A stretch of 64,000 nucleotides of DNA from Terebella lapidaria (Eukaryota > Annelida > Polychaeta > Terebellida > Terebellidae), in the NCBI GenBank assembly GCA_949152475.1, contig OX424568.1, forward strand, positions 2,393,667-2,457,666, given 5' to 3'. The translations under genes were made by a program, and so were the position numbers. The notes beneath the pieces are model-generated. The model was not told the origin of the DNA, ran no database searches, and saw only the letters and a list, made by a program, of their open reading frames with translations. Position 1 is the first letter of the stretch. Each line of letters begins with the position of its first letter. Below are positions 1 to 64,000 of the stretch, piece by piece.

Positions 1-130
1 AACATGCTCAAGCCAAAACTGTTTTTTCCCACAAAAATTGCTGCAATGACCTTTCAAAGTAATTGAAGGTCAAATTCAAGGTCACTACTCAAATCAGTGC
101 ATACGAATTTCCATATCGACATGTTCGATA
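1..130. repeat. Fragment of an AGGTCA-rich interspersed repeat
   Basis: The first 130 bases contain TGACCT and AGGTC words spaced by about 10-20 bases and read much like 26290-26360, which lies inside a hairpin-ended element. This is probably the inner part of a related element cut by the window edge. No ends are visible. The following 500 bases show nothing recognisable. Confidence 0.35.
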
Positions 131-2640
131 AGATAACGAAATTACAGCTAGAACAAAGTTTTCCTCAAAAGTTATATTTCAACTCAGAATATTTGACAAA
201 CTTGGTTTCAAGTTGAAAATCAACACAAAAGTTGATTAAAACTGCATTTCAAGATGACAAAATTGGAGCCAAATCAAACTTTTCACCGTAAGTTATATTT
301 TAACTCATAATATGTGCAAAACTTGGTTTTTAGTTGAAATTCGAAGTAAAAGTAACAGCATATGTTGGTCGGGAGTGTAGTTATAATGAACATGCAAAGA
401 TTACTATAATTAAACTCATAATATGATATAGTGCATATTTTACATTCCTTTAGGCAGAAACCCAAGTTATGTGAAAATGTACCCTTTACGTAAAATGTCC
501 CACATATCTTTCCAGCTTAAATGAGGGAATAAAATAACAGGCTCATGTGTGGGACGATTGGAATGGCTTGTGGCGTCTACTTTATTCTCCTGTTGGAATA
601 ATGCAGCTGCTCTGTCACAATGGTGACATGATTCCAAAAGAATACATATTTGCTCCAAGCCAGAGCATAATGGATAATCCATCACTGAAATTAATGAAAT
701 GTCGACGAATGTTGCCAACAGCACCTTTGAAAAACATAACAGGGAACTATGCCAGGCTCAAGTCAACGCCATGATATGAGGTATACTCGAGGTGCAGGAA
801 ATCTGTAAAAAAATTCAGATGACTACAAAACGCTTCTTGTATCGTATTACATGGAGAAGGACCAGTTATTCAGGTGTGAAAAAAACATTTCTGCAAATGG
901 GCTTGGAATAATATATTGCCTATGTAAAAGAAAATTGTAGACAAATGAGACCATTATAATTAAGACATGATCACTCCCATGGAACAGCCTTGGTGTTAAG
1001 ATAATTGGTGTTGTCTATGTTAAGGGGGCATTCACACTGCAGTCTCAGCAACCTTTAATGTGGAAAGTACATCACGTGATCTTGTGAATGTGACATGTAT
1101 TTGTCTAGCATAAATTATGTATTTACTAATCCGAAGGAACTGGATCGCACAAATGAACAAGAAAAAAACCCCACTAATTCGCAAGGGTTAGGCACATTTT
1201 CCGTACTATTTCATTGTTCTGATGGGGAGCGGTGCGAAAAACCCAGATAGAATGCACTTTGGCATTGATGTTGTCTTCGGGACGCAAAAGACACTCGTCT
1301 GACTCAGTTCACCACCATGACCTTTACTACCAAAAGAACCGTTCAATTACCATGAGTAGACCTATAATGCACGAGGTAGATATTGAAGTTGAACTATTAC
1401 TGTTAGAATGCTATGCTCGCTATGATAATAATGTCACTGGAACTAGTATATAGTACTTTTTTCAGGTGTATAAGGATTTTCATGCACCTGAAGAAGTACT
1501 ATACACTAGTACGAAAGCTAGTGTTTGAATAAATTTAGTTAATCTCGAAAATAACACCTATACCTATGGTTTAATTCTGATGCAGATTAAACACGTCTAC
1601 CACAACCGTTTTTCCGTGCATTAACAAGTTAGACTACTAAATGAAATGTCCGGCACACGAAACGTTCCTTCCGAATGATTTGACACATTTGCCAGGGATC
1701 CAGGAAACATACTCAGTGAGTATCTTCAATCAGACGACGCACGACGCCCCGATATCTGGTTATTTATCATATGACCTAAGGTCGAACAACTTACACGTTC
1801 CATCACAGATTTTCATTGACAATATCCAACAACGAGCGAAGATTCTGGGACACGATTTAAGCGAGCTGATGGGGCGGAAATTATATATCTGACATTATTC
1901 AGCCGACAACCTTACATCGGTATAATTAGATCCTTGCATATGTGATGTATAGACACGAGCGTGCGTGACTGACTGTGTGACATCACTACATTGGCAGGAT
2001 CAGATGTTGGATTGTTCTGATGAACCCATGTGGACTGGCAGATAATCAATTATGAACCGACGTTTATTGCAAATTAAAAACGGATTTCCCAACCTCGCAC
2101 AATAACTGCAAGTGTTCTGCACTCTATCGCACCCAACATACCTAGGTAATACTATTAAAATTCATTCACCATGTACCTGATGATAGGCTCACATGTCATG
2201 TCAAATTTTACGATTTTAAATGACATTTCATGTTATATACATGCACGTCTGATAGCATGGCATATTTGTTGTTATTTCATGAATCAACATTTTACAATGC
2301 AGTTACTTCACATGTTACAAAAGTACACGGTCTTGTGATTTCTCGAAGTTGTGTAGCCAATATTAATCCTCGTCGAGCACCCGTTGGTGCTAGCTCTGTA
2401 GTTCACAGAGGAGTATTCAAATAGATTTTTTCCCACCATTGTAGCTCCATTGGAATTATGCATCCCAGTGTTACACTAGACATGCAAATTAGGATGCTGT
2501 CAACACAAGTAGCATTGCGGGGTTATTGCAGGGTTCGTCATGTATTATTGAGTGCTGAGAAAAAAAAACATCAACAGTTGTCTCACAGTATCATTAATTT
2601 TGCCGATCCGTGGTTAGGAACGTCAAGAAACGTGATTTAT
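131..2640. other. No recognisable gene or element
   Basis: Open frames here (for example plus strand 1232-1453 and 1641-1892) are short. They have no recognisable motif and no paralogue elsewhere in the window. I see no terminal repeats or RNA genes. Confidence 0.4.
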
Positions 2641-2654
2641 TTACTTATAACAGA

Positions 2655-2735
2655 TCTCCTAAGTCACAATGGCGTCACCAGGGGCAGACAGTGTGTAAAA
2701 TATAATTGATTCTACAGTAAACTTGATGGAATTTG
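2655..2735 (-). pseudogene. Exon-like module M3, short partial copy
   Basis: Read on the minus strand, this stretch keeps the M3 signature (… S-x-K-F-T-V-E … T-L-S-A-P-G-D-A …) seen more completely at 11904-12088 and 34519-34703. The 5' border and the whole 3' half are missing. It is one of about ten copies of this module in the window. Its product is unknown. Confidence 0.4.
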
Positions 2736-3887
2736 ATTGAAACAAAATACTAAACCAATTTATGAATCCCGAACAAATCTTATGCAACAGATGTTTGAAA
2801 AGTACAATCAAAACCCAAATGGATTCGTCCAGGGATTAGGTCTTGGAATTTTAATTTGTCTGTCCGTCTTGGATCGTCATTTGCCTCAAGCTGCACCGCT
2901 ATCAGTAAACAAACTCAAAATAACATCATGTTAAAGTCAGCGTTATATATTTGATATAGAGTAAAAATACCCAAGATATTTTTATTTAAATATTGAATCC
3001 TGGAAACAAACAGATGTTTGTTATGCACGGTGGGTAGTATATTGATTGTCTATTGTTGTCTCGAGTGAAAACCTACACATATTAACCTTTCTGAAACACC
3101 AGGGCAATTGAAGCAGAAGGCATTGAGTTAAAACCAGGTAAGCGAATCAAATCCGCTATTTGATTTGTTTTATGTAAACAAATTAGCTAGGCTATTCTGA
3201 CTGATTAGATCCATTTACTCCACAGATCTCTTCGCTGAACAATAAGTCTGCGTAGGGTTTAAATAAATTGACACAATTATTCCACATCATTGTATTTCTA
3301 TGGGTTGTGTATGAATTCAAGGAAGGCCAAAAGGAGAATTATAATGCATTGCTTGTTCCCCATCAACGAAAATCTATCAATAATGCATAGAATGTTGCGC
3401 AATTCACTGGCTTTTTGCACCAACTGTCCAATTTACATATATAATTTCCGTGGCTAGTTGTGTTCCGAACTGCCTTAGAGATAGAAGAAACCCACAATCC
3501 TTCCCGGCTTAATGAGGGAATAAAGTAACAGTCCCATGTGTGGTTTAAATGGAATGGAATGTGTCGTCTAGAGACAACGAAGAAAGCGGTAACATAGTAT
3601 TGGAGTTGGCTCTCTACCGCATGACATTTATTCCCACAAGAGAAATCTGGTTGATTCATCTCAGCAAAGAATTAGTTCTCCAGACTGGGTGTTAATAAAT
3701 GAGATATAATTTTTTCCCTGTTGGAATGGTGCAGCCATTCCGTAAGAATACATATCGCCACCAACACTGATCATGCATTGGACGATCCATCCATGAAATT
3801 TTACTTCTTTCAGCGAATGGTGCAGGCAACACTATTACAATCCTTATGGGCAGATATTATCATAAACAGGATTGTGTTTGTCGATAC

Positions 3888-4045
3888 CTAGCCAAACATT
3901 CCATCAAAAGATATACTGGCGTCACCTGGTGCTAAGAGTGTGTGAAATAGTTGTTTCTGCAAAGCACACAAAGGAATTAGTTAACAGCTACACAAACAAC
4001 CGATCAGACAATTTAGAAATCCAAAGCGAACTCCAAGAAATAGGT
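3888..4045 (-). pseudogene. Exon-like module M3, frameshifted copy
   Basis: On the minus strand the sequence runs through the M3 landmarks E-T-T-I-S-H-T-L and G-D-A-S-I-S-F-D. Between the two, about 2 bases are missing relative to the other copies, so the frame is broken. An acceptor-like pyrimidine tract ending in TGTAG lies upstream. This is a decayed copy, with no function inferred. Confidence 0.4.
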
Positions 4046-4376
4046 GTATGACTAGTATACAAGTACCCATCCACAAGCCATCTGGCTACTCAGTTGACCG
4101 TCTTGTTCCCATAATATTGCCATGATTAGAATGCTTCATGCTTCTCCTTGCTGTCTTTATCTCTAACTCAAGAGGGAGGCACAGTAAAGCCTTTGCAACC
4201 TACATGTATTGTTGGGGACGAACAATCGCATGCCTTCGACTTTATTTGGGAATTTATTCTGAGACCTACAAAGTCTCAACACATATCTTGTACCAGGTGG
4301 GTTTTAATGTTTCTCCTTCTATACACAATAAGGATTGAAAAGTTTTCAGACGGATTAAAGTGTATGTATTCAGTGA

Positions 4377-4895
4377 ATGAGTGGTATTATGGGGGTAGCA
4401 CAACCCACATGGGCCCAGATCTCCTCGACATTTCTTTTGCAACAACAAACAAATTATGGCGTGTTTGTCTCACAACTCATACGCTATTCCAGAGCTAGTT
4501 GCAAGTATGAGGATTTTGTTCACAGAAGTTCACAGCTAGCCTCTAAACTGCTGCGACAGGGATATGTTTTACCAAGACTAATAGCTGCTTTCAAGAATTT
4601 CTATGGACGTCATCACAATCTGGTTGATAAGTACACAAAATCTGTTACAAGTATGCAACAAGACCTTTTTGCATGTTATTGTTTTGGAATTCATGACGGG
4701 TGCCACATGTGGGGCAGAAAATGCTCACTCTTTCCGGAACACCTGATTTCACCCCTTTTTGGCCATATATGGGGGTTCATGAAATTCCATTTAAATTTTC
4801 TCGATTTTGCCTGACACTGGACTTTGAGATTGGATAATGGACTCGGTTATGTTTGCTCGGATACTATATACTTGGGTATTGTTTCCATGTTTATT
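4377..4895 (+). pseudogene. 3' end of a retroelement reverse-transcriptase ORF plus its 3' tail
   Basis: The open frame 4377-4814 contains the block Y-G-V-F-V-S-Q-L-I-R-Y-S-R-A, then D-F-V-H-R-S-S-Q-L-A-S-K-L-L-R-Q-G, then K-N-F-Y-G-R-H-H-x-L-V-D-K-Y. This is the conserved C-terminal segment of a large family of reverse-transcriptase proteins spread through marine invertebrate genomes (recognised from family knowledge). The polymerase core is absent, so the copy is 5'-truncated. The last ~45 codons probably translate the element's 3' tail: the nucleotides 4735-4875 return at 6418-6597. Upstream the frame runs into unrelated sequence. Which class of retroelement it belongs to cannot be settled here. 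Confidence 0.7.
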
Positions 4896-5231
4896 CATTA
4901 GCGCATTGTACTGGCCGTCTTCATTGACATTTTTGAAAAGACAATGATGGCTTGTCCACGATGCTAGTATCTTTACATGTTCTTTTGTTTTGAAATCTAC
5001 ACGTAAACGCCTTCCAATATCATGAAATATCTCGGTAATATCATAAAATAGTTCAGCTCTTTGGTAATTCCAATCATAGGCTACAAATATTGTGGATAAC
5101 GCGATAATAGAATATTCTAGTGGCTCATCAAGTGCTGGAGAGGAAGTATCCGTTATATATCGTGTGTTGGGCTTCTTTCTGTTATTTACCAAGATATTTG
5201 AATGGCGTATTACATTGCACTCACATAGCAA
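4791..5231 (-). CDS. Candidate coding exon, unknown protein
   Basis: A 146-codon open frame on the minus strand. Its distal third runs into the retroelement tail that ends near 4895, so only about 112 codons (4896-5231) could be host sequence. The middle has a protein-like composition, for example R-A-E-L-F-Y-D-I-T-E-I-F-H-D-I-G. An acceptor-like AACAG lies near 5174. No domain is recognised. A frame of this length is close to what chance allows in 64 kb of AT-rich DNA. It could be a host exon later truncated by the retroelement, or noise. Confidence 0.25.
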   Translation of the reverse strand: MLCECNVIRHSNILVNNRKKPNTRYITDTSSPALDEPLEYSIIALSTIFVAYDWNYQRAELFYDITEIFHDIGRRLRVDFKTKEHVKILASWTSHHCLFKNVNEDGQYNALMNKHGNNTQVYSIRANITESIIQSQSPVSGKIEKI

Positions 5232-5267
5232 GATGGCATTTTAATAACGTCTATGACATGTTGCACG

Positions 5268-5510
5268 TTATGCTAGTGTGCTTATGTAGTCAAATATAAG
5301 CGTGATAACCGTTTCTGAGAACCTGGGTTGACAGAAGCATTTAGAAACTAGTTTTCGTGGTTCAAGATGGGAGCGGAATTCGTAAGTTAAATCCCATGAC
5401 ATGTTGCAAAACAAGCCAATTATCTTTGACGGTTCTTGTGAATTTTGAAGTTTTTTCTTTAAAGGAGAAATAAACATCTCAAAACTACTTGGATTCAGAT
5501 ATTCCCACAA
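5268..5510 (-). CDS. Candidate exon upstream of the 4791-5231 frame
   Basis: An 80-codon minus-strand frame lying just 5' of the previous candidate and in a different frame, so an intron or frameshift would have to join them. The peptide includes S-K-I-I-G-L-F-C-N-M-S-W-D-L-T-Y-E-F and has no recognised domain. A weak donor-like CAG/GTTC occurs inside. It is listed only because two protein-like frames lie next to each other on the same strand. Confidence 0.18.
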   Translation of the reverse strand: MWEYLNPSSFEMFISPLKKKLQNSQEPSKIIGLFCNMSWDLTYEFRSHLEPRKLVSKCFCQPRFSETVITLIFDYISTLA

Positions 5511-5519
5511 AAGAACAAG

Positions 5520-6200
5520 AACTTTCCTTTTGCTGAAGTCTCTGTAATTCTATACTGAATAATTTGAGATGGCACACGGAATATAATTGAGTATGTAAAT
5601 TAGGATGGAGGTGAAAAGGTCACCGTTTGAGGTATATCGCAAAATAATTCAGACACTACACGGGGCGTCTGTTGTCAAATAACTGGTTGTAATTGAAGAC
5701 CATCGACAATAGCAGGGATGTCATAAAGGGAGTTTGAAAATATATTCCATACACCTGGAAAAACGATGAAGATTGGCCCTCAATACACCACATATATGAC
5801 CCGAATGAACTGAAATATTGGTACAGATGCACTCAGTCTTACAAGTGTCATATACTGCACCATTTCCCACATCATTCACCTAGTAGACGAGAATGTACGT
5901 AAACCTAGACGCGGTCATCATTGGGAGCTTACCGTTGTTCTAAACCAAATACAATGATTTCCTCTACACGGCATAGTTATATATGTATCATTGTTCCAAC
6001 TCTTTGAACTGTCTGATGGTCACTTCTTACTATGGCAGGGGCAGTTTACAATTCAACCCTGTCTTTGCTGGACCATTGGTTTCAAATCGCTGTGTTATTT
6101 TTTGTTTCCTATGCAACCCTCTTTAAATCAATTTTTATGTATACAAGTTCATACATTGTTCCTATTTTCAAGTTATCATGGCGATAGTGTGTCTGGTTTC
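5520..6200. other. No recognisable feature; T-rich run begins about 5990
   Basis: A 119-codon plus frame at 5991-6350 is rich in F, L and V because the DNA is T-rich, and it runs into the minisatellite below. I do not regard it as a gene. Confidence 0.4.
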
Positions 6201-6204
6201 TGTG

Positions 6205-6730
6205 TTATGTGTGTCTGGTTTATTCAGAAGTACTTTTTTATGTTTATTCAGATGTATTGGTGTTTCAGGACCATAATTCTTGAGAAATCATGTGTGTCTA
6301 GTTTATTAGAAGTACTTTTTCATGTTTATTTAGAAGAATTGGTGTTTTAGGACCATTCTTGAGAAATCATGTGTCTAGTTTATTTAGAAGTACTTGTTAT
6401 GTTTCTTTAGAAGTATTCGGAACACCTGATTTCACCTCCTAATGGCCATTTACGGGGGTTCATGAGTTTCCCTGTCATTTTTGTTTTCTCTCACTTCGTA
6501 TGCCTGATATGACTTTCTGTCCCCGGACTATGAGATTGGATAACGGACCCTGTTTTGTTTGCTCGGAATACTTAATACTGGGTATTGATTCCACGTCTAT
6601 TGGTGTTTTAGGACCATAATTCTCGAGATACCATATGTGTCTGGTTTATAAAGAAGTATTTTTTATGTTTATTTAGAAATATTGGTGTCGGAGGACCGTA
6701 CATTCTTGAGAAATCATGTGTCTGTGGTTT
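6205..6730 (+). repeat. Minisatellite, about 80-bp unit, four to five copies
   Basis: Each unit reads TGTGTCTGGTTTAT … AGAAGTA … TATTGGTGT … AGGACC … TTGAGAAATCA. Copies start near 6208, 6292, 6370, 6632 and 6717. The third copy is interrupted by the insertion listed next. The last copy is truncated. Confidence 0.7.
6418..6597 (+). mobile_element. Inserted retroelement 3' end, flanked by TATT
   Basis: About 180 bases interrupt a minisatellite unit between AGAAGTATT and GGTGTTTTAGG. The insert opens with CGGAACACCTGATTTCACC, matching the tail of the reverse-transcriptase fragment at 4735, and ends in GATTCCACGTC. TATT stands on both sides (6414-6417, 6598-6601), as expected for a short target duplication. 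Its last 68 bases, counting the flanking TATT, are identical to 16583-16650. Confidence 0.65.
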
Positions 6731-7400
6731 ATTTTAATATTTTAGCATCTGTCTGTTTAGAAATGAATCGTGTCCTGTCAGTCCTATCATCAACAATTTC
6801 TTGACCTCGCAGTATTGCTTCATGTGGCAAATATTTTGGCGAAATGTACCAAATGATATTGGTAGGTATTTGGTAGGATATTGGTAGGAGAACTATAGGA
6901 GAACTATGGGTGTGCCAATTGATGAAGGGTGTGCCATTTCGGGCTATTGATACGTGTTTTGCTGACTTGTATGATGGCTCTTTTATGGCTGAAAGTATGG
7001 CTAGCTTGACGCTCAAAGTGGATGGTGGTTGGGGATTTGCCTGGCCAGTGAAGTGCCCACAACTTTATCACTTGTATATGCCTCGCTATTCCTCCCATAT
7101 TACACATCTACCCATAGATTAAGATCTAAAATTTCAATGTGTAGAATATGTCTCGAAGAATACCTCTCACAGTCCTACATCATTACATAAACTTATTCAC
7201 AAACCGAGCTAACCATACAAACAGCTGGGGAACAAAACGTCTCAGATGTGATATCATAAGAGTGGGCTGATATTGTGGATGCATACTTGCTCTTCTGATC
7301 CACTATTTTTAGGCTACCGTACCTATGGTCTGATAACCTATGGTCGTGGCATTGCGTCCATCGCCTGTCTGTCCATCCGTCGTCGTCCGTCCACATTTTT

Positions 7401-8982
7401 AGGTTACCGGACCTATGGTCCGTAACCTATTGGCATGGCGATGCGTCCGGCGGCGTCGTCGTCGTCGTCGTCGTCGTCCGTCAACAATTTTATCTTTAAA
7501 GTTTACGATCGAATTTTTCTGAAATTTTGCACAAAAATGCCTAAAAATATTTCGAGAGGGAGCTATTTTTTAGTTTTTTGATTTTCGCATTTTTTTCAAA
7601 ATGGCGGCCGTTTTCGACGAAAAATGCCTGATTTTGGACTTTGGCGGCCATTTTCTCAAAATCTGTTCCGTAACTTTTTTTTTATTGATGCATAACACTC
7701 CTCATATGTACCCCTGTGACATGTATAAATTTCGTTGCGCTTGAATCGCTCGAAGTGGGCCATTTTGGGCCCAAACTCGGCCAAAATGGGACTTTCCCAT
7801 GTTAAATTCTCCTATGCTTTATAATGGGACACATTAAAGCCTAATATCTCACTTAATATTGAGATTAGAGACTAGGAATCAATTGTGGACATATAGGAAA
7901 TGATATATGCTGAATATTGTCGTGACCTTGAATTTGACCTCTGACCTTGGTTTCAAGGTCAGAGCGGCCGTTTTCGTCGAAAAATGACCAATTTTGGACT
8001 TCGACGGTCGTTTTCTCAAAATCTGTTCAGTAACTTTTTTTTCTTATTGATGAAAAACACTCCTCATATGTACCCCTGTGACATGTATAAATTTCGTTGC
8101 GCTTGAATCGCTTGAAGTGGGCCATTTTGGGCCCAAACTCGGCCCAAATGTGACTTTCCCATGTTAAATTTTCCTATGCTTTATAATGGCACACATTAAG
8201 CCTAATATCTCACTTAATATTGAAATTAGAGACTAGGAATGAATTGTGGACATATAGGAAATGATATATGCTGAATATTCTCATGACCTTGAATTTGACC
8301 TTTGACCTCATTGCCAAGGTCACAGGACAAAATTGCTAATATCTCGCTTATTATCGACTTTACAGCTTAGGAATCAATTGTGAACATATAGGAAATGATA
8401 TATGCTGAATATTCTCATGACCTTGAATTTGACCTTTGACCTCATTTTCAAGGTCACAGGACAAAATGGCCAATATCTTGCTTATTAGCGCCTTTACAGC
8501 TTAGAAACCAATTGTGAACATATAGGAAATGATATATGCTGAATATTCTAGTGACCTTGAATTTGACTTTTGACCTCATTTTCAAGGTCAACAGGACAAA
8601 ATGGCTAATATCTCGCTTATTATCGACTTTACAGCTGAGGAATCAATTGTGAACATATATGAAATGATATATTCTGAATATTTTAATGATATTGAATTTG
8701 ACCTTTGACCTAAATTTCAAGGTCAGTCATTTTATTTTCAAAGTCAGATTACAAAATGGCTTATATCTCGCTTATTATCAAATTTACAGCTTAGGGGTCC
8801 ATAGTGAACATATAGGAAATGATGTATGCTGAATAGTTTGGTGATCTAGAATTTAACCTTTGATCCCATTTTCAAGGTTAGAGATATGGCGATTTCAGTG
8901 GTCACCTTGAATTTGACCTTCAACTTTCTCGGCTTAACTCTGTATATTTCTCCGGTAAAACCTTTCTAGCCCATTGGGCTAA
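7401..8982 (+). mobile_element. Hairpin-ended element, AGGTTACC family, copy B (nested in A)
   Basis: The 5' end is a clear hairpin: AGGTTACCGGACC TAT GGTCCGTAACCT. It is followed by a (CGT)n stretch and an A/T-rich leader carrying 'AAAATGGCGGCCGTTTTC' twice. The 3' end (8952-8982) has CCGGTAAAACCT, a weak inverted echo of the 5' end, then the small hairpin TAGCCCATTGGGCTA. The flanks are CACATTTTT on the left and TTTTTATC on the right. Joined, they rebuild the leader of copy A, which shows that B jumped into A. No transposase is present. Confidence 0.7.
8275..8880 (+). repeat. Internal tandem repeat of about 134 bp in copy B
   Basis: The phrase GACCTTGAATTTGACC begins near 8285, 8419 and 8553, with a variant near 8688, so the period is 134-135 bp. 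Each unit also has 'CAAGGTCACAGGACAAAAT', 'TATCTCGCTTATTATCGAC' and 'GAACATATAGGAAATGATAT'. The same unit builds the body of the copy at 49004-50683. Confidence 0.75.
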
Positions 8983-10403
8983 TTTTTATCTTTAAAGTGT
9001 ACAGTCCTATCGTTGTGAAAATTTGGGAAGAGACACCTGAAAACAATTCAAGCAGGAGGTATTTATTATTTTTTTTCTTATTTTTTTTTAAATGGCGGCC
9101 GTTTCATCGAAAAACGCTCAATTTTGGCAGCCATTTTGAACTTTGGCAGCCATTTCCTCAATAACTGTGATCAGTTATGAGATTTTTATTTCAAAAGATC
9201 CCTCTCATGTACATTTGTGGCATGTAATTTTTTTTTGCCTCAAATCGCATTGCTTTCTATTTAGGGCCATTCTGGGCAAAAAAAATTCACCCTTTGGAAA
9301 AAAATTTTGGAAAAGAAAATATTGGCACTTTTAAATGGGAAGTCACATATGTTGATTTGTGTGGTGATCTTGAATTTGACCTTCGATGACCTTGAAAGTA
9401 AAAAATTACCCAAATTTGCCTCTACAGACAAAATGCTTGTAGATAGAGCTTAAGTTTGCATTATGGGCATATAGGAAGACATATATGGAACAACTAATGA
9501 TGACCTTTAGCTTGACCTCGGATGACCATGAGTGGTAAATGTCAGACGTCGAATGTGTAAATTGGCCACTGAGACTTAAACGCTTGCATCTAGAGGTGTA
9601 ATTATATGCTTATAAGAAGTCATATATATGTGATACATCTTTTGGTGACCTTGAGTTTGACCATAGACAATCTTGAGCCAAATCTCAAACTCTCGCCTGT
9701 CATGAAATGTATAAATTTACCTTCACAGTCAAGATGCTCGTTGATAGAGCTTATATGTTTGTCTTATGAACACATAGAAAGGCATATGCATTCACACCCG
9801 ATGGTGTCATTGAAATTAAGAGAAGATGGCCTTAATTGGTGAATCTCAAGGTCAAATGTCACCTTCAATGTTCAAAACCAAACTTGTCCGGTAATCTGTC
9901 TTGGCCCTAGGGCTAATTTTACATAATTAACCACATCGCACCAACCCAGCTCTCAACTCACTCAGACTACTGATAGAGATCTTCAGAGAGTGATGTACGT
10001 AACCATAGACCGTAATTATCTGATCAGAATAATGTGGTATATTCTACAGTGCCTAAACTTTTTTGTTTTCGATTTGTGCATAGAACATTCAGTATATTCC
10101 AATGCCCTGTTCTTTGGGAATCTGTGCTGGATATGGTTGTCATGGTTTACAATCAAGACTGAACATCAGAATACTTTGGAGCCATTGATATATATGTAGT
10201 TTGTCAGCAAGATCTTCACCATGTTCATTTCTACATGAAACAAATCGTGAAACGCATTCAAATGCATTGGCGGGATAGATATATGTACAAATATTCACAT
10301 GTAATTGTCCGTGTCATTTGTTTGTATTCTCCCAGACAAGTTGCACCATATCAGTTCACACTCAGAACTTAACTCTGAGACATCTTGTTTCTGATTTCCC
10401 CGG

Positions 10404-10498
10404 ACAACGGACGTGGACGAAGTAGAATTACCGTAATTCCATGTAAGATGGACCATCCACCACTAGACCAAATAACAACAAACCAGGCCAATTATGCT
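10404..10498 (+). pseudogene. Exon-like module M1, copy 1
   Basis: An open frame of about 32 codons contains the block R-I-T-V-I-P-C-K-M-D-H-P-P-L-D-Q and ends at a textbook donor, GCT/GTAAGT. The acceptor position reads TTTCCCCGG, where the copy at 29192-29285 has TTTCCCCAG, so splicing at this site is probably lost. The frame and the C-K-M-D-H-P-P core recur in two other places. A single Cys followed by a P-P-x-D run is loosely reminiscent of an immunoglobulin B-strand region, but that is only a guess. Confidence 0.4.
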
Positions 10499-11148
10499 GT
10501 AAGTTTTCATTGAATCGAGGGATAACACAACAGTGTCCAGACAGAATGACTGGATGACATTTTGTGTTAAACATAATTGGGCATGTGTTCACGATATCAC
10601 TGTTGCTTGGAATGTTTTCCAGAAATGATGATATGTTAATTGAATGAGAATTGAAATATCTGTAAATATCTGAGAGCAGTACTGATCACAAATGATATCA
10701 CCCAGAGCATGTTATGTGTCCCATTTGTATTCGAATTTTACCTCAATATCACCCAGGTTCAAGGAATATTTTTATTAACCAATTGTCCACAAAATTCGTA
10801 GTAAAGATGTTTATCAAGAATGAATTTGATGTTCACCTTGGGCAAACTTGTCAACTGAGACGACATTCATTATTTCTATCATCATAGATGCTATTATTAT
10901 TGTATGCATATAACATGCTACACACAAAAATGAGACAGTTGGCAAATGGTCCGATTGGAATTGATGCACACTGAAGTTCACAGGACAAGGAATTCAATAA
11001 TAAACACGATTATATATTTCAGTCTGACAGTATCCCTGAAGTATATGATTGATTGACATGTACTGGAGTGAATTGTGTGAGGCTGGACGAATCAACTGAC
11101 TATGCTACATTAACATAATATTCTCAGAACACTTACCATCATTACCAG

Positions 11149-11282
11149 AAGTAAATTGAATTGAATCATGTAATATTTACCGCCGCCTAACAATAAACGT
11201 GAAATACAATACTGACATGAAAAATGAACATGTGGATATAATTGCACAAACCTGGCAGTTTCTGGAGATGAAATTGCAGGAT
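11149..11282 (+). pseudogene. Exon-like module M2, copy 1
   Basis: Bounded by an acceptor-like ACCATCATTACCAG and a donor-like GAT/GTGAGT. The frame N-x-x-x-x-L-T-I-N-V-K-Y-N-T-D-M-K-N-E-H-V-D-I runs to E-M-K-L-Q-D at the donor. A stop lies near the 5' border, so the exon either starts later or is dead. The paralogue at 16677-16793 keeps N-T-D-M-D-N-E-H and E-M-K-L-Q in frame, which argues for coding ancestry. Confidence 0.35.
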
Positions 11283-11723
11283 GTGAGTAGACATAACTAA
11301 AGACACCTTGTGACAAGATTTATGTTTCATTTCCTGGACAATGTTTGAAATTGATACTGTCTTAAGACACGTTGTCGTGATGAATTGCGAAACCGGAAAC
11401 CACACCTACGCAACTCTGTGTATGGGTTCTGTCCCATCACACGTGCACGGAGGAAAACCATAAATCAAAAGGAATATCCGGAGATGCACGTTGAAAAGAT
11501 AACATGAACAATTTCACAACAAGATCAGTGTATAATCACAGTCACGGAGCTCAGACTCGTGTGTTTTCACAGCAGTTTTCCAGTCTTTACCATCTGCGAT
11601 CCGTAAACTTCAATGGACATGACGTGGGTATGACGTTGTGATGAGACGGGTCAAGGAAAGGATTGAAAGTTGGACAATTTCATTTCCGTAGTTTATGTTT
11701 TCAATCGAATTTTCGTGTACTTA

Positions 11724-11795
11724 GTGTGTCTTTGGATAAACTACTTGGTCGGGCTTCGTTTCTATCGCAAAATGTTGTATTTTACGTTTGTCCCC
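11724..11795 (+). pseudogene. Exon-like module M3, central fragment
   Basis: A short piece translating as V-S-L-D-K-L-L-G-R-A-S-F-L-S-Q-N-V-V-F-Y-V. It then breaks off into unrelated sequence. It lies 180 bases upstream of the complete M3 copy and is probably a local duplication remnant. Confidence 0.45.
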
Positions 11796-11903
11796 CAGGA
11801 TACCATCAACTCAGTAGCCTTCTGGCTATTGATTAGGTACTTATGTACTTGTCATATATCTGTTCCATGGGGTTTGTTTCGGATTTCTAAAATATTTTCA
11901 TAG

Positions 11904-12088
11904 GTTGTTGGGCAGTTGGATACTAATTCCATAAGGTGTACAGTAGAAACAACTACATTTAACACACTGTCTGCCCCTGATGACGCCAGTGTGTCTTTGG
12001 ATAAACTATTTGGTCGGGCTTCGTTTCTATTGCAAAATGTTGTATTTTACGTTTGTTATTGGCTTCATCAAAATTTATTGTATTTGTG
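11904..12088 (+). pseudogene. Exon-like module M3, full-length copy, frame open
   Basis: This is a 185-bp stretch between acceptor-like TATTTTCATAG and donor-like TTGTG/GTAATAG. Its frame is open throughout: V-V-G-Q-L-D-T-N-S-I-R-C-T-V-E at the start, L-S-A-P-D-D-A-S-V-S-L-D in the middle and V-F-Y-V-C-Y-W near the end. At least nine more full or partial copies occur in the window. One has a 9-base in-frame deletion, which supports a protein-coding origin. No known domain is recognised. An interspersed non-coding repeat with a chance frame is the alternative. Confidence 0.45.
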
Positions 12089-12546
12089 GTAATAGATTGA
12101 TACCTACATTCCATTCCGACATATTCAATGTGAAGAAGCAATGCAATACATCATGAGATATATGGTTGGGATTGTATGTAACTTCGGATAAATCTTTTAG
12201 ATACTGAGGATAACTATATTCTATATGCACTAGCCGGATGCGGATTTACAATTCCATGTGCAGATTGTGATTTATATTTTGACAATAGTGCTGCTATTTA
12301 AACAATATTTTGACAATAGTGCTGCCGGTTAAAAATCCATAATGATATCATGATATAAGTGTTTTACTAAACCTCCCTAATATGAGTGCAATCCTAACTG
12401 TTCTATTTATGCATGAGACTTTCAGTATAACCCATGCCCTGTTGACTGGATCATCTTCCTGTGGACATGTTAGTGGTGGTTTACAGTTGGAAATATGCAA
12501 TGTAGGCAAAACACCGGACAGTGTCCATTGAAGGTATGTGTTGTTA

Positions 12547-12608
12547 TGATGTGTGCGTGCGTGTAGGCGGTTGGGTAGGCGTGTGTGGGTGTGTGTATGT
12601 GTGTGTAG
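12547..12608 (+). repeat. TG-rich microsatellite
   Basis: Imperfect (TG)n with GCG and GGG variants over about 60 bases. Confidence 0.8.
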
Positions 12609-12660
12609 TTATGCACATTGAGATAAATTAGTCAGCGAGTTCATTACTTTTTAGAACAAA

Positions 12661-15464
12661 CTAGACGTCAAGGCCTGAAGATGCCTTGGGGCATTTCGTG
12701 TGAGTTCTATTCCTAGCTAACATATACCTAAGAGACCGTGTCTAGAACCATGATGACTCTGAAACTGTCCGTGGTCAAAGTTTAAGTGACATACCCCGCC
12801 CTTAGGCATCTTTGCGTTTCGCTCTACAACGCACCGTTTCAACGCACCGTTTCCGAGATACGGCAAACAGGAAGTGCTGAGTCGGTGAAAAAAAATTCGA
12901 CACCAGAAGTCGTCTCGACCCAAGATACCCTCTAGACTAGTTAGTCTAGTGCCAGGAGGCCGAAATTAAGCTCCGTTTCGCTGTACGACGCACCGTTTCC
13001 GAGATACAGCCAAACAGAAAGTGCCGAGTCGGTGAAAAAAAAATTTGACACCAGAAGACGTCTCGGCCCAAGATACTCCCTAGACTAGTTTGTCTAGTAC
13101 CAGAAGGCCGGAATTGAGCTCCGTTTCGCTCTACGACTCACCGTTTCCGAGATACGGCCAAACAGGAAGTGCCGAGTCGGCAAAAAAAAGTTCGACAACA
13201 GGGGTAGTCTCGACCCGAAATACCCCTAAGCCTAGTTTGCCTAGTGCCAGGAGGTCGAAATTGAGCTCCGTTTCGCTATACGACGCACCGTTTCCGAGAT
13301 ACGGCCGAACAGGAAGTCCAGAGTCGGCGATAATAAATTCAACACCAGGGGTCGTCTCGACCCAAAAAACCCCCTAGACTAGTTTGTCTAGTACCAGAAG
13401 GCCGGAATTGAGCTCCGTTTCGCTCTACAACTCACCGTTTCCGAGATGAGGCCAAACAGGAAGTGCCGAGTCGGCGAAAAAAATTCGACACCAGGGGTCG
13501 TCTCAACCAAGAATACCCACTAGACTAGTTAGTCTAGTGCCAGAAGGCCGGAATTGAGCTCCGTTTCCCTGTGTGATGCACCGTTTCCGAGATACGGCCA
13601 AACAGGAAGTGCCGATTCGGCAAAAAACAAATTCGACACCAGCGGTCGTCTCGACCCAAAATACCCATAAGCACAGTTTGTCTAGTGCCAGGAGGTCGGA
13701 ATTGAGCTCCGTTTTGCTGTATGATGCACCGTTTCCGAGATACGGCCAAACAGGAAGTGCTGAGTCGGCGAAAATAAATTCGACACCAGGGGTCATCTCA
13801 ACCCAAAATACCCACAAGCCTAGTTTGTCTAGTGCCAGAAGGCCGGAATTGAGCTCCGTTTCGCTCTACGACGCACCGTTTCCGAGATACGGCCAAACAG
13901 GAAGTTCCGAGTCGGCGAAAAAAAAATTGACACCAAGTGTCGTCTCGACCCAAAATACCCACTAGACTAGTTTGTCTAGTGCCAGAAGGCCGGAGTTGAG
14001 CTCCGTTTCGCTCTACGACGCACCGTTTCCGAGATACAGCCAAACAGGAAGTGCCGAGTCGGCGAAAAAAAAATTGACACCAGGTGTCGTCTCGACCCAA
14101 AATACCCACTAGACTAGTTTGTCTAGTGCCAGAAGGCTGGAATTGAGCTCCGTTTCGCTCTACGACGCACCGTTTTCGAGATACGGCCAAACAGGAAGTG
14201 CCGAGTCAGCGAAAATAAAGTCGACACCAGGGGTCGTCTCGACCCATAATACCCACTAGACTAGTTTGTCTAGTACCAGAAAGCCGGAATTGAGCTCCGT
14301 TTCGCTCTAATACGCACCGTTTCCGATATACGGCCAAACAGGAAGTGCCGAATTGGCGAAAATAAATTCGACACCAGGGGTCGTCTCGACCTAAAATACC
14401 CCCTAGACTAGTTTGTCTAGTGCCAGAAGGCCGAAATTGAGCTCCGTTTCGCTCTACGACGCACCGTTTCTGAGATACGGCTGAACAGGAAGTTCCGAGT
14501 CGGCGAAAAAAAAATTGACACCAGGTGTCGTCTCGACCCAAAATACTCACTAGACTAGTTTGTCTAGTGCCAGAAGGCCGGAATTGAGCTCCGTTTCGCT
14601 CTACGACGCACCGTCTCCGAGATACGGCCAAACAAGAAGTTCCGAGTCGGCGAAGAAAAAATTGACACCAGGGGTCGTCTCAACCCAAGATACCCTCTAG
14701 ACTAGTTTGTCTAGTGCCAGGAGGCCGAAATTGAGCTCCGTTTCGCTCTACAACTCACCGTTTTTGAGATACAGCCGAACAAGAAGTGCCGAGTCGGCCA
14801 AAAAAAAAATCGACACCAGGGGTCGTTGCGACCCGTGACACCCCCTAGACTAGTTTGTCTAGTGCCAGGAGGCCGAAATTGAGCTCCGTTTCGCTCTACG
14901 ACGCACCGTTTCCGAGATACGGCCAAACAGGAAGTTCCGAGTCGGCGAAAAAAAAATTGACACCAGGTGTCGTCGCGAACCAAAATACTCACTAGACTAG
15001 TTTGTCTAGTGCCAGAAGGCCGGAATTGAGCTCCGTTTCGCTCTACGACGCACCGTTTCCGAGATATGCATGAAAGCCTCAAGGATGAATCAGCAAAAAT
15101 TCTTCCGAGCTCTAGGTCAGAGGTCGTTCGACGGATTGATCCCAAAATCAATATTGTTCTTCCCTGGTGGTATATGAACTCCCATGCATAGAATACTTGC
15201 CATTGCATGAATACATTTTGAGTTATCGATCGGAAACCAAGTCTCAAGATAAACCTTGAATTCAACACGGACCTCACGGACCCCGGAGCCGCCTCCAAAA
15301 CGATAGGGGTCTTCCATGTAATATTTCTGACCAGTGGTGTAAATTTGGACAAGATCCGTTCAGGCGTTCCCGAGTTATTTATCGGAAACCAAAACGGCGG
15401 AAAGTAAAAAAAAAGAAGAAAAAAAAAGACAAAACCATAAGGGCATTTCGGGCCGAAATGCCCT
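12661..15464 (-). mobile_element. Helitron-like non-autonomous element carrying a 147-bp array
   Basis: Read on the minus strand the element begins at 15464 with a hairpin, AGGGCATTTCGG C CCGAAATGCCCT, then a poly-purine/pyrimidine stretch, a unique ~350-bp leader and the tandem array. At the other end (12661-12700) the 5' arm returns inverted (CGAAATGCCCC), followed by a hairpin of AAGGC and GCCTT, seven bases, and CTAG next to a T. Hairpin, a few bases, CTAG, then T is the classic Helitron 3' end. No Rep or helicase is present. Repeat arrays of ~150-160 bp inside such elements are known from bivalve 'pearl'-type elements. I infer the class from ends only. Confidence 0.55.
12790..15065 (-). 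repeat. Tandem array, unit 147 bp, sixteen copies
   Basis: The word CACCGTTTCCGAGAT (or a near match) starts at 12845, 12991, 13139, 13286, 13433, 13579, 13727, 13874, 14021, 14168, 14315, 14462, 14609, 14756, 14904 and 15051. Every step is 146-148 bases. Each unit holds two small palindromes, GCCGAGTCGGC and ACTAGAC TAGTTT GTCTAGT. Because 147 divides by three, open frames of 95-213 codons run through the array on both strands. They are by-products, not genes. Confidence 0.9.
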
Positions 15465-15618
15465 AATTAGAAAGGGCATTCAAGGAATTAATACATGTAA
15501 ATATATTCCCACTGCAGTCTCCATGTCATTTATTTGTGATTTTAAGTGTATTTTTGACAAGCAATACTAGTTAAAGATCATAGCATAACTCCTAAAATGT
15601 CTTCCATGATTTTGCCAG

Positions 15619-15711
15619 CCAACGGATGTCAACGAGGCAGAATTACATTATTCTTGTAAGATTGACCGCCCACCACTATACCAATTAACAAATAACCAGA
15701 CTAATCACACT
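15619..15711 (+). pseudogene. Exon-like module M1, copy 2 (decayed)
   Basis: Starts after an intact acceptor-like TTTTGCCAG and ends at CACT/GTAGGT. R-G-R-I-T is in one frame. The C-K-I-D-R-P-P-L segment and N-Q-T-N-H-T-V are in another, so a one-base shift has broken it. It heads the second copy of the M1-M2-M3 block, 5.2 kb from the first. Confidence 0.4.
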
Positions 15712-15951
15712 GTAGGTTTTCCGTGAATCTAGGAGTAACACAATAGTATCCAGACGACATGATTGGATGGCATTTCGTGCTCAACAGAATTGAGCATGTA
15801 TTATTGTGTTCCCATGATATCACAGGTGCTTTGAGTGCTGTCCAGAAATGAGGATATCTTATGTTGGCTATATCATTGGTGGGTTGGTTTGTTGATTGGT
15901 TAAGGAATAAAACATCTTTTACTGCGATAAGTAAATATCTTCACAATTGAT

Positions 15952-16012
15952 GATTGTATTTTACATTTGTTATTGGAATCATCAAACTTTGGCTATATTG
16001 GTGGTAATAGAT
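15952..16012 (+). pseudogene. Exon-like module M3, 3' fragment
   Basis: Encodes the terminal I-V-F-Y-I-C-Y-W-N-H-Q of M3 and keeps the donor-like GTAATAGATTGATA. It is truncated on the left. Confidence 0.4.
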
Positions 16013-16455
16013 TGATACTTACATTCATGACAAAGAATAACACTCAAGGCATTCTAGTTTTCCCATTTGGATTTGAATTATACTTTAATATCATCCATGT
16101 TCAAGGAAATTTTTTAATAACCCTTTCTCCATTGAATGAAATATGATGAATTTATAGTAAAGAGGTAAATTTGACCAAACTGGCCAACGACAAGGATATT
16201 CTGTCAATCCCAAGCATTACGTAGATGGTATTATGCTTGCAAACATCCTACGACGATAAATGAGATGATTGCTATGTGTTGGAAATTGATGGCGACTAGT
16301 TCTGTGGTCACGGGAGTGGGGGATGGGAAGCAATTGGTCAAACACTATAACATATTCCTCTTTAATATCATCCTTGAGAATATGATTAATTGACATATAT
16401 TTCTGTGAGTTGTATGAGTTTGTACGAATCAACTGTTTACATCCAATATAATATT

Positions 16456-16646
16456 GGATTACGATTATATTTATCATGTTTATATTTATTATATTTATCA
16501 TTATATTTATATTATATCACGATTATATTTATCATATATTTATCATTACGATTATATTTATTTTAATCTTATATGAATATAAGATTGGATAACGGACCCT
16601 GTTTTGTTTGCTCGGAATACTTAATACTGGGTATTGATTCCACGTC
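16456..16646 (+). mobile_element. Retroelement 3' end with AT-rich expansion, flanked by TATT
   Basis: Compared with the sister block (11090-11125), about 190 extra bases sit here between two TATT tetramers (16452-16455 and 16647-16650). The right part (16583-16646) is the retroelement tail ending in GATTCCACGTC, identical to the insert at 6418. The left part is a slippage-prone (ATTTATCAT)n tract with the palindrome AATCTTATATGAATATAAGA. Confidence 0.55.
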
Positions 16647-16676
16647 TATTCTTAGACCACTTACCATCATTGCCAG

Positions 16677-16793
16677 AGTTGACTGGAATCGTGGAATAAT
16701 TTTACCGTAAAGTAAAATACTGATATGGATAATGAACATAGTGTTGATATAGTTGCCCAAAAGCTGTCAGTTTCTGAGATGAAACTGCAGGTT
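16677..16793 (+). pseudogene. Exon-like module M2, copy 2
   Basis: Bounded by TCATTGCCAG and GGTT/GTGAGT. The frame N-T-D-M-D-N-E-H-S-V-D-I-V-A-Q-K-L-S, then S-E-M-K-L-Q, parallels copy 1 at 11149. One TAA stop falls where copy 1 has a Tyr codon. Confidence 0.35.
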
Positions 16794-17456
16794 GTGAGTA
16801 CACATCGCTTTGACAAGATTTATGTTTCATTTCCTGCAAATGTTACTGTTTGAAAGTGATACCGTCTCAAGTCACGTAGTCATGATAAATTGTCAGCAGC
16901 GGACACTGCACCTACGCCATGTTGTGTATAGGTGTGTGCTGTCACAGGCACACGAAGGTATACCATACATTAAATACAGCGTCGGAGGTGCATATTGGAA
17001 CGATATAACATGAATAATGCCAAAACGAGATTTTAGTCCGAGAGATTGAAATCGTGAGTTGTAACTCACGTAACAAGTTGGATCATTTCTTTTCTGTAGT
17101 TCATATTTTTATCCGAAATTCGTTTCTTAGTAGTAGAATGCAGTCTCATTCACGATTTTCATTCATACATTTTCACCATAGTGCTGTTATGGTGCCAAAT
17201 AAAGAAACCATGCAACATCGTGAGTTACAAGGGTTGATTATTTTTATTTTTTGATCTAACGCTTCTGCAAACTGAAGACTCCATTGTACCCTACATGTAC
17301 TAGAGTCGGATTCACAATCCCTTGTGCAAGTAGTAATTGATATTCTTACCATAAACTCAGTAACCTGTTGTCTTGGCTTGTGATTGGGTACTTGTCCTAC
17401 ACCTATTGCATAGGGTTTGTTTCTGACCTCTGAATTGTTTTAGTAGCTTGTTAGGC

Positions 17457-17632
17457 AGTTGTACACTATTTCCATCGGGTGTACAGTAGAAACAACTACA
17501 TTATCTGCCCCTGATGCCGTCAGTGTGTCGTCGAGTGAAATATTTGATTTGGCTTTGTTTTCATTCAAACAAATTGTAATTTATATTCATTATTAGCGTA
17601 TCAAAATCTCGTTGTGTTATTGGTAATATTTT
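17457..17632 (+). pseudogene. Exon-like module M3 with a 9-base in-frame deletion and a stop
   Basis: Keeps the acceptor-like TTGTTTTAG and a donor-like GTAATA. Relative to 11904-12088 it lacks exactly nine bases (three codons) before L-S-A-P-D and stays in frame, but a TAG stop follows I-H-Y. The in-frame deletion suggests the module was once translated. The stop suggests it no longer is. Confidence 0.4.
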
Positions 17633-17639
17633 GATGCTT

Positions 17640-19560
17640 ACATTCTTACAAAAGTGCTGCTCTACCATACACAGCATTCTAGTATTGTATTCTAGTTAAC
17701 AGAACACGTGCAGTTTAAATTTTCTATAGTGATGTCATCTTATGTATTTATACTGAATTTGAATAATAATGTAATACTAAATATGAAATAATGTAATATA
17801 TTATAATATATAACTTGAGTACATTTGTAGCTGGATGGACGCCACTATTAAGAACCAAAAACATTATCCTCTCTCATTCTGCACTCCAGAAATATACCGT
17901 CCACACATTGTTACAAACTACATATGTAGATCTGCAATCTTAGTGTATTGTTGATGGTCGACGATCGAAAATTTTTGATGGGGGTATATTGTGGATATTT
18001 GCATGGGTGGTAGGAACCAACATCCATTTTGTGAAAGTCAAATAGCTTTACAATCGAAATAGTGTACTGCAACTTTTTGCATATTGACCTTCAGTTTTTT
18101 TACGCTAAAGACCAATTCGTTCATTCACATATGTTCAGGAAATCATTATGTATGTAGAAGCAGCAGGTACAACATACGTTGAGTATATTTTAGGAATGAT
18201 TCATATTATCTTGTTACTTAGACAAAGTAATAGCACAGCATGAAGTTCTCTTCATTCAGGTAAATACATGACCTGTACTTTAGGGGCAAATTTAATCCAA
18301 TTAACTCTCACATAATTAAATGTTTGTTGCATTAATACTTACCAATATTAGTATGCCTTGGATTTCACGTGGATATAATATTTTCCAAACGATTAGCAGC
18401 ACTACCAACACACGGCTTCTGCAATGATATTTTGATTCAAGAAGCTCTCTTTATATATTTCCTGATATCAGTTATTTCTTTGTTCAGACCCTCGACTAGG
18501 AGTGGATAAGATATTTTCAAATTCACTGAATCTGTTTTTGCTATAGGTTGGGGCTGTGGGGATATATATTTTGTGTACTAGATCTAGTTGCATGTGAAAT
18601 TATTTCTCTAAGTAAATGCCCATAGTATATAATTCACCTACACACCAAATACCAAATGGACGAGACATTTTTTTTATCATAAACTCAGTAGCCATCACAT
18701 ACCTTGTATAAATATGTAATGTAGTTTGCACGGCTCGTGTCATTGTCTCTTTCGTAGGGAGATTATCTTCATTATAATAAGTCTGAACCCAGACACTTAT
18801 ACTTTCTATCATTAATAGAAATACACAGGCAATGATGTTCACAACTCTTTATGAAAATTAAATTTTATTGCAAAATTTTTTTTATCGTGTATCATGAATA
18901 TAAGTCATGTGCGGATGCGTAGGGTTTTAATGATGTATAGGTGATCATCCCCGAAGTGGTATATGGATATACTGCGTATATAACAGTATATAACGGTTTG
19001 CACAATGTCAAATGCAAACAGCTTGCTAGTTATAGTGGACTGAGTACAGTACTGCAATTAATACATACTGAGGGATAACTTGCCTATCCTCTTGTCTTCA
19101 TTAATATAAATTCATTTGAGATTTTTTGTGAACTGTTTCCTTGTATATAATTATTGTCATTCACATTGTTGCTTGGAGCGTTTGCTTCCATACCAGTAAC
19201 ATATTGTTGATAAATAAATTATGGCATAGTTCAAGCTTGTACACAATTATCGAGTCAGCGATTGTCATGATTATACTAATATATTTGCACAAAACGAATT
19301 AAATTGGTAGTATTGCAAGAAACGTTATATCCTTGGGCTAGATCTTTGACCATTACCTTCTATAGATTTATCGTTTGGTATGATTCCACTATTATTGAAC
19401 AATATTTCTCTCTCTCTCTCTCTGAAAGGATAATTCAACGAACAGATCAGTTCATTTAGGCAATACAAAGTTAGTCCTGTTATCCAGTGCTCGAGTCAGA
19501 TACAGGTCTCGTAAAATCAATTCAGCTTTGACACTCAACAATAGCCATCAAGATTGGGTT
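17640..19560. other. No recognisable feature
   Basis: AT-rich DNA with only short frames. A (CT)n microsatellite of about 16 bases lies near 19408-19424. I see no ends of mobile elements. Confidence 0.4.
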
Positions 19561-19563
19561 ATT

Positions 19564-19761
19564 GGTCGCCGCATCAGCGGCGGCCTATATCAAATACAAA
19601 GTTACTTTAACTTCCGGTGCCGCACAGTGCACCTTTCTCCACCTGCCGCTCAGCGCACGAACTGATATTCTAGCACAAACATCATTCAATTTTATCAGTT
19701 TATTTGACTGACGATCTCACAGCAAGAATTTTGGCCAACGCATTTGTTTCATGCGGCGACC
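19564..19761 (+). mobile_element. Possible 198-bp hairpin-ended mini-element
   Basis: The left end reads GGTCGCCGC ATCA GCGGCGGCC, a strong hairpin. An 11-base inverted echo, ATGCGGCGACC, stands at 19751-19761. This is the same design as the larger elements in the window. I cannot see a convincing 3' terminal hairpin or target duplication, so it may be a remnant. Confidence 0.35.
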
Positions 19762-19764
19762 ACT

Positions 19765-21365
19765 TTTGCTACTCTGGATCCCTGACGTTCACTTGTTTCC
19801 TATTTACTTCGGTGCTTCCACAAGAAAACCCCGATGAGTGGATCAGAAAACAGGTGGTCATTAGGAACAATTTACACAACACATTATGATCTGACTGCCA
19901 CCTGCTGCTAAAGATAAGTGCTCCAAAAGGGTTTAAGGGAATACTCTCCCCAAATGTTTACATGCACTGATTGCACTTAACACTTGTCCCATCTTTGCTG
20001 ATACTCATTCAACACTCCATATCATTTCATCTATCATTTGTATTGACGTCGACGAGACATACTCATCTAACAAATAAGTGAAACTGTTTAATTGGACGTT
20101 ACAATAAATTAATACTGGGATATTTAATACATACATTGATTATCATAACAATTGACTTAAAATGGTACTAACTCCTAAAGATTTCACCACTAAGGATGTT
20201 GTAGTATTTATAGCTTTGATTGTATTGATTACAGGAACTCAAGAATATAATTATATCAATACCAGAAAGGAACAATCATGATTATATAGTCTGTTTGCAA
20301 CTGCTGATAGTTGTGGGGTAGTTGATGGGATAAAAATTTCTCGATTTTCTCTCGTTTCGACAACAAAAAACTTGGTAACAATCACTGACAGAACTGTCTG
20401 GATACGATGCATTGAATCAGCAATTTATCTTTGAGTATCTTCCCTGGCTTTAGACGTTTCTTTGTTCAGACAGCCCACCAGCAGTGGATAAGGTATTCCT
20501 GTTTCAAGAAATCGTTTTTGCTGAGGAGAATGGGCCCAGGGATAGCCCAGACAGAATCTGTCAAGGAACAAAAGATGCCCCTTGCACTGTGTTTTTCTCT
20601 ATGATCAGGTGTCTTAGTCGTGAATAATTTAGAGACGTCTACGGCCACATTAGCATTTCAGGAGAGGCTATTTCTAGAGGAAGAAAACAAATCAATTTCA
20701 TCTCCAGTCTCATACAATGTGATACATTCCTAAGAGTGTACGGTTGCGCCCATTACGAAACATTTCACAAATATAATCAGACCGTATTATATTTAGTTTT
20801 CATGATTCCAAAATTACTGTTTAATTTGGGTTAGATGATATATATCGGCCTGGTAAAGATATAAATCGACATAGACCAGACACATACAAGGACGTTTCAA
20901 ATGACACATGCATCGGTGGTTGACGCCAACTTGAGATAATGTTTATCCAGAACACCGAGCTGCAAAGGCAGTGATAAAAGTGGTTCGAAATCTGAAAATC
21001 GAGCTCATCGTATTAAATGCTTACCATAGGTGAGGTTTATACTACGGAGTGTATCGTCTCCTTGCTTTGTAATTGGATAAACCCCATATAAAATGATGTT
21101 GTGGGCAATATAGAACAACCGTAAAATTGAAAGCCGTGTGTAACTGCAAGAGCAAATAGTGGAATTTAATAGTGATTAATGTTATGTGTATTGACAATTT
21201 CCCCTTTGCAAATTATACTGAGGGACACATGATAAAAAAAGGAATAAAATCTGTACCCGAGTAAGATTATCTTAACTGTTCTCACCTGGGGTGAGATATA
21301 TTGACCATTATCCCTCTCCACACATCAAACCTGTTCACCTTTGACATTTGTTCTGCTCTCTTGCA
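19765..21365. other. No recognisable feature
   Basis: Unique-looking AT-rich sequence. Open frames are under 65 codons and lack paralogues. Confidence 0.4.
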
Positions 21366-21371
21366 CGAATG

Positions 21372-22350
21372 TACGGAGCCCCTAAGAGGACATGCAGAAA
21401 ATAAATTTAGAATGACAACTGATCATTTCGAGCGCTCGAAATATTAATTCGAGCCCTCGAAATCATTTCGAGCGCTCCAAATGTTAATTCGAGCGCTCGA
21501 AATATTAATTCGAGCTCTCGAAATCATTTCGAGCGCACGAAATCATTTCGTGCTATCAAAATGATTTCGAGAGCTCGAAATAATTGCAATTACATCAGCG
21601 GCCATGTTGGTTGCGCAAGAAGGGAGGCATTAGGAACGATAAATAAATAAATGAATAAATAAATGAATAACAATTAACTCTTCCTTGATAGGTATCTGTT
21701 TGCATTTGTGAAAACTGATTCGTACTCAGTTGCAATTAGTACTAGTAAAGTACTGACAGAATTTTCCCAAATCACTTGGATTTACGACCCTAATATATAG
21801 ATAAGGATATTCATAGTCCTAAACTCCAATTGGTCGTAGATTCACAGATGAATCTGTGTTAACTGTTAATTGCAACCAGTTTTCTCACCAACAAAATTAT
21901 ATCTGTCAATACTTTACTACTACTAATTGCACCCGAGTATGGATCAGTTTTCACAAATGCACACAGATACCTGTCAAGGAATAGCTAATTGTTATTTATT
22001 TAATCATTTATTTATTTATTTATAGTTCTTGATGCCTCCCTCCCTTCCAACCAACATAGCCGCGGATGTAATTGCAATTAATTCGAGCGTGATCATTTTG
22101 ATAGCTCGAATTAATTCATTTCGAGCGCTCGAAATGATTTCGTGTGCTCGAAATGATTTCGAGTGCTCGAATTAACTTATTTCGAGCTCTCGAAATGATT
22201 TCGAGTGCTCGAATTATTATTTCGAGCACTCGAAATGATTTCGAGAGCTCGAATTAATTTATTTCAAGCACTCGAAATGATTTCGAGCGCTCGAAATGAT
22301 CAGTTGTCACTCCAAATTTATTTTCTGCATGTCCTCTTAGGGGCTCCGTA
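21372..22350. mobile_element. 979-bp foldback element with palindromic minisatellite arms
   Basis: The terminal inverted repeats start TACGGAGCCCCTAAGAGG and extend inward for roughly 390 bases. The pairing continues through GACAACTGATC, an array of TTTCGAGCGCTCGAAAT-like units (21425-21590 and 22080-22300), the (AAAT)n tract and GGTATCTGT. About 140 bases of unpaired centre remain (around 21760-21903). The flanks are CGAATG on both sides, a six-base target duplication. The small units are themselves palindromes, so the arms can fold at two scales. It encodes no protein. Confidence 0.85.
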
Positions 22351-22807
22351 CGAATGCAAGGGTCAGGTGCCAACCTCATAAAATGTGACTTGCTTCAGAA
22401 ACCTGTAACAATACAACAGCGATCATAGTGCGATTCGATGTTGGCGATATTACATAACGACGATACTACATTTCTCAATTCCCCGTCTTGGTATTTCCCA
22501 TTGGTACATAATATTGGGATATTGTCGGTTCGAAAATCACACATTTGACCATTAGTATCCTTACATAATCAGACGTCAGTTCACATATAACAATCAGGTA
22601 GTTGCGCTTTGATCATGTGTAACACATATTAGGAAGGATTCACATCTGGAAAACAAAGCAGGAGTCTTCAATCTTCGAAAACCAAGTGAGTTCAATCAGG
22701 TAACTAAAGCATCGCCGACAGAAAACCTTGGAGAACAATAATCGTAGATATAGTTATATCGTGCCCACTGCATTGTTGACCTGACCTACCTACATAAAGA
22801 ATGCGAG

Positions 22808-22902
22808 CTTTGTTTCTATTGCAAAATGTTGTATTTTACGTTTGTTATTGGAATCATCAAAATTTGGCTGTATCGGTGGTAATAGATTGATACTTACATT
22901 TA
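22808..22902 (+). pseudogene. Exon-like module M3, 3' half
   Basis: Reads R-A-L-F-L-L-Q-N-V-V-F-Y-V-C-Y-W-N-H-Q in frame and ends at the donor-like GTAATAGATTGATA. It is joined on the left to unrelated sequence. Confidence 0.45.
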
Positions 22903-22904
22903 AG

Positions 22905-24330
22905 GCCAAGGATGACCTTTGGGGCGAAATTTTTGCTTCCATAGATATCTCTCAAAATTTGATTGTTTGTTGCTATCGACCATAGTGAAAAAATCTGAAA
23001 TTTGAAGAAAATTGACCGTTTGGTTTATGGAATATTATATTTTAAAATGATATGGTGATATATAACCAGATTGTTGGACATTTTCTAAAATCTTTTTCAA
23101 CGACATATTGAACCCACTGCTGGATCTTGAATACCACTGCTGGATCTCCCTATTGGAATGATAAAACATGTTATTAGCTTACATCGAGTATGTTATGAAG
23201 ATATCAGTTCCACCTGTCATCGTAATGCATCCCGTTTGAACTTTCTAGTTAGAAATGATCGGTTCCAAGGAATTTTCCAGAATTTTGATTGAACAGACAT
23301 TGTGAAGGAAATTGCAAAGATTCGCAAATATTCTCCGATCGATTTATTCGTATTAGCATCAAAACAGCCTGATCCTCAGTTTCTTCGGCGTTAATGATTG
23401 GATTTGACACCATATATTTCCGTATAAAAACTGCTATCAGTCAGAAATTTTGCATGAAATCCCCTCGAAAATTGGCCAATTACATGCAATATCTTAAATA
23501 AATTGATTATTTACAATATCGTAAATAAACGAAGTTTATTTGGTGTTGATCGGATAGTTTATTCCGTCCACAATGTTGTGACAGGGTTTCCTTCAAAACG
23601 GCTATTGTTATTTGCTTATATATAACCAATGCACTAATAAACGGCATGACGAGCGATGACATGCCATATAATTAAGAAATGTTCTATAAAAAGTCCACAA
23701 ACGGCTGTGTGCACAATTTACTCACCATTTGGCGCCTGGCTCACTGGGAATACGACCCAAATACAGGAGTTATGTCAAATATGATACGGTGCCTTAAAAG
23801 CATCTCAACTCTGCTGAGAATAAAATAACCTCTCTAAAAGTAAATGACATACTCATGTGTTTTACTGTTATATATGTACACGTATATGGTGATATTATAC
23901 TTTGATACCAAATTTATACACAATCATACAGATCTGGTATTACATATTTTCCGCTCGATTCCATGCACCATTTGGCACTCCCATCCAGTATACACAACTC
24001 CCGAAACCAAAATTTTCGAGGTCTCCTATTTTTCGAACAGCTCGATCAGGGCACTAAGTTCCTTCTCCCAGGACACTTCCTCGAATAGTTCATTATTTTT
24101 TCTAGCAGACAAAAAGATTGATTCACTACTTCGTACTGGGTATGTGTGGAAGGTGAATCGGGGAAAAAAAATTTAAATGCTGAGAGATCTTGTGAATCCC
24201 ATTAGTGGCAACCACGTTCATTATAACGCTTTTATCTAAAATAACACAACCTTTGTGGTGATACACACAGTAAATTTGTGTTACATAAAACTGCTCCTAT
24301 CCAACATGCGGACAGTCAGCAATCGTCACA
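22905..24330. other. No recognisable gene; weak similarity to the 5-kb unit at the right
   Basis: A 110-codon plus frame (23844-24176) has no motif. On the minus strand, 24010-24160 translates in part like a very diverged neighbour of modules M4 and M5. That suggests an old relative of the 5-kb unit, but the match is too weak to call. Confidence 0.25.
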
Positions 24331-24334
24331 GTCA

Positions 24335-24457
24335 TTAGCTACCTTGTGAGGGGATATTATGGCCATACGCCTGACAAGTACAGCTATTCTCCTCCACCGT
24401 CTCCACGATGTATTGGCTTCTCTTATCTACAAATAACTCGGCCATGCCAAACTTTCT
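24335..24457 (-). pseudogene. Exon-like module M4, copy 1
   Basis: The minus-strand frame contains G-M-A-E-L-F-V-D-K-R-S-Q-Y-I-V-E and then C-T-C-Q-A-Y-G-H-N. The same peptide returns in the 5-kb unit (46750-46870) with a 9-base in-frame length difference between I-V-E and C-T-C, and mostly third-position changes elsewhere. This pattern favours a translated ancestor. The product is unknown. Confidence 0.4.
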
Positions 24458-24679
24458 TTTGTTGTTTTGGATCAGGAGAGCGCGCATTGCTTCCAAATCA
24501 AATCCATATATTTCCCAGCAGCATACAAACAAAGATGATCAAATATACATATTTTGTCTATGGAACAAATAGTTATAATCATATGTTCTACTAAACGGGC
24601 CTAGACATACTGATATGAATATTATGTCTGTCCTGTATTAGGCTTTGCAGAAAGTTTGGAATGATACCTCCATCTGAAA

Positions 24680-24886
24680 TCATTGCCAACTCAACACCTT
24701 GGGTGATTTTCGCTTAAGTTTTTGGATCGTCGGGTTCAATGTTTTATCTGTGAATTGGGCATAAACCTTTTTTTCAAATCTCAGATTCCTAAATGTAAAT
24801 CTTAGAAATGTGCGATCTTTTTCAATGTTAAATTTCACCTCAAATGGAAACTTTTGTAATATGTTGTTGGTAACTTTTGTTAACAT
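24680..24886 (-). pseudogene. Candidate exon flanking module M4
   Basis: A 68-codon minus frame rich in K, F and R (… F-R-N-L-R-F-E-K-K-V-Y-A-Q-F …). It lies 5' of M4 at about the place where the 5-kb unit has the frame T-R-R-S-K-A-K-L-C-A-N. Similarity between the two is faint. No domain is recognised. Confidence 0.2.
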
Positions 24887-24889
24887 TTG

Positions 24890-26280
24890 CCGTTATATGT
24901 CATCATCGTTTTATAGATCATGAAATTACAACATTTGCTTGAAATTATCGTGCTCTCGTTCGTATATTGGCCTAAATCCATCAACCACAAATATCCTCAC
25001 AGGGATCGGCTCGAATATATATATATACGAGTAAGCTGGAATCGTTTTGCATCAAGGGATACAAAGCACCAAGAAGGGCGGTAATGTAAACAAACTCAAA
25101 CTATCTCCAGCAGCAACTAACGACGTAATCAATGAGAAAGAGGCACCGGTTTGGGCATACAAGTGCAGATATAAATATTATGTTTCTTCGTTCGGTCAGA
25201 AATGTATGGCAAAATCCATCAACTTCTCCCTATATCAATTAGCTTATAAGTAAAACAGTTTGCGAAATGCCACCAATACATTGCATGCAATGGATGACAT
25301 AAAACTCACATCCTACCTCCGTTGCTGACAGTCAACAATCGTCATAACGTTGCCGGTATTTATGGTTATAACAGAGTGTATATTTCCGACCTGTAATATC
25401 CTTCGTTTATGCGATATATCAGCTCCGTCATGTGAATTAATCTCGAAGAAGACTAATCTTGTAGAACAACGAAATCCACGTGTATTGTATTTTTAAATTA
25501 ATAAGTTTTGTGTTAATTCGCTATTAAGTATCTGTCATGTTAAAATAATGATTTTCAGTAAGGGCTAATGTGTAACAGACTGTGAGTAACATCACGTATG
25601 TGATCAGTCTTGAAAATCATATAAATTCAACTGGTTCTTTCACTTCTAGCAAGAAAATTATGGTACATGCTAAGTGCTTCGACTGAAATGAGCCTCTAGT
25701 CAACAAAAACCCACTGCAAACTGAAAACTGTTCCCAACCGATAATATGGCTGTACCAGTTGTTTAGCTATTCATTGGAATGTCAGTTACAATTGGTTGTC
25801 TATTTGTACATGCCGGCCATTACCCATACTTGGCGAAAAGTGGCGAAATGTTCTGTTAAACCTTTTCTTGGTGGAAAGGTATCTTCACCACGATTTGAAA
25901 GATTTCTGTGTTCAGTTATGTTCTCCTAAATAACATTAATTGTGAGTGTTTTATAATCATTATTAATATTTTCAATATTGAGTGTATTGATATACTTGAT
26001 TCATACTGAGATCGATTTCGCAGATCCTCATTGGTAGCTGAGCAACGCATTTCAGGAATGAATTCTGAAAAAAAAATAATAACAATAATGATAACCGGCA
26101 GATCGGATCATGTGAATTGATTGTTGATTTTCCAAAATATTAATTGTTACACTGATCTTCAACTCCATTGTCAAAGCATGTTCGTAAATGTTGCCAAATA
26201 CATTTACTGTATCGACTATAATATGGAAACAAGTTACATCTTGAACAGTTTTTTTCATTAATGACAAATATTCACTATTC
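24890..26280. other. No recognisable feature
   Basis: Short frames only. A G-run of about 14 begins near 26284 at the border of the next element. Confidence 0.35.
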
Positions 26281-26284
26281 ACGG

Positions 26285-26894
26285 GGCGGGGGGGGGGGGG
26301 GATTTCCAAGGTCATTGAAGGTCATATTCAAGGTCACCATTCAAACCGCAATATATGATTTCCACTTTGAATGTGTCAATACTTCGGCTCTATCTTGAAG
26401 TGTTCTATGAGTTTACTCCGCACAGCTCCCATTATGACGGAAAAATTGGGTGAAATTTTCTCAGTCCAAAAATTTTTTCAATGGCCAAAAAAAAAAAAAC
26501 TTCTGCTGGAAATGTCTCAAAACGGATAGTGACTTGGTTTGGGACAAGCAATTTTTTTCGCCGACCCGTCAAAAAATCAAAATGGCCGCCACAGGCAGAC
26601 CGGCGATTCAAGGGTAACGAAACTTATACACATTATAGAGGTACATGAGGGGAATGTTTTAGTACAATAATCTCAAATCTGATCAGATAGTTTTTGAGGA
26701 AATGGCCATCAGAGTCCGAATCGGCAAAAACGATTCAATCAGAAAAATTTGAAAAACCTCTTTAGATACAGGCCCAAGGTATGTTCTGACAAATTTATGG
26801 GTAAATTTATCATGTCAAAAAAGAATTACAGACCCCGACGGACGACGGACGAAAAACCATGACAATAGCTTATCGGCCCAAAGGGCCGGTAAGA
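26285..26894 (-). mobile_element. Hairpin-ended element, minus orientation, CCGGCCC family
   Basis: Read on the minus strand it begins near 26894 with the hairpin TTACCGGCCC TTT GGGCCGATAA, then CTATTGTCATGG and a (CGTCC)n leader. That order is the same as in the AGGTTACC family (hairpin, CTATTGCCATGGCG, CGTCC leader). The body contains 'AAATGGCC' and the AGGTCA words near 26310-26330. A 3' inverted echo is not seen. The element probably ends at or is cut by the G-run at 26284. Confidence 0.5.
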
Positions 26895-26899
26895 TGATG

Positions 26900-29185
26900 A
26901 TAATAATATCGATAAGGTATGTTTGACTTTGATTGCACTTACCCCATGGCGAGTCGCCTTTTCTTGTTAAACCATAGTTTAATGGCTTTTCCTTGTTAAA
27001 ATATAGTTTGATAAGAGAAAGCCAGTAACCCGTTTCTCACAAAGAGCACTAAGGGGTATGGTTGCCTTCAGGTTTGTAATATCAGTTCTAATCCGTATAT
27101 CCTCGCACAAGCGGTATCAAAAGAAGGGGGATTGAATATCATTTCGAATGGTTATGATGTTAGCTTTTAAAACAGCCTTTATTTATCATGCTTGTACAAG
27201 CATCCGCACTAATATATCTATTTCTTACAAATGTTCTTATTTTTTTATATGTGTGGACAACAAAACTGAATGAACGAACTAATCAATTGCCATGAGTAGA
27301 CGGTAAACAAAACCTCCAATATTATATCCTAACCATTTGATGTACCATTGGATGCACTACAAAAAAATTTTCCGAGAAAAAACAAGAGAGTAAATGGAGC
27401 ATATCTCATTCCGCTAAGTGGATTTAAAACATACTAAACTTGTGAAAAACCCATGGGGAACAATTTCAATAATGGATCCAACAACCATCACTCCCTGCAC
27501 CATTGATCACTGGCAACTTTCACCTCCATCACAAAATAAACTTGTATCACTCAACAATGTAACGATGCCATCAAAAGTATTTCAGTCTTTCACGAAGATG
27601 GATTTCCTTACACGAAGAATGTTGTTATGCTTAGTTTCCGTTAGTTCAATAAGATAAAAATGTATTAGACTTTCAAAAATAGTTTGCGGATACGTCTTGA
27701 ACACTGACAGGCTAAACATTATATCATTGTAATTTATAGTGTAAATATGGTAGTATAGACAATACCTGAAGAAACTAACTCAAAATGACATAATTGATAT
27801 ATCATAAACATAATACCACATTTTTGTGATGTTTGTTTTCACCGAGTGTCATGACGCAGCAACAGTCCCCTGAGAATGGTCTCTGAAGTCCTCTATTATG
27901 CGATATTAACATATTTGGGCACACGAAATGTCTTCTTGTTTTATACATGAGCATGACGACAAATACAAATCTGCCATCGGGTCCTTGGAATTTCCAGAAA
28001 TGCTTGGAATTCACAACAGAGTTAAGGCATCTCGATGACTGGCCTTGATATGAAATGCACAGTCCTTGTTTCCTAGAGGAAGGAAAAACGAGGCTACGTC
28101 AGATAGTTGCATACACTAAACGACCACAAGAGTCGTGCTGAATAACTACATCACATTTCTCACACGTTTTTCCAGGGTGAACCAGGTTCAATAAATGACC
28201 ATTGAGGTTTGGAGATGATATCAATTTTTTTTCCACATCAGTGTTGAACATATTCGACTACCTTTCTGTGTAAATGCACCATTTATCATCAGAAGCTAGA
28301 CCTTTGTAAATATTGTATGCTACTGTACCTATATCAATCAACATATCCCACCATATAATAAGGGATCGTGTAAACATGAAATGTACTGTGGCAACTAAGA
28401 TACATTATTTATGATAAATGATGAGTAAATTATGAGTAATTTATGAGTAATTTACAATATACTGTATATTACGTATGTTTGCCGTGACGAAAATTTCGTG
28501 GTTCTGTGATTTCTGGACTGTGAAAGTACGCACCCATTGAAATAATTTCAGTATTTTGGGAGACAGTTATGAATTCGTGAGGTTAAATGGTAGCCTTTCA
28601 CAAGTTTTCACTGTTCCTATTTATTAAGGAATTATTGAAAATACTAATTGTAATACTAGAGGTCTTATGTCAGAATCAGAACAATGACATAATTGGAGAC
28701 ATTGGGGAGGCAGTTAGTTTTTGTACTTGAACCTTTTATGCGATAAAACATAATATGCAAATTTGTTATCCTCGGAATGTTTCATAAATTATTGATGCTT
28801 TGTCTTCTTGCTCGTTTAGAAGTATGAGTGACATTTCTGTCTCGACACAGGACAGGATTGTATTTTATGCAATTTTATTGTAATCCTTGCAGCTCTGAAC
28901 GAATGAAAATCAAATCTACGTTTGATGTCGATGGTTAACTGAACGGCCTCATGATTCCCGTGGGTTTGTCTTTCCTCGTACATACATTCTGACATTTGCC
29001 TCGCTTATTTCCTCTATTGCATTCGCTTTTTGTAAATCTCAAAACACCTGTATTTATTATTTTGTAATAATAACGTATTACGAAGAACAACCACATCGTT
29101 GCTGCATGTCTTTACTGAAATCATGTACACTATTACAGACAAGTTCTTCTTGGCACCATTGTGCCATCTGCACACTGACTGATGA
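26900..29185. other. No recognisable feature
   Basis: AT-rich DNA. The 79-codon frame at 27418-27657 (plus) and the 70-codon frame at 27802-28014 (minus) lack motifs or paralogues. Confidence 0.35.
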
Positions 29186-29191
29186 CGTAAA

Positions 29192-29285
29192 GTGTGATTA
29201 GTCTGGTTAGCTGTTAATTGGTCTGGCGGTGGATGGTCCATCTTACACGGAATTACGGTAATCCTGCCTCGTCCATGTCCACTGT
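29192..29285 (-). pseudogene. Exon-like module M1, copy 3, best preserved
   Basis: The minus-strand frame D-S-G-H-G-R-G-R-I-T-V-I-P-C-K-M-D-H-P-P continues to N-Q-T-N-H-T. It starts after a good acceptor, CTGATTTCCCCAG. The donor seen in the other copies is replaced by TTTACG. Nucleotide identity to 10404-10498 is high by eye, and most differences leave the frame intact. Confidence 0.45.
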
Positions 29286-29404
29286 CTGGGGAAATCAGAT
29301 ATGTAAACAAGACGTGTTGTAGTTATGATAATGAAATTAGCCAGACACCATAGTGAAAGACGTCACAAATAATTTATTTTCGCATTAATCAGAAGCACCA
29401 GCTT

Positions 29405-29430
29405 GGATAGATAGATACTTTATTTGGTCC
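29405..29430 (-). mobile_element. Possible LINE 3' tail
   Basis: On the minus strand the sequence reads AATAAAGTATCTATCTATC, a polyadenylation-like signal followed by a (TATC)n tail of the kind that ends many CR1-like LINEs. The body beyond is not recognisable. Confidence 0.3.
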
Positions 29431-29781
29431 ACATAGGAAACTTGTTGTACAACTTGATGACACCTTAAACGAATATACTTTTCCATAATGCGTCAATGAA
29501 ACACATGAAATTGACTCAACTGAGTGGTTCATGATGAATTAGTTTCAAATGCTCTACTTTTAGACATATGTTAATGACCCACCGATGTCTCCCATGGGAG
29601 TAAACATTTATCACACCTAAAACAACACCGCAGTGACTTGGCAAAAGTTGACACGCCCAGTCTTGCCTATAAAATAGGGGTGATTGGTTTTAATATATTG
29701 AGTGGAGTATTCCGATTTTCAGTGATACTGTTGTCAAGTCTTCATTGTTGTTAGCCAGTCAATGTTAGTTTGTGTATTTTT

Positions 29782-31163
29782 ACCCTCGCCCCGTAGGGGG
29801 GCGAGGGTATTGCAATTGGGTCTGTCCGTTTGTATGTCTGTTTGTTTGTTTGTCTGTCTGTCTGTCTGTCCGCGCGCATATCTCGAAGGAGAATGGTCCG
29901 ATCAACATGAAACTGATAGGGATGAAGCGGTATCTTAGTGGCTCGGTCCTCCTCGAATCTGGTCAAAATCGGACAAAAACTGTTGCCATGGCAACGGAAA
30001 ATGTAAAAATCAATAATTGACCATAACTTCGGTTCTGATCAAGATAATTTTTTCTAACTAATTTTGTATTTTTCTATGGCCAATTCCTGATCATTTGATA
30101 TATGGCCCGTGGTCGTACGACCAAAACTCTCCATTATCGCCCGATCTCGAAAAATTGGGGGTCACGGTTTCGAACTTTTTTGGCCAGCGACGTCTCAGTG
30201 CAAATGTCCGCGCTCATTACTCAAAGGCAAACGGTCCGATCGATTTGAAATTTATAGAGCAAGAGTGCTATTGTGATGGCTCAGGCCTCTTAAAATTTCA
30301 CCAAAATCGGATGGAAACGGTTGCCATGGCAACGGAAAAGAGAAAATCACATCATTGGCTCTAACTCCGGTTTTAATTGATATTAATTTTTCCAATTATT
30401 TTTGTATTTTTCTTTGGCCAATTCCCGATCGTTTGGTGTACGACCGATGGTCGTACGACGAAAACTCTCTATTATCGCCCGATGTCGAAAAATTGGGGGT
30501 CACGATTTCGGTTATTTTTGGCCAGCGACGTTTTAGTGCAAATATCCGCGCTCATAACTCAAAGGCAAACGGTCCGATCGATTTGAAATTTATAGGGCAA
30601 GAGTGCTATGGTAGTGGCTCAGTCCCTTTAAAATTTTACCAAAATCGGATGGAAGCGGTTGCCATGGCAACGGAAAAAAGAAAATCACATCATTGGCTCT
30701 AACTCCGGTTCTACTTGATATTAATTTTTCCAACTATCTTTGTATTTTTTTTTGGCCAATTCCCGATCGTTTGATGTACGACCGATGGTCGTATGACGAA
30801 AACTCTATTATCGCCCGATGTCACGATTTCGGTTATTTTTGTCCAGCGACGTTTCAGTGCAAATGTCTGCGCTCATAACTCAAAGGCAAACGGTCCGATC
30901 GATTTGAAATTTATAGGGCTGGAGTGCTATGGTAGTGGCTCAGAAAACGGTTGCCATGGCAACGGGAAAAAGAAAATCGCATAATTGGCTATAACTCCGG
31001 TTCTAATCAATATTAAATCTTCAACCTATTCTTGTATTTTTCTTTGGCCAATTCCCAATCGTATGGCGTACAACCGATGGTCTTAAGACCAAATCTCTCA
31101 ATTATCGCCTAATTTTAGTGACTAAATCTGAAGGGCGAGGGTCTGCAATCTCTGATTGTCTCG
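29782..31163 (+). mobile_element. Hairpin-ended element, ACCCTCGCCC family, simple copy
   Basis: The 5' end is a perfect hairpin, ACCCTCGCCCC GTAGG GGGGCGAGGGT, followed by a (GTTT/GTCT)n microsatellite and 'CCGCGCGCATA'. The 3' end shows the inverted echo GGGCGAGGGT, then the small hairpin CAATC TCT GATTG and TCTCG. The left flank is …TTTTT and the right flank TT. The body is four tandem units of 290-340 bp. It gives the uninterrupted model for the copy at 52515-58998. No coding capacity is seen. Confidence 0.75.
29880..31080 (+). repeat. Tandem units of 290-340 bp, each with a GTTGCCATGGCAAC palindrome
   Basis: Units share 'CAAACGGTCCGATCGA', 'GTTGCCATGGCAAC', 'TTGGCCAATTCCCGATCG' and 'GACCGATGGTCGTA'. 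The 14-base palindrome stands at 29992, 30320, 30658 and 30950. It is an exact match to the established X-box consensus bound by RFX factors. Whether anything binds here is unknown. Confidence 0.8.
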
Positions 31164-31169
31164 TTACTG

Positions 31170-33115
31170 TTTGTTTTTAGTGTTAGCTCCATTCCGGCTA
31201 CTCTCAAATAACTTTGAGACTAACCTTGGCCTTTGGAAATATGCAAACTGGAACCATACAGTCAAATTATAACCACATTCCTACTTTTCAGACAACAGTC
31301 TGTATCTGTTTACATACTGTAACGCCTATGTAATCCCATCGCCTCACACTCCCATTGCGTGAACTCGCCCTTTGTGTATGTATATTATTGGTATGTATAT
31401 TATCAATGTATACTTATTGGTATATTATATACGTATATTATCAATGTATACTTATTGGATTTTGATTAAATTTGATTTGGTTTTTTTTCTATGTGACCTA
31501 ATAGGTAGGTGTGCCATTTTTAAAAAATAATAAATCACCATATTTGAGTAAGTGTATTTTCAAATCTATCACAAATACCCAGAATACAGTGAAGGCATGC
31601 CTTGACAGATAACGACTGCCATCTTATGCCCACCTCCTCTAGTTATAGGCTAGCTGGGTCTTCAACTGATTACTATGAGATTACTATCATTAACTTGCAA
31701 GGGTTCAATTGGTGAATAAGACTACAATCTCACACCATGTATCACATAAATATTGAGAGAAATAGAAATGTTGAGATACATCGACAAAAGTGGCAGCACA
31801 CAATTTACCTGCAACGCCTGAAATCGTTCATTCCGAGTAATGAATTAAATCAAAATAGATAAATGATATTGCACTGCACAATCCCATTAAATCTTCAGTT
31901 TAGTAAAAAGCAGTTATGGTTGCTTGGTGACATGAATAATTCACTATGAAATTCTTCATGTTTCCCCATCCATTTCATGGGGAAACACAAGAGACAGTAG
32001 TAAAACTAATGCTTCTTTCTCACATAAAAAACAGTTAATAATACATGAAGAATGGTGCAATAACTGCACAATGCTGCCTGAGGTACCAAACACCTAATTT
32101 GCATTTCTAATTTACCACCGGGAAGAAGACTTTGTCTTGTCTTTTAATGAGGCTACGGATGGAGATACATCTTTGTAGATTCTTCACGATGCAATACAAA
32201 GACTGATCAGAAAAGGTGATTCTAGTGGACTGGGTGACTTGTTGATTCAGCAAAACACACAATAGCCACAGACAGGCTTTGGTTACAATTTGATCGATTT
32301 TTGGTTCATCATATCTTACACATATGCCTTCGAATGGATCAAGACATGAAATGAACTTTGATTTATCGCTAATCTGAAAGGCTTTATCTGAAAGTTATAT
32401 GTAAGAAAGTATAGTTCGTTCAATAATGTCACATATTGAATGTGTGGAAGCATGTGGAATATTCATATGATAACGTTGAACATGTTTTCTAGATCTCCAG
32501 CAATGCTAGCACTTTTGTATGGCACACAATGTGTTGTGCCTAATCGAATGAATAATCTCAAATCTTCGGAGAATGTTTTATATGGTTGTTATGTGGACTG
32601 TGTGTGTTTGAATCGTGGTTATTGAGGTGGAACGTCAGTTTGAACTTATATTCCAACGTCAACACTACAAGCCTGGATAGTCCAGAATAATTAAAAAAAA
32701 GCAATCACCAATTATGTTTGATGTCCTCACGTCAAGGAAAATAGTATTGAACTTGGTCGATGTAGATATGTATTTTTTTTATGTGCTCTTTAAGAATAAA
32801 CTTATCATTATACCTAATAAAGCTACATACTGGTGCTACCAGAAACGGTAATGTTTACAATGAACATGGTGGTATAAATCAATTACTGTGTTAAGGATTG
32901 ATTGCATGTGATCGTCATGAACCTGGCAGTGACCAGCTGTCCATTCACTTATAATGTAAATATAAAGGTAACAAATTCATGAATTTACACACTTCCAATC
33001 AACGTGAAACTTTGCCTTTCTGATTGTTAGCCATCAAGGATTACCAACCGAGACTCTGTTTCTTACTAAGCAATGTTAAATTTGTTAAATTCATCGTTTT
33101 CATATGTCATTTTCC
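31170..33115. other. No gene recognised; short TATA-rich tandem repeat at 31378-31458
   Basis: A ~26-bp phrase (GTATATTATCAATGTATACTT…) occurs twice in a TA-rich stretch. The rest is unique AT-rich DNA with frames under 65 codons. Confidence 0.4.
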
Positions 33116-33129
33116 GACCTATTTCTCAG

Positions 33130-33211
33130 TCTACAAAATACACTCACAACAGGGCGAGCGAAAGGATTATGCTGTGCAGCAAATAGCTAGTGAGGCCAGT
33201 AAAACTCACAG
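33130..33211 (+). CDS. Candidate 82-bp internal exon
   Basis: A strong acceptor (TTTTCCGACCTATTTCTCAG) precedes a frame reading Y-K-I-H-S-Q-Q-G-E-R-K-D-Y-A-V-Q-Q-I-A-S. It ends at ACTCACAG/GTGATA, an acceptable donor. The highly polar peptide would suit a cytoplasmic tail or linker. No paralogue is seen in the window and no domain is recognised. Splice sites this good do occur by chance in 64 kb. Confidence 0.3.
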
Positions 33212-34023
33212 GTGATATGCACTCGGGTGCACCGAGGTGTTTGGGATTATGAATGTTCAGCTCATTGTATTCATCTCCCAAAAAGTATAGCCCTAGATAT
33301 TCTCATTATTTTGACGACAACAAGGAATAAATATATGCAACAGCCAGTGCTTGTCAAGCAGAACACTCGAATCTTCGTTTTGGTGAAACGTATAAAATGA
33401 TTTATCTAATCATCAAATTGCACAGCTTTCGTGATATCATTTATGAAACCATGTCTCGGTTCATCATCCATGAGTATATGTGTGTGTGCTAGCCAAGTTT
33501 TAGGTCAGGGGATTGTATTGTTTTGGCGATTTTGTTACCTTTACTTTCCCATTATAAGTCAATGGAAAAGTGCCTCAGTGCAGTCACCGGTAAGTTATGT
33601 GCAATCACACCTTAAGTGTCAATGCTGACTTTCAATTCAATACCAAGCAAGTCCAAGACATGGCGACTTGTACGTGTTTTATCTGGTGTCAGCATGTGAA
33701 CATTAAACACACCTGTGCAAATCCAATTTTGTAATTCATCACTCGAAATTGCCACCCGATAAGGGTAAACTTGGAGAACAATGGAATTTCAATTGTTGGT
33801 GCAGGCGACATGGAGACATTGGATTGTACTATTCAATAGAAACTATTCATAAGAAAGAAAAAAAAATTGAAACTTTCTTCGATATCCATCTTTGTCATAT
33901 TTGCACCAGTTGCCAACTGTTTTCAGACGTTTTCACGTAGAATTTTTCATATATGTATATTGTTGCAAAAGGCATGTTTCCTGATTATTGTATATTTTTA
34001 CTTCACGGTGTATTTGTTTCCAG

Positions 34024-34232
34024 ACAGTGGTCAGACACAACAGCTAGGTGCGGCTGGGAACTGCTCGCAACTGTCTGGGTTTGATTTATCCGTGTTCCAC
34101 TCGAGTGATCACTGTTACTATATAATGCACACGGATAATCTGGCCTGTACACTTGGCTGGAGTCACCCCCAGTCGAAAAGACTTGATAAGTTTTTCTTTC
34201 CTGTCATAATTGTGGTGTTCCTGTCCCAATAA
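34024..34232 (+). CDS. Candidate exon with cysteine-containing peptide
   Basis: It follows an acceptor-like CACGGTGTATTTGTTTCCAG. The frame opens D-S-G-Q-T-Q-Q-L-G-A-A-G-N-C-S-Q-L-S-G and includes H-C-Y-Y-I and A-C-T-L-G-W before a stop at 34232. The first residues D-S-G follow the acceptor in the same phase as in M1 copy 3 (29285). No clear donor is visible. It lies 290 bases upstream of a full M3 on the same strand. Confidence 0.3.
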
Positions 34233-34407
34233 TGCGTCATATGTCTGAAAACTTATCTACATTTGTCTGTACATTCGTCGCTTGTGTCCTGAATATGTTC
34301 TCAATTTTGTACGGTATGTCCGTGTTAAGCTCCAGAGTTCCTCTTTAGGTACTCATTACCTTTCTTTTTTACAGTTATGGGGGCATATCATCCTGTTATG
34401 GTGCCCC

Positions 34408-34432
34408 CAACTCAACTCAACTCAACTCAACT
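34408..34432 (+). repeat. (CTCAA)n microsatellite
   Basis: Five uninterrupted CAACT units. Confidence 0.85.
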
Positions 34433-34518
34433 GGTCTGTGCACTCGTCTCTGGGCTGTCAAGTTGGCAAGTAACTTGTTCCATGGGGTCTGTTTCGGATT
34501 TCTAAAATATTTTCATAG

Positions 34519-34703
34519 GTTGTTGGGCAGTTGTATACTAAGTCCATCAGGTGTACAGTAAAAACAACTACATTCAACACACTGTCTGCCCCTGATGACG
34601 CCAGTGTGTCTTTGGATAAACTATTTGGTCGGGCTTTGTTTCTATTGCAAAATGTTGTATTTTACGTTTGTTATTGGCATCATCAAAATCTACAATATTT
34701 GTG
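34519..34703 (+). pseudogene. Exon-like module M3, full-length copy, frame open
   Basis: It has the same length (185 bp), borders (TTTTCATAG and TTGTG/GTAATAG) and frame as 11904-12088. It has no stop, a C-T-V-K-T-T-T-F-N-T-L-S-A-P-D-D-A core and the ending N-V-V-F-Y-V-C-Y-W-H-H-Q. Of all the copies, this and 11904-12088 are the best candidates for a still-usable exon. Confidence 0.45.
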
Positions 34704-34742
34704 GTAATAGATTGATACCTACATTGTGCTGTATGCAATCGC

Positions 34743-34870
34743 GGCCCAAGTAGCGCACCTTACTCTGTTGATACTACTCACCTACTGAATGTATACCATA
34801 TTTAATCCGTCTGGCACATTTTTAATCTTAATTGAATTTAGAAGAAATAGTAAGCTGCGCTACATGGGCC
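34743..34870. mobile_element. 128-bp mini-element, unit 1
   Basis: The ends are inverted: GGCCCAAGTAGCGCA on the left and TGCGCTACATGGGCC on the right, with one mismatch. The centre carries 'CCGTCTGGCACATTTTTAAT'. An almost identical unit follows 21 bases later. It is very short for a MITE; a hairpin RNA source is the alternative. Confidence 0.6.
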
Positions 34871-34891
34871 GCAATCGCTATAGGATGTTGG

Positions 34892-35019
34892 GGCCCAAGT
34901 AGCGCACCTCACTCTGTTAATACTACTCACCCACTGAATGTATACCATATTTGATCCGTCTGGCACATTTTTAATCTTCATTGAATTTAGAAGAAATAGT
35001 GAGCTGCGCTACATGGGCC
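34892..35019. mobile_element. 128-bp mini-element, unit 2
   Basis: Same length and ends as unit 1, with about half a dozen differences. The two are direct repeats separated by a short spacer containing GGATGTTG, which recurs after unit 2. Tandem duplication of one insertion explains this better than two insertions. Confidence 0.6.
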
Positions 35020-35279
35020 GGATGTTGTGCTGCCGTTATTGTAAGTAACAGTTTCACTCGATGTTCTCTATTAAGCATATTATATACCGGTAGTCTGAAT
35101 ATATATATTCGTCGGCAGTATCTCAATTGTAATGTCACTAGTGTTATGTGACCCCAATATTGCTATTTTCTCACTTTTATTATAGCCTGATGGATTATGT
35201 GTCTTTCACAAGTTTTAAATACGCTGGAATTAGTATTTACGTGAACAGTGCTTCTCCAATGCATACTTGTTTCTTTCAC

Positions 35280-35560
35280 TTTGCAAGTTCGTTTACCCGA
35301 GGGACGAGGGACATGGAACATGTGTCATGTACACCAGCTGAGCTGTGCTGAGTTCTCCTCGTGACGCTGTTGCTGTTTCCACGGAGTGCTCAACGCCGCC
35401 AACGTACGAGCATGGCTGTGCGAGGCTGAGAGCAGCGTCCACGTAGTTGTCTTCGTCTCGTCTTACTCGTCGCAAGCTTCGTCATCGTCGTCGTCGTCAC
35501 CGGTTGTCCTCGTCGTAGCACTAGGAATGACGCCAAGAACTGTGCTGTGAACACTGGGGT
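35280..35560. promoter_or_regulatory. GC- and CpG-rich island of unknown role
   Basis: In an AT-rich region, these 280 bases are clearly GC-rich with many CG and CGTCGT words. Minus-strand frames (35293-35475, 35390-35647) are open and arginine-rich, as expected from (CGT)n, and have no motif. It could be a CpG island at a promoter, a first exon or a repeat. Nothing downstream decides this. Confidence 0.25.
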
Positions 35561-35817
35561 TGGGTTCTGTCGGGGTTTTGTGTGTATGTGTGCGTTTTGT
35601 GTATTTCTGTGTATCCATGAATTATATATATGATTGATTTGATACAATGCTTAAAATTATCTCTGTTATTTGTTTTGCCTGAGACTCGCAGCCACTCGCT
35701 AGCACATACAATTATATCAGAAGATACGGAATTACTCATCGCCACTCTTGCCGAATTTGAATTCATGTCTGAATCTTCATGGAAACGTATTTACCTAGTG
35801 GTGTTATAGCAGGATGA

Positions 35818-35866
35818 TGCACGGATACTTGCTTCTTGCTGAACAAAAAAACCTACAATACAGTGC
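35818..35866 (+). repeat. Short relic of the 5-kb unit
   Basis: GCACGGATACTTGCTTCTTG and the following ~25 bases match the end of each 5-kb unit (42521-42565, 47504-47548). It is an isolated fragment 1.9 kb upstream of the array. Confidence 0.45.
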
Positions 35867-36232
35867 CACCCATTAATTTGGAGCCACTTTAGCCAGGTCT
35901 TGATAACCACAATTTGGTATTTGGTATCACATGATTATGAGTGTATATTCTCAATAAACCCAGTGACGAAACTTACAGGCTACATTTGAGTTACAATAAG
36001 AGTGAGAGCCGTAATGATTTGACTGGATCTTCCACTAGTTCTGGATCATATATCACATAATCTCGAGGGAACATACGTTCGTTGAATCATTTTTTTTGGG
36101 AATATATACATTTCCAAAACATTTACTGCTCTCAGTCCACGGTTCTATTGTTCTTTGCAGTAGATTTTTTTTCAGAATCTACTGGGAGACGGTTCCTAGT
36201 AGAATATTGCAGTAGATTATTCTTTCCAATAA

Positions 36233-36727
36233 CACCCTGCAACATATCTTAAGGCGGTGACTGACCTAGTCCGCGTATGACACGACAAGCATGTGGAATA
36301 ATTTAGGAATAACTGAAAAATTACAAGATATTAGCGCATATGTGCAGGATGTATGAAACATGATATGATTATCTTAACTCCCGTGTACGGATTATCGAAA
36401 TACAATGTGCAGAATTTATTGAAAATGACCATGAACGTGATCACCGTGTCAAAATTGGGGTAAATATTGATGGAAGAAACCTTATTCTGGGGAATTTCAG
36501 CCCCTACAAATATTTGTGAAATACATAAATTTGTAGTGGTATCTCGGACGTCGTATCATCCCCCTCAGTTATTATATATATGTGTTATGTTCCAGAAATT
36601 GCATTTTTCTTACCGTTTGTTGATCTTCCTCCCAAAAAATCTGAGCACAAGTCGGTGACAATAACATGACCTGACCCTTAGACAAAAGAACTAGGTCAGT
36701 CACCGCCTTAAGATATCTTGCAGGGTG
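36233..36727. mobile_element. 495-bp MITE with ~38-bp terminal inverted repeats
   Basis: The left end reads CACCCTGCAACATATCTTAA and continues GGCGGTGACTGACCTAG. The right end is its inverse with one or two changes. ATAA stands on both sides (36229-36232, 36728-36731), a four-base target duplication. The interior is unique, and the frames that cross it are not genes. The CAC…GTG ends hint at a CMC-type or related DNA transposon source, which is uncertain. Confidence 0.75.
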
Positions 36728-36734
36728 ATAATCT

Positions 36735-37320
36735 ACTGCGTGTAAAAACAACAACCGCCATTGCACAAACTGCATCTGGTCAAACAAGACGGGTTTGTTT
36801 GCGTACTAGCGAGTCGTTTTCATCATTGCCGAAAATAATTCGTTTGATGCCATGGAACCTTGGTCGAGGCCAACATAATGTAGATGAGAAGGTGAACAAT
36901 AAATGTGGTGTTACTGTTCAGTCCCAATTCTAAATTCACCAAGACACTGGAAGGTGGTAGCACAAGCAGTGGGCATGGTCGTGAATCTAAAACTCTATTT
37001 GTATTCATGATTCATTCACATTCCGGGATTGATAGATATTCATCATTATCATGCAGACCATTCATTAGATGCAGACATCAGTTAGCAAGATTTGGTAAAT
37101 ACCGTGTTGTATATCGTTGAAAATAACGAGAACAGCAAGTGGACATGTACTTCTCTTCTCATGATATAATAATGGTCACAAAGTTCATCACAAATACAGA
37201 CATGCCGTCCTCTGTTTCCTAACACTGTTGAAGTGTGACGGTATAGTTGTACACGCAGATTACTACTCGCAGGTGCATATGCCGGCGGAGATTCAGTTGA
37301 GTTGAGGGGGAACCGAGAAC
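36735..37320. other. No recognisable feature
   Basis: Two overlapping plus frames of 71 codons (36718-36933, 36905-37120) have no motif or splice support. Confidence 0.35.
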
Positions 37321-37326
37321 TAAGTC

Positions 37327-37414
37327 GGATAATCGGTTCAGTGTCGCATCTCTGGAAAATAATAGACTCGCGTTCGGATTATTTTCCAGAGTCGCTCCAC
37401 TTCACCGATTATCC
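37327..37414. ncRNA. 88-nt imperfect hairpin, precursor-microRNA size
   Basis: The left arm GGATAATCGGT … CTCTGGAAAATAAT pairs with the right arm ATTATTTTCCAGAG … ACCGATTATCC. The stem is about 37 bases with a bulged middle, and the loop is ~14 bases. The form fits an animal pre-microRNA. It also fits a tiny foldback element, although no target duplication is obvious. No known microRNA family is recognised. Confidence 0.35.
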
Positions 37415-40400
37415 TATACAGAATCTTTCAAGGTGGATGAGGATATTGAATAAAAAACATTCATAAAACGAATTTGAGGTCCGTGCTCGCCCACAGATCA
37501 GGAATAAAAGTCCTAGATCCAGATGCGCAAATCCGGATCACCTGTATGGTCATGACACTTCAGAATTTATATTATGTAATCGATTGGTAGTACAGAATCT
37601 CAGAATGTGGAACAAATAAGAAACAAGAATATCATACATCAATATCCCATTGGCTGCGCAACAGTTTGAAATGAGTCACTACTTTTTGGTGGCTCCGAAT
37701 TAATGGATGGTACTGTATATCCATCACATTGATGTGGTATGGTTGCTCTCGCATTGGGCCCATGGGTTTCAGTTCGGGAGAACTTGTAATTACATGGAAC
37801 TTTCCGGAGTTGTTTCAATGTATGAGGTCCTTGATAATATTGGTGACACCAGGGAAGATAACTGCAAGAAGAGTTATGATGGGGCTCTGACACAAATCAA
37901 GACAGTGAATTGTATCACACCATCACTAAGTTTTACTTGCACTCGTTATACACTAAGGGTGATTTTGAGTATTACTTAAAGTCTTTTCTGTCTGCATGTG
38001 CCATACACACTCTCATGGGTATGTAGAGGAGATATCGTGGATAAATTATTCACACCACATTCCTGCTGGACAGACAACTAACAATGAGCCGAAATCCTTT
38101 GTTAGATCGTGACAGATCATTCTGTGTTATTCACCAAATCTTCAGTTTGTTAAGTGCGGGTAAGATGTCTTTCACTCAACAAAAGAAGCATTGTGCGATT
38201 GGAGATATCTGGGATTTCTGAGCCCATCAAAGTACAAGGAACATTAAGGCGTTTAAAGAGTGATTGGTGAGTTTATGTATCGCTTTAGAAAGCAAAATTC
38301 AGTCTGTTCTTTGTCTGTTTCAAACCTTGAAATTTTTTTACGAAAAATATCAGATTAGTATATCAAAGATGTATCCATACATTCAACCGGTTTTTTTTGC
38401 GTTGCCCTACTTACATGCATTGTACAATAATACGAACCGATATGTTTCTAGAGAATCACGATCAAAGGAACTGGTCCAGCAGAACTATGAATACATAACA
38501 AAGAATATTGTAGAGGTCGTTTTCCTTCTGGATAAAAATGTCTGTGGTCTTTACTGTTTTTCTTTGTGATTGCGCTGGAGATTTACTCTGCCCACTTGAC
38601 TACCAAGACATTTTATTGCTCTTTGTGGTGGATAATGCAATATGCTGTATAATTCTGCAACCATAGATTACACAGGAGCTGGACCACCTCAATAGCGGAA
38701 TGGGCTGTTTTGACATATCATCCTGATATATTCAGTGAATCAAATGCTGTGCATATTTACACTGGTATTAATGTAACCACCGTAGTGATGAACTGTTCAT
38801 TACACATTTATTAAACTTAATTGATTCGGAACCGGCAATATAGATCGCATAATATTACAGGCAAATAGGCTGGTAATTGTGAAAACCTTCATAAAACCTT
38901 CTGCATGTGGGACATTTGAGATATCCCTAAATCGTCACCCTGGAACTGACATTGTATCAATGAAAACAACTATTATATTGCATTGAGGTCAAACTTTTCT
39001 CACACTGAAACAGGAAATTGTGACCGTATCTGTGTTTCTCATCGATATATTGATATTACATACCTTACATCAACATTATATTTTCATTATACACAGAACT
39101 CGCAAAACAGTGAATCTCTGCTGTATCTAACGCTACCAGCGTGAGAGAAAGCAGGCAATGGAGATTCATGGTATCGACGATAGGATGTGAATTTGTCTTT
39201 CAATGAAACACTCGAGCTTATATTTTCTTGCTTATACTTGCTGATGTACATCTTTAGGCTACTTATGAACCAATCACATGATTACTTCTACATGTGAATT
39301 GGAATCGAGGAAAATACTGTGTATCTACATTTTCTCTCAAATAGTTAAGAAATATAAACGTAAATAGATATGTTGGTGAGAGAATTAACAACGATCGGTT
39401 CCGTCTTTGTGTGTCACATACACTATTTTTGCTCCCAGTAATAGAAATACAAAGGATATTGTTTATCACCACATTATACTTAGGCTTACAGGAGGATTTT
39501 TTACTTTGCTTTTTTGCATCAGATCATTCGGGAAAAAGAAATAGCCTATGTGCATTTACTGACCTTTTCAACAATAATAAGTCTGCTCCAATGACTCGAA
39601 GCAGACGATAATGTGAGGTCACCTGACCCGCTGTAGACATGTGGATGTTAGCCATTTCATTGAAGATTGACCACTCACTAATGTTTTCTTAGTCCTTCCA
39701 TGAGATTATTAACGATGGTAAAATATCACAGGATCTGATGTGCTAAAAGAACAATTATACTAATTTGAAGATACATGCAACCAACTGAAGATTTGCATGT
39801 GAAATCAACATGAGCAGTATTTGGACCTACTCCACAATTTGATCCCCACTTTTGCGACTGACGAGCAGAGAACCATATTGGCAAATTTTCCTCAAAATGA
39901 TGGGAATAGATATTATTTCGTTATTGAATAATCGATGGCATGTTCTCACCCACTATCGCCCTCTAGCAATTAGCGCTTGACGTAACTAATTCATAAGCAA
40001 TTTACTTCGCTAGGTGGCACTGTACATCAGACGGGAGACGAGCTCTCATTGATATGATGGAGATCTAATTAATCTTCTAGCAATTATGGTCAGCATGGTA
40101 TATCGCTGTGTTCTGGGGTTTCACGTGGGGGTGAAACATATATTGTGTGACGTAAGAGCACTGGCATAGTTTGACCCCATGAAGATTGTACCAAAAGACC
40201 AGCCTTTTTCACCAAGTATAAGCTGCTGCTGCAATACTGTATTGGGTATGTTAATTGATCACATTATATCTTCATTGAGATAAATGTAATTATGTTTTTT
40301 TCTTTTTATTATACATATAAGAAGTATCAAAAAGGAAACCAAATGTCACAATTGTCTGTTACCTGTTCCATTAGTTGCACAATTTAATAATGCTCCATTC

Positions 40401-41025
40401 GATCGGCATTCGGGAAATCGTCACATTATTGGAAGATGTTTGATTACCTGCAAACACCTGGCTATGGATACGAGACTTCGTGGTATACCTTATATGTGGC
40501 TCACACGAGAGTAGGCAGTACCGTCTATATGCCCAAATGTCTATCATGCGTACGTACAGCAATCGAAATTAATCAATCCACATAAATTGCAGATTGATAC
40601 TTAAGTACATTTGGATAACTCGTACGTTGTAATATCCTGAATATCTTTTCCATGTGCTACACAGAATCGTTGAGACTTCAATAAGCCCAAGTTTAGAATG
40701 TACATCACTATTCGCACAAAAGCTTCTCCGGTTTTAAACAGTTCGGAACACAAACGTGTTTACGTCATTCAATACCTTAAATCTCCTGACCCTCGTGACC
40801 CATTCCACACCATTTGACACTTGGATTACGAACCAAATTCAACAGTCACGGAAACACGATACAATGCTTCAAAGGCTCATAAACTCTTATATGAAGACAG
40901 CAACCTCTCTACGCGTAAATATGATACTCGTGAAACCTTTCATCAATCAAACTTGGTGGATTTAGATCGCGTTCATTGTTATGCAAATATATGTAAATTG
41001 CAATATCATAATCCAGTATAAAATC

Positions 41026-41276
41026 CAGCGGCGGAACCAGGATCAATTGAGCGAAGCGAGAGAACATTGCGGTCTGGTGTCCGGGGGGCGCCGTAAGGCC
41101 CCTGGGAAAAAATGCATATTCATAGTTTTTATAGCATCTCGGATGTGTATTTTAGGGGTCCTTTGGCGTTCATAATGGATCAAAAACTTTATTAATTATT
41201 TAAAAAAATATTTCAGGGGTGTAGGGGGGGGGGGGGGGGTGGGCCCTGGACACATAGCCCCCCAGATCCGCCCCTG
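41026..41276. mobile_element. hAT-type MITE in unit copy 1
   Basis: The ends are CAGCGGCGGA … and … GATCCGCCCCTG, inverse to each other for about 12 bases. The flanks ATAAAATC and ACAAAATC form an eight-base target duplication with one mismatch, the hAT signature. A 17-base G-run lies near the right end. The same insertion is in copies 2 and 3, so it predates the unit's amplification. Confidence 0.7.
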
Positions 41277-41409
41277 ACAAAATCTATACAAGAGTATAGA
41301 TAAAAGTATAAGATCTAGTATCTCACATTTTTGGAGAGATTCCATAAACCATTTGAAATTCCCATCTAGATCACACAATTTCGAAAACAATCAGCAATCA
41401 TAAGCTTAC

Positions 41410-41576
41410 ACATTCATGTGTAGACTGAGTTCATTTCTGCCCAGCACAAATGTTATCGGCATGGTCTCGTTTCTTCGAGCGTTCTGATCAAACTGACTGG
41501 ACAGACTTCTTCCTAAGATAGTATTGTTTCTCACGCTTTCACCATAGAAGCAAGAATTACTTATTTCGAATTCTCC
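41410..41576 (-). pseudogene. Exon-like module M5 in unit copy 1, frame open
   Basis: This is a 167-bp minus-strand stretch between acceptor CCGACACATACCCAG and donor TGAATGT/GTAAGC. The frame includes N-S-C-F-Y-G-E-S-V-R-N-N-T-I-L-G and P-I-T-F-V-L-G-R-N-E-L. Copy 2 differs by several replacements but keeps length and frame. A faint likeness of F-D-Q … P-I-T-F-V-L-G to the FKBP fold signature was noted but is not trusted. Confidence 0.35.
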
Positions 41577-41789
41577 CTGGGTATGTGTCGGAAGATAATC
41601 AGGAAAAACAAATCGGGATCTATTGTGAGATATCTTATAAATAACAATTTTATTTTCATCAATTAGTCTAATTTCAGCATAATACCTCTATAGAGGAAAT
41701 CATGGCCTTCCCGTGCCAGGTGGAGCACATCTGTGTTACATAAAACTCCGATCCTATCCAAAATGCTGGCAGTCAGCAATTAGCTACTT

Positions 41790-41872
41790 TGTGTGGGTAA
41801 ATTATGGCTATACCCTCCACGATGTAATGGCTTCTCTTATCTACAAATAACTCGGCCATGCCAATAGTATTT
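41790..41872 (-). pseudogene. Exon-like module M4 in unit copy 1, 23-base deletion
   Basis: A-E-L-F-V-D-K-R-S-H-Y-I-V-E is intact, but the following C-T-C segment is removed by a deletion that is not a multiple of three. Confidence 0.45.
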
Positions 41873-42104
41873 GTTTGCTTCGGATTTTGTGAAGGCTAAT
41901 ATAATTACTTCCACTGAATGTGCCATCTCCATGTGCATCGAACCATTTTCATCCTGATATGTATATTTTGTCTGTCCTGTATTAGGTTTTGAAAAATGTC
42001 AATGTCATAGTCAACACCTTGCATGATATTTGCACATAATTTTGCTTTGGATCGACGGGTCAAATTATATATATTTCAGTTGGGTGTAAGTATCAATCTA
42101 TTAC

Positions 42105-42291
42105 CACCGATACAGCCAATTTTGTATGATTCCAATAACAAACGTAAAATACAACATTTTGCAATAGAAACAAATCCCGACCAAATACTTCATCAAAAGA
42201 CACACTGGCGTCATTAAGGGCAGACAGTGTGGTAAACGTAGTTGTTTCTACTGTACACCTGATGGAATTAGTATACAACTGCCCAACAACT
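42105..42291 (-). pseudogene. Exon-like module M3 in unit copy 1
   Basis: The minus frame is open from V-V-G-Q-L-Y-T-N-S-I-R-C-T-V-E to V-F-Y-V-C-Y-W-N-H. CATAAG stands at the acceptor and GTAATAG at the donor. It lies upstream of M4 and M5 on the same strand, so the order M3-M4-M5 may reflect exon order of the lost gene. Confidence 0.45.
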
Positions 42292-45200
42292 TATGAAAAT
42301 AATCTAGAAATCCGAAACAAACCCCGTGGTATAATATATGTTTAGCACCATATTTTTCAAATGTTAGATTTCTATCTTTAAAGTTTGTGATCTATTTCAA
42401 TGCTAAGTTTCATACCAAGTACAAACTCTCCAGATAAAAACACCATATGGCAAGTTATCAGATGTTTGAATTGCACAGTGTATTCAAAAGAGAATATTTA
42501 TCTAGAATATGCCAGAACGTGCATGGATACTTGCTCCTTGTTGAACAAGAAATCCTACAAAAATCCATCACATTTTGATGTGGTATGGTTGCTCTCGCAT
42601 TGGGCCCATGGGTTTCAGTTCATGAGAACTTGTAATTACATGGAACCCGTAATTAGGCCCATGACACTATTATCAAGAGTTTGGGAAACACATGTCCTTT
42701 CGGAGTTGTTTCAATGTATGAGGTCCTTGATAATATTGGTGACGCCAGGGAAGATAACTGCAAGAAGAGTTATGATGGGGCTCTGACCCAAATCAAGACA
42801 GTGAATTGTATCACACCACCACTAAGTTTTACTTGCACTCATTATACACTAAGGGTGATTTCGAGGATTACTTGAAGTCTTTCCTGTCTGCGTGTTAATT
42901 GGTGACGGAAGCCACGTGTGGGGGCAGGAAATGTTCACTTTTTTAGGAACACATGATTTCATCTCATTATAGCTTTAAATGAGGGATCATGATGTGCCAT
43001 ACATAGTCTCATGGGCATGTAGTGGAGATATCGTGGATAAATTATTCACACCACATTCCTGCTGGACAGACAACTAACAATGAGCCGAAATCCTTTGTTA
43101 GATCGTGACAGATCATTCTGTGTTATTCACCAAATCTTCAGTTTGTTAAGTGCGGGTAAGATGTCTTTCACTCAACAAAAGAAGCATGGTGCGATTGGAG
43201 ATATCTGGGATTTCTGAGCCCATCAAAGTACAAGGAACATTAAGGCGTTTAAAGAGTGATTCGTGCGTTTATGTATCGCTTTAGAAAGCAAAATTCAGTC
43301 TGTTCCTTGTCTGCTTCAAACCTGGAATTTTTTTTACAAAAAATATCAGATTAGTATATCAAAGGTGTATCCATATATTCAACCGGTTTTTTTTTTGCGT
43401 TGCCCTACTTACATGCATTGTACAATAATACGAACCGATATGTTTCTAGAGAATCACGATCAAAGGAACTGGTCCAGCAGAACTATGAATACATAACAAA
43501 GAATATTGTAGGGCCGTTTTCCTTCTGGATAAAAATGTCTGTGGTCTTTACTGTTTTTCTTTGTGATTGCGCTGGAGATTTACTCTGCCCACTTGACTAC
43601 CAAGACATTTTATCGCTCTTTGTGGTGGATAATGCAATATGCTGTATAATTCTGCAACCATAGTTTATACAGGAGCTGGACCACCTCAGTAGCGGAATGC
43701 GCTGTTTTGACATATGATCCTGATATATTCAGTGAATCAAATGCTGTGCATATTTACACTGGTACTAATGTAACCACCGTAGTGATGAACTATTCATTAC
43801 ACGTTTATTAAAGTTAATTGATAGGAAACCAACAATATACATCGCATAATATTACAGGCAAATAGGCTGGTAATTGTGAAAACCTTCATGAAACCTTCTG
43901 CATGTGGGACATTTGAGATATCCCTAAATCGTCACCCTGGAACTGTCATTGTATCAATGAAAACAACTATTATATTGCATTGAGGTTAAACTTCTCTCAC
44001 ACTGGAACAGGAAATTGTGATCGTATCTGTGTTTCTCATCAATATATTGATATTACATACCTTACATCAACATGATATTTTTATCATACACAGAACCCGC
44101 AAAACAGTGAATCTCTGCTTTATCTAACGCTACCAGCGTGAGAGAAAGCAGACAATGGAGATTCATGGTATCGACGACAGGATGTGAATTTGTCTTTCAA
44201 TGAAACACTCGAGGTCTGGTTTGATATAGTTCACGTGTCTGGGGTTTGGCATTGGATAGATATATACATCTAATCATATTTCCTTGCTTATACTTGCTGA
44301 TGTACATCTTTAGGCTACTTATGAACCAATCACATGATTACTTCTACATGTAAATCGGAATCGAGGAAAATACTGTGTATCTACATTTTCTCTCAAATAG
44401 TTAAGAAATATAAACGTAAATAGATATGTTGGTGAGAGAATTAACAACGATCGGTTCCGTCTTTGTGTGTCACATACACTATTTTTGCTCACAGTAACAG
44501 AAATACAAAGGATATTGTTTATCACCACATTATACTTAGGCTTACAGGAGGATTTTTTACATTGCTTTTTTGCATCAGATCATTCGAGAGAAAATAAATA
44601 GCCTATGTGCATTTACCGACCTTTTCAACAATAATGAAGTCTGCTCCAATGACTCGAAGCAGACGATAATGTGAGGTCACCTGACCAGCTGTAGACATGT
44701 GGATGTCAGCAATTTCATTGAAGATTGATCACTCACTAATGTTTTCTTAGTCTTTTCATGAGATTATCAACGATGGTGAAATATCACGAAGATCTGATGT
44801 GCCATATTGACAAATTTTCCTCAATGATGGAAATAGATATTATTTCGTTATTGAGTAATTGATGGTGTGTTCTCACCCATTATCGCCCTCTAGCAATTAG
44901 CCCTTGACGTAACTGATTGATTAGCAATTTACTTCGCTAGGTGACACTGTACATCAGACGGGGGACAAGATGTCATCGATATGATGAAAAACTAATCACA
45001 CTCCTAGCAATTATGGTCAGCATGGTATATCCCTGTGTTCTGGGGTTTCCCCTGGGGGGGGGGGGGGTTAGAACATATATTGTGTGACGTAAGAACACTG
45101 GCAAAATTTGACCCATGAAGATTGAACCAAAAGACCAGCCTTTTTCACCAAGTATAAGCTGCTGCTGCAATACTGTATTGGGTCGGTTAATAAATCACAT

Positions 45201-45959
45201 TATATCTTCATTGACAGAAATGTAATTCTGTGGTTTTCTTTTTATTTTACATATAAGAAGTATCAAAAAGGAAACCAAATGTCACAATTGTCTGTTACCT
45301 GTTCCATTAGTTGCACAATTTAATAACGCTCCAGTCGATCGGCATTCGGGTGTTGTCACATTATTGGAAGATGTTTGATTACCTGCGAACACCTGGCTAT
45401 GAATACGAGACTTCGTGGTATACCTTATATGTGGCTCACACGAGAGTAGGCAGTACCATCTATATGCCCAAATGTCTATCATGCGTACGTACAGCAATAG
45501 AACTAATCAATCCACATAAATTGCAGATTGATACTTAAGTACATTTGGATAACTCGTACGTTGTAATATCCTGAATATCTTTTCCATGTGCTACACAGAA
45601 TCGTTGAGACTTCAATAAGCCCAAGTTTAGGATGTACATCGCTATTTGCACAAAAGCTTCTCCGGTTTTAAACAGTTCGGAACACAAACGTGTTTACGTC
45701 ATTCAATACCTTAAATCGCCTGACCCTCGTGACCCATTCCACACCATTTGACACTTGGATTACGAACCAAATTCAACAGTCACGGAAACACGATACAATG
45801 CTTCAAAGGCTCATAAACTTTTATATGAAGACAGCAACCTCTCTATGCTCAAATATGATACTCGTGAAACCTTTCATCAATCAAACTTGGTGGATTTAGA
45901 TCGCGTTCATTGTTATGCAGATATATGTAAATTGCAATATCATAATCCAGTATAAAATC

Positions 45960-46197
45960 CAGCGGCGGATCCAGGATCGATTGAGCGATGCGAGAGAACA
46001 TTGCGGTCTGGGGTCCGGGGGGTGCCATAAGGCCCCTGGGAAAAAAATGCATATTCATAGTTTTTATAGCATTTTGGTGTGTATTTTAGGGGTCCTTTGG
46101 CGTTCATAATGGATCAAAACCTATATTAATTATTAAAAGAAAATATTTCAGGGGTGTATGGGGGCCCTGGACCCATAGCCCCCCAGATCCGCCACTG
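45960..46197. mobile_element. hAT-type MITE in unit copy 2
   Basis: CAGCGGCGGATC … GATCCGCCACTG with 8-base flanks ATAAAATC / ACAAAATC. It lacks the long G-run of copies 1 and 3, which explains the length difference. Confidence 0.72.
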
Positions 46198-46358
46198 ACA
46201 AAATCTATACAAGAGTATAGAAATCTATAGATATAAGTATAAAATCTAGTATCTCATATTTTTGGAGATTCCATAAACCATTTGAAATTCCCATCTAGAG
46301 CACACAATTTCGCAATCATAAGCTCATCATACGCTTACATAAGCAATCATAAGCTTAC

Positions 46359-46525
46359 ACATTCATGTGTAGACTGAGTTCATTTCTGCCCAGTACAAAT
46401 GTTATCGGCATGGTCTCGTTCCTTCGAGCGTTCTGATCAAACTCACTCGACATACTTCTTCCTAGGATAGTATTGTTTCTCACGCTTTCACCAGAGAAAC
46501 AAGAATTAACTACTTCGATCTCTCC
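46359..46525 (-). pseudogene. Exon-like module M5 in unit copy 2, frame open
   Basis: 167 bp with the same borders as 41410-41576. The frame begins E-I-E-V-V-N-S-C-F-S-G-E-S-V-R-N-N-T and is uninterrupted to the donor GTAAGC. Confidence 0.35.
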
Positions 46526-46749
46526 CTGGGTATGTGTCGGAAGATAATCAGGAAAAACAAATCGGGATCTATCGTGAGATATCTTATAAATCACAATTTT
46601 ATTTTCATCAATTAGTCTAATTTCAGCATAATACCTCTATAGAGGAAATCATGGCCTTCCCGTGCCAGGTGGAGCACATCTGTATTACATAAAACTCTGA
46701 TCCTATCCAAAATGCTGGCAGTCAGCAATCGTCACAGTCATTAGCTACT

Positions 46750-46872
46750 TTGTGTGGGTAAATTATGGCTATACCCCTGACAAGTACAGCCATTCCCCTC
46801 CACGATGTAATGGCTTCTCTTATCTACAAATAACTCGGCCATGCCAATAGTATTTGTTTGCTTCGGATTTTG
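46750..46872 (-). pseudogene. Exon-like module M4 in unit copy 2
   Basis: Reads G-M-A-E-L-F-V-D-K-R-S-H-Y-I-V-E-G-N-G-C and then C-Q-G-Y-S-H-N. It is aligned with 24335-24457 except for a three-codon difference. Confidence 0.4.
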
Positions 46873-47088
46873 TGAAGGCTAATATAAGTACTTCCACTGA
46901 ATGTGCCATCTCCCATGTGCATCGAACCATTTTCATCCTGATATGTATATTTTGTCTGTCCTGTATTAGGTTTCGAAAAATGTCAATGTCATAGTCAACA
47001 CCTTGAATGATATTTGCACATAATTTTGCTTTGGATCGACGGGTCAAATTATATATAATTCAGTTGGGTGTAAGTATCAATCTATTAC

Positions 47089-47275
47089 CACCGATACAGC
47101 CAATTTTTGATGATTCCAATAACAAACGTAAAATACAACATTTTGCAATAGAAACAAATCCCGACCAAATACTTCATCAAAAGATACACTGGCGTCATTA
47201 GGGGCAGACAGTGTGGTAAACGTAGTTGTTTCTACTGTACACCTGATGGAATTAGTATACAACTGCCCAACAACG
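47089..47275 (-). pseudogene. Exon-like module M3 in unit copy 2, acceptor lost
   Basis: The frame is open as in copy 1, but the acceptor dinucleotide has changed (CATACG for CATAAG). This copy could not be spliced in the same way. Confidence 0.42.
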
Positions 47276-49003
47276 TATGAAAATAATCTAGAAATCCGAA
47301 ACAAACCCCATGGTATAATATATGTTTAGCACCATATTTTTCAAATGTTAGATTTCTATCTTTAAAGTTTGTGATCTATTTCAATGCTAAGTTTCATACC
47401 AAGTACAAACTCTCCAGATAAAAACACCATATGGCAAGTTATCAGATGTTTGAATTGCGCAGTGTATTCGAAAGAGAATATTTATTTAGAATATGCCAGA
47501 ACGTGCACGGATACTTGCTCCTTGTTGAACAAGAAATCCTACAAAAATCCATCACATTTTGATGGGGTATGGTTGCTCTCGCATTGGGCCCATGGGTTCC
47601 AGTTCATGAGAACTTGTAATTACATGGAACCCGTAATTAGGCCCATGATACTATTATCAAGAGTTTGGGAAACACATGTCCTTTCGGAGTTGTTTCAATG
47701 TATGAGGTCCTTGATAATATTGGTGACGCCAGGGAAGATAACTGCAAGAAGAGTTATGATGGGGCTCTGACACAAATCAAGACAGTGAATTGTATCACAC
47801 CATCACTAAGTTTTACTTGCACTCATTATACACTAAGGTTGATTTCGAGGATTACTTGAAGTCTTTTCTGTCAGCGTGTTAATTGGTGACGGACAGGAAA
47901 TGTTCCTGAAAAATGTTTTTCGGAACACATGATTTCATCGCATGTAGAGGAGATATCGTGGATAAATTATTCACACCACATTCCTGCTGGACAGACAACT
48001 AACAATGAGCCGAAATCCTTTGTTAGATTGTGACAGATCATTCTGTGTTATTCACCAAATCTTCAGTTTGTTAAGTGCGGTAAGATGTCTTTCACTCAAC
48101 AATAGGATCATAGTGCGATTCGAAATATCTGGGATTTCTGAGCCCATCAAAGTACAAGGAACATTAAGGCGTTTAAAGAGTGATTGGTGCGTTTATGTAT
48201 CGCTTTAGAAAGCAAAATTCAGTCTGTTCCTTGTCTGGTTCAAACCTGGAAATTTTTTTTTACAAAAAATATCAGATTAGTATATCAAAGGTGTATCCAT
48301 ATATTCAACCGTTTTTTTTTTTTGCGTTGCCCTACTTACATGCATTGTACAATAATACGAACCGATATGTTTCTAGAGAATCACGATCAAAGGAACTGGT
48401 CCAGCAGAACTATGAATACATAACAAAGAATATTGTATGGCCGTTTTCCTTCTGGATAAAAATGTCTGTGGTCTTTACTGTTTTTCTTCGTGATTGCGCT
48501 GGAGATTTACTCTGCCCACTTGACTACCAAGACATTTTATTGCTCTTTGTGGTGGATAATGCAATATGCTGTATAATTCTGCAACCATAGTTTATACAGG
48601 AGCTGGACCACCCCAGTAGCGGAATGCGCTGTTTTGACATATGATCCTGATATATTCAGTGAATCAAATGCTGTGCATATTTACACTGGTACTAATGTAA
48701 CCACCTTAGTGATGAACTATTCATTACACATTCATTAAACTGAATTGATACGAAACCAGCAATATAGATCGCATAATATTACAGGCAAATAGGCTGGTAA
48801 TTGTGAAAACCTTCATAAAACCTTCTGCATGTGGGTCATTTGAGATATCCCTAAATCGTGACCCTGGAATCGTATCAATGAAAACAACTATTATATTGCA
48901 TTGAGATTAAACTTTTCTCACACTGAAACAGGAAATTGTGATCGTATCTGTGTTTCTCATCGACATATTGATATTACATACCTTACATCAACATTATATT
49001 TTT

Positions 49004-50683
49004 AGGTTACCGGACCTTTGGTCCGATAACCTATTGCCGTGGCGTTGCGTCCGTCGTCGTCGTCCGTCGTCGTCCGTCTACATTTCTATCTTTAAAGTTT
49101 ACGATCGAATCTTTCTGAAATTTTGCACAAAAATGCCTAAAAATATTTCGAGAGGGTGGTATTTTTTAGTTTTTTGATTTTCGCAATTATTTCAAAATGG
49201 CGGCCGTTTTCATCGAAAAATGGCCAATTTTGGACTTTGGCTGTCGTTTTCTCAAAATCTGTTCAGTAACTTTTTTTCTTATTCATGCGTAACACTCCTC
49301 ATATGTACCTCTGTGACACGTATAAATTTCGTTGCCCTTGAATCGCTCGAAGTGGGCCATTTTGGGCCCAAACTCGGCCCAAATGGGACTTTCCCATGTT
49401 AAATTCTCCTATGCTTTATAATGGGACACATTAAGCCTAATATCTCACTTAATATTGAGATTAGAGACTAGGAATCAATTGTGGACATATAGGAAGTGAT
49501 ATATGCTGAATATTTTCGTGACCTTGAATTTGACCTTTGACCTCATTTTCAAGGTCACAGGACATGGCTAATATCTCGCTTATTATCGACTTTACAGCTT
49601 AGGATTCAATTGTGAACATATAGGAAATGATATATGCTGAATATTTTCATGATCTTGAATTTGACCTTTGCCCTCATTTTCAAGGTCACATGACAAAATG
49701 GCTAATATCTCGCTTATTATCGACTTTACAGCTTAGGAATACATTGTGAACATATAGGAAATGATATATGCTGAATTTTCTCGTGACTTCGAATTTGACC
49801 TTGACCTCATTTCCAAGGTCACAGGACAAAATTGCTAATATCTCGCTTATTATCGACTTTACAGCTTAGGAATCAATTTTGAACATATAGGAAATGATAT
49901 ATGCTGAATATTTTTGTGACCTTGAATTTGACCTTTGACCTCATTTTCAAGGTCACAGGTCAAAATGGCCAATATCTTGCTTATTAGTGACTTTACGCCT
50001 TATGAATCAATTGTGAACATATAGGAAATGATATATGCTGAATATTCTAGTGACCTTGAATTTGACTTTTGACCTCATTTTCAAGGTCAACAGGACAAAA
50101 TGGCTAATATCTTGCTTATTATCAACTTTACAGCTTAGGAATCAATTGTGAACATATAGGAAATGATATATTCTGAATATTCTCATGACCTTGAATTTGA
50201 CCTTTGACCTAAATTTCAAGGCCAGTCATTTTATTTTCAAGGTCAGAATACAAAATGGTTTATATCTCTCTTATTATCAAATTCACAGCTTAGGGGTCAT
50301 AGTGAACATATAGGAAATGATGTATGCTGAATATTTTGGTGATCTAGAATTTGACCTTTGATCCAATTTTCAAGGTCCGAGAACAAAATGGCTGATATGT
50401 CGCTTATTATCATCTTTACTGCTTAGGAATCAATTGGGAATATAGAGGAATGATATATACTGAATCTTTTCATGAACTTGAACTTTGACCTCATTTTCTA
50501 GGTCACATCACCGATCACAGAATGGCTAATATCTCACTTATTATCGACTTTACAGCTTAGGAATTTATTGTGGACATACTAGAAGTGATATATTTGTTGA
50601 AAAATTATTTTCAAGGTCACTGGACAAAAGGCTAATATCTAAAATGTATATTGTCCGGTAACCTTTCTTAGCCCTTGGGCTAA
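49004..50683 (+). mobile_element. Hairpin-ended element, AGGTTACC family, copy C
   Basis: The 5' hairpin is AGGTTACCGGACC TTT GGTCCGATAACCT. The 3' end has the clean inverted echo GTCCGGTAACCT at 50653, then the hairpin TTAGCCC TT GGGCTAA ending at 50683. Copies 1 and 2 of the host unit show the empty site. The host reads TATATTTTT before and TTTTTATTATAC after. The body is at least eight ~134-bp units, each with a TGACCT … AGGTCA pair. No coding capacity. Confidence 0.82.
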
Positions 50684-50738
50684 TTTTTATTATACACAGA
50701 ACCCGCAAAACGGTGAATCTCTGCTTTATCTAACGCTA

Positions 50739-51295
50739 AACTCAAGTTTATCCATCAGTGAAACACGCTTTTTGGCCGTAGTTTTGATTTCAGATCAATT
50801 TGAAATTTTGTGTGTATTAGTTGGGCATCATGCCGTAATTTTCCACCAAATTTCAGAATTCTATCTCGAAAATTGGAAAAGTTGGCAATCAAAACCAATG
50901 TTAAATTTCAGTCCCAACATGGCATTTCAGAGTCTGCATAATAAACAACTTTTATACGATGTACGTGTTATATATTGCTTTCGAATAAACATATTTACTT
51001 ATTATAAACCGACTATGCCTTCTGACTCCAAATCAACACAATAGGTTTATTCTGTATTGGCATAAAAACGATGAAAGCCCTGAATTTGTCGAAATTTACT
51101 TTATCCCATTTCGGACTGGAATTTAACGTTGGGTTAGATTGCCAACTTTTTCAATTTTGGAGATAGAATTCTGAAATTCGGTGGAAAATTACGGCATGAT
51201 ACCCAATTGAGGCACACAAAATTTCAAGTTGATCCAATTATCCAAAACAAAATTACAACCATAAAGCGTGTTTCACTGATCGATGAACTAGACTT
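50739..51295. mobile_element. 557-bp inverted-repeat MITE with TA target duplication
   Basis: The left end AACTCAAGTTTATCCATCAG is inverse to the right end (…CTGATCGATGAACTAGACTT). The pairing continues inward for about 190 bases, through 'GAAACACGCTTT' and 'CATGCCGTAATTTTCCACC'. The host copies read GCTACCAGCG without it; here TA stands on both sides. Long inverted arms and a TA duplication fit a Tc1/mariner-type MITE. The 90-codon frame inside is a by-product. Confidence 0.82.
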
Positions 51296-52587
51296 TACCA
51301 GCGTGAGAGAAAGCAGACAATGGAGATTCATGGTATCGACGATAGGATGTGAATTTGTCTTTCAATGAAACACTCGAGGTCTGGCTTGATATAGTTCACG
51401 TGTTGGCATTGGATAGATATATACATTTAACCATATTCCCTTGCTTATACTTGCTGATGTACATCTTTAGGCTCCTTCTGAACCAATCACATGATTACTT
51501 CTACATTTAAATTGAAATCAAGAAAATACTGTTTTTTCTCAAATAGTTAAGAAATATAAACGTAAATAGATATGTTCTTGAGAGAATTAACAACGATCGG
51601 TTCCCTCTTTGTGTGTCACATAGACTATTTTTTTGCTCCCATCAATAGAAATACAAAGTATATCGTTTATCACCACATTATACTTAGGCCTACAGGAGGA
51701 TTTTTTACATTGTTTTTTTTGCATCAGATCATTCGGAGAAGAGAAATAGCCTATGTGCATTTACCGACCTTTTCAACAATAATGAAGTCTGCTCCAATGA
51801 CTCGAAGCAGACGATAATGTGAGGTCATCTGACCAGCTGTGGGCCTGTGGATGTTAGCAATTTCATTGACGATTGATCACTCACAAGGCCATTATTGAAA
51901 GGGAGGTTCAGATATGTCATGTTGAATGTTTGCTTGGTCGTTCCATGAGACTATCGAAGCTGATAAAATATCACGCCGATCTGATGTGCTAAAGCACAAT
52001 TCTACTAAATGGAACATTCAAGCAAACACCTGAAGATTTGCATGTGAAATCAACATGAGCAGCATTTGGACCTACTCCACAATTTGATCCCCACTTTTGC
52101 AATTCACGAGCAGAACCACCATATCAACCAATTTTCCTCACTGATTGGAACGTTGGATATTATTGTCTCCCCGCAGGGGAGACTTCTTAAACGCTCTCTG
52201 AGATTCCCATGGGGGAAATACTCTTCGACTGGGGGAAAAACCTGGTTTCGAAAAAAAAAATACTTTGAACGTGTGTTCTACAGAGCTCGACGTAAATAAT
52301 TCAGTTAATTAATATAATCTGATGAATATTTTCGTCGAATGGAGCAATTTTTTCATCACTATCGCCGATTTACGTGAACATTAGCGTCTCGGCTGGATTT
52401 GAGAATAAATACATAACTACGGTGTGCATTCAGTCAACCGGGTATCACTCTTGTCCCTACTGTCGAGCCATCGCTCACTTCTCACGCTTATACTCAAAAT
52501 GTCAGTGCCTAATTACCCTCGCCCCGATAGGGGCAGAGGGTATTGTAATTGGGTCTGTCAGTTTGTATGTCTGTTTGTCTGTTTGTT

Positions 52588-55500
52588 ACTTGACGAAATG
52601 TAAATTTCGTCAAGTATGTTGGTCAGTCGCGTTTGTCTGTCTGTTTGTTACTTGACGAAATGTAAATTTCGTCAAGTATGTTGGTCAGTTGCGTTTGTCT
52701 GTTTGTTTGTTTGTGACCGCTCCACAGGTCACATTTTTGATTGTAGAATCATGAAAATAGGTCAGAAGATGTGCAGTCCAATATGGATGGATGAGTTCAT
52801 TTTTGGGAGGTCAAGGACAAATATTGAGGTCAAGGTCACGCAAAACGATAAAAACACATAAATGGCCATAACTCCGGTTCTAATTGTCCTAGAGACTTCA
52901 AACCAAGTTCATATTGTACATAAACTCGAGTTCTATCTTTTGTGACCTTGACCTTGGCATTTGACCTTGACCTTGAGAAGTTCGCCTAAGGTGAATGTCA
53001 AGGTCAAATACGAAGGTCAGCGCACCATATCGAGTAGTATATCGTTGGAAAGGTCTTGACCCCCTGATTGCAGTGATACCTTATTTTCGGCGCTGCGACG
53101 TAAACTGACGTCACAATGACGTCATAAACGTCAAATTTCCGAAATTTCAAAAGGCTATAACATCGTCAATACTGTATGGAATCTCTTCAAACTTGATATG
53201 CATATTGACAGCAATGACCTTTACGAATTTAGGTACAAAGGTCAAAGGTCAAGGTCAAGGTCATCGAAATCCCAGAAAAACACGTTTCCGGTAATAACAT
53301 CCGTTTGATTTGTCGTAGGTTCATGAATTTTGAACCATATCCTTCAGAAGAGGTATTGTAATTGAGTGTATATGTCAATTTCATGATTGACCTTGAACTT
53401 TGTCAGGAAAATAAGGTCATATCAGGAAAACTTCAAGGTCAAATTTTCAAACTAACTGAAACATATCAAGTAGTATATCAAATGAAAGGTCTTGATTCCC
53501 TGGTACATACTTTCTCATCAGTTTTGAGATGTGACGTTTATTGACGTCACAGTGACGTCATAAACGTTAATTTTTCGAAATTTCAAATGGTCATAGTGTC
53601 CACAAATCTTGTTTGATTCTAATGAAATTATACGGGTATAATATATGTCTTCATGCACATTCAATGCACAATTTTCGTGACTCAGGGTCAAAAATCAAGG
53701 TCAAGGTCACGCAAAATGTTAAAAACACATAAGTGGCCATAACTCCGGTTCTATTTGTTATAGAGACTTCAAACCAAGTTCATATTGTAGATAAACTCGA
53801 GTCCTATCTTCTATGACCTTGACCTTGGCATTTGACCTTGACCTTGAGAAGTTCGCCATGAGGTGAATGTCAAGGTCAAGTACGAAATTCAGCGCACCAT
53901 ATTGAGTAGTATATCGTTGGAAAGGTTTTGAGCCCCTGATTGCAGTGATACCCTATTTTCGGCGCTGCGACGTACACTGACGTCACAATGACGTCATAAA
54001 CGTCAAATTACCGAAATTTCAAAAGGCCATAACAGCGTCAATAATGTATGGAATACCTTGAAACTTGACATGCATATTAATAGCATTGACTTTTACGAAT
54101 TGAAATACAAAGGTCAAAGGTCAAGGTCAAGGTCATCGAAATCCCAGAAAAACACCTTTTCGGTTATAACATCTGTTTGAATCATTGTAGTCTCATAAGA
54201 TTTGAACCATATCATTCAGAAGAGGTATAGCAATCAGACTTATATGTCAATTCCATGACTAACCTTGAACTTGATCAGAAAAATGAGGTCACATGAGCAA
54301 AACTTCAAGGTCAAATTTTCAAACTAACTAAAAGCTATCAAGTAATATATCAAATGGAAGGCCTTGAACCCATGATAAATAGTTTCCCATCAGTTTTCAA
54401 ATGTGACGTTTATTGACGTCACAGTGACCTCATGTACGTAAATTTTTCGAAATTTCGAAGAGCCACAGTGTCCGGAATTCTTGTTCGATTCTGATGGAAT
54501 TGTTCAAGTATAATTTATATCTTCATGCACGGGCAATGCACAATTTTCGTGACCCAACGTCACAATGACGTCATAAACGTCAAATTACCGAAATTTCAAA
54601 AGGCCATAACAGCGTCAATAATGTATGGAATACCTTGAAACTTGACATGCATATTAATAGCATTGACCTTTACGAATTGAAATACAAAGGTCAAAGGTCA
54701 AGGTCAAGGTCATCGAAATCCCAGAAAAACACCTTTTCGGTTATAACATCTGTTTAAATCGTTGTAGTCTCATAAGATTTGAACCATATCATTCAGAAGA
54801 GGTATAGCAATCAGACTTATATGTCAATTCCATGACTAACCTTGAACTTGATCGGAAAAATGAGGTCACATGAGCAAAACTTCAAGGTCAAATTTTCAAA
54901 CTAACTAAAAGCTATCAAGTAATATATCAAATGGAAGGCCTTGAACCCATGATAAATAGTTTCCCATCAGTTTTCAAATGTGACGTTTATTGACGTCACA
55001 GTGACCTCATGTACGTAAATTTTTCGAAATTTCGAAGAGCCACAGTGTCCGGAATTCTTGTTCGATTCTGATGGAATTGTTCAAGTATAATTTATATCTT
55101 CATGCACGGGCAATGCACAATTTTCGTGACCCAAGGTCAAGGGTCAAGGTCAAGGTCGAAGAAAAGGTCAAAATCACAAAAATTGCCATACCTTCGGAAC
55201 TATTCATCATAGGATGTTCAAACTGGGACCATATTGTAGCATATCAAAAGGTCTTTGTCCGCTGACCGTGAATGTGCACTTTGACCTTGACCTTGAAAAG
55301 TTTGCCCAACGTAAAAATTTCACGAAAAAAGTATCTTTCTTCAAATGTCGAGGAGTTGTTCAGTAAATCTTTTCAATGTGTAAATTATGAGTAAATGTTT
55401 TAAATGTAAACAAATGTTTAGTCATTTCGTCAAGTGTTGGCCTATGGCCGATTTTTTGTTTGTTTGTTTGTTTGTTTGTGACCGCTCCACAGGTCACATT

Positions 55501-57640
55501 TTTGATTGTAGAATCATGAAAATAGGTCAGAAGATGTGCAATCCAATATGGATGGATGAGTTCATTTTTGAGAGGTCAAGGTCAAATATTGACGTCAAGG
55601 TCACGCAAAACGATAAAAACACATAAATGGCCATAACTCTGGTTCTAATTGTCCTAGGGACTTCAAACTAAGTCCATATTGTACATAAACTCGAGTTCTA
55701 TCTTTTGTGACCTTGACCTTGGCATTTGACCTTGACCTTGAGAAGTTCGCCTAAGGTGAATGTCAAGGTCAAATACGAAGGTCAGCGCACCATATCGAGT
55801 AGTATATCGTTGGAAAGGTCTTGACCCCCTGATTGCAGTGATACCTTATTTTCGGCGCTGCGACGTAAACTGACGTCACAATGACGTCATAAACGTCAAA
55901 TTTCCGAAATTTCAAAAGGCTATAACATCGTCAATACTGTATGGAATCTCTTCAAACTTGATATGCATATTGACAGCAATGACCTTTACGAATTTAGGTA
56001 CAAAGGTCAAAGGTCAAGGTCAAGGTCATCTAAATCCCAGAAAAACACGTTTCCGGTAATAACATCCGTTTGATTTGTCGTAGGTTCATGAATTTTGAAC
56101 CATATCCTTCAGAAGAGGTATAGTAATCGAGTGTATATGTCAATTTCATGATTGACCTTGAACTTTGTCAGGAAAATAAGGTCATATCAGGAAAACTTCA
56201 AGGTCAAATTTTCAAACTAACTGAAACCTATCAAGTAGTATATCAAATGAAAGGTCTTGATTTCCTGGTACATACTTTCTCATCAGTTTTGAGATGTGAC
56301 GTTTATTGACGTCACAGTGACGTCATCAACGTTAATTTTTCGAAATTTCAAACGGTCAAAGTGTCCACAAATCTTGTTTGATTCTAATGAAATTATACAG
56401 GTATAATATATGTCTTCATGCACAGGCAATGCACAATTTTCGTGACTCAAGTTAAAAAAATCAAGGTCAAGGTCACGCAAAATGTTGAAAACACATAAGT
56501 GGCCATAACTCCGGTTCTATTTGTTATAGAGACTTCAAGCCAAGTTCATATTGTAGATAAACTCGAGTCCTATCTTCTGTGACCTTGACCTTGGCATTTG
56601 ACCTTGACATTGAGAAGTTCGCCATGAGGTGAACGCAAGGTCAATTACGAAAGTCAGCGCACCATATTGAGTAGTATATCGTTGGAAAGGTTTTGAGTCC
56701 CTGATTGCAGTGATACCCTATTTTCGGCGCTGCGACGTACACTGACATCACAATGACGTCATAAACGTCAAATTACCGAAATTTCAAAAGGCCATAACAG
56801 CGTCAATAATGTATGGAATACCTTGAAACTTGACATGCATATTAACAGCATTGACCTTTACGAATTGAAATACAAAGGTCAAAGGTCAAGGTCAAGGTCA
56901 TCGAAATCCCAGAAAAACACCTTTTCGGTTATAACATCTGTTTGAATCGTTGTAGTCTCATAAGATTTGAACCATATCATTCAGAAGAGGTATAGCAATC
57001 AGACTTATATGTCAATTCCATGACTAACCTTGAACTTGATCGGAAAAATGAGGTCACATGAGCAAAACTTCAAGGTCAAATTTTCAAACCAACTAAAAGC
57101 TAACAAGTAATATATCAAATGGAAGGCCTTGAACCCATGATAAATAGTTTCCCATCAGTTTTCAAATGTGACGTTTATTGACGTCACAGTGACCTCATGT
57201 ACGTAAAGTTTTCGAAATTTCGAAAAGCCACAGTGTCCGGAATTCTTGTTCGATTCTGATGGAATTGTTCAAGTATAATTTATATCTTCATGCACGGGCA
57301 ATGCACAATTTTCGTGACCCAAGGTCAAGGGTCAAGGTCAAGGTCGAAGAAAAGGTCAAAATCACAAAAATTGCCATAACTTCGGAACTATTCGTCATAG
57401 AAAGTTCAAACTGGGACCCTATTGTAGCATATCAAAAGGTCTTTGTCCGCTGGCCTTGAATGTGCACTTTGACCTTGACCTTGAAAAGTTTGCCCAACGT
57501 AAAAATTTCATGAAAAAAAGTATCTTTCTTCAAATGTCGAGGAGTTGTTCAGTAAATCTTTTCAATGTGTAAATTATGGGTAAATGTTTTAAATGTAAAC
57601 AAATGTTTAGTCATTTCGTCAAGTGTTGGCCTATGGCCGA
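52588..57640 (+). mobile_element. Hairpin-ended element, ACTTGACGAAAT family, outer copy (X outer)
   Basis: The 5' hairpin is ACTTGACGAAAT GTAA ATTTCGTCAAGT. The 3' end at 57611-57640 has ATTTCGTCAAGT, then the hairpin TTGGCC TAT GGCCGA before a T-run. It sits inside the GTTTG microsatellite of the ACCCTCGCCC element. Without the inner copy its length is about 2251 bp. The body is dense in AGGTCAAGGTCA and TGACGTCA words. No coding capacity. Confidence 0.75.
52650..55451 (+). mobile_element. Hairpin-ended element, ACTTGACGAAAT family, inner copy (X inner)
   Basis: A second, complete 5' hairpin follows the first by 62 bases, and a second complete 3' end lies at 55421-55451. The insertion point is the outer copy's own GTTTG microsatellite, the same kind of site the outer copy used. 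It is 2802 bp long. The extra length comes from a ~577-bp internal tandem duplication (about 53970-54550 and 54550-55125). Confidence 0.75.
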
Positions 57641-60600
57641 TTTTTTGTTTGTTTGTTTGTCTGTCCGCGCGCATAACTCAAAACCGAATGGTCCGATCGT
57701 CCTGAAATTTATAGGGAAGAAGCGGTATCACCGTGGCTCGGTCCTCCTCAATTTTTGTCAAAATCAGAAAAAAATTGTTGCCATGGCAACGAAAAAAGAG
57801 AAAATCACATATTTGGCTATAACTCTAGTTCTAATGAATATTAATTTCTTAAACTAATTTTGTATTTTTCTTTGGCCAATTCCCGACCCTATGGTGTACG
57901 GCCGATGGTCGTACGACAAAAACTCTCTATTATCGCCCGATGTCGAAAAATTGAGGGTCACGATTTTGGTGATTTTTTGCCAGCAACGTTTCAGTGCAAA
58001 TGTCTGCGCTCATAACTCAAAGGCAAACGGTCCGATCGATCTGAAATCTATAGGACTGGAGTGCTATGATAGTCGCTCGGTCCCGTTCGAATTTTGTTCG
58101 AATCGGATGAAAACAGTCGCCATGGCAACGGAAAAAGTGAAAATCACTTAATTGGCTCTAACTCCGGTTCTACTTGATATTAGTTTTCCAACTATTTTTG
58201 TATTTTTCTTTGGCCAATTCTCGATCGTATGGTGTACGACCGATGGTCGTACAACGAAAACTCTCCATTATCGCCCAAGGTCGAAAATTTGGAGGTCACG
58301 ATTTTATTATTTGTGAGTGTTCTGAGATTTGAGGCCATATTGTGAAGCCAGTTATCAATCTGATTAATGCGTTTTCGTTCATGAGATGTGCCTTGATAAT
58401 AGGAACATAACGGTGAAATTTTACAGCTCAATATTGAACGACAAGGTCAAGGTCACAGAAGAGGTCAAAATCGAAAAGTTGCAATAACTCTGTTTATATT
58501 CATGATAAATTTTCCCTAATAATTTTGTATTTTTCTGTGGTCTATTCTCCACCTTTTGCTATATGACCAATGCCGTACAATCAAAATTCCCCATTATCCC
58601 CCAAGATCGAGAATGTAAGGGTCATCAGCTGAAATTACCGATTTCGTAATATTTCAAGTAGTAATAATTCAGAAACCACTGGAGATATTCAATAAAGTAT
58701 CACGCATTATAAATCTGAGTGAGCCTTCAAATTTTGGAAGGTTAGTGTCAAGGAATCAGGCCGTGGTCACAAATATGGTCCAAAAAGAGAAATCGCATGA
58801 ACTCTACTTTTAATAATGATTAATCCTCCCATGATTTTCGTATTTTTCTATGGCCAATTCCTGACCATTTGATATATGGCCACTTGTCGTATGACCAAGA
58901 TCCCCGATTATCGCCGACGTTGAAAATGCAAAGGTTATCAGCTTTAACTTTAGTGACTAAATCTGAAGGGCGAGGGTCTGCAATCTCTGATTGTCTCGTT
59001 TTCCTTGTTTTGGAGCAGTAAAATTAGCACGTTTGTTACGTTCTATTTCCTGACTGCATTTTTACTTTTACCAATCGAACGCATTTAGTTTTCGCTGTCC
59101 CATAACGAGCTAATTTTTTCGAGTGGGAAGATTGAGAACCGTGGTGGGCCTATTGATCGTTGGCAATGTGTAAAAGTCGGAATGGGTTCTGAGTTCAACG
59201 CCACCGCATTCAACATTGAAATTTGGTGCTTATGACTATTCCGACGGTACTAAAATTTAGTAGACACTTCTCATATAGCATATATATTGTCGCCTATTTG
59301 TACACTATCGACCAAAAACAACTTTACGAATATATTGAATTTAAACGAGAGAAAATAGAAAACGGTGCTGGATTTCATAAACACCTAGCTATTTTTTTAT
59401 GGGCGAACTCGATCAGGGACTACTATTCATCAGTGTTAACTATAGGGTACGAATTGCTTTCACATATCGGTAATCGTCCTGCATGGACATCGTATATAGG
59501 CCTGTATCAAATGCGCATGGAATTAAATTGAAAAAAAAAGCGCAATTAATTCTTCCATCCGGGGAGATCTGGTGCTTTGCACCAGGTATGATTCTTGTTA
59601 CGTTATTGAGCGATCAATGGCGTGTTCTCACCCATTATCGCCCTCTGGCAATTAGCGCTTCACGTAATTCTTGATTACCAATTTACTTCGCTAGGTGGCA
59701 CTGTACATCAGACAGGGGACAAGCTGTCATCGATATGATGAAAAAACTAATTAATCTTATAGCAATTATGGTCAGCATGGTATATCGCTGTGTTCTGGGG
59801 TTTCACCTGGGGGTTAGAACATACATTGTGTGATGTAAGAGCACTGGCAAAGTTTGACCCATGGAGATTGTACCAGAAGACCAGTCTTTTTCACCACGTA
59901 TAAACCCTAGGCCTGATTACGAGGATCATCGGTACTAATGAACCGTTCTTGAGGTGTCAACTAATTCCCAATAAGTTATAGGAAACTATAAGACGAATTT
60001 GCGGTTTACTGTAAGCCACGAATGATATGTAAATCCATCCAGCCAACCAGTTGACAAAGTGGTAATACAAAGATCAGCATGTGCTTTCTTGTCTCAGAAT
60101 TAATTGTATTAATGAACACATGATATAGGAGCTGAACATTGTGCATTGTGTATTTCTCAGTGGGTTGTCATAGAAACTATTGTCTGAAACTATTAACCGA
60201 GACAATTTAGAAAACAAAACAAAAAGAAAACTGATCAATACTGTATTGGGTCTGGTAATAAATCACATTATATCTTCATTGACAGAAATGTAATTATGTG
60301 GGTTCCTTTTTATTATACATATAAGAAGTATAAAGAAGGAAACCAAATGTCACAATTGTCTGTTACCTGTTCCATTAGTCTTCGTGGTATACCTTATCTG
60401 TGGCTCACGCGAGAGCAGGCAGTACCGTCCCTATGTCCATTGTGTCTATCATGCGTACGTACAGCAATCGAAATTAATCAATCCACATAAATTGCAGATT
60501 GATACTTAAGTACATTTGGATATCTCGTATGTTGTAATATCCTGATTATCTTTTCCATGTGCTACACAGAATCGTTGAGATTTCAACGAGCCCAAGTTTA

Positions 60601-60936
60601 GAATGTACATCGCTATTTGCACAAAAGCTTCTCCGGTTCTAACCAGTTCGGAACAAAAACGTGTGTACGTCATTCAATACCTTTAATCGTCTGACCCTCG
60701 TGACCCATTCCACACCATTTGACACTTGGATTACGAACCAAATTCAACAGTTATGGAAACACGATACAATGCTTCAAAGGCTCTTATATGAAGACATATA
60801 CTCTTATATGAAGACAGCAACCTCTCTACGCGTAAATATGATACTCGTGAAACCTTTCATCAATTGGTGGCTTTAGATCGCGTTCATCGTTATGCAAATA
60901 TATGTAAATTGCAATATCATAATCCAGTATAAAATC

Positions 60937-61177
60937 CAGCGGCGGATCCAGGATCGATTGAGCGAAGCGAGAGAACATTGCGGTCTGGTGTCCGGGGGGC
61001 GCCGTAAGGCCCCTGGGAAAAAATGCATATTCATAGTTTTTATAGCATTTTGGGTGTGTATTTTAGGGGTCCTTTGGCGTTCATAATGGATCAAAAACTT
61101 TATTATTATTTTAAAAAATATTTCAGGGGTGTAGGGGGGGGGGGGCCTGGACCCATAGCCCCCCAGATCCGCCCCTG
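60937..61177. mobile_element. hAT-type MITE in unit copy 3
   Basis: Same insertion and 8-base flanks as 41026-41276 and 45960-46197. It has an 11-base G-run near the right end. Confidence 0.7.
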
Positions 61178-61310
61178 ACAAAATCTATACAAGAGTATAG
61201 ATATAAGTACAAGATCTAGTATCTCACATTTTTGGAGAGATTCCATAAACCATTTGAAATTCCCATCTAGATCACACAATTTCGAAAACAATCAGCAATC
61301 ATAAGCTTAC

Positions 61311-61476
61311 ACATTCATGTGTAGACTGAGTTCATTTCTGCCCAGCACAAATGTTATCGTCATGGTCTCGTTTCTTCGAGCGTTCTGATCAAACTGACTG
61401 GACATACTTCTTCCTAGGATAGTATCGTTTCTCACGCTTTACCATAGAAACAAGAATTAACTACTTCGATCTCTCC
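61311..61476 (-). pseudogene. Exon-like module M5 in unit copy 3, frameshifted
   Basis: One base is missing (GCTTTACC for GCTTTCACC), giving 166 bp and an early stop after F-Y-G-K-A. Borders are intact. Confidence 0.5.
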
Positions 61477-61591
61477 CTGGGTATGTGTCGGAAGATAATC
61501 AGGAAGAACTTTTTTTGCTGATTCATCATCCCTGAGCATTCCTGAGTCAGAATCAGCCGGGTGCCACCTTGGCACCCTTGGGGAATTTTTT

Positions 61592-61910
61592 TTAGAGCCG
61601 AAAAACAAAATGGCTGCCACTGAATATCGCTAAATTCACTTCTTTGACAATATCTCCGCTTCTAGGCCACTTAGAAGCACGAACTTGGTGTCTACTACTA
61701 GGTTTTCATGGTCAAGGAATCCATTTATAATAATGCCAAACTTGTATATATAACAGCTCATCAGACCACCCAGATATTTGAAAAAATCTGGTTTTGGTCA
61801 AGTGATTAAATGCTCATGCAATTCAGTACAACATTTATTGCTGTCCACTACTATGTATTCAGGCTCAATAAATCAATGACAATAAATGTGACAATATGAT
61901 TTCACTATTA
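61592..61910. other. No recognisable feature
   Basis: AT-rich DNA. A run of polyadenylation-like AATAAA/AATAAATG words lies at 61867-61886 on the plus strand. Confidence 0.3.
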
Positions 61911-61912
61911 AA

Positions 61913-62250
61913 TTAGGTGTTACATGTGGCAACATTACGAGTCATTGGCAATTCTTCGTAACTTGAACCGACATCATCATCATCTTCCTGAACAGGTTCT
62001 TCCTTGGTATGTTCATTGCAACAATCTGGTCCAGAATAACAGGCACAGAACTTTGAACAAGACATATGTGGCACTACACAGCCACATCTCGCAGTGGAGC
62101 ATGGCCGGCTGGTGGAGCATCCACATTCGACTGTTTGTAGAATGTCGACAGGTACAGTGTATACACCAGTTGAAAGCGGGGTTGGACGCATGTTGTGCCG
62201 TCTCCATCTGTATTTCGACCATATCGGGTCGGGCCAAAGTGTGGAGGATC
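61913..62250 (-). pseudogene. C-terminal cysteine-rich (CXC-like) exon of a repeat-associated protein
   Basis: The minus frame reads W-R-R-H-N-M-R-P-T-P-L … V-D-I-L-Q-T-V, then C-G-C-S-T-S-R-P-C-S-T-A-R-C-G-C, and C-S-K-F-C-A-C … C-C-N, followed by an acidic tail and a TAA stop. This spacing of cysteines is the hallmark C-terminus of a large invertebrate protein family, related in pattern to tesmin/TSO1 CXC zinc-binding modules, that is often found in repeats. An acceptor-like CAATCAG precedes the open part, so it may be a last exon. The upstream coding part is not found in the window, hence 'partial'. Confidence 0.5.
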
Positions 62251-62251
62251 T

Positions 62252-62640
62252 GATTGAGCAGCGGATTTATACATTAGAATTGTAATTGAGTACGATGTAG
62301 ATGCTGAACAAAGTCATCTTTTGATAGGGGCAATACATACCTAAATTATACATACCTACATACATACCTACCTTCAGTTTCGAGGCTAATGTGTTCTTCA
62401 CAGGATGGTGGTGAACAAACATATCATCTCTCAGGTTGAAACCATGATACGCAGCAAAAGAAGCAGTCGTTTCTGGCATCAGGTTTGTTTCATCTGCTTC
62501 TGGTTGACCAAGTGAGATTAGGTGATTTCCCCTCTTGGGGGTCTTCAATGCTGTGGCATTTCCAATGCCAAACAGATACTGTAGTACACACTGTTTATAA
62601 ACTCACCTCCCCCATTGAGACATGTACACATGGCATATAT
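62252..62640. other. No supported gene between the cysteine-rich exon and the LINE
   Basis: A 93-codon minus frame (62267-62548) lies 5' of the cysteine-rich exon and might be an exon of the same transcript. It has no motif and no clear splice borders. Confidence 0.25.
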
Positions 62641-62644
62641 TTTG

Positions 62645-63960
62645 CTATGCTTCGGTGTGTTCGAGCAGTTTGACGAATGCTGGAGGAAAGCTAATGTGGT
62701 CCCAGTGTGGATGTGATAAAGATATAGCGGCACTACCGTGATTTGCAAAGTGATGGAACATATTCTGGTGAGCAACATGATCACGATGATGGACCATTTT
62801 GACGAACACAATATCCTAGTCGACTGCCAACACAGATTCCGAGCTAAACGTCCATATGAATCCCAACTCATCACGACATGACTTCCCCAAACAGATTCAA
62901 ACAAGTACATATGGCCATACTAGACTTCAGCAAGACACATTATCGGGTCCTACACTCCAGACTAAAAAGCAGAACTGGACTATTATGGAATCAGAAACAA
63001 ACATCTTCTATGGATTGGTTCATTTGAGGATCAGAGAATCCAAAAGATCCACGTGGATGGAAATCTGGCCTCTGAATGTCTAGTACCTGCTGTTTCTACT
63101 CTTCATAGAAGACATCACGATGAATTTAACATAAACCACCAGGCTGTGTGCATATATTTGTTTGATCTTTCATGAGATCTCGTCAACTGAGAATCACATT
63201 CTGCTTCATAATGACATTGACAGACTGGTATCCTGAAATCACAAAAGGCAAATGGATTTCAATACTGAAAACTGTTACATTGTAGGAATTTCACTGGCCA
63301 CAAAACCTACTGCTACCTACATGTATCAATATTCCATAGGTGACAGGACAGTACAGGATGATAACCCATGAACGACGGCGACTCGGGCACTATGCTTCCC
63401 TTGTAGAAACCATATTCGATGTCACAAGTCATCCAAGCCAAAGGGGAAATTTCGCTCTCATCTGACCTCATTTAATATTGCTGTGTGGTCCGGTGCCCAC
63501 ATCAGGCCAAGCTATAAAACCAGCATGGAAAGGTTCAGTGATCTGCGGCCAGATTTCTAGCAAACGAACCCTATGACAATCGTCATTCAGACAGCATTAC
63601 AGCTATTCCTAATGACCTCGGATGGATATCACTCATGGAGTGGAGAAGGAGAATGGCGCTGACCCGTTTCTATAAGATGGCCAATGGATTGACCATCATC
63701 CATCTGAGCTGTCTCAGACAAGGACCAGGCGACCAAACGATCAGCAGTTCGCACAATATCAAACAACTGTCAACATGTACCAGTCATTTATTCCAGCACA
63801 ACACCTGATTAAAATGGCCTTCCCCAGAGTGTGATCAGCTCGCCCTCTTTGGTCGTCTTCAAGACATGACTGGTGGCTATTCGACTGAAGTAAATGAACG
63901 GCTTCAATCGAGCCTTGTTGTAGGTTACTCTGTGAACCACTTTTCGCAGGAATAGTATCG
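62645..63960 (+). pseudogene. Decayed CR1/jockey-like LINE reverse transcriptase
   Basis: Across several frames the sequence keeps the order of non-LTR reverse-transcriptase motifs. First come W-R-K-A-N-V-V-P-V (~62680) and V-M-E-H-I-L-V-S-N … N-I-L-V-D-C-Q-H-R-F-R (62750-62850). These are followed by M-A-I-L-D-F-S-K-T (~62910), Y-G-I-R-N and V-D-G-N-L-A-S (~62980-63070), and L-L-F-L-L-F-I-E-D-I (~63090). Next, R-L-C-A-Y-I stands where F-A-D-D is expected (~63145). The final segments are A-A-R-F-L, L-G-W-I-S-L-M-E-W-R-R and F-Y-K-M-A-N-G-L (63545-63808), and S-V-I-S-S-P-S-L-V-V-F-K (~63825). Many frameshifts and stops, and the lost catalytic aspartates, show it is dead. Confidence 0.85.
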
Positions 63961-64000
63961 TGTATAGACTGAGCTGATGTTTTTTTTATAACATTTTTTA

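Follow-up and report, generated by a model that had tools for sequence, protein, structure and literature searches.

Probable non-autonomous Helentron families with unrelated ends in Terebella lapidaria, and their nesting inside resident 5' ends

Helentrons and HINEs have been described from a mite, Culex and Drosophila (Thomas et al., 2014; PMC4067079). In the parts of that paper that bear on our elements, they have palindromic subterminal inverted repeats of 12-15 bp with an inverted copy near the 3' end, a 3' palindrome of 5-10 bp, TT insertion and microsatellites, and their families are separated by repeats; our elements are built likewise, and one family described there has Rep in minus orientation, as in our antisense loci. 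Cg_HINE of the Pacific oyster, as laid out in passages of PMC7492417, has a 5' subTIR, a complementary repeat, a GTC-type microsatellite, interior tandem repeats, and a 3' subTIR plus palindrome, and inserts in T-rich sequence without duplication. Our family F1 has the same layout, a likeness in arrangement; nesting in the 5' module is absent from those passages, in which the word 'nested' does not occur. Canonical Helitrons (HLE1) are marked by 5'-TC, 3'-CTRR and insertion between A and T, according to part of PMC5148889. These features are absent from the F1-F4 ends as read, and F3 targets T or TT.

The elements were found in a 64,000-nt window of the T. lapidaria genome (assembly GCA_949152475.1, OX424568.1:2,393,667-2,457,666, forward strand), for which a preliminary description had listed five or more families with unrelated ends of one design. 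In our analysis, the best explanation overall (probability about 0.93) is that F1-F5 are non-autonomous Helentrons (HINEs) moved by the Rep/Pif1-helicase of Helentrons in the same genome.

Element families and their ends

The design proposed for all seven named cases comprised a 5' hairpin, an inverted arm near the other end, a short second hairpin and a T-rich flank. It holds for four (F1-F4) and in part for two (F5 and the minus-strand case at 26893), and is unsupported for the one at 19564. Every F1-F4 copy in Table 1 starts with a hairpin, perfect or imperfect, and in all four families the inverted arm returns near the other end and is followed by a short second hairpin. The T-rich 3' flank is present in F1 and F4 and not in F2, which ends CTCG(TT), or in F3, where TTCTTG is followed by T. 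The module at 26893 (26894 in the preliminary description) resembles the 5' end of F1; a search over 9 kb found no 3' end or partner for it. The element at 19564 does have an inverted copy of its arm, but a clear second hairpin is absent.

Table 1. Elements and element parts, in window positions
Element	Span	Strand	5' hairpin or module	3' arm	3' hairpin	Context
F1, outer (older) copy	7311..9916	+	module 7311-7400	9886-9897	9901-9916	split by inner copy; body resumes after T-run 8983-8987
F1, inner (younger) copy	7401..8982	+			8967-8982, TAGCCCATTGGGCTAA	in outer copy's T-run, 90 bp from outer 5' end
F5	12661..15464	-	15464-15440	12699-12688 (probable)	12687-12670 (probable)	interior 147-bp repeat, 15.1 copies (12842-15066)
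F6	19564..19761	+	GGTCGCCGC..GCGGCGGCC			9-base inverted copy GCGGCGACC at 19753
F7	26869..26893	-	F1-like, changed arms CTTACCGGCCC..GGGCCGATAAG			followed by GTC-rich stretch
F2	29782..31165	+	29782-29808	31133-31142	31146-31158	end CTCG(TT)
F1, single copy	49004..50683	+	49004-49032	50653-50664	50668-50683	
F3	52165..59597	+	52165-52183	59560-59567	59570-59584	end TTCTTG; split by nested F2
F2, inside F3	52515..59000	+		58968-58977		350 bp from F3 5' end; split by nested F4; site empty in other F3 copies
F4, outer copy	52588..57640	+	module 52588-52649	57613-57624	57626-57640	in F2 microsatellite, 73 bp from F2 5' end; body again from ~55458
F4, inner copy	52650..55451	+		55424-55435	55437-55451	in outer copy's TTTG microsatellite, 62 bp from its 5' end

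End words matched with at most one mismatch occur five times in the window for F1, five for F2 and six for F4, counts reached by 0 of 100 shuffles in each family. The observed count of the 8-base F3 word was reached by 11 of 100 shuffles, and the two matches of the F5 word by 2 of 100. Support for F3 and F5 is therefore drawn from copies elsewhere. In all 21 F3 copies inspected (the window copy and 20 fetched) the hairpin marks the 5' border, and the 3' border could be placed in 13 of these with an exact pattern that includes the short palindrome after the arm. All 13 have T at both flanks, and the longest flank match is 1-2 T; F3 thus inserts at T's without target duplication. For F1, which has interior repeats of ~134 bp, the hairpin pattern has 11257 matches genome-wide and its reversed control has 0.

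F5 keeps the shared design, but not the plus-strand orientation it had been given. Homology at that plus-strand start was confined to ~15427-15480 in 38 of 39 listed matches (window excluded), with one extending to query base 81. This interval takes in the hairpin together with sequence on its left side, and F5 therefore runs on the minus strand, from 15464 to ~12661. Its 3' end probably lies at 12699-12661; 3' arm matches of 10 of 12 bases number 7 against 2.98 expected, which 4 of 100 shuffles reach and which is not above chance.

F4-type 5' hairpins pile up on one strand, and small compensated changes occur in their arms. In the three hairpin columns left free on the left arm by the search pattern, 61 of 63 cells are paired (0 of 10000 shuffles), and two further columns have 1 and 2 unpaired cells. 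We counted 1097 stacked junctions and 3901 modules; the two figures were obtained with separate patterns, and segmental duplicates are among them. Statistics on strand and variants refer to the first 100 of the 3901 modules and to 143 of the 150 Rep places, the other 7 being on small contigs.

Rep/helicase loci and unrelated ends

Matches to Helitron_like_N were scored for 150 of 234 candidates, and many lie within open frames of more than 2000 codons. We fetched ten Rep loci and assigned ends through the family ends and mutual homology. A de novo search of these loci for a hairpin, returning arm and second hairpin gave mainly chance matches and missed L011. Both ends were assigned at two of the ten. 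At L011, F2 ends flank a 2067-codon frame, with agreement at 33 of 33 bases of the 3' end and differences in the first bases of the 5' hairpin, and at L023 a 2514-codon frame has F1 ends on both sides. L021 has the F1 3' end only. At L013, L015, L017, L025 and L027 the border of mutual homology lies only a few bases from a 5' hairpin of F4 type, and a search for the 3' (left) ends of these five autonomous elements found none; at L009 and L019 no ends were assigned. Rep frames are thus linked to F1 and F2 at both ends and to the F4 type at the 5' end, with F3 and F5 unlinked. Rep frame and hairpin end are in antisense arrangement at five loci, which leaves some chance of an unrelated neighbouring insertion there.

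All six proteins checked, including L012 (at L011) and L024 (at L023), contain Rep and PIF1 domains. The Helentron endonuclease (Exo_endo_phos), whose C-terminal fusion to Rep/helicase distinguishes Helentrons in the narrow sense, scores above the Pfam cut-off in L014 and L020 and below it in L024 and L025, and is unlisted for L012 and L009. The longer relatives looked for in the preliminary description, with a Rep/helicase between family ends, are thus present for F1 and F2, and together with the T-directed insertion of F3 they bear out its Helentron/HLE2 reading. A DDE transposase moving the families as MITEs or foldback elements is extremely improbable: the elements are indeed short and non-coding with inverted repeats at their ends, but these ends are asymmetric, insertion at T leaves no duplication, and it is a Rep/helicase that lies between the F1 and F2 ends.

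The preliminary description also raised the idea of one replication system that changes its ends freely, in which a single Rep lineage would move all five families. Some observations would suit this idea: neighbouring modules in F4-type stacks carry differing arm variants, F1 has inserted in F4-like and F5-like 5' zones (L023; L072), and doubled-end composites could carry a new 5' end. In the Rep tree, however, F1-end, F2-end and F4-end Reps occupy long, well supported separate branches, sister clades with an assigned 5' end have related ends (five lineages seen), and the 3' arm tracks the 5' arm in variants legible at both ends. Because unrelated ends belong to Rep clades that are far apart, free change of ends is unsupported in that form, and we consider it very improbable. 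Unrelated ends of one design are the picture expected when a genome harbours several Helentron lineages, and the arms of the families are best explained as differing because the families belong to different Rep lineages.

Insertion inside resident 5' ends

Three of the four nested insertions identified in the window sit 62-90 bp inside the 5' end of their host. The F1 outer copy is 82% identical to the 49004 copy in its 5' module and 74% in its resumed body, and the inner copy is 92% identical to it over the first 572 bases. The two F4 bodies are 97.7% identical over 1871 bases. The paired 5' ends at 7311/7401 and 52588/52650, which were missing from the preliminary description, are such nested copies.

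Genome-wide, insertions fill the 5' T-run of F1 at 493 of the 3310 sites that could be scored, against 176 of 6536 for a longer T-run ~100 bp deeper (odds ratio 6.3, 5.3-7.6), an important caveat being that the comparison uses a single control T-run and exact-match patterns, which undercount filled and empty sites alike. Older copies thus receive new ones more often close behind their 5' end than at a comparable site deeper in. The size of this preference may be inflated by doubled-end units moving together and by segmental duplication. The microsatellite or T-run that Helentrons carry next to their 5' repeat is not known to have a role; an occupancy six times that of a longer T-run in these elements opens a function as insertion site to direct test. 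In the literature searched we found no published measure of a Helentron insertion preference for the 5' zone.

Stacks of 5' ends could also be by-products of rolling-circle replication or of unequal exchange in tandem arrays, and not self-insertions. The head-to-tail 3'/5' junctions at L025 and L027, the segmental repeats within one island and the close similarity of the window's F4 bodies are all in keeping with this, as is the scarcity of ordered far junctions within 20 kb (9 for 82 near junctions on C1). Yet the expected number of ordered pairs is 0.27, wrongly ordered pairs number 3, and across the genome there are 190 far junctions (counted with a loop of 2-4 bases; a loop restricted to 3 bases gives 54). 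The 18 junctions that have an outer module show 16 distinct outer 49-mers, and in the window the F1 outer body picks up precisely behind the T-run and predates the copy it holds. We regard a by-product origin as unlikely. Another proposal, that the 5' zone is over-occupied solely as a good local T target and that the resident hairpin plays no part, has about an even chance of being right. Insertion is at T's, and the control T-run is itself occupied at 2.7%, above an approximate genome-wide mean of 0.1% (11257 exact 5' ends set against some 11.7 million T>=4 runs, a total extrapolated from the 986 in the window). Against it, the control T-run is the longer of the two and yet six times less occupied, and the position of the favoured zone is common to three families despite their different microsatellites (window; L072).

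Judging from the sequences, we infer a process in which Rep would recognise and nick the 5' palindromic repeat, the helicase would peel off one strand, the inverted arm and short hairpin near the 3' end would stop the process, and the strand would be joined into a T or TT target without duplication; each end would be used by its respective Rep. Further copies also favour, as insertion site, the T-run or microsatellite immediately behind the 5' hairpin, which best explains nesting in one orientation and the stacks of 5' hairpins. As to what may cause this favour, we tentatively suggest, at somewhat less than even odds, that the transposition complex docks on resident 5' ends, with the T-run or microsatellite as a self-provided landing site. 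New copies would then insert 30-100 bp inside resident 5' ends, in one orientation and also across families. If so, docking would yield one-strand Helentron islands, spare host genes, provide new bodies for old 5' ends, and explain the retention of the microsatellite and the slow turnover of ends.

Comparison with described Helentrons

For Helentrons and HINEs, the parts of PMC4067079 and PMC7492417 considered here already describe subterminal repeats that are palindromic, a palindrome at the 3' end, insertion at TT and repeats that differ between families, and the suggestion of a new group is therefore unsupported. The families and their sequences are new relative to PMC4067079, and a measure of insertion into the 5' zone is not among the features described in the part of it used here. 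The earlier puzzle is answered by known biology, and a neglected property of Helentrons now has numbers.

Self-insertion and multiple 5' ends are themselves known from Helitron2 of Fusarium. In the relevant part of the account of FoHeli from F. oxysporum (Chellapan et al., 2016; PMC5148889), the elements likewise have end hairpins, asymmetric inverted repeats and, in some groups, reversed ORFs, and they have multiple 5' termini in which the initial 31-85 nt recur, which the authors explained by self-insertion. Nesting in the 5' zone is a route to composite and to end-swapped elements. What is added here is a quantified preference: self-insertion in FoHeli was reported as examples, whereas in T. 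lapidaria it is counted genome-wide against one internal control site and occurs in several families, some of which insert into one another's 5' zones.

End design of the families

The preliminary description had given the five element families (F1-F5) a common end design: a 5' hairpin, one arm of which returns inverted near the 3' end ahead of a second hairpin. This design was read at the ends of F1, F2, F3 and F4, and is found again in F5, whose 3' end is less certain. The survey covered the 761.6 Mb assembly containing the window (G000:C15:2393667-2457666), with sequence patterns counted across the whole genome; 10 loci with Rep domains and 20 further F3 copies of 40 listed were fetched, and 20 of 100 listed nested F1 junctions were read.

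Across 21 F3 copies (window copy counted), hairpin bases 0 to +11 agree in 18-21. Upstream of the hairpin, every copy has T at -1, -2 and -5, while position -3 is A in 16 copies and position -4 is T in 14, so the element could begin as much as five bases 5' of the hairpin. At the 3' end, the copies located (13/13) are alike up to the T after TTCTTG, beyond which agreement drops to 4-7/13 over the next eight bases. As for a fixed-length target duplication, the longest match shared by the F3 flanks is two T's.

Family ends and other features (window positions unless a fetched locus is named)
Feature	Position	5' end or arms	3' end or remarks
F1		AGGTTACCGGACC..GGTCCGATAACCT	GTCCGGTAACCT, then AGCCC..GGGCT hairpin
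F2		ACCCTCGCCC..GGGCGAGGGT	GGGCGAGGGT, then CAATC-TCT-GATTG
F3		GTCTCCCC-GCA-GGGGAGAC	CGGGGAGA, then TGGTGC-TTT-GCACCA
F4		ACTTGACGAAAT..ATTTCGTCAAGT	ATTTCGTCAAGT, then TTGGCC-TAT-GGCCGA
F5	15464 to about 12661, minus strand		
F4-type variant, window		arm ACTTGACGAAAT	arm ATTTCGTCAAGT
F4-type variant, L025 and L027		arm ACTTGGCAAAAT	arm ATTTTGCCAAGT
Tandem repeat inside F5	12842-15066		147 bp, 15.1 copies, 87% matches; G+C up to 45% because of the repeats
Short palindromic units	21425-22300		numerous, ATTTCGAGCGCTCGAAAT type
Hairpin among these units	22181-22253	33-base arms	
Isolated hairpin	37350-37391	15-base arms (1 mismatch)	12-base loop
Foldback adjoining F1 copy	50737-51297	50793-50917/51110-51234 (125 nt, 89% complementary); 50737-50790/51244-51297 (83%)	similar stretch near 44123: no such arms in 43500-44700

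Rep/helicase frames and family ends

The proposed Helentron affinity was borne out by longer relatives with Rep/helicase frames between F2 ends and between F1 ends. Genome-wide, 150 Helitron_like_N matches were scored among 234 candidates. Locus L011 has a 2067-codon open frame between an F2 5' end (3651), which differs in its first bases, and an F2 3' end (15863-15895), identical at 33/33. Locus L023 has one of 2514 codons between an F1 5' end (2395) and an F1 3' end (16755-16791; 94.7% identity over 38). In L021, an F1 3' end marks the border of that locus's homology with L023. Rep and PIF1 domains occur in 6/6 proteins tested; the endonuclease domain exceeds its cut-off in two of them, falls short of it in another two and is absent from the listing for the last two.

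In five further loci (L013, L015, L017, L025, L027), the strand opposite to the Rep frame carries an F4-type 5' hairpin downstream of that frame, within a few bases of the homology border between copies at different places. In two clusters on contig C1, at 41.15-41.36 and 47.00-47.41 Mb, every listed F4-type junction is on the plus strand and all five Rep matches are on the minus strand. Elements of this kind with a reversed Rep frame have been described before (PMC4067079, PMC5148889). No family ends could be assigned in L009 and L019.

In a Rep tree of 18 rows, 13 of them different, a branch of 1.28 leads to the F1-end pair and one of 0.58 to the F2 group; the two F4-type-end groups are sisters (90/92) adjoining L019. 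To the extent that five lineages allow a judgement, ends are unrelated where the Reps are distant and related where the Reps are related. The F4 group comprises 3901 modules (5' hairpin plus following microsatellite or T-run), the first 100 of which include 21 different hairpins. In the three hairpin columns left free by the search pattern, 61/63 cells are paired, and shuffled cells gave a mean of 45.2 and a maximum of 56 (0/10000 reach 61); one column holds G-C, C-G and A-T pairs. In the two variants for which both ends could be read, the 3' arm changes along with the 5' arm.

In L013, a stack of four 5' hairpins that differ in their arms marks the edge of an element with an antisense Rep frame (minus strand, 19994-19807). 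Next to the F4-type 5' hairpin of L015, L017, L025 and L027, a Helentron-like 3' end immediately precedes a 5' module, head-to-tail; the arm type is the same for L025 and L027 and different for L015 and L017.

Nesting inside 5' ends

In the window, an outer F1 (7311) breaks off at its own T-run, is followed by an inner F1 (7401-8982), and picks up again after the T-run (8982-9127 aligns with 49082-49233, 74%). The outer copy is the older, since its 5' module has 82% identity to the F1 copy at 49004, compared to 92% for the inner copy. A second nest has F4 in the microsatellite of another F4, which lies in the microsatellite of an F2, itself in F3. The two F4 copies are 97.7% alike and could have arisen in tandem rather than by insertion. 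Three of the four nestings lie 90, 62 and 73 bp from the host 5' end, and the F2 in F3 lies 350 bp from it.

Genome-wide, the T-run that follows the GTC microsatellite of F1 has taken up a further F1 5' end at 493 places and is empty at 2817 (14.9% occupied), whereas a longer T-run ~100 bp deeper in the element has 176 occupied and 6360 empty sites (2.7%; odds ratio 6.3, 5.3-7.6). Both sites exceed the rough genome average of 0.1% for T-runs of at least four bases. An outer F1 module lies 58-100 bp upstream in 18/20 junctions read, and none in the other two (L069, L074). Because these 18 modules comprise 16 different 49-base types (15 with L062 and L067, which have common flanks, counted once), they suggest many separate nesting events, with later divergence adding to the type count. 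Four pairs of junctions 72-105 bp apart among the 100 listed are nests within nests.

Far junctions, where the inner 3' end meets resumed host, number 190 genome-wide. On C1, 9/82 near junctions have a correctly ordered far junction within 20 kb (expected 0.27), and three are in the wrong order. For the remaining 73, the far junction may have been lost or missed by the exact pattern, or doubled-end units may have moved together, as proposed for Fusarium Helitron2 in part of PMC5148889.

Junctions between one F4-type 5' module and the next number 1097. Among the first 100 modules, 77/77 neighbours within 50 kb share a strand, and 40 lie in C1:33.43-33.54 Mb; among Rep places (143 of 150 used), 38/39 neighbours within 100 kb do likewise. 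This stacking stems in part from segmental duplication: in the Helentron island at C1:33429116-33493179, seven successive module positions recur 55.7 kb away with unchanged spacing, a segmental tandem duplication.

Relation to known Helentrons

Helentron/HINE end anatomy (HINE, non-autonomous Helentron) is already described in parts of PMC4067079 and PMC7492417, and the elements here form new families built on this known plan, in a genome where Helentrons/HINEs abound. The part worth following is the zone inside the 5' end that is over-used for insertion. Either docking on the 5' ends of resident copies or a local sequence that favours insertion could account for it; the literature searched, mostly outside subscription journals, yielded no measured insertion preference for this zone. 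For Fusarium Helitron2, PMC5148889 describes elements with several 5' ends, in which the first 31-85 nt are repeated, and attributes them to self-insertion.
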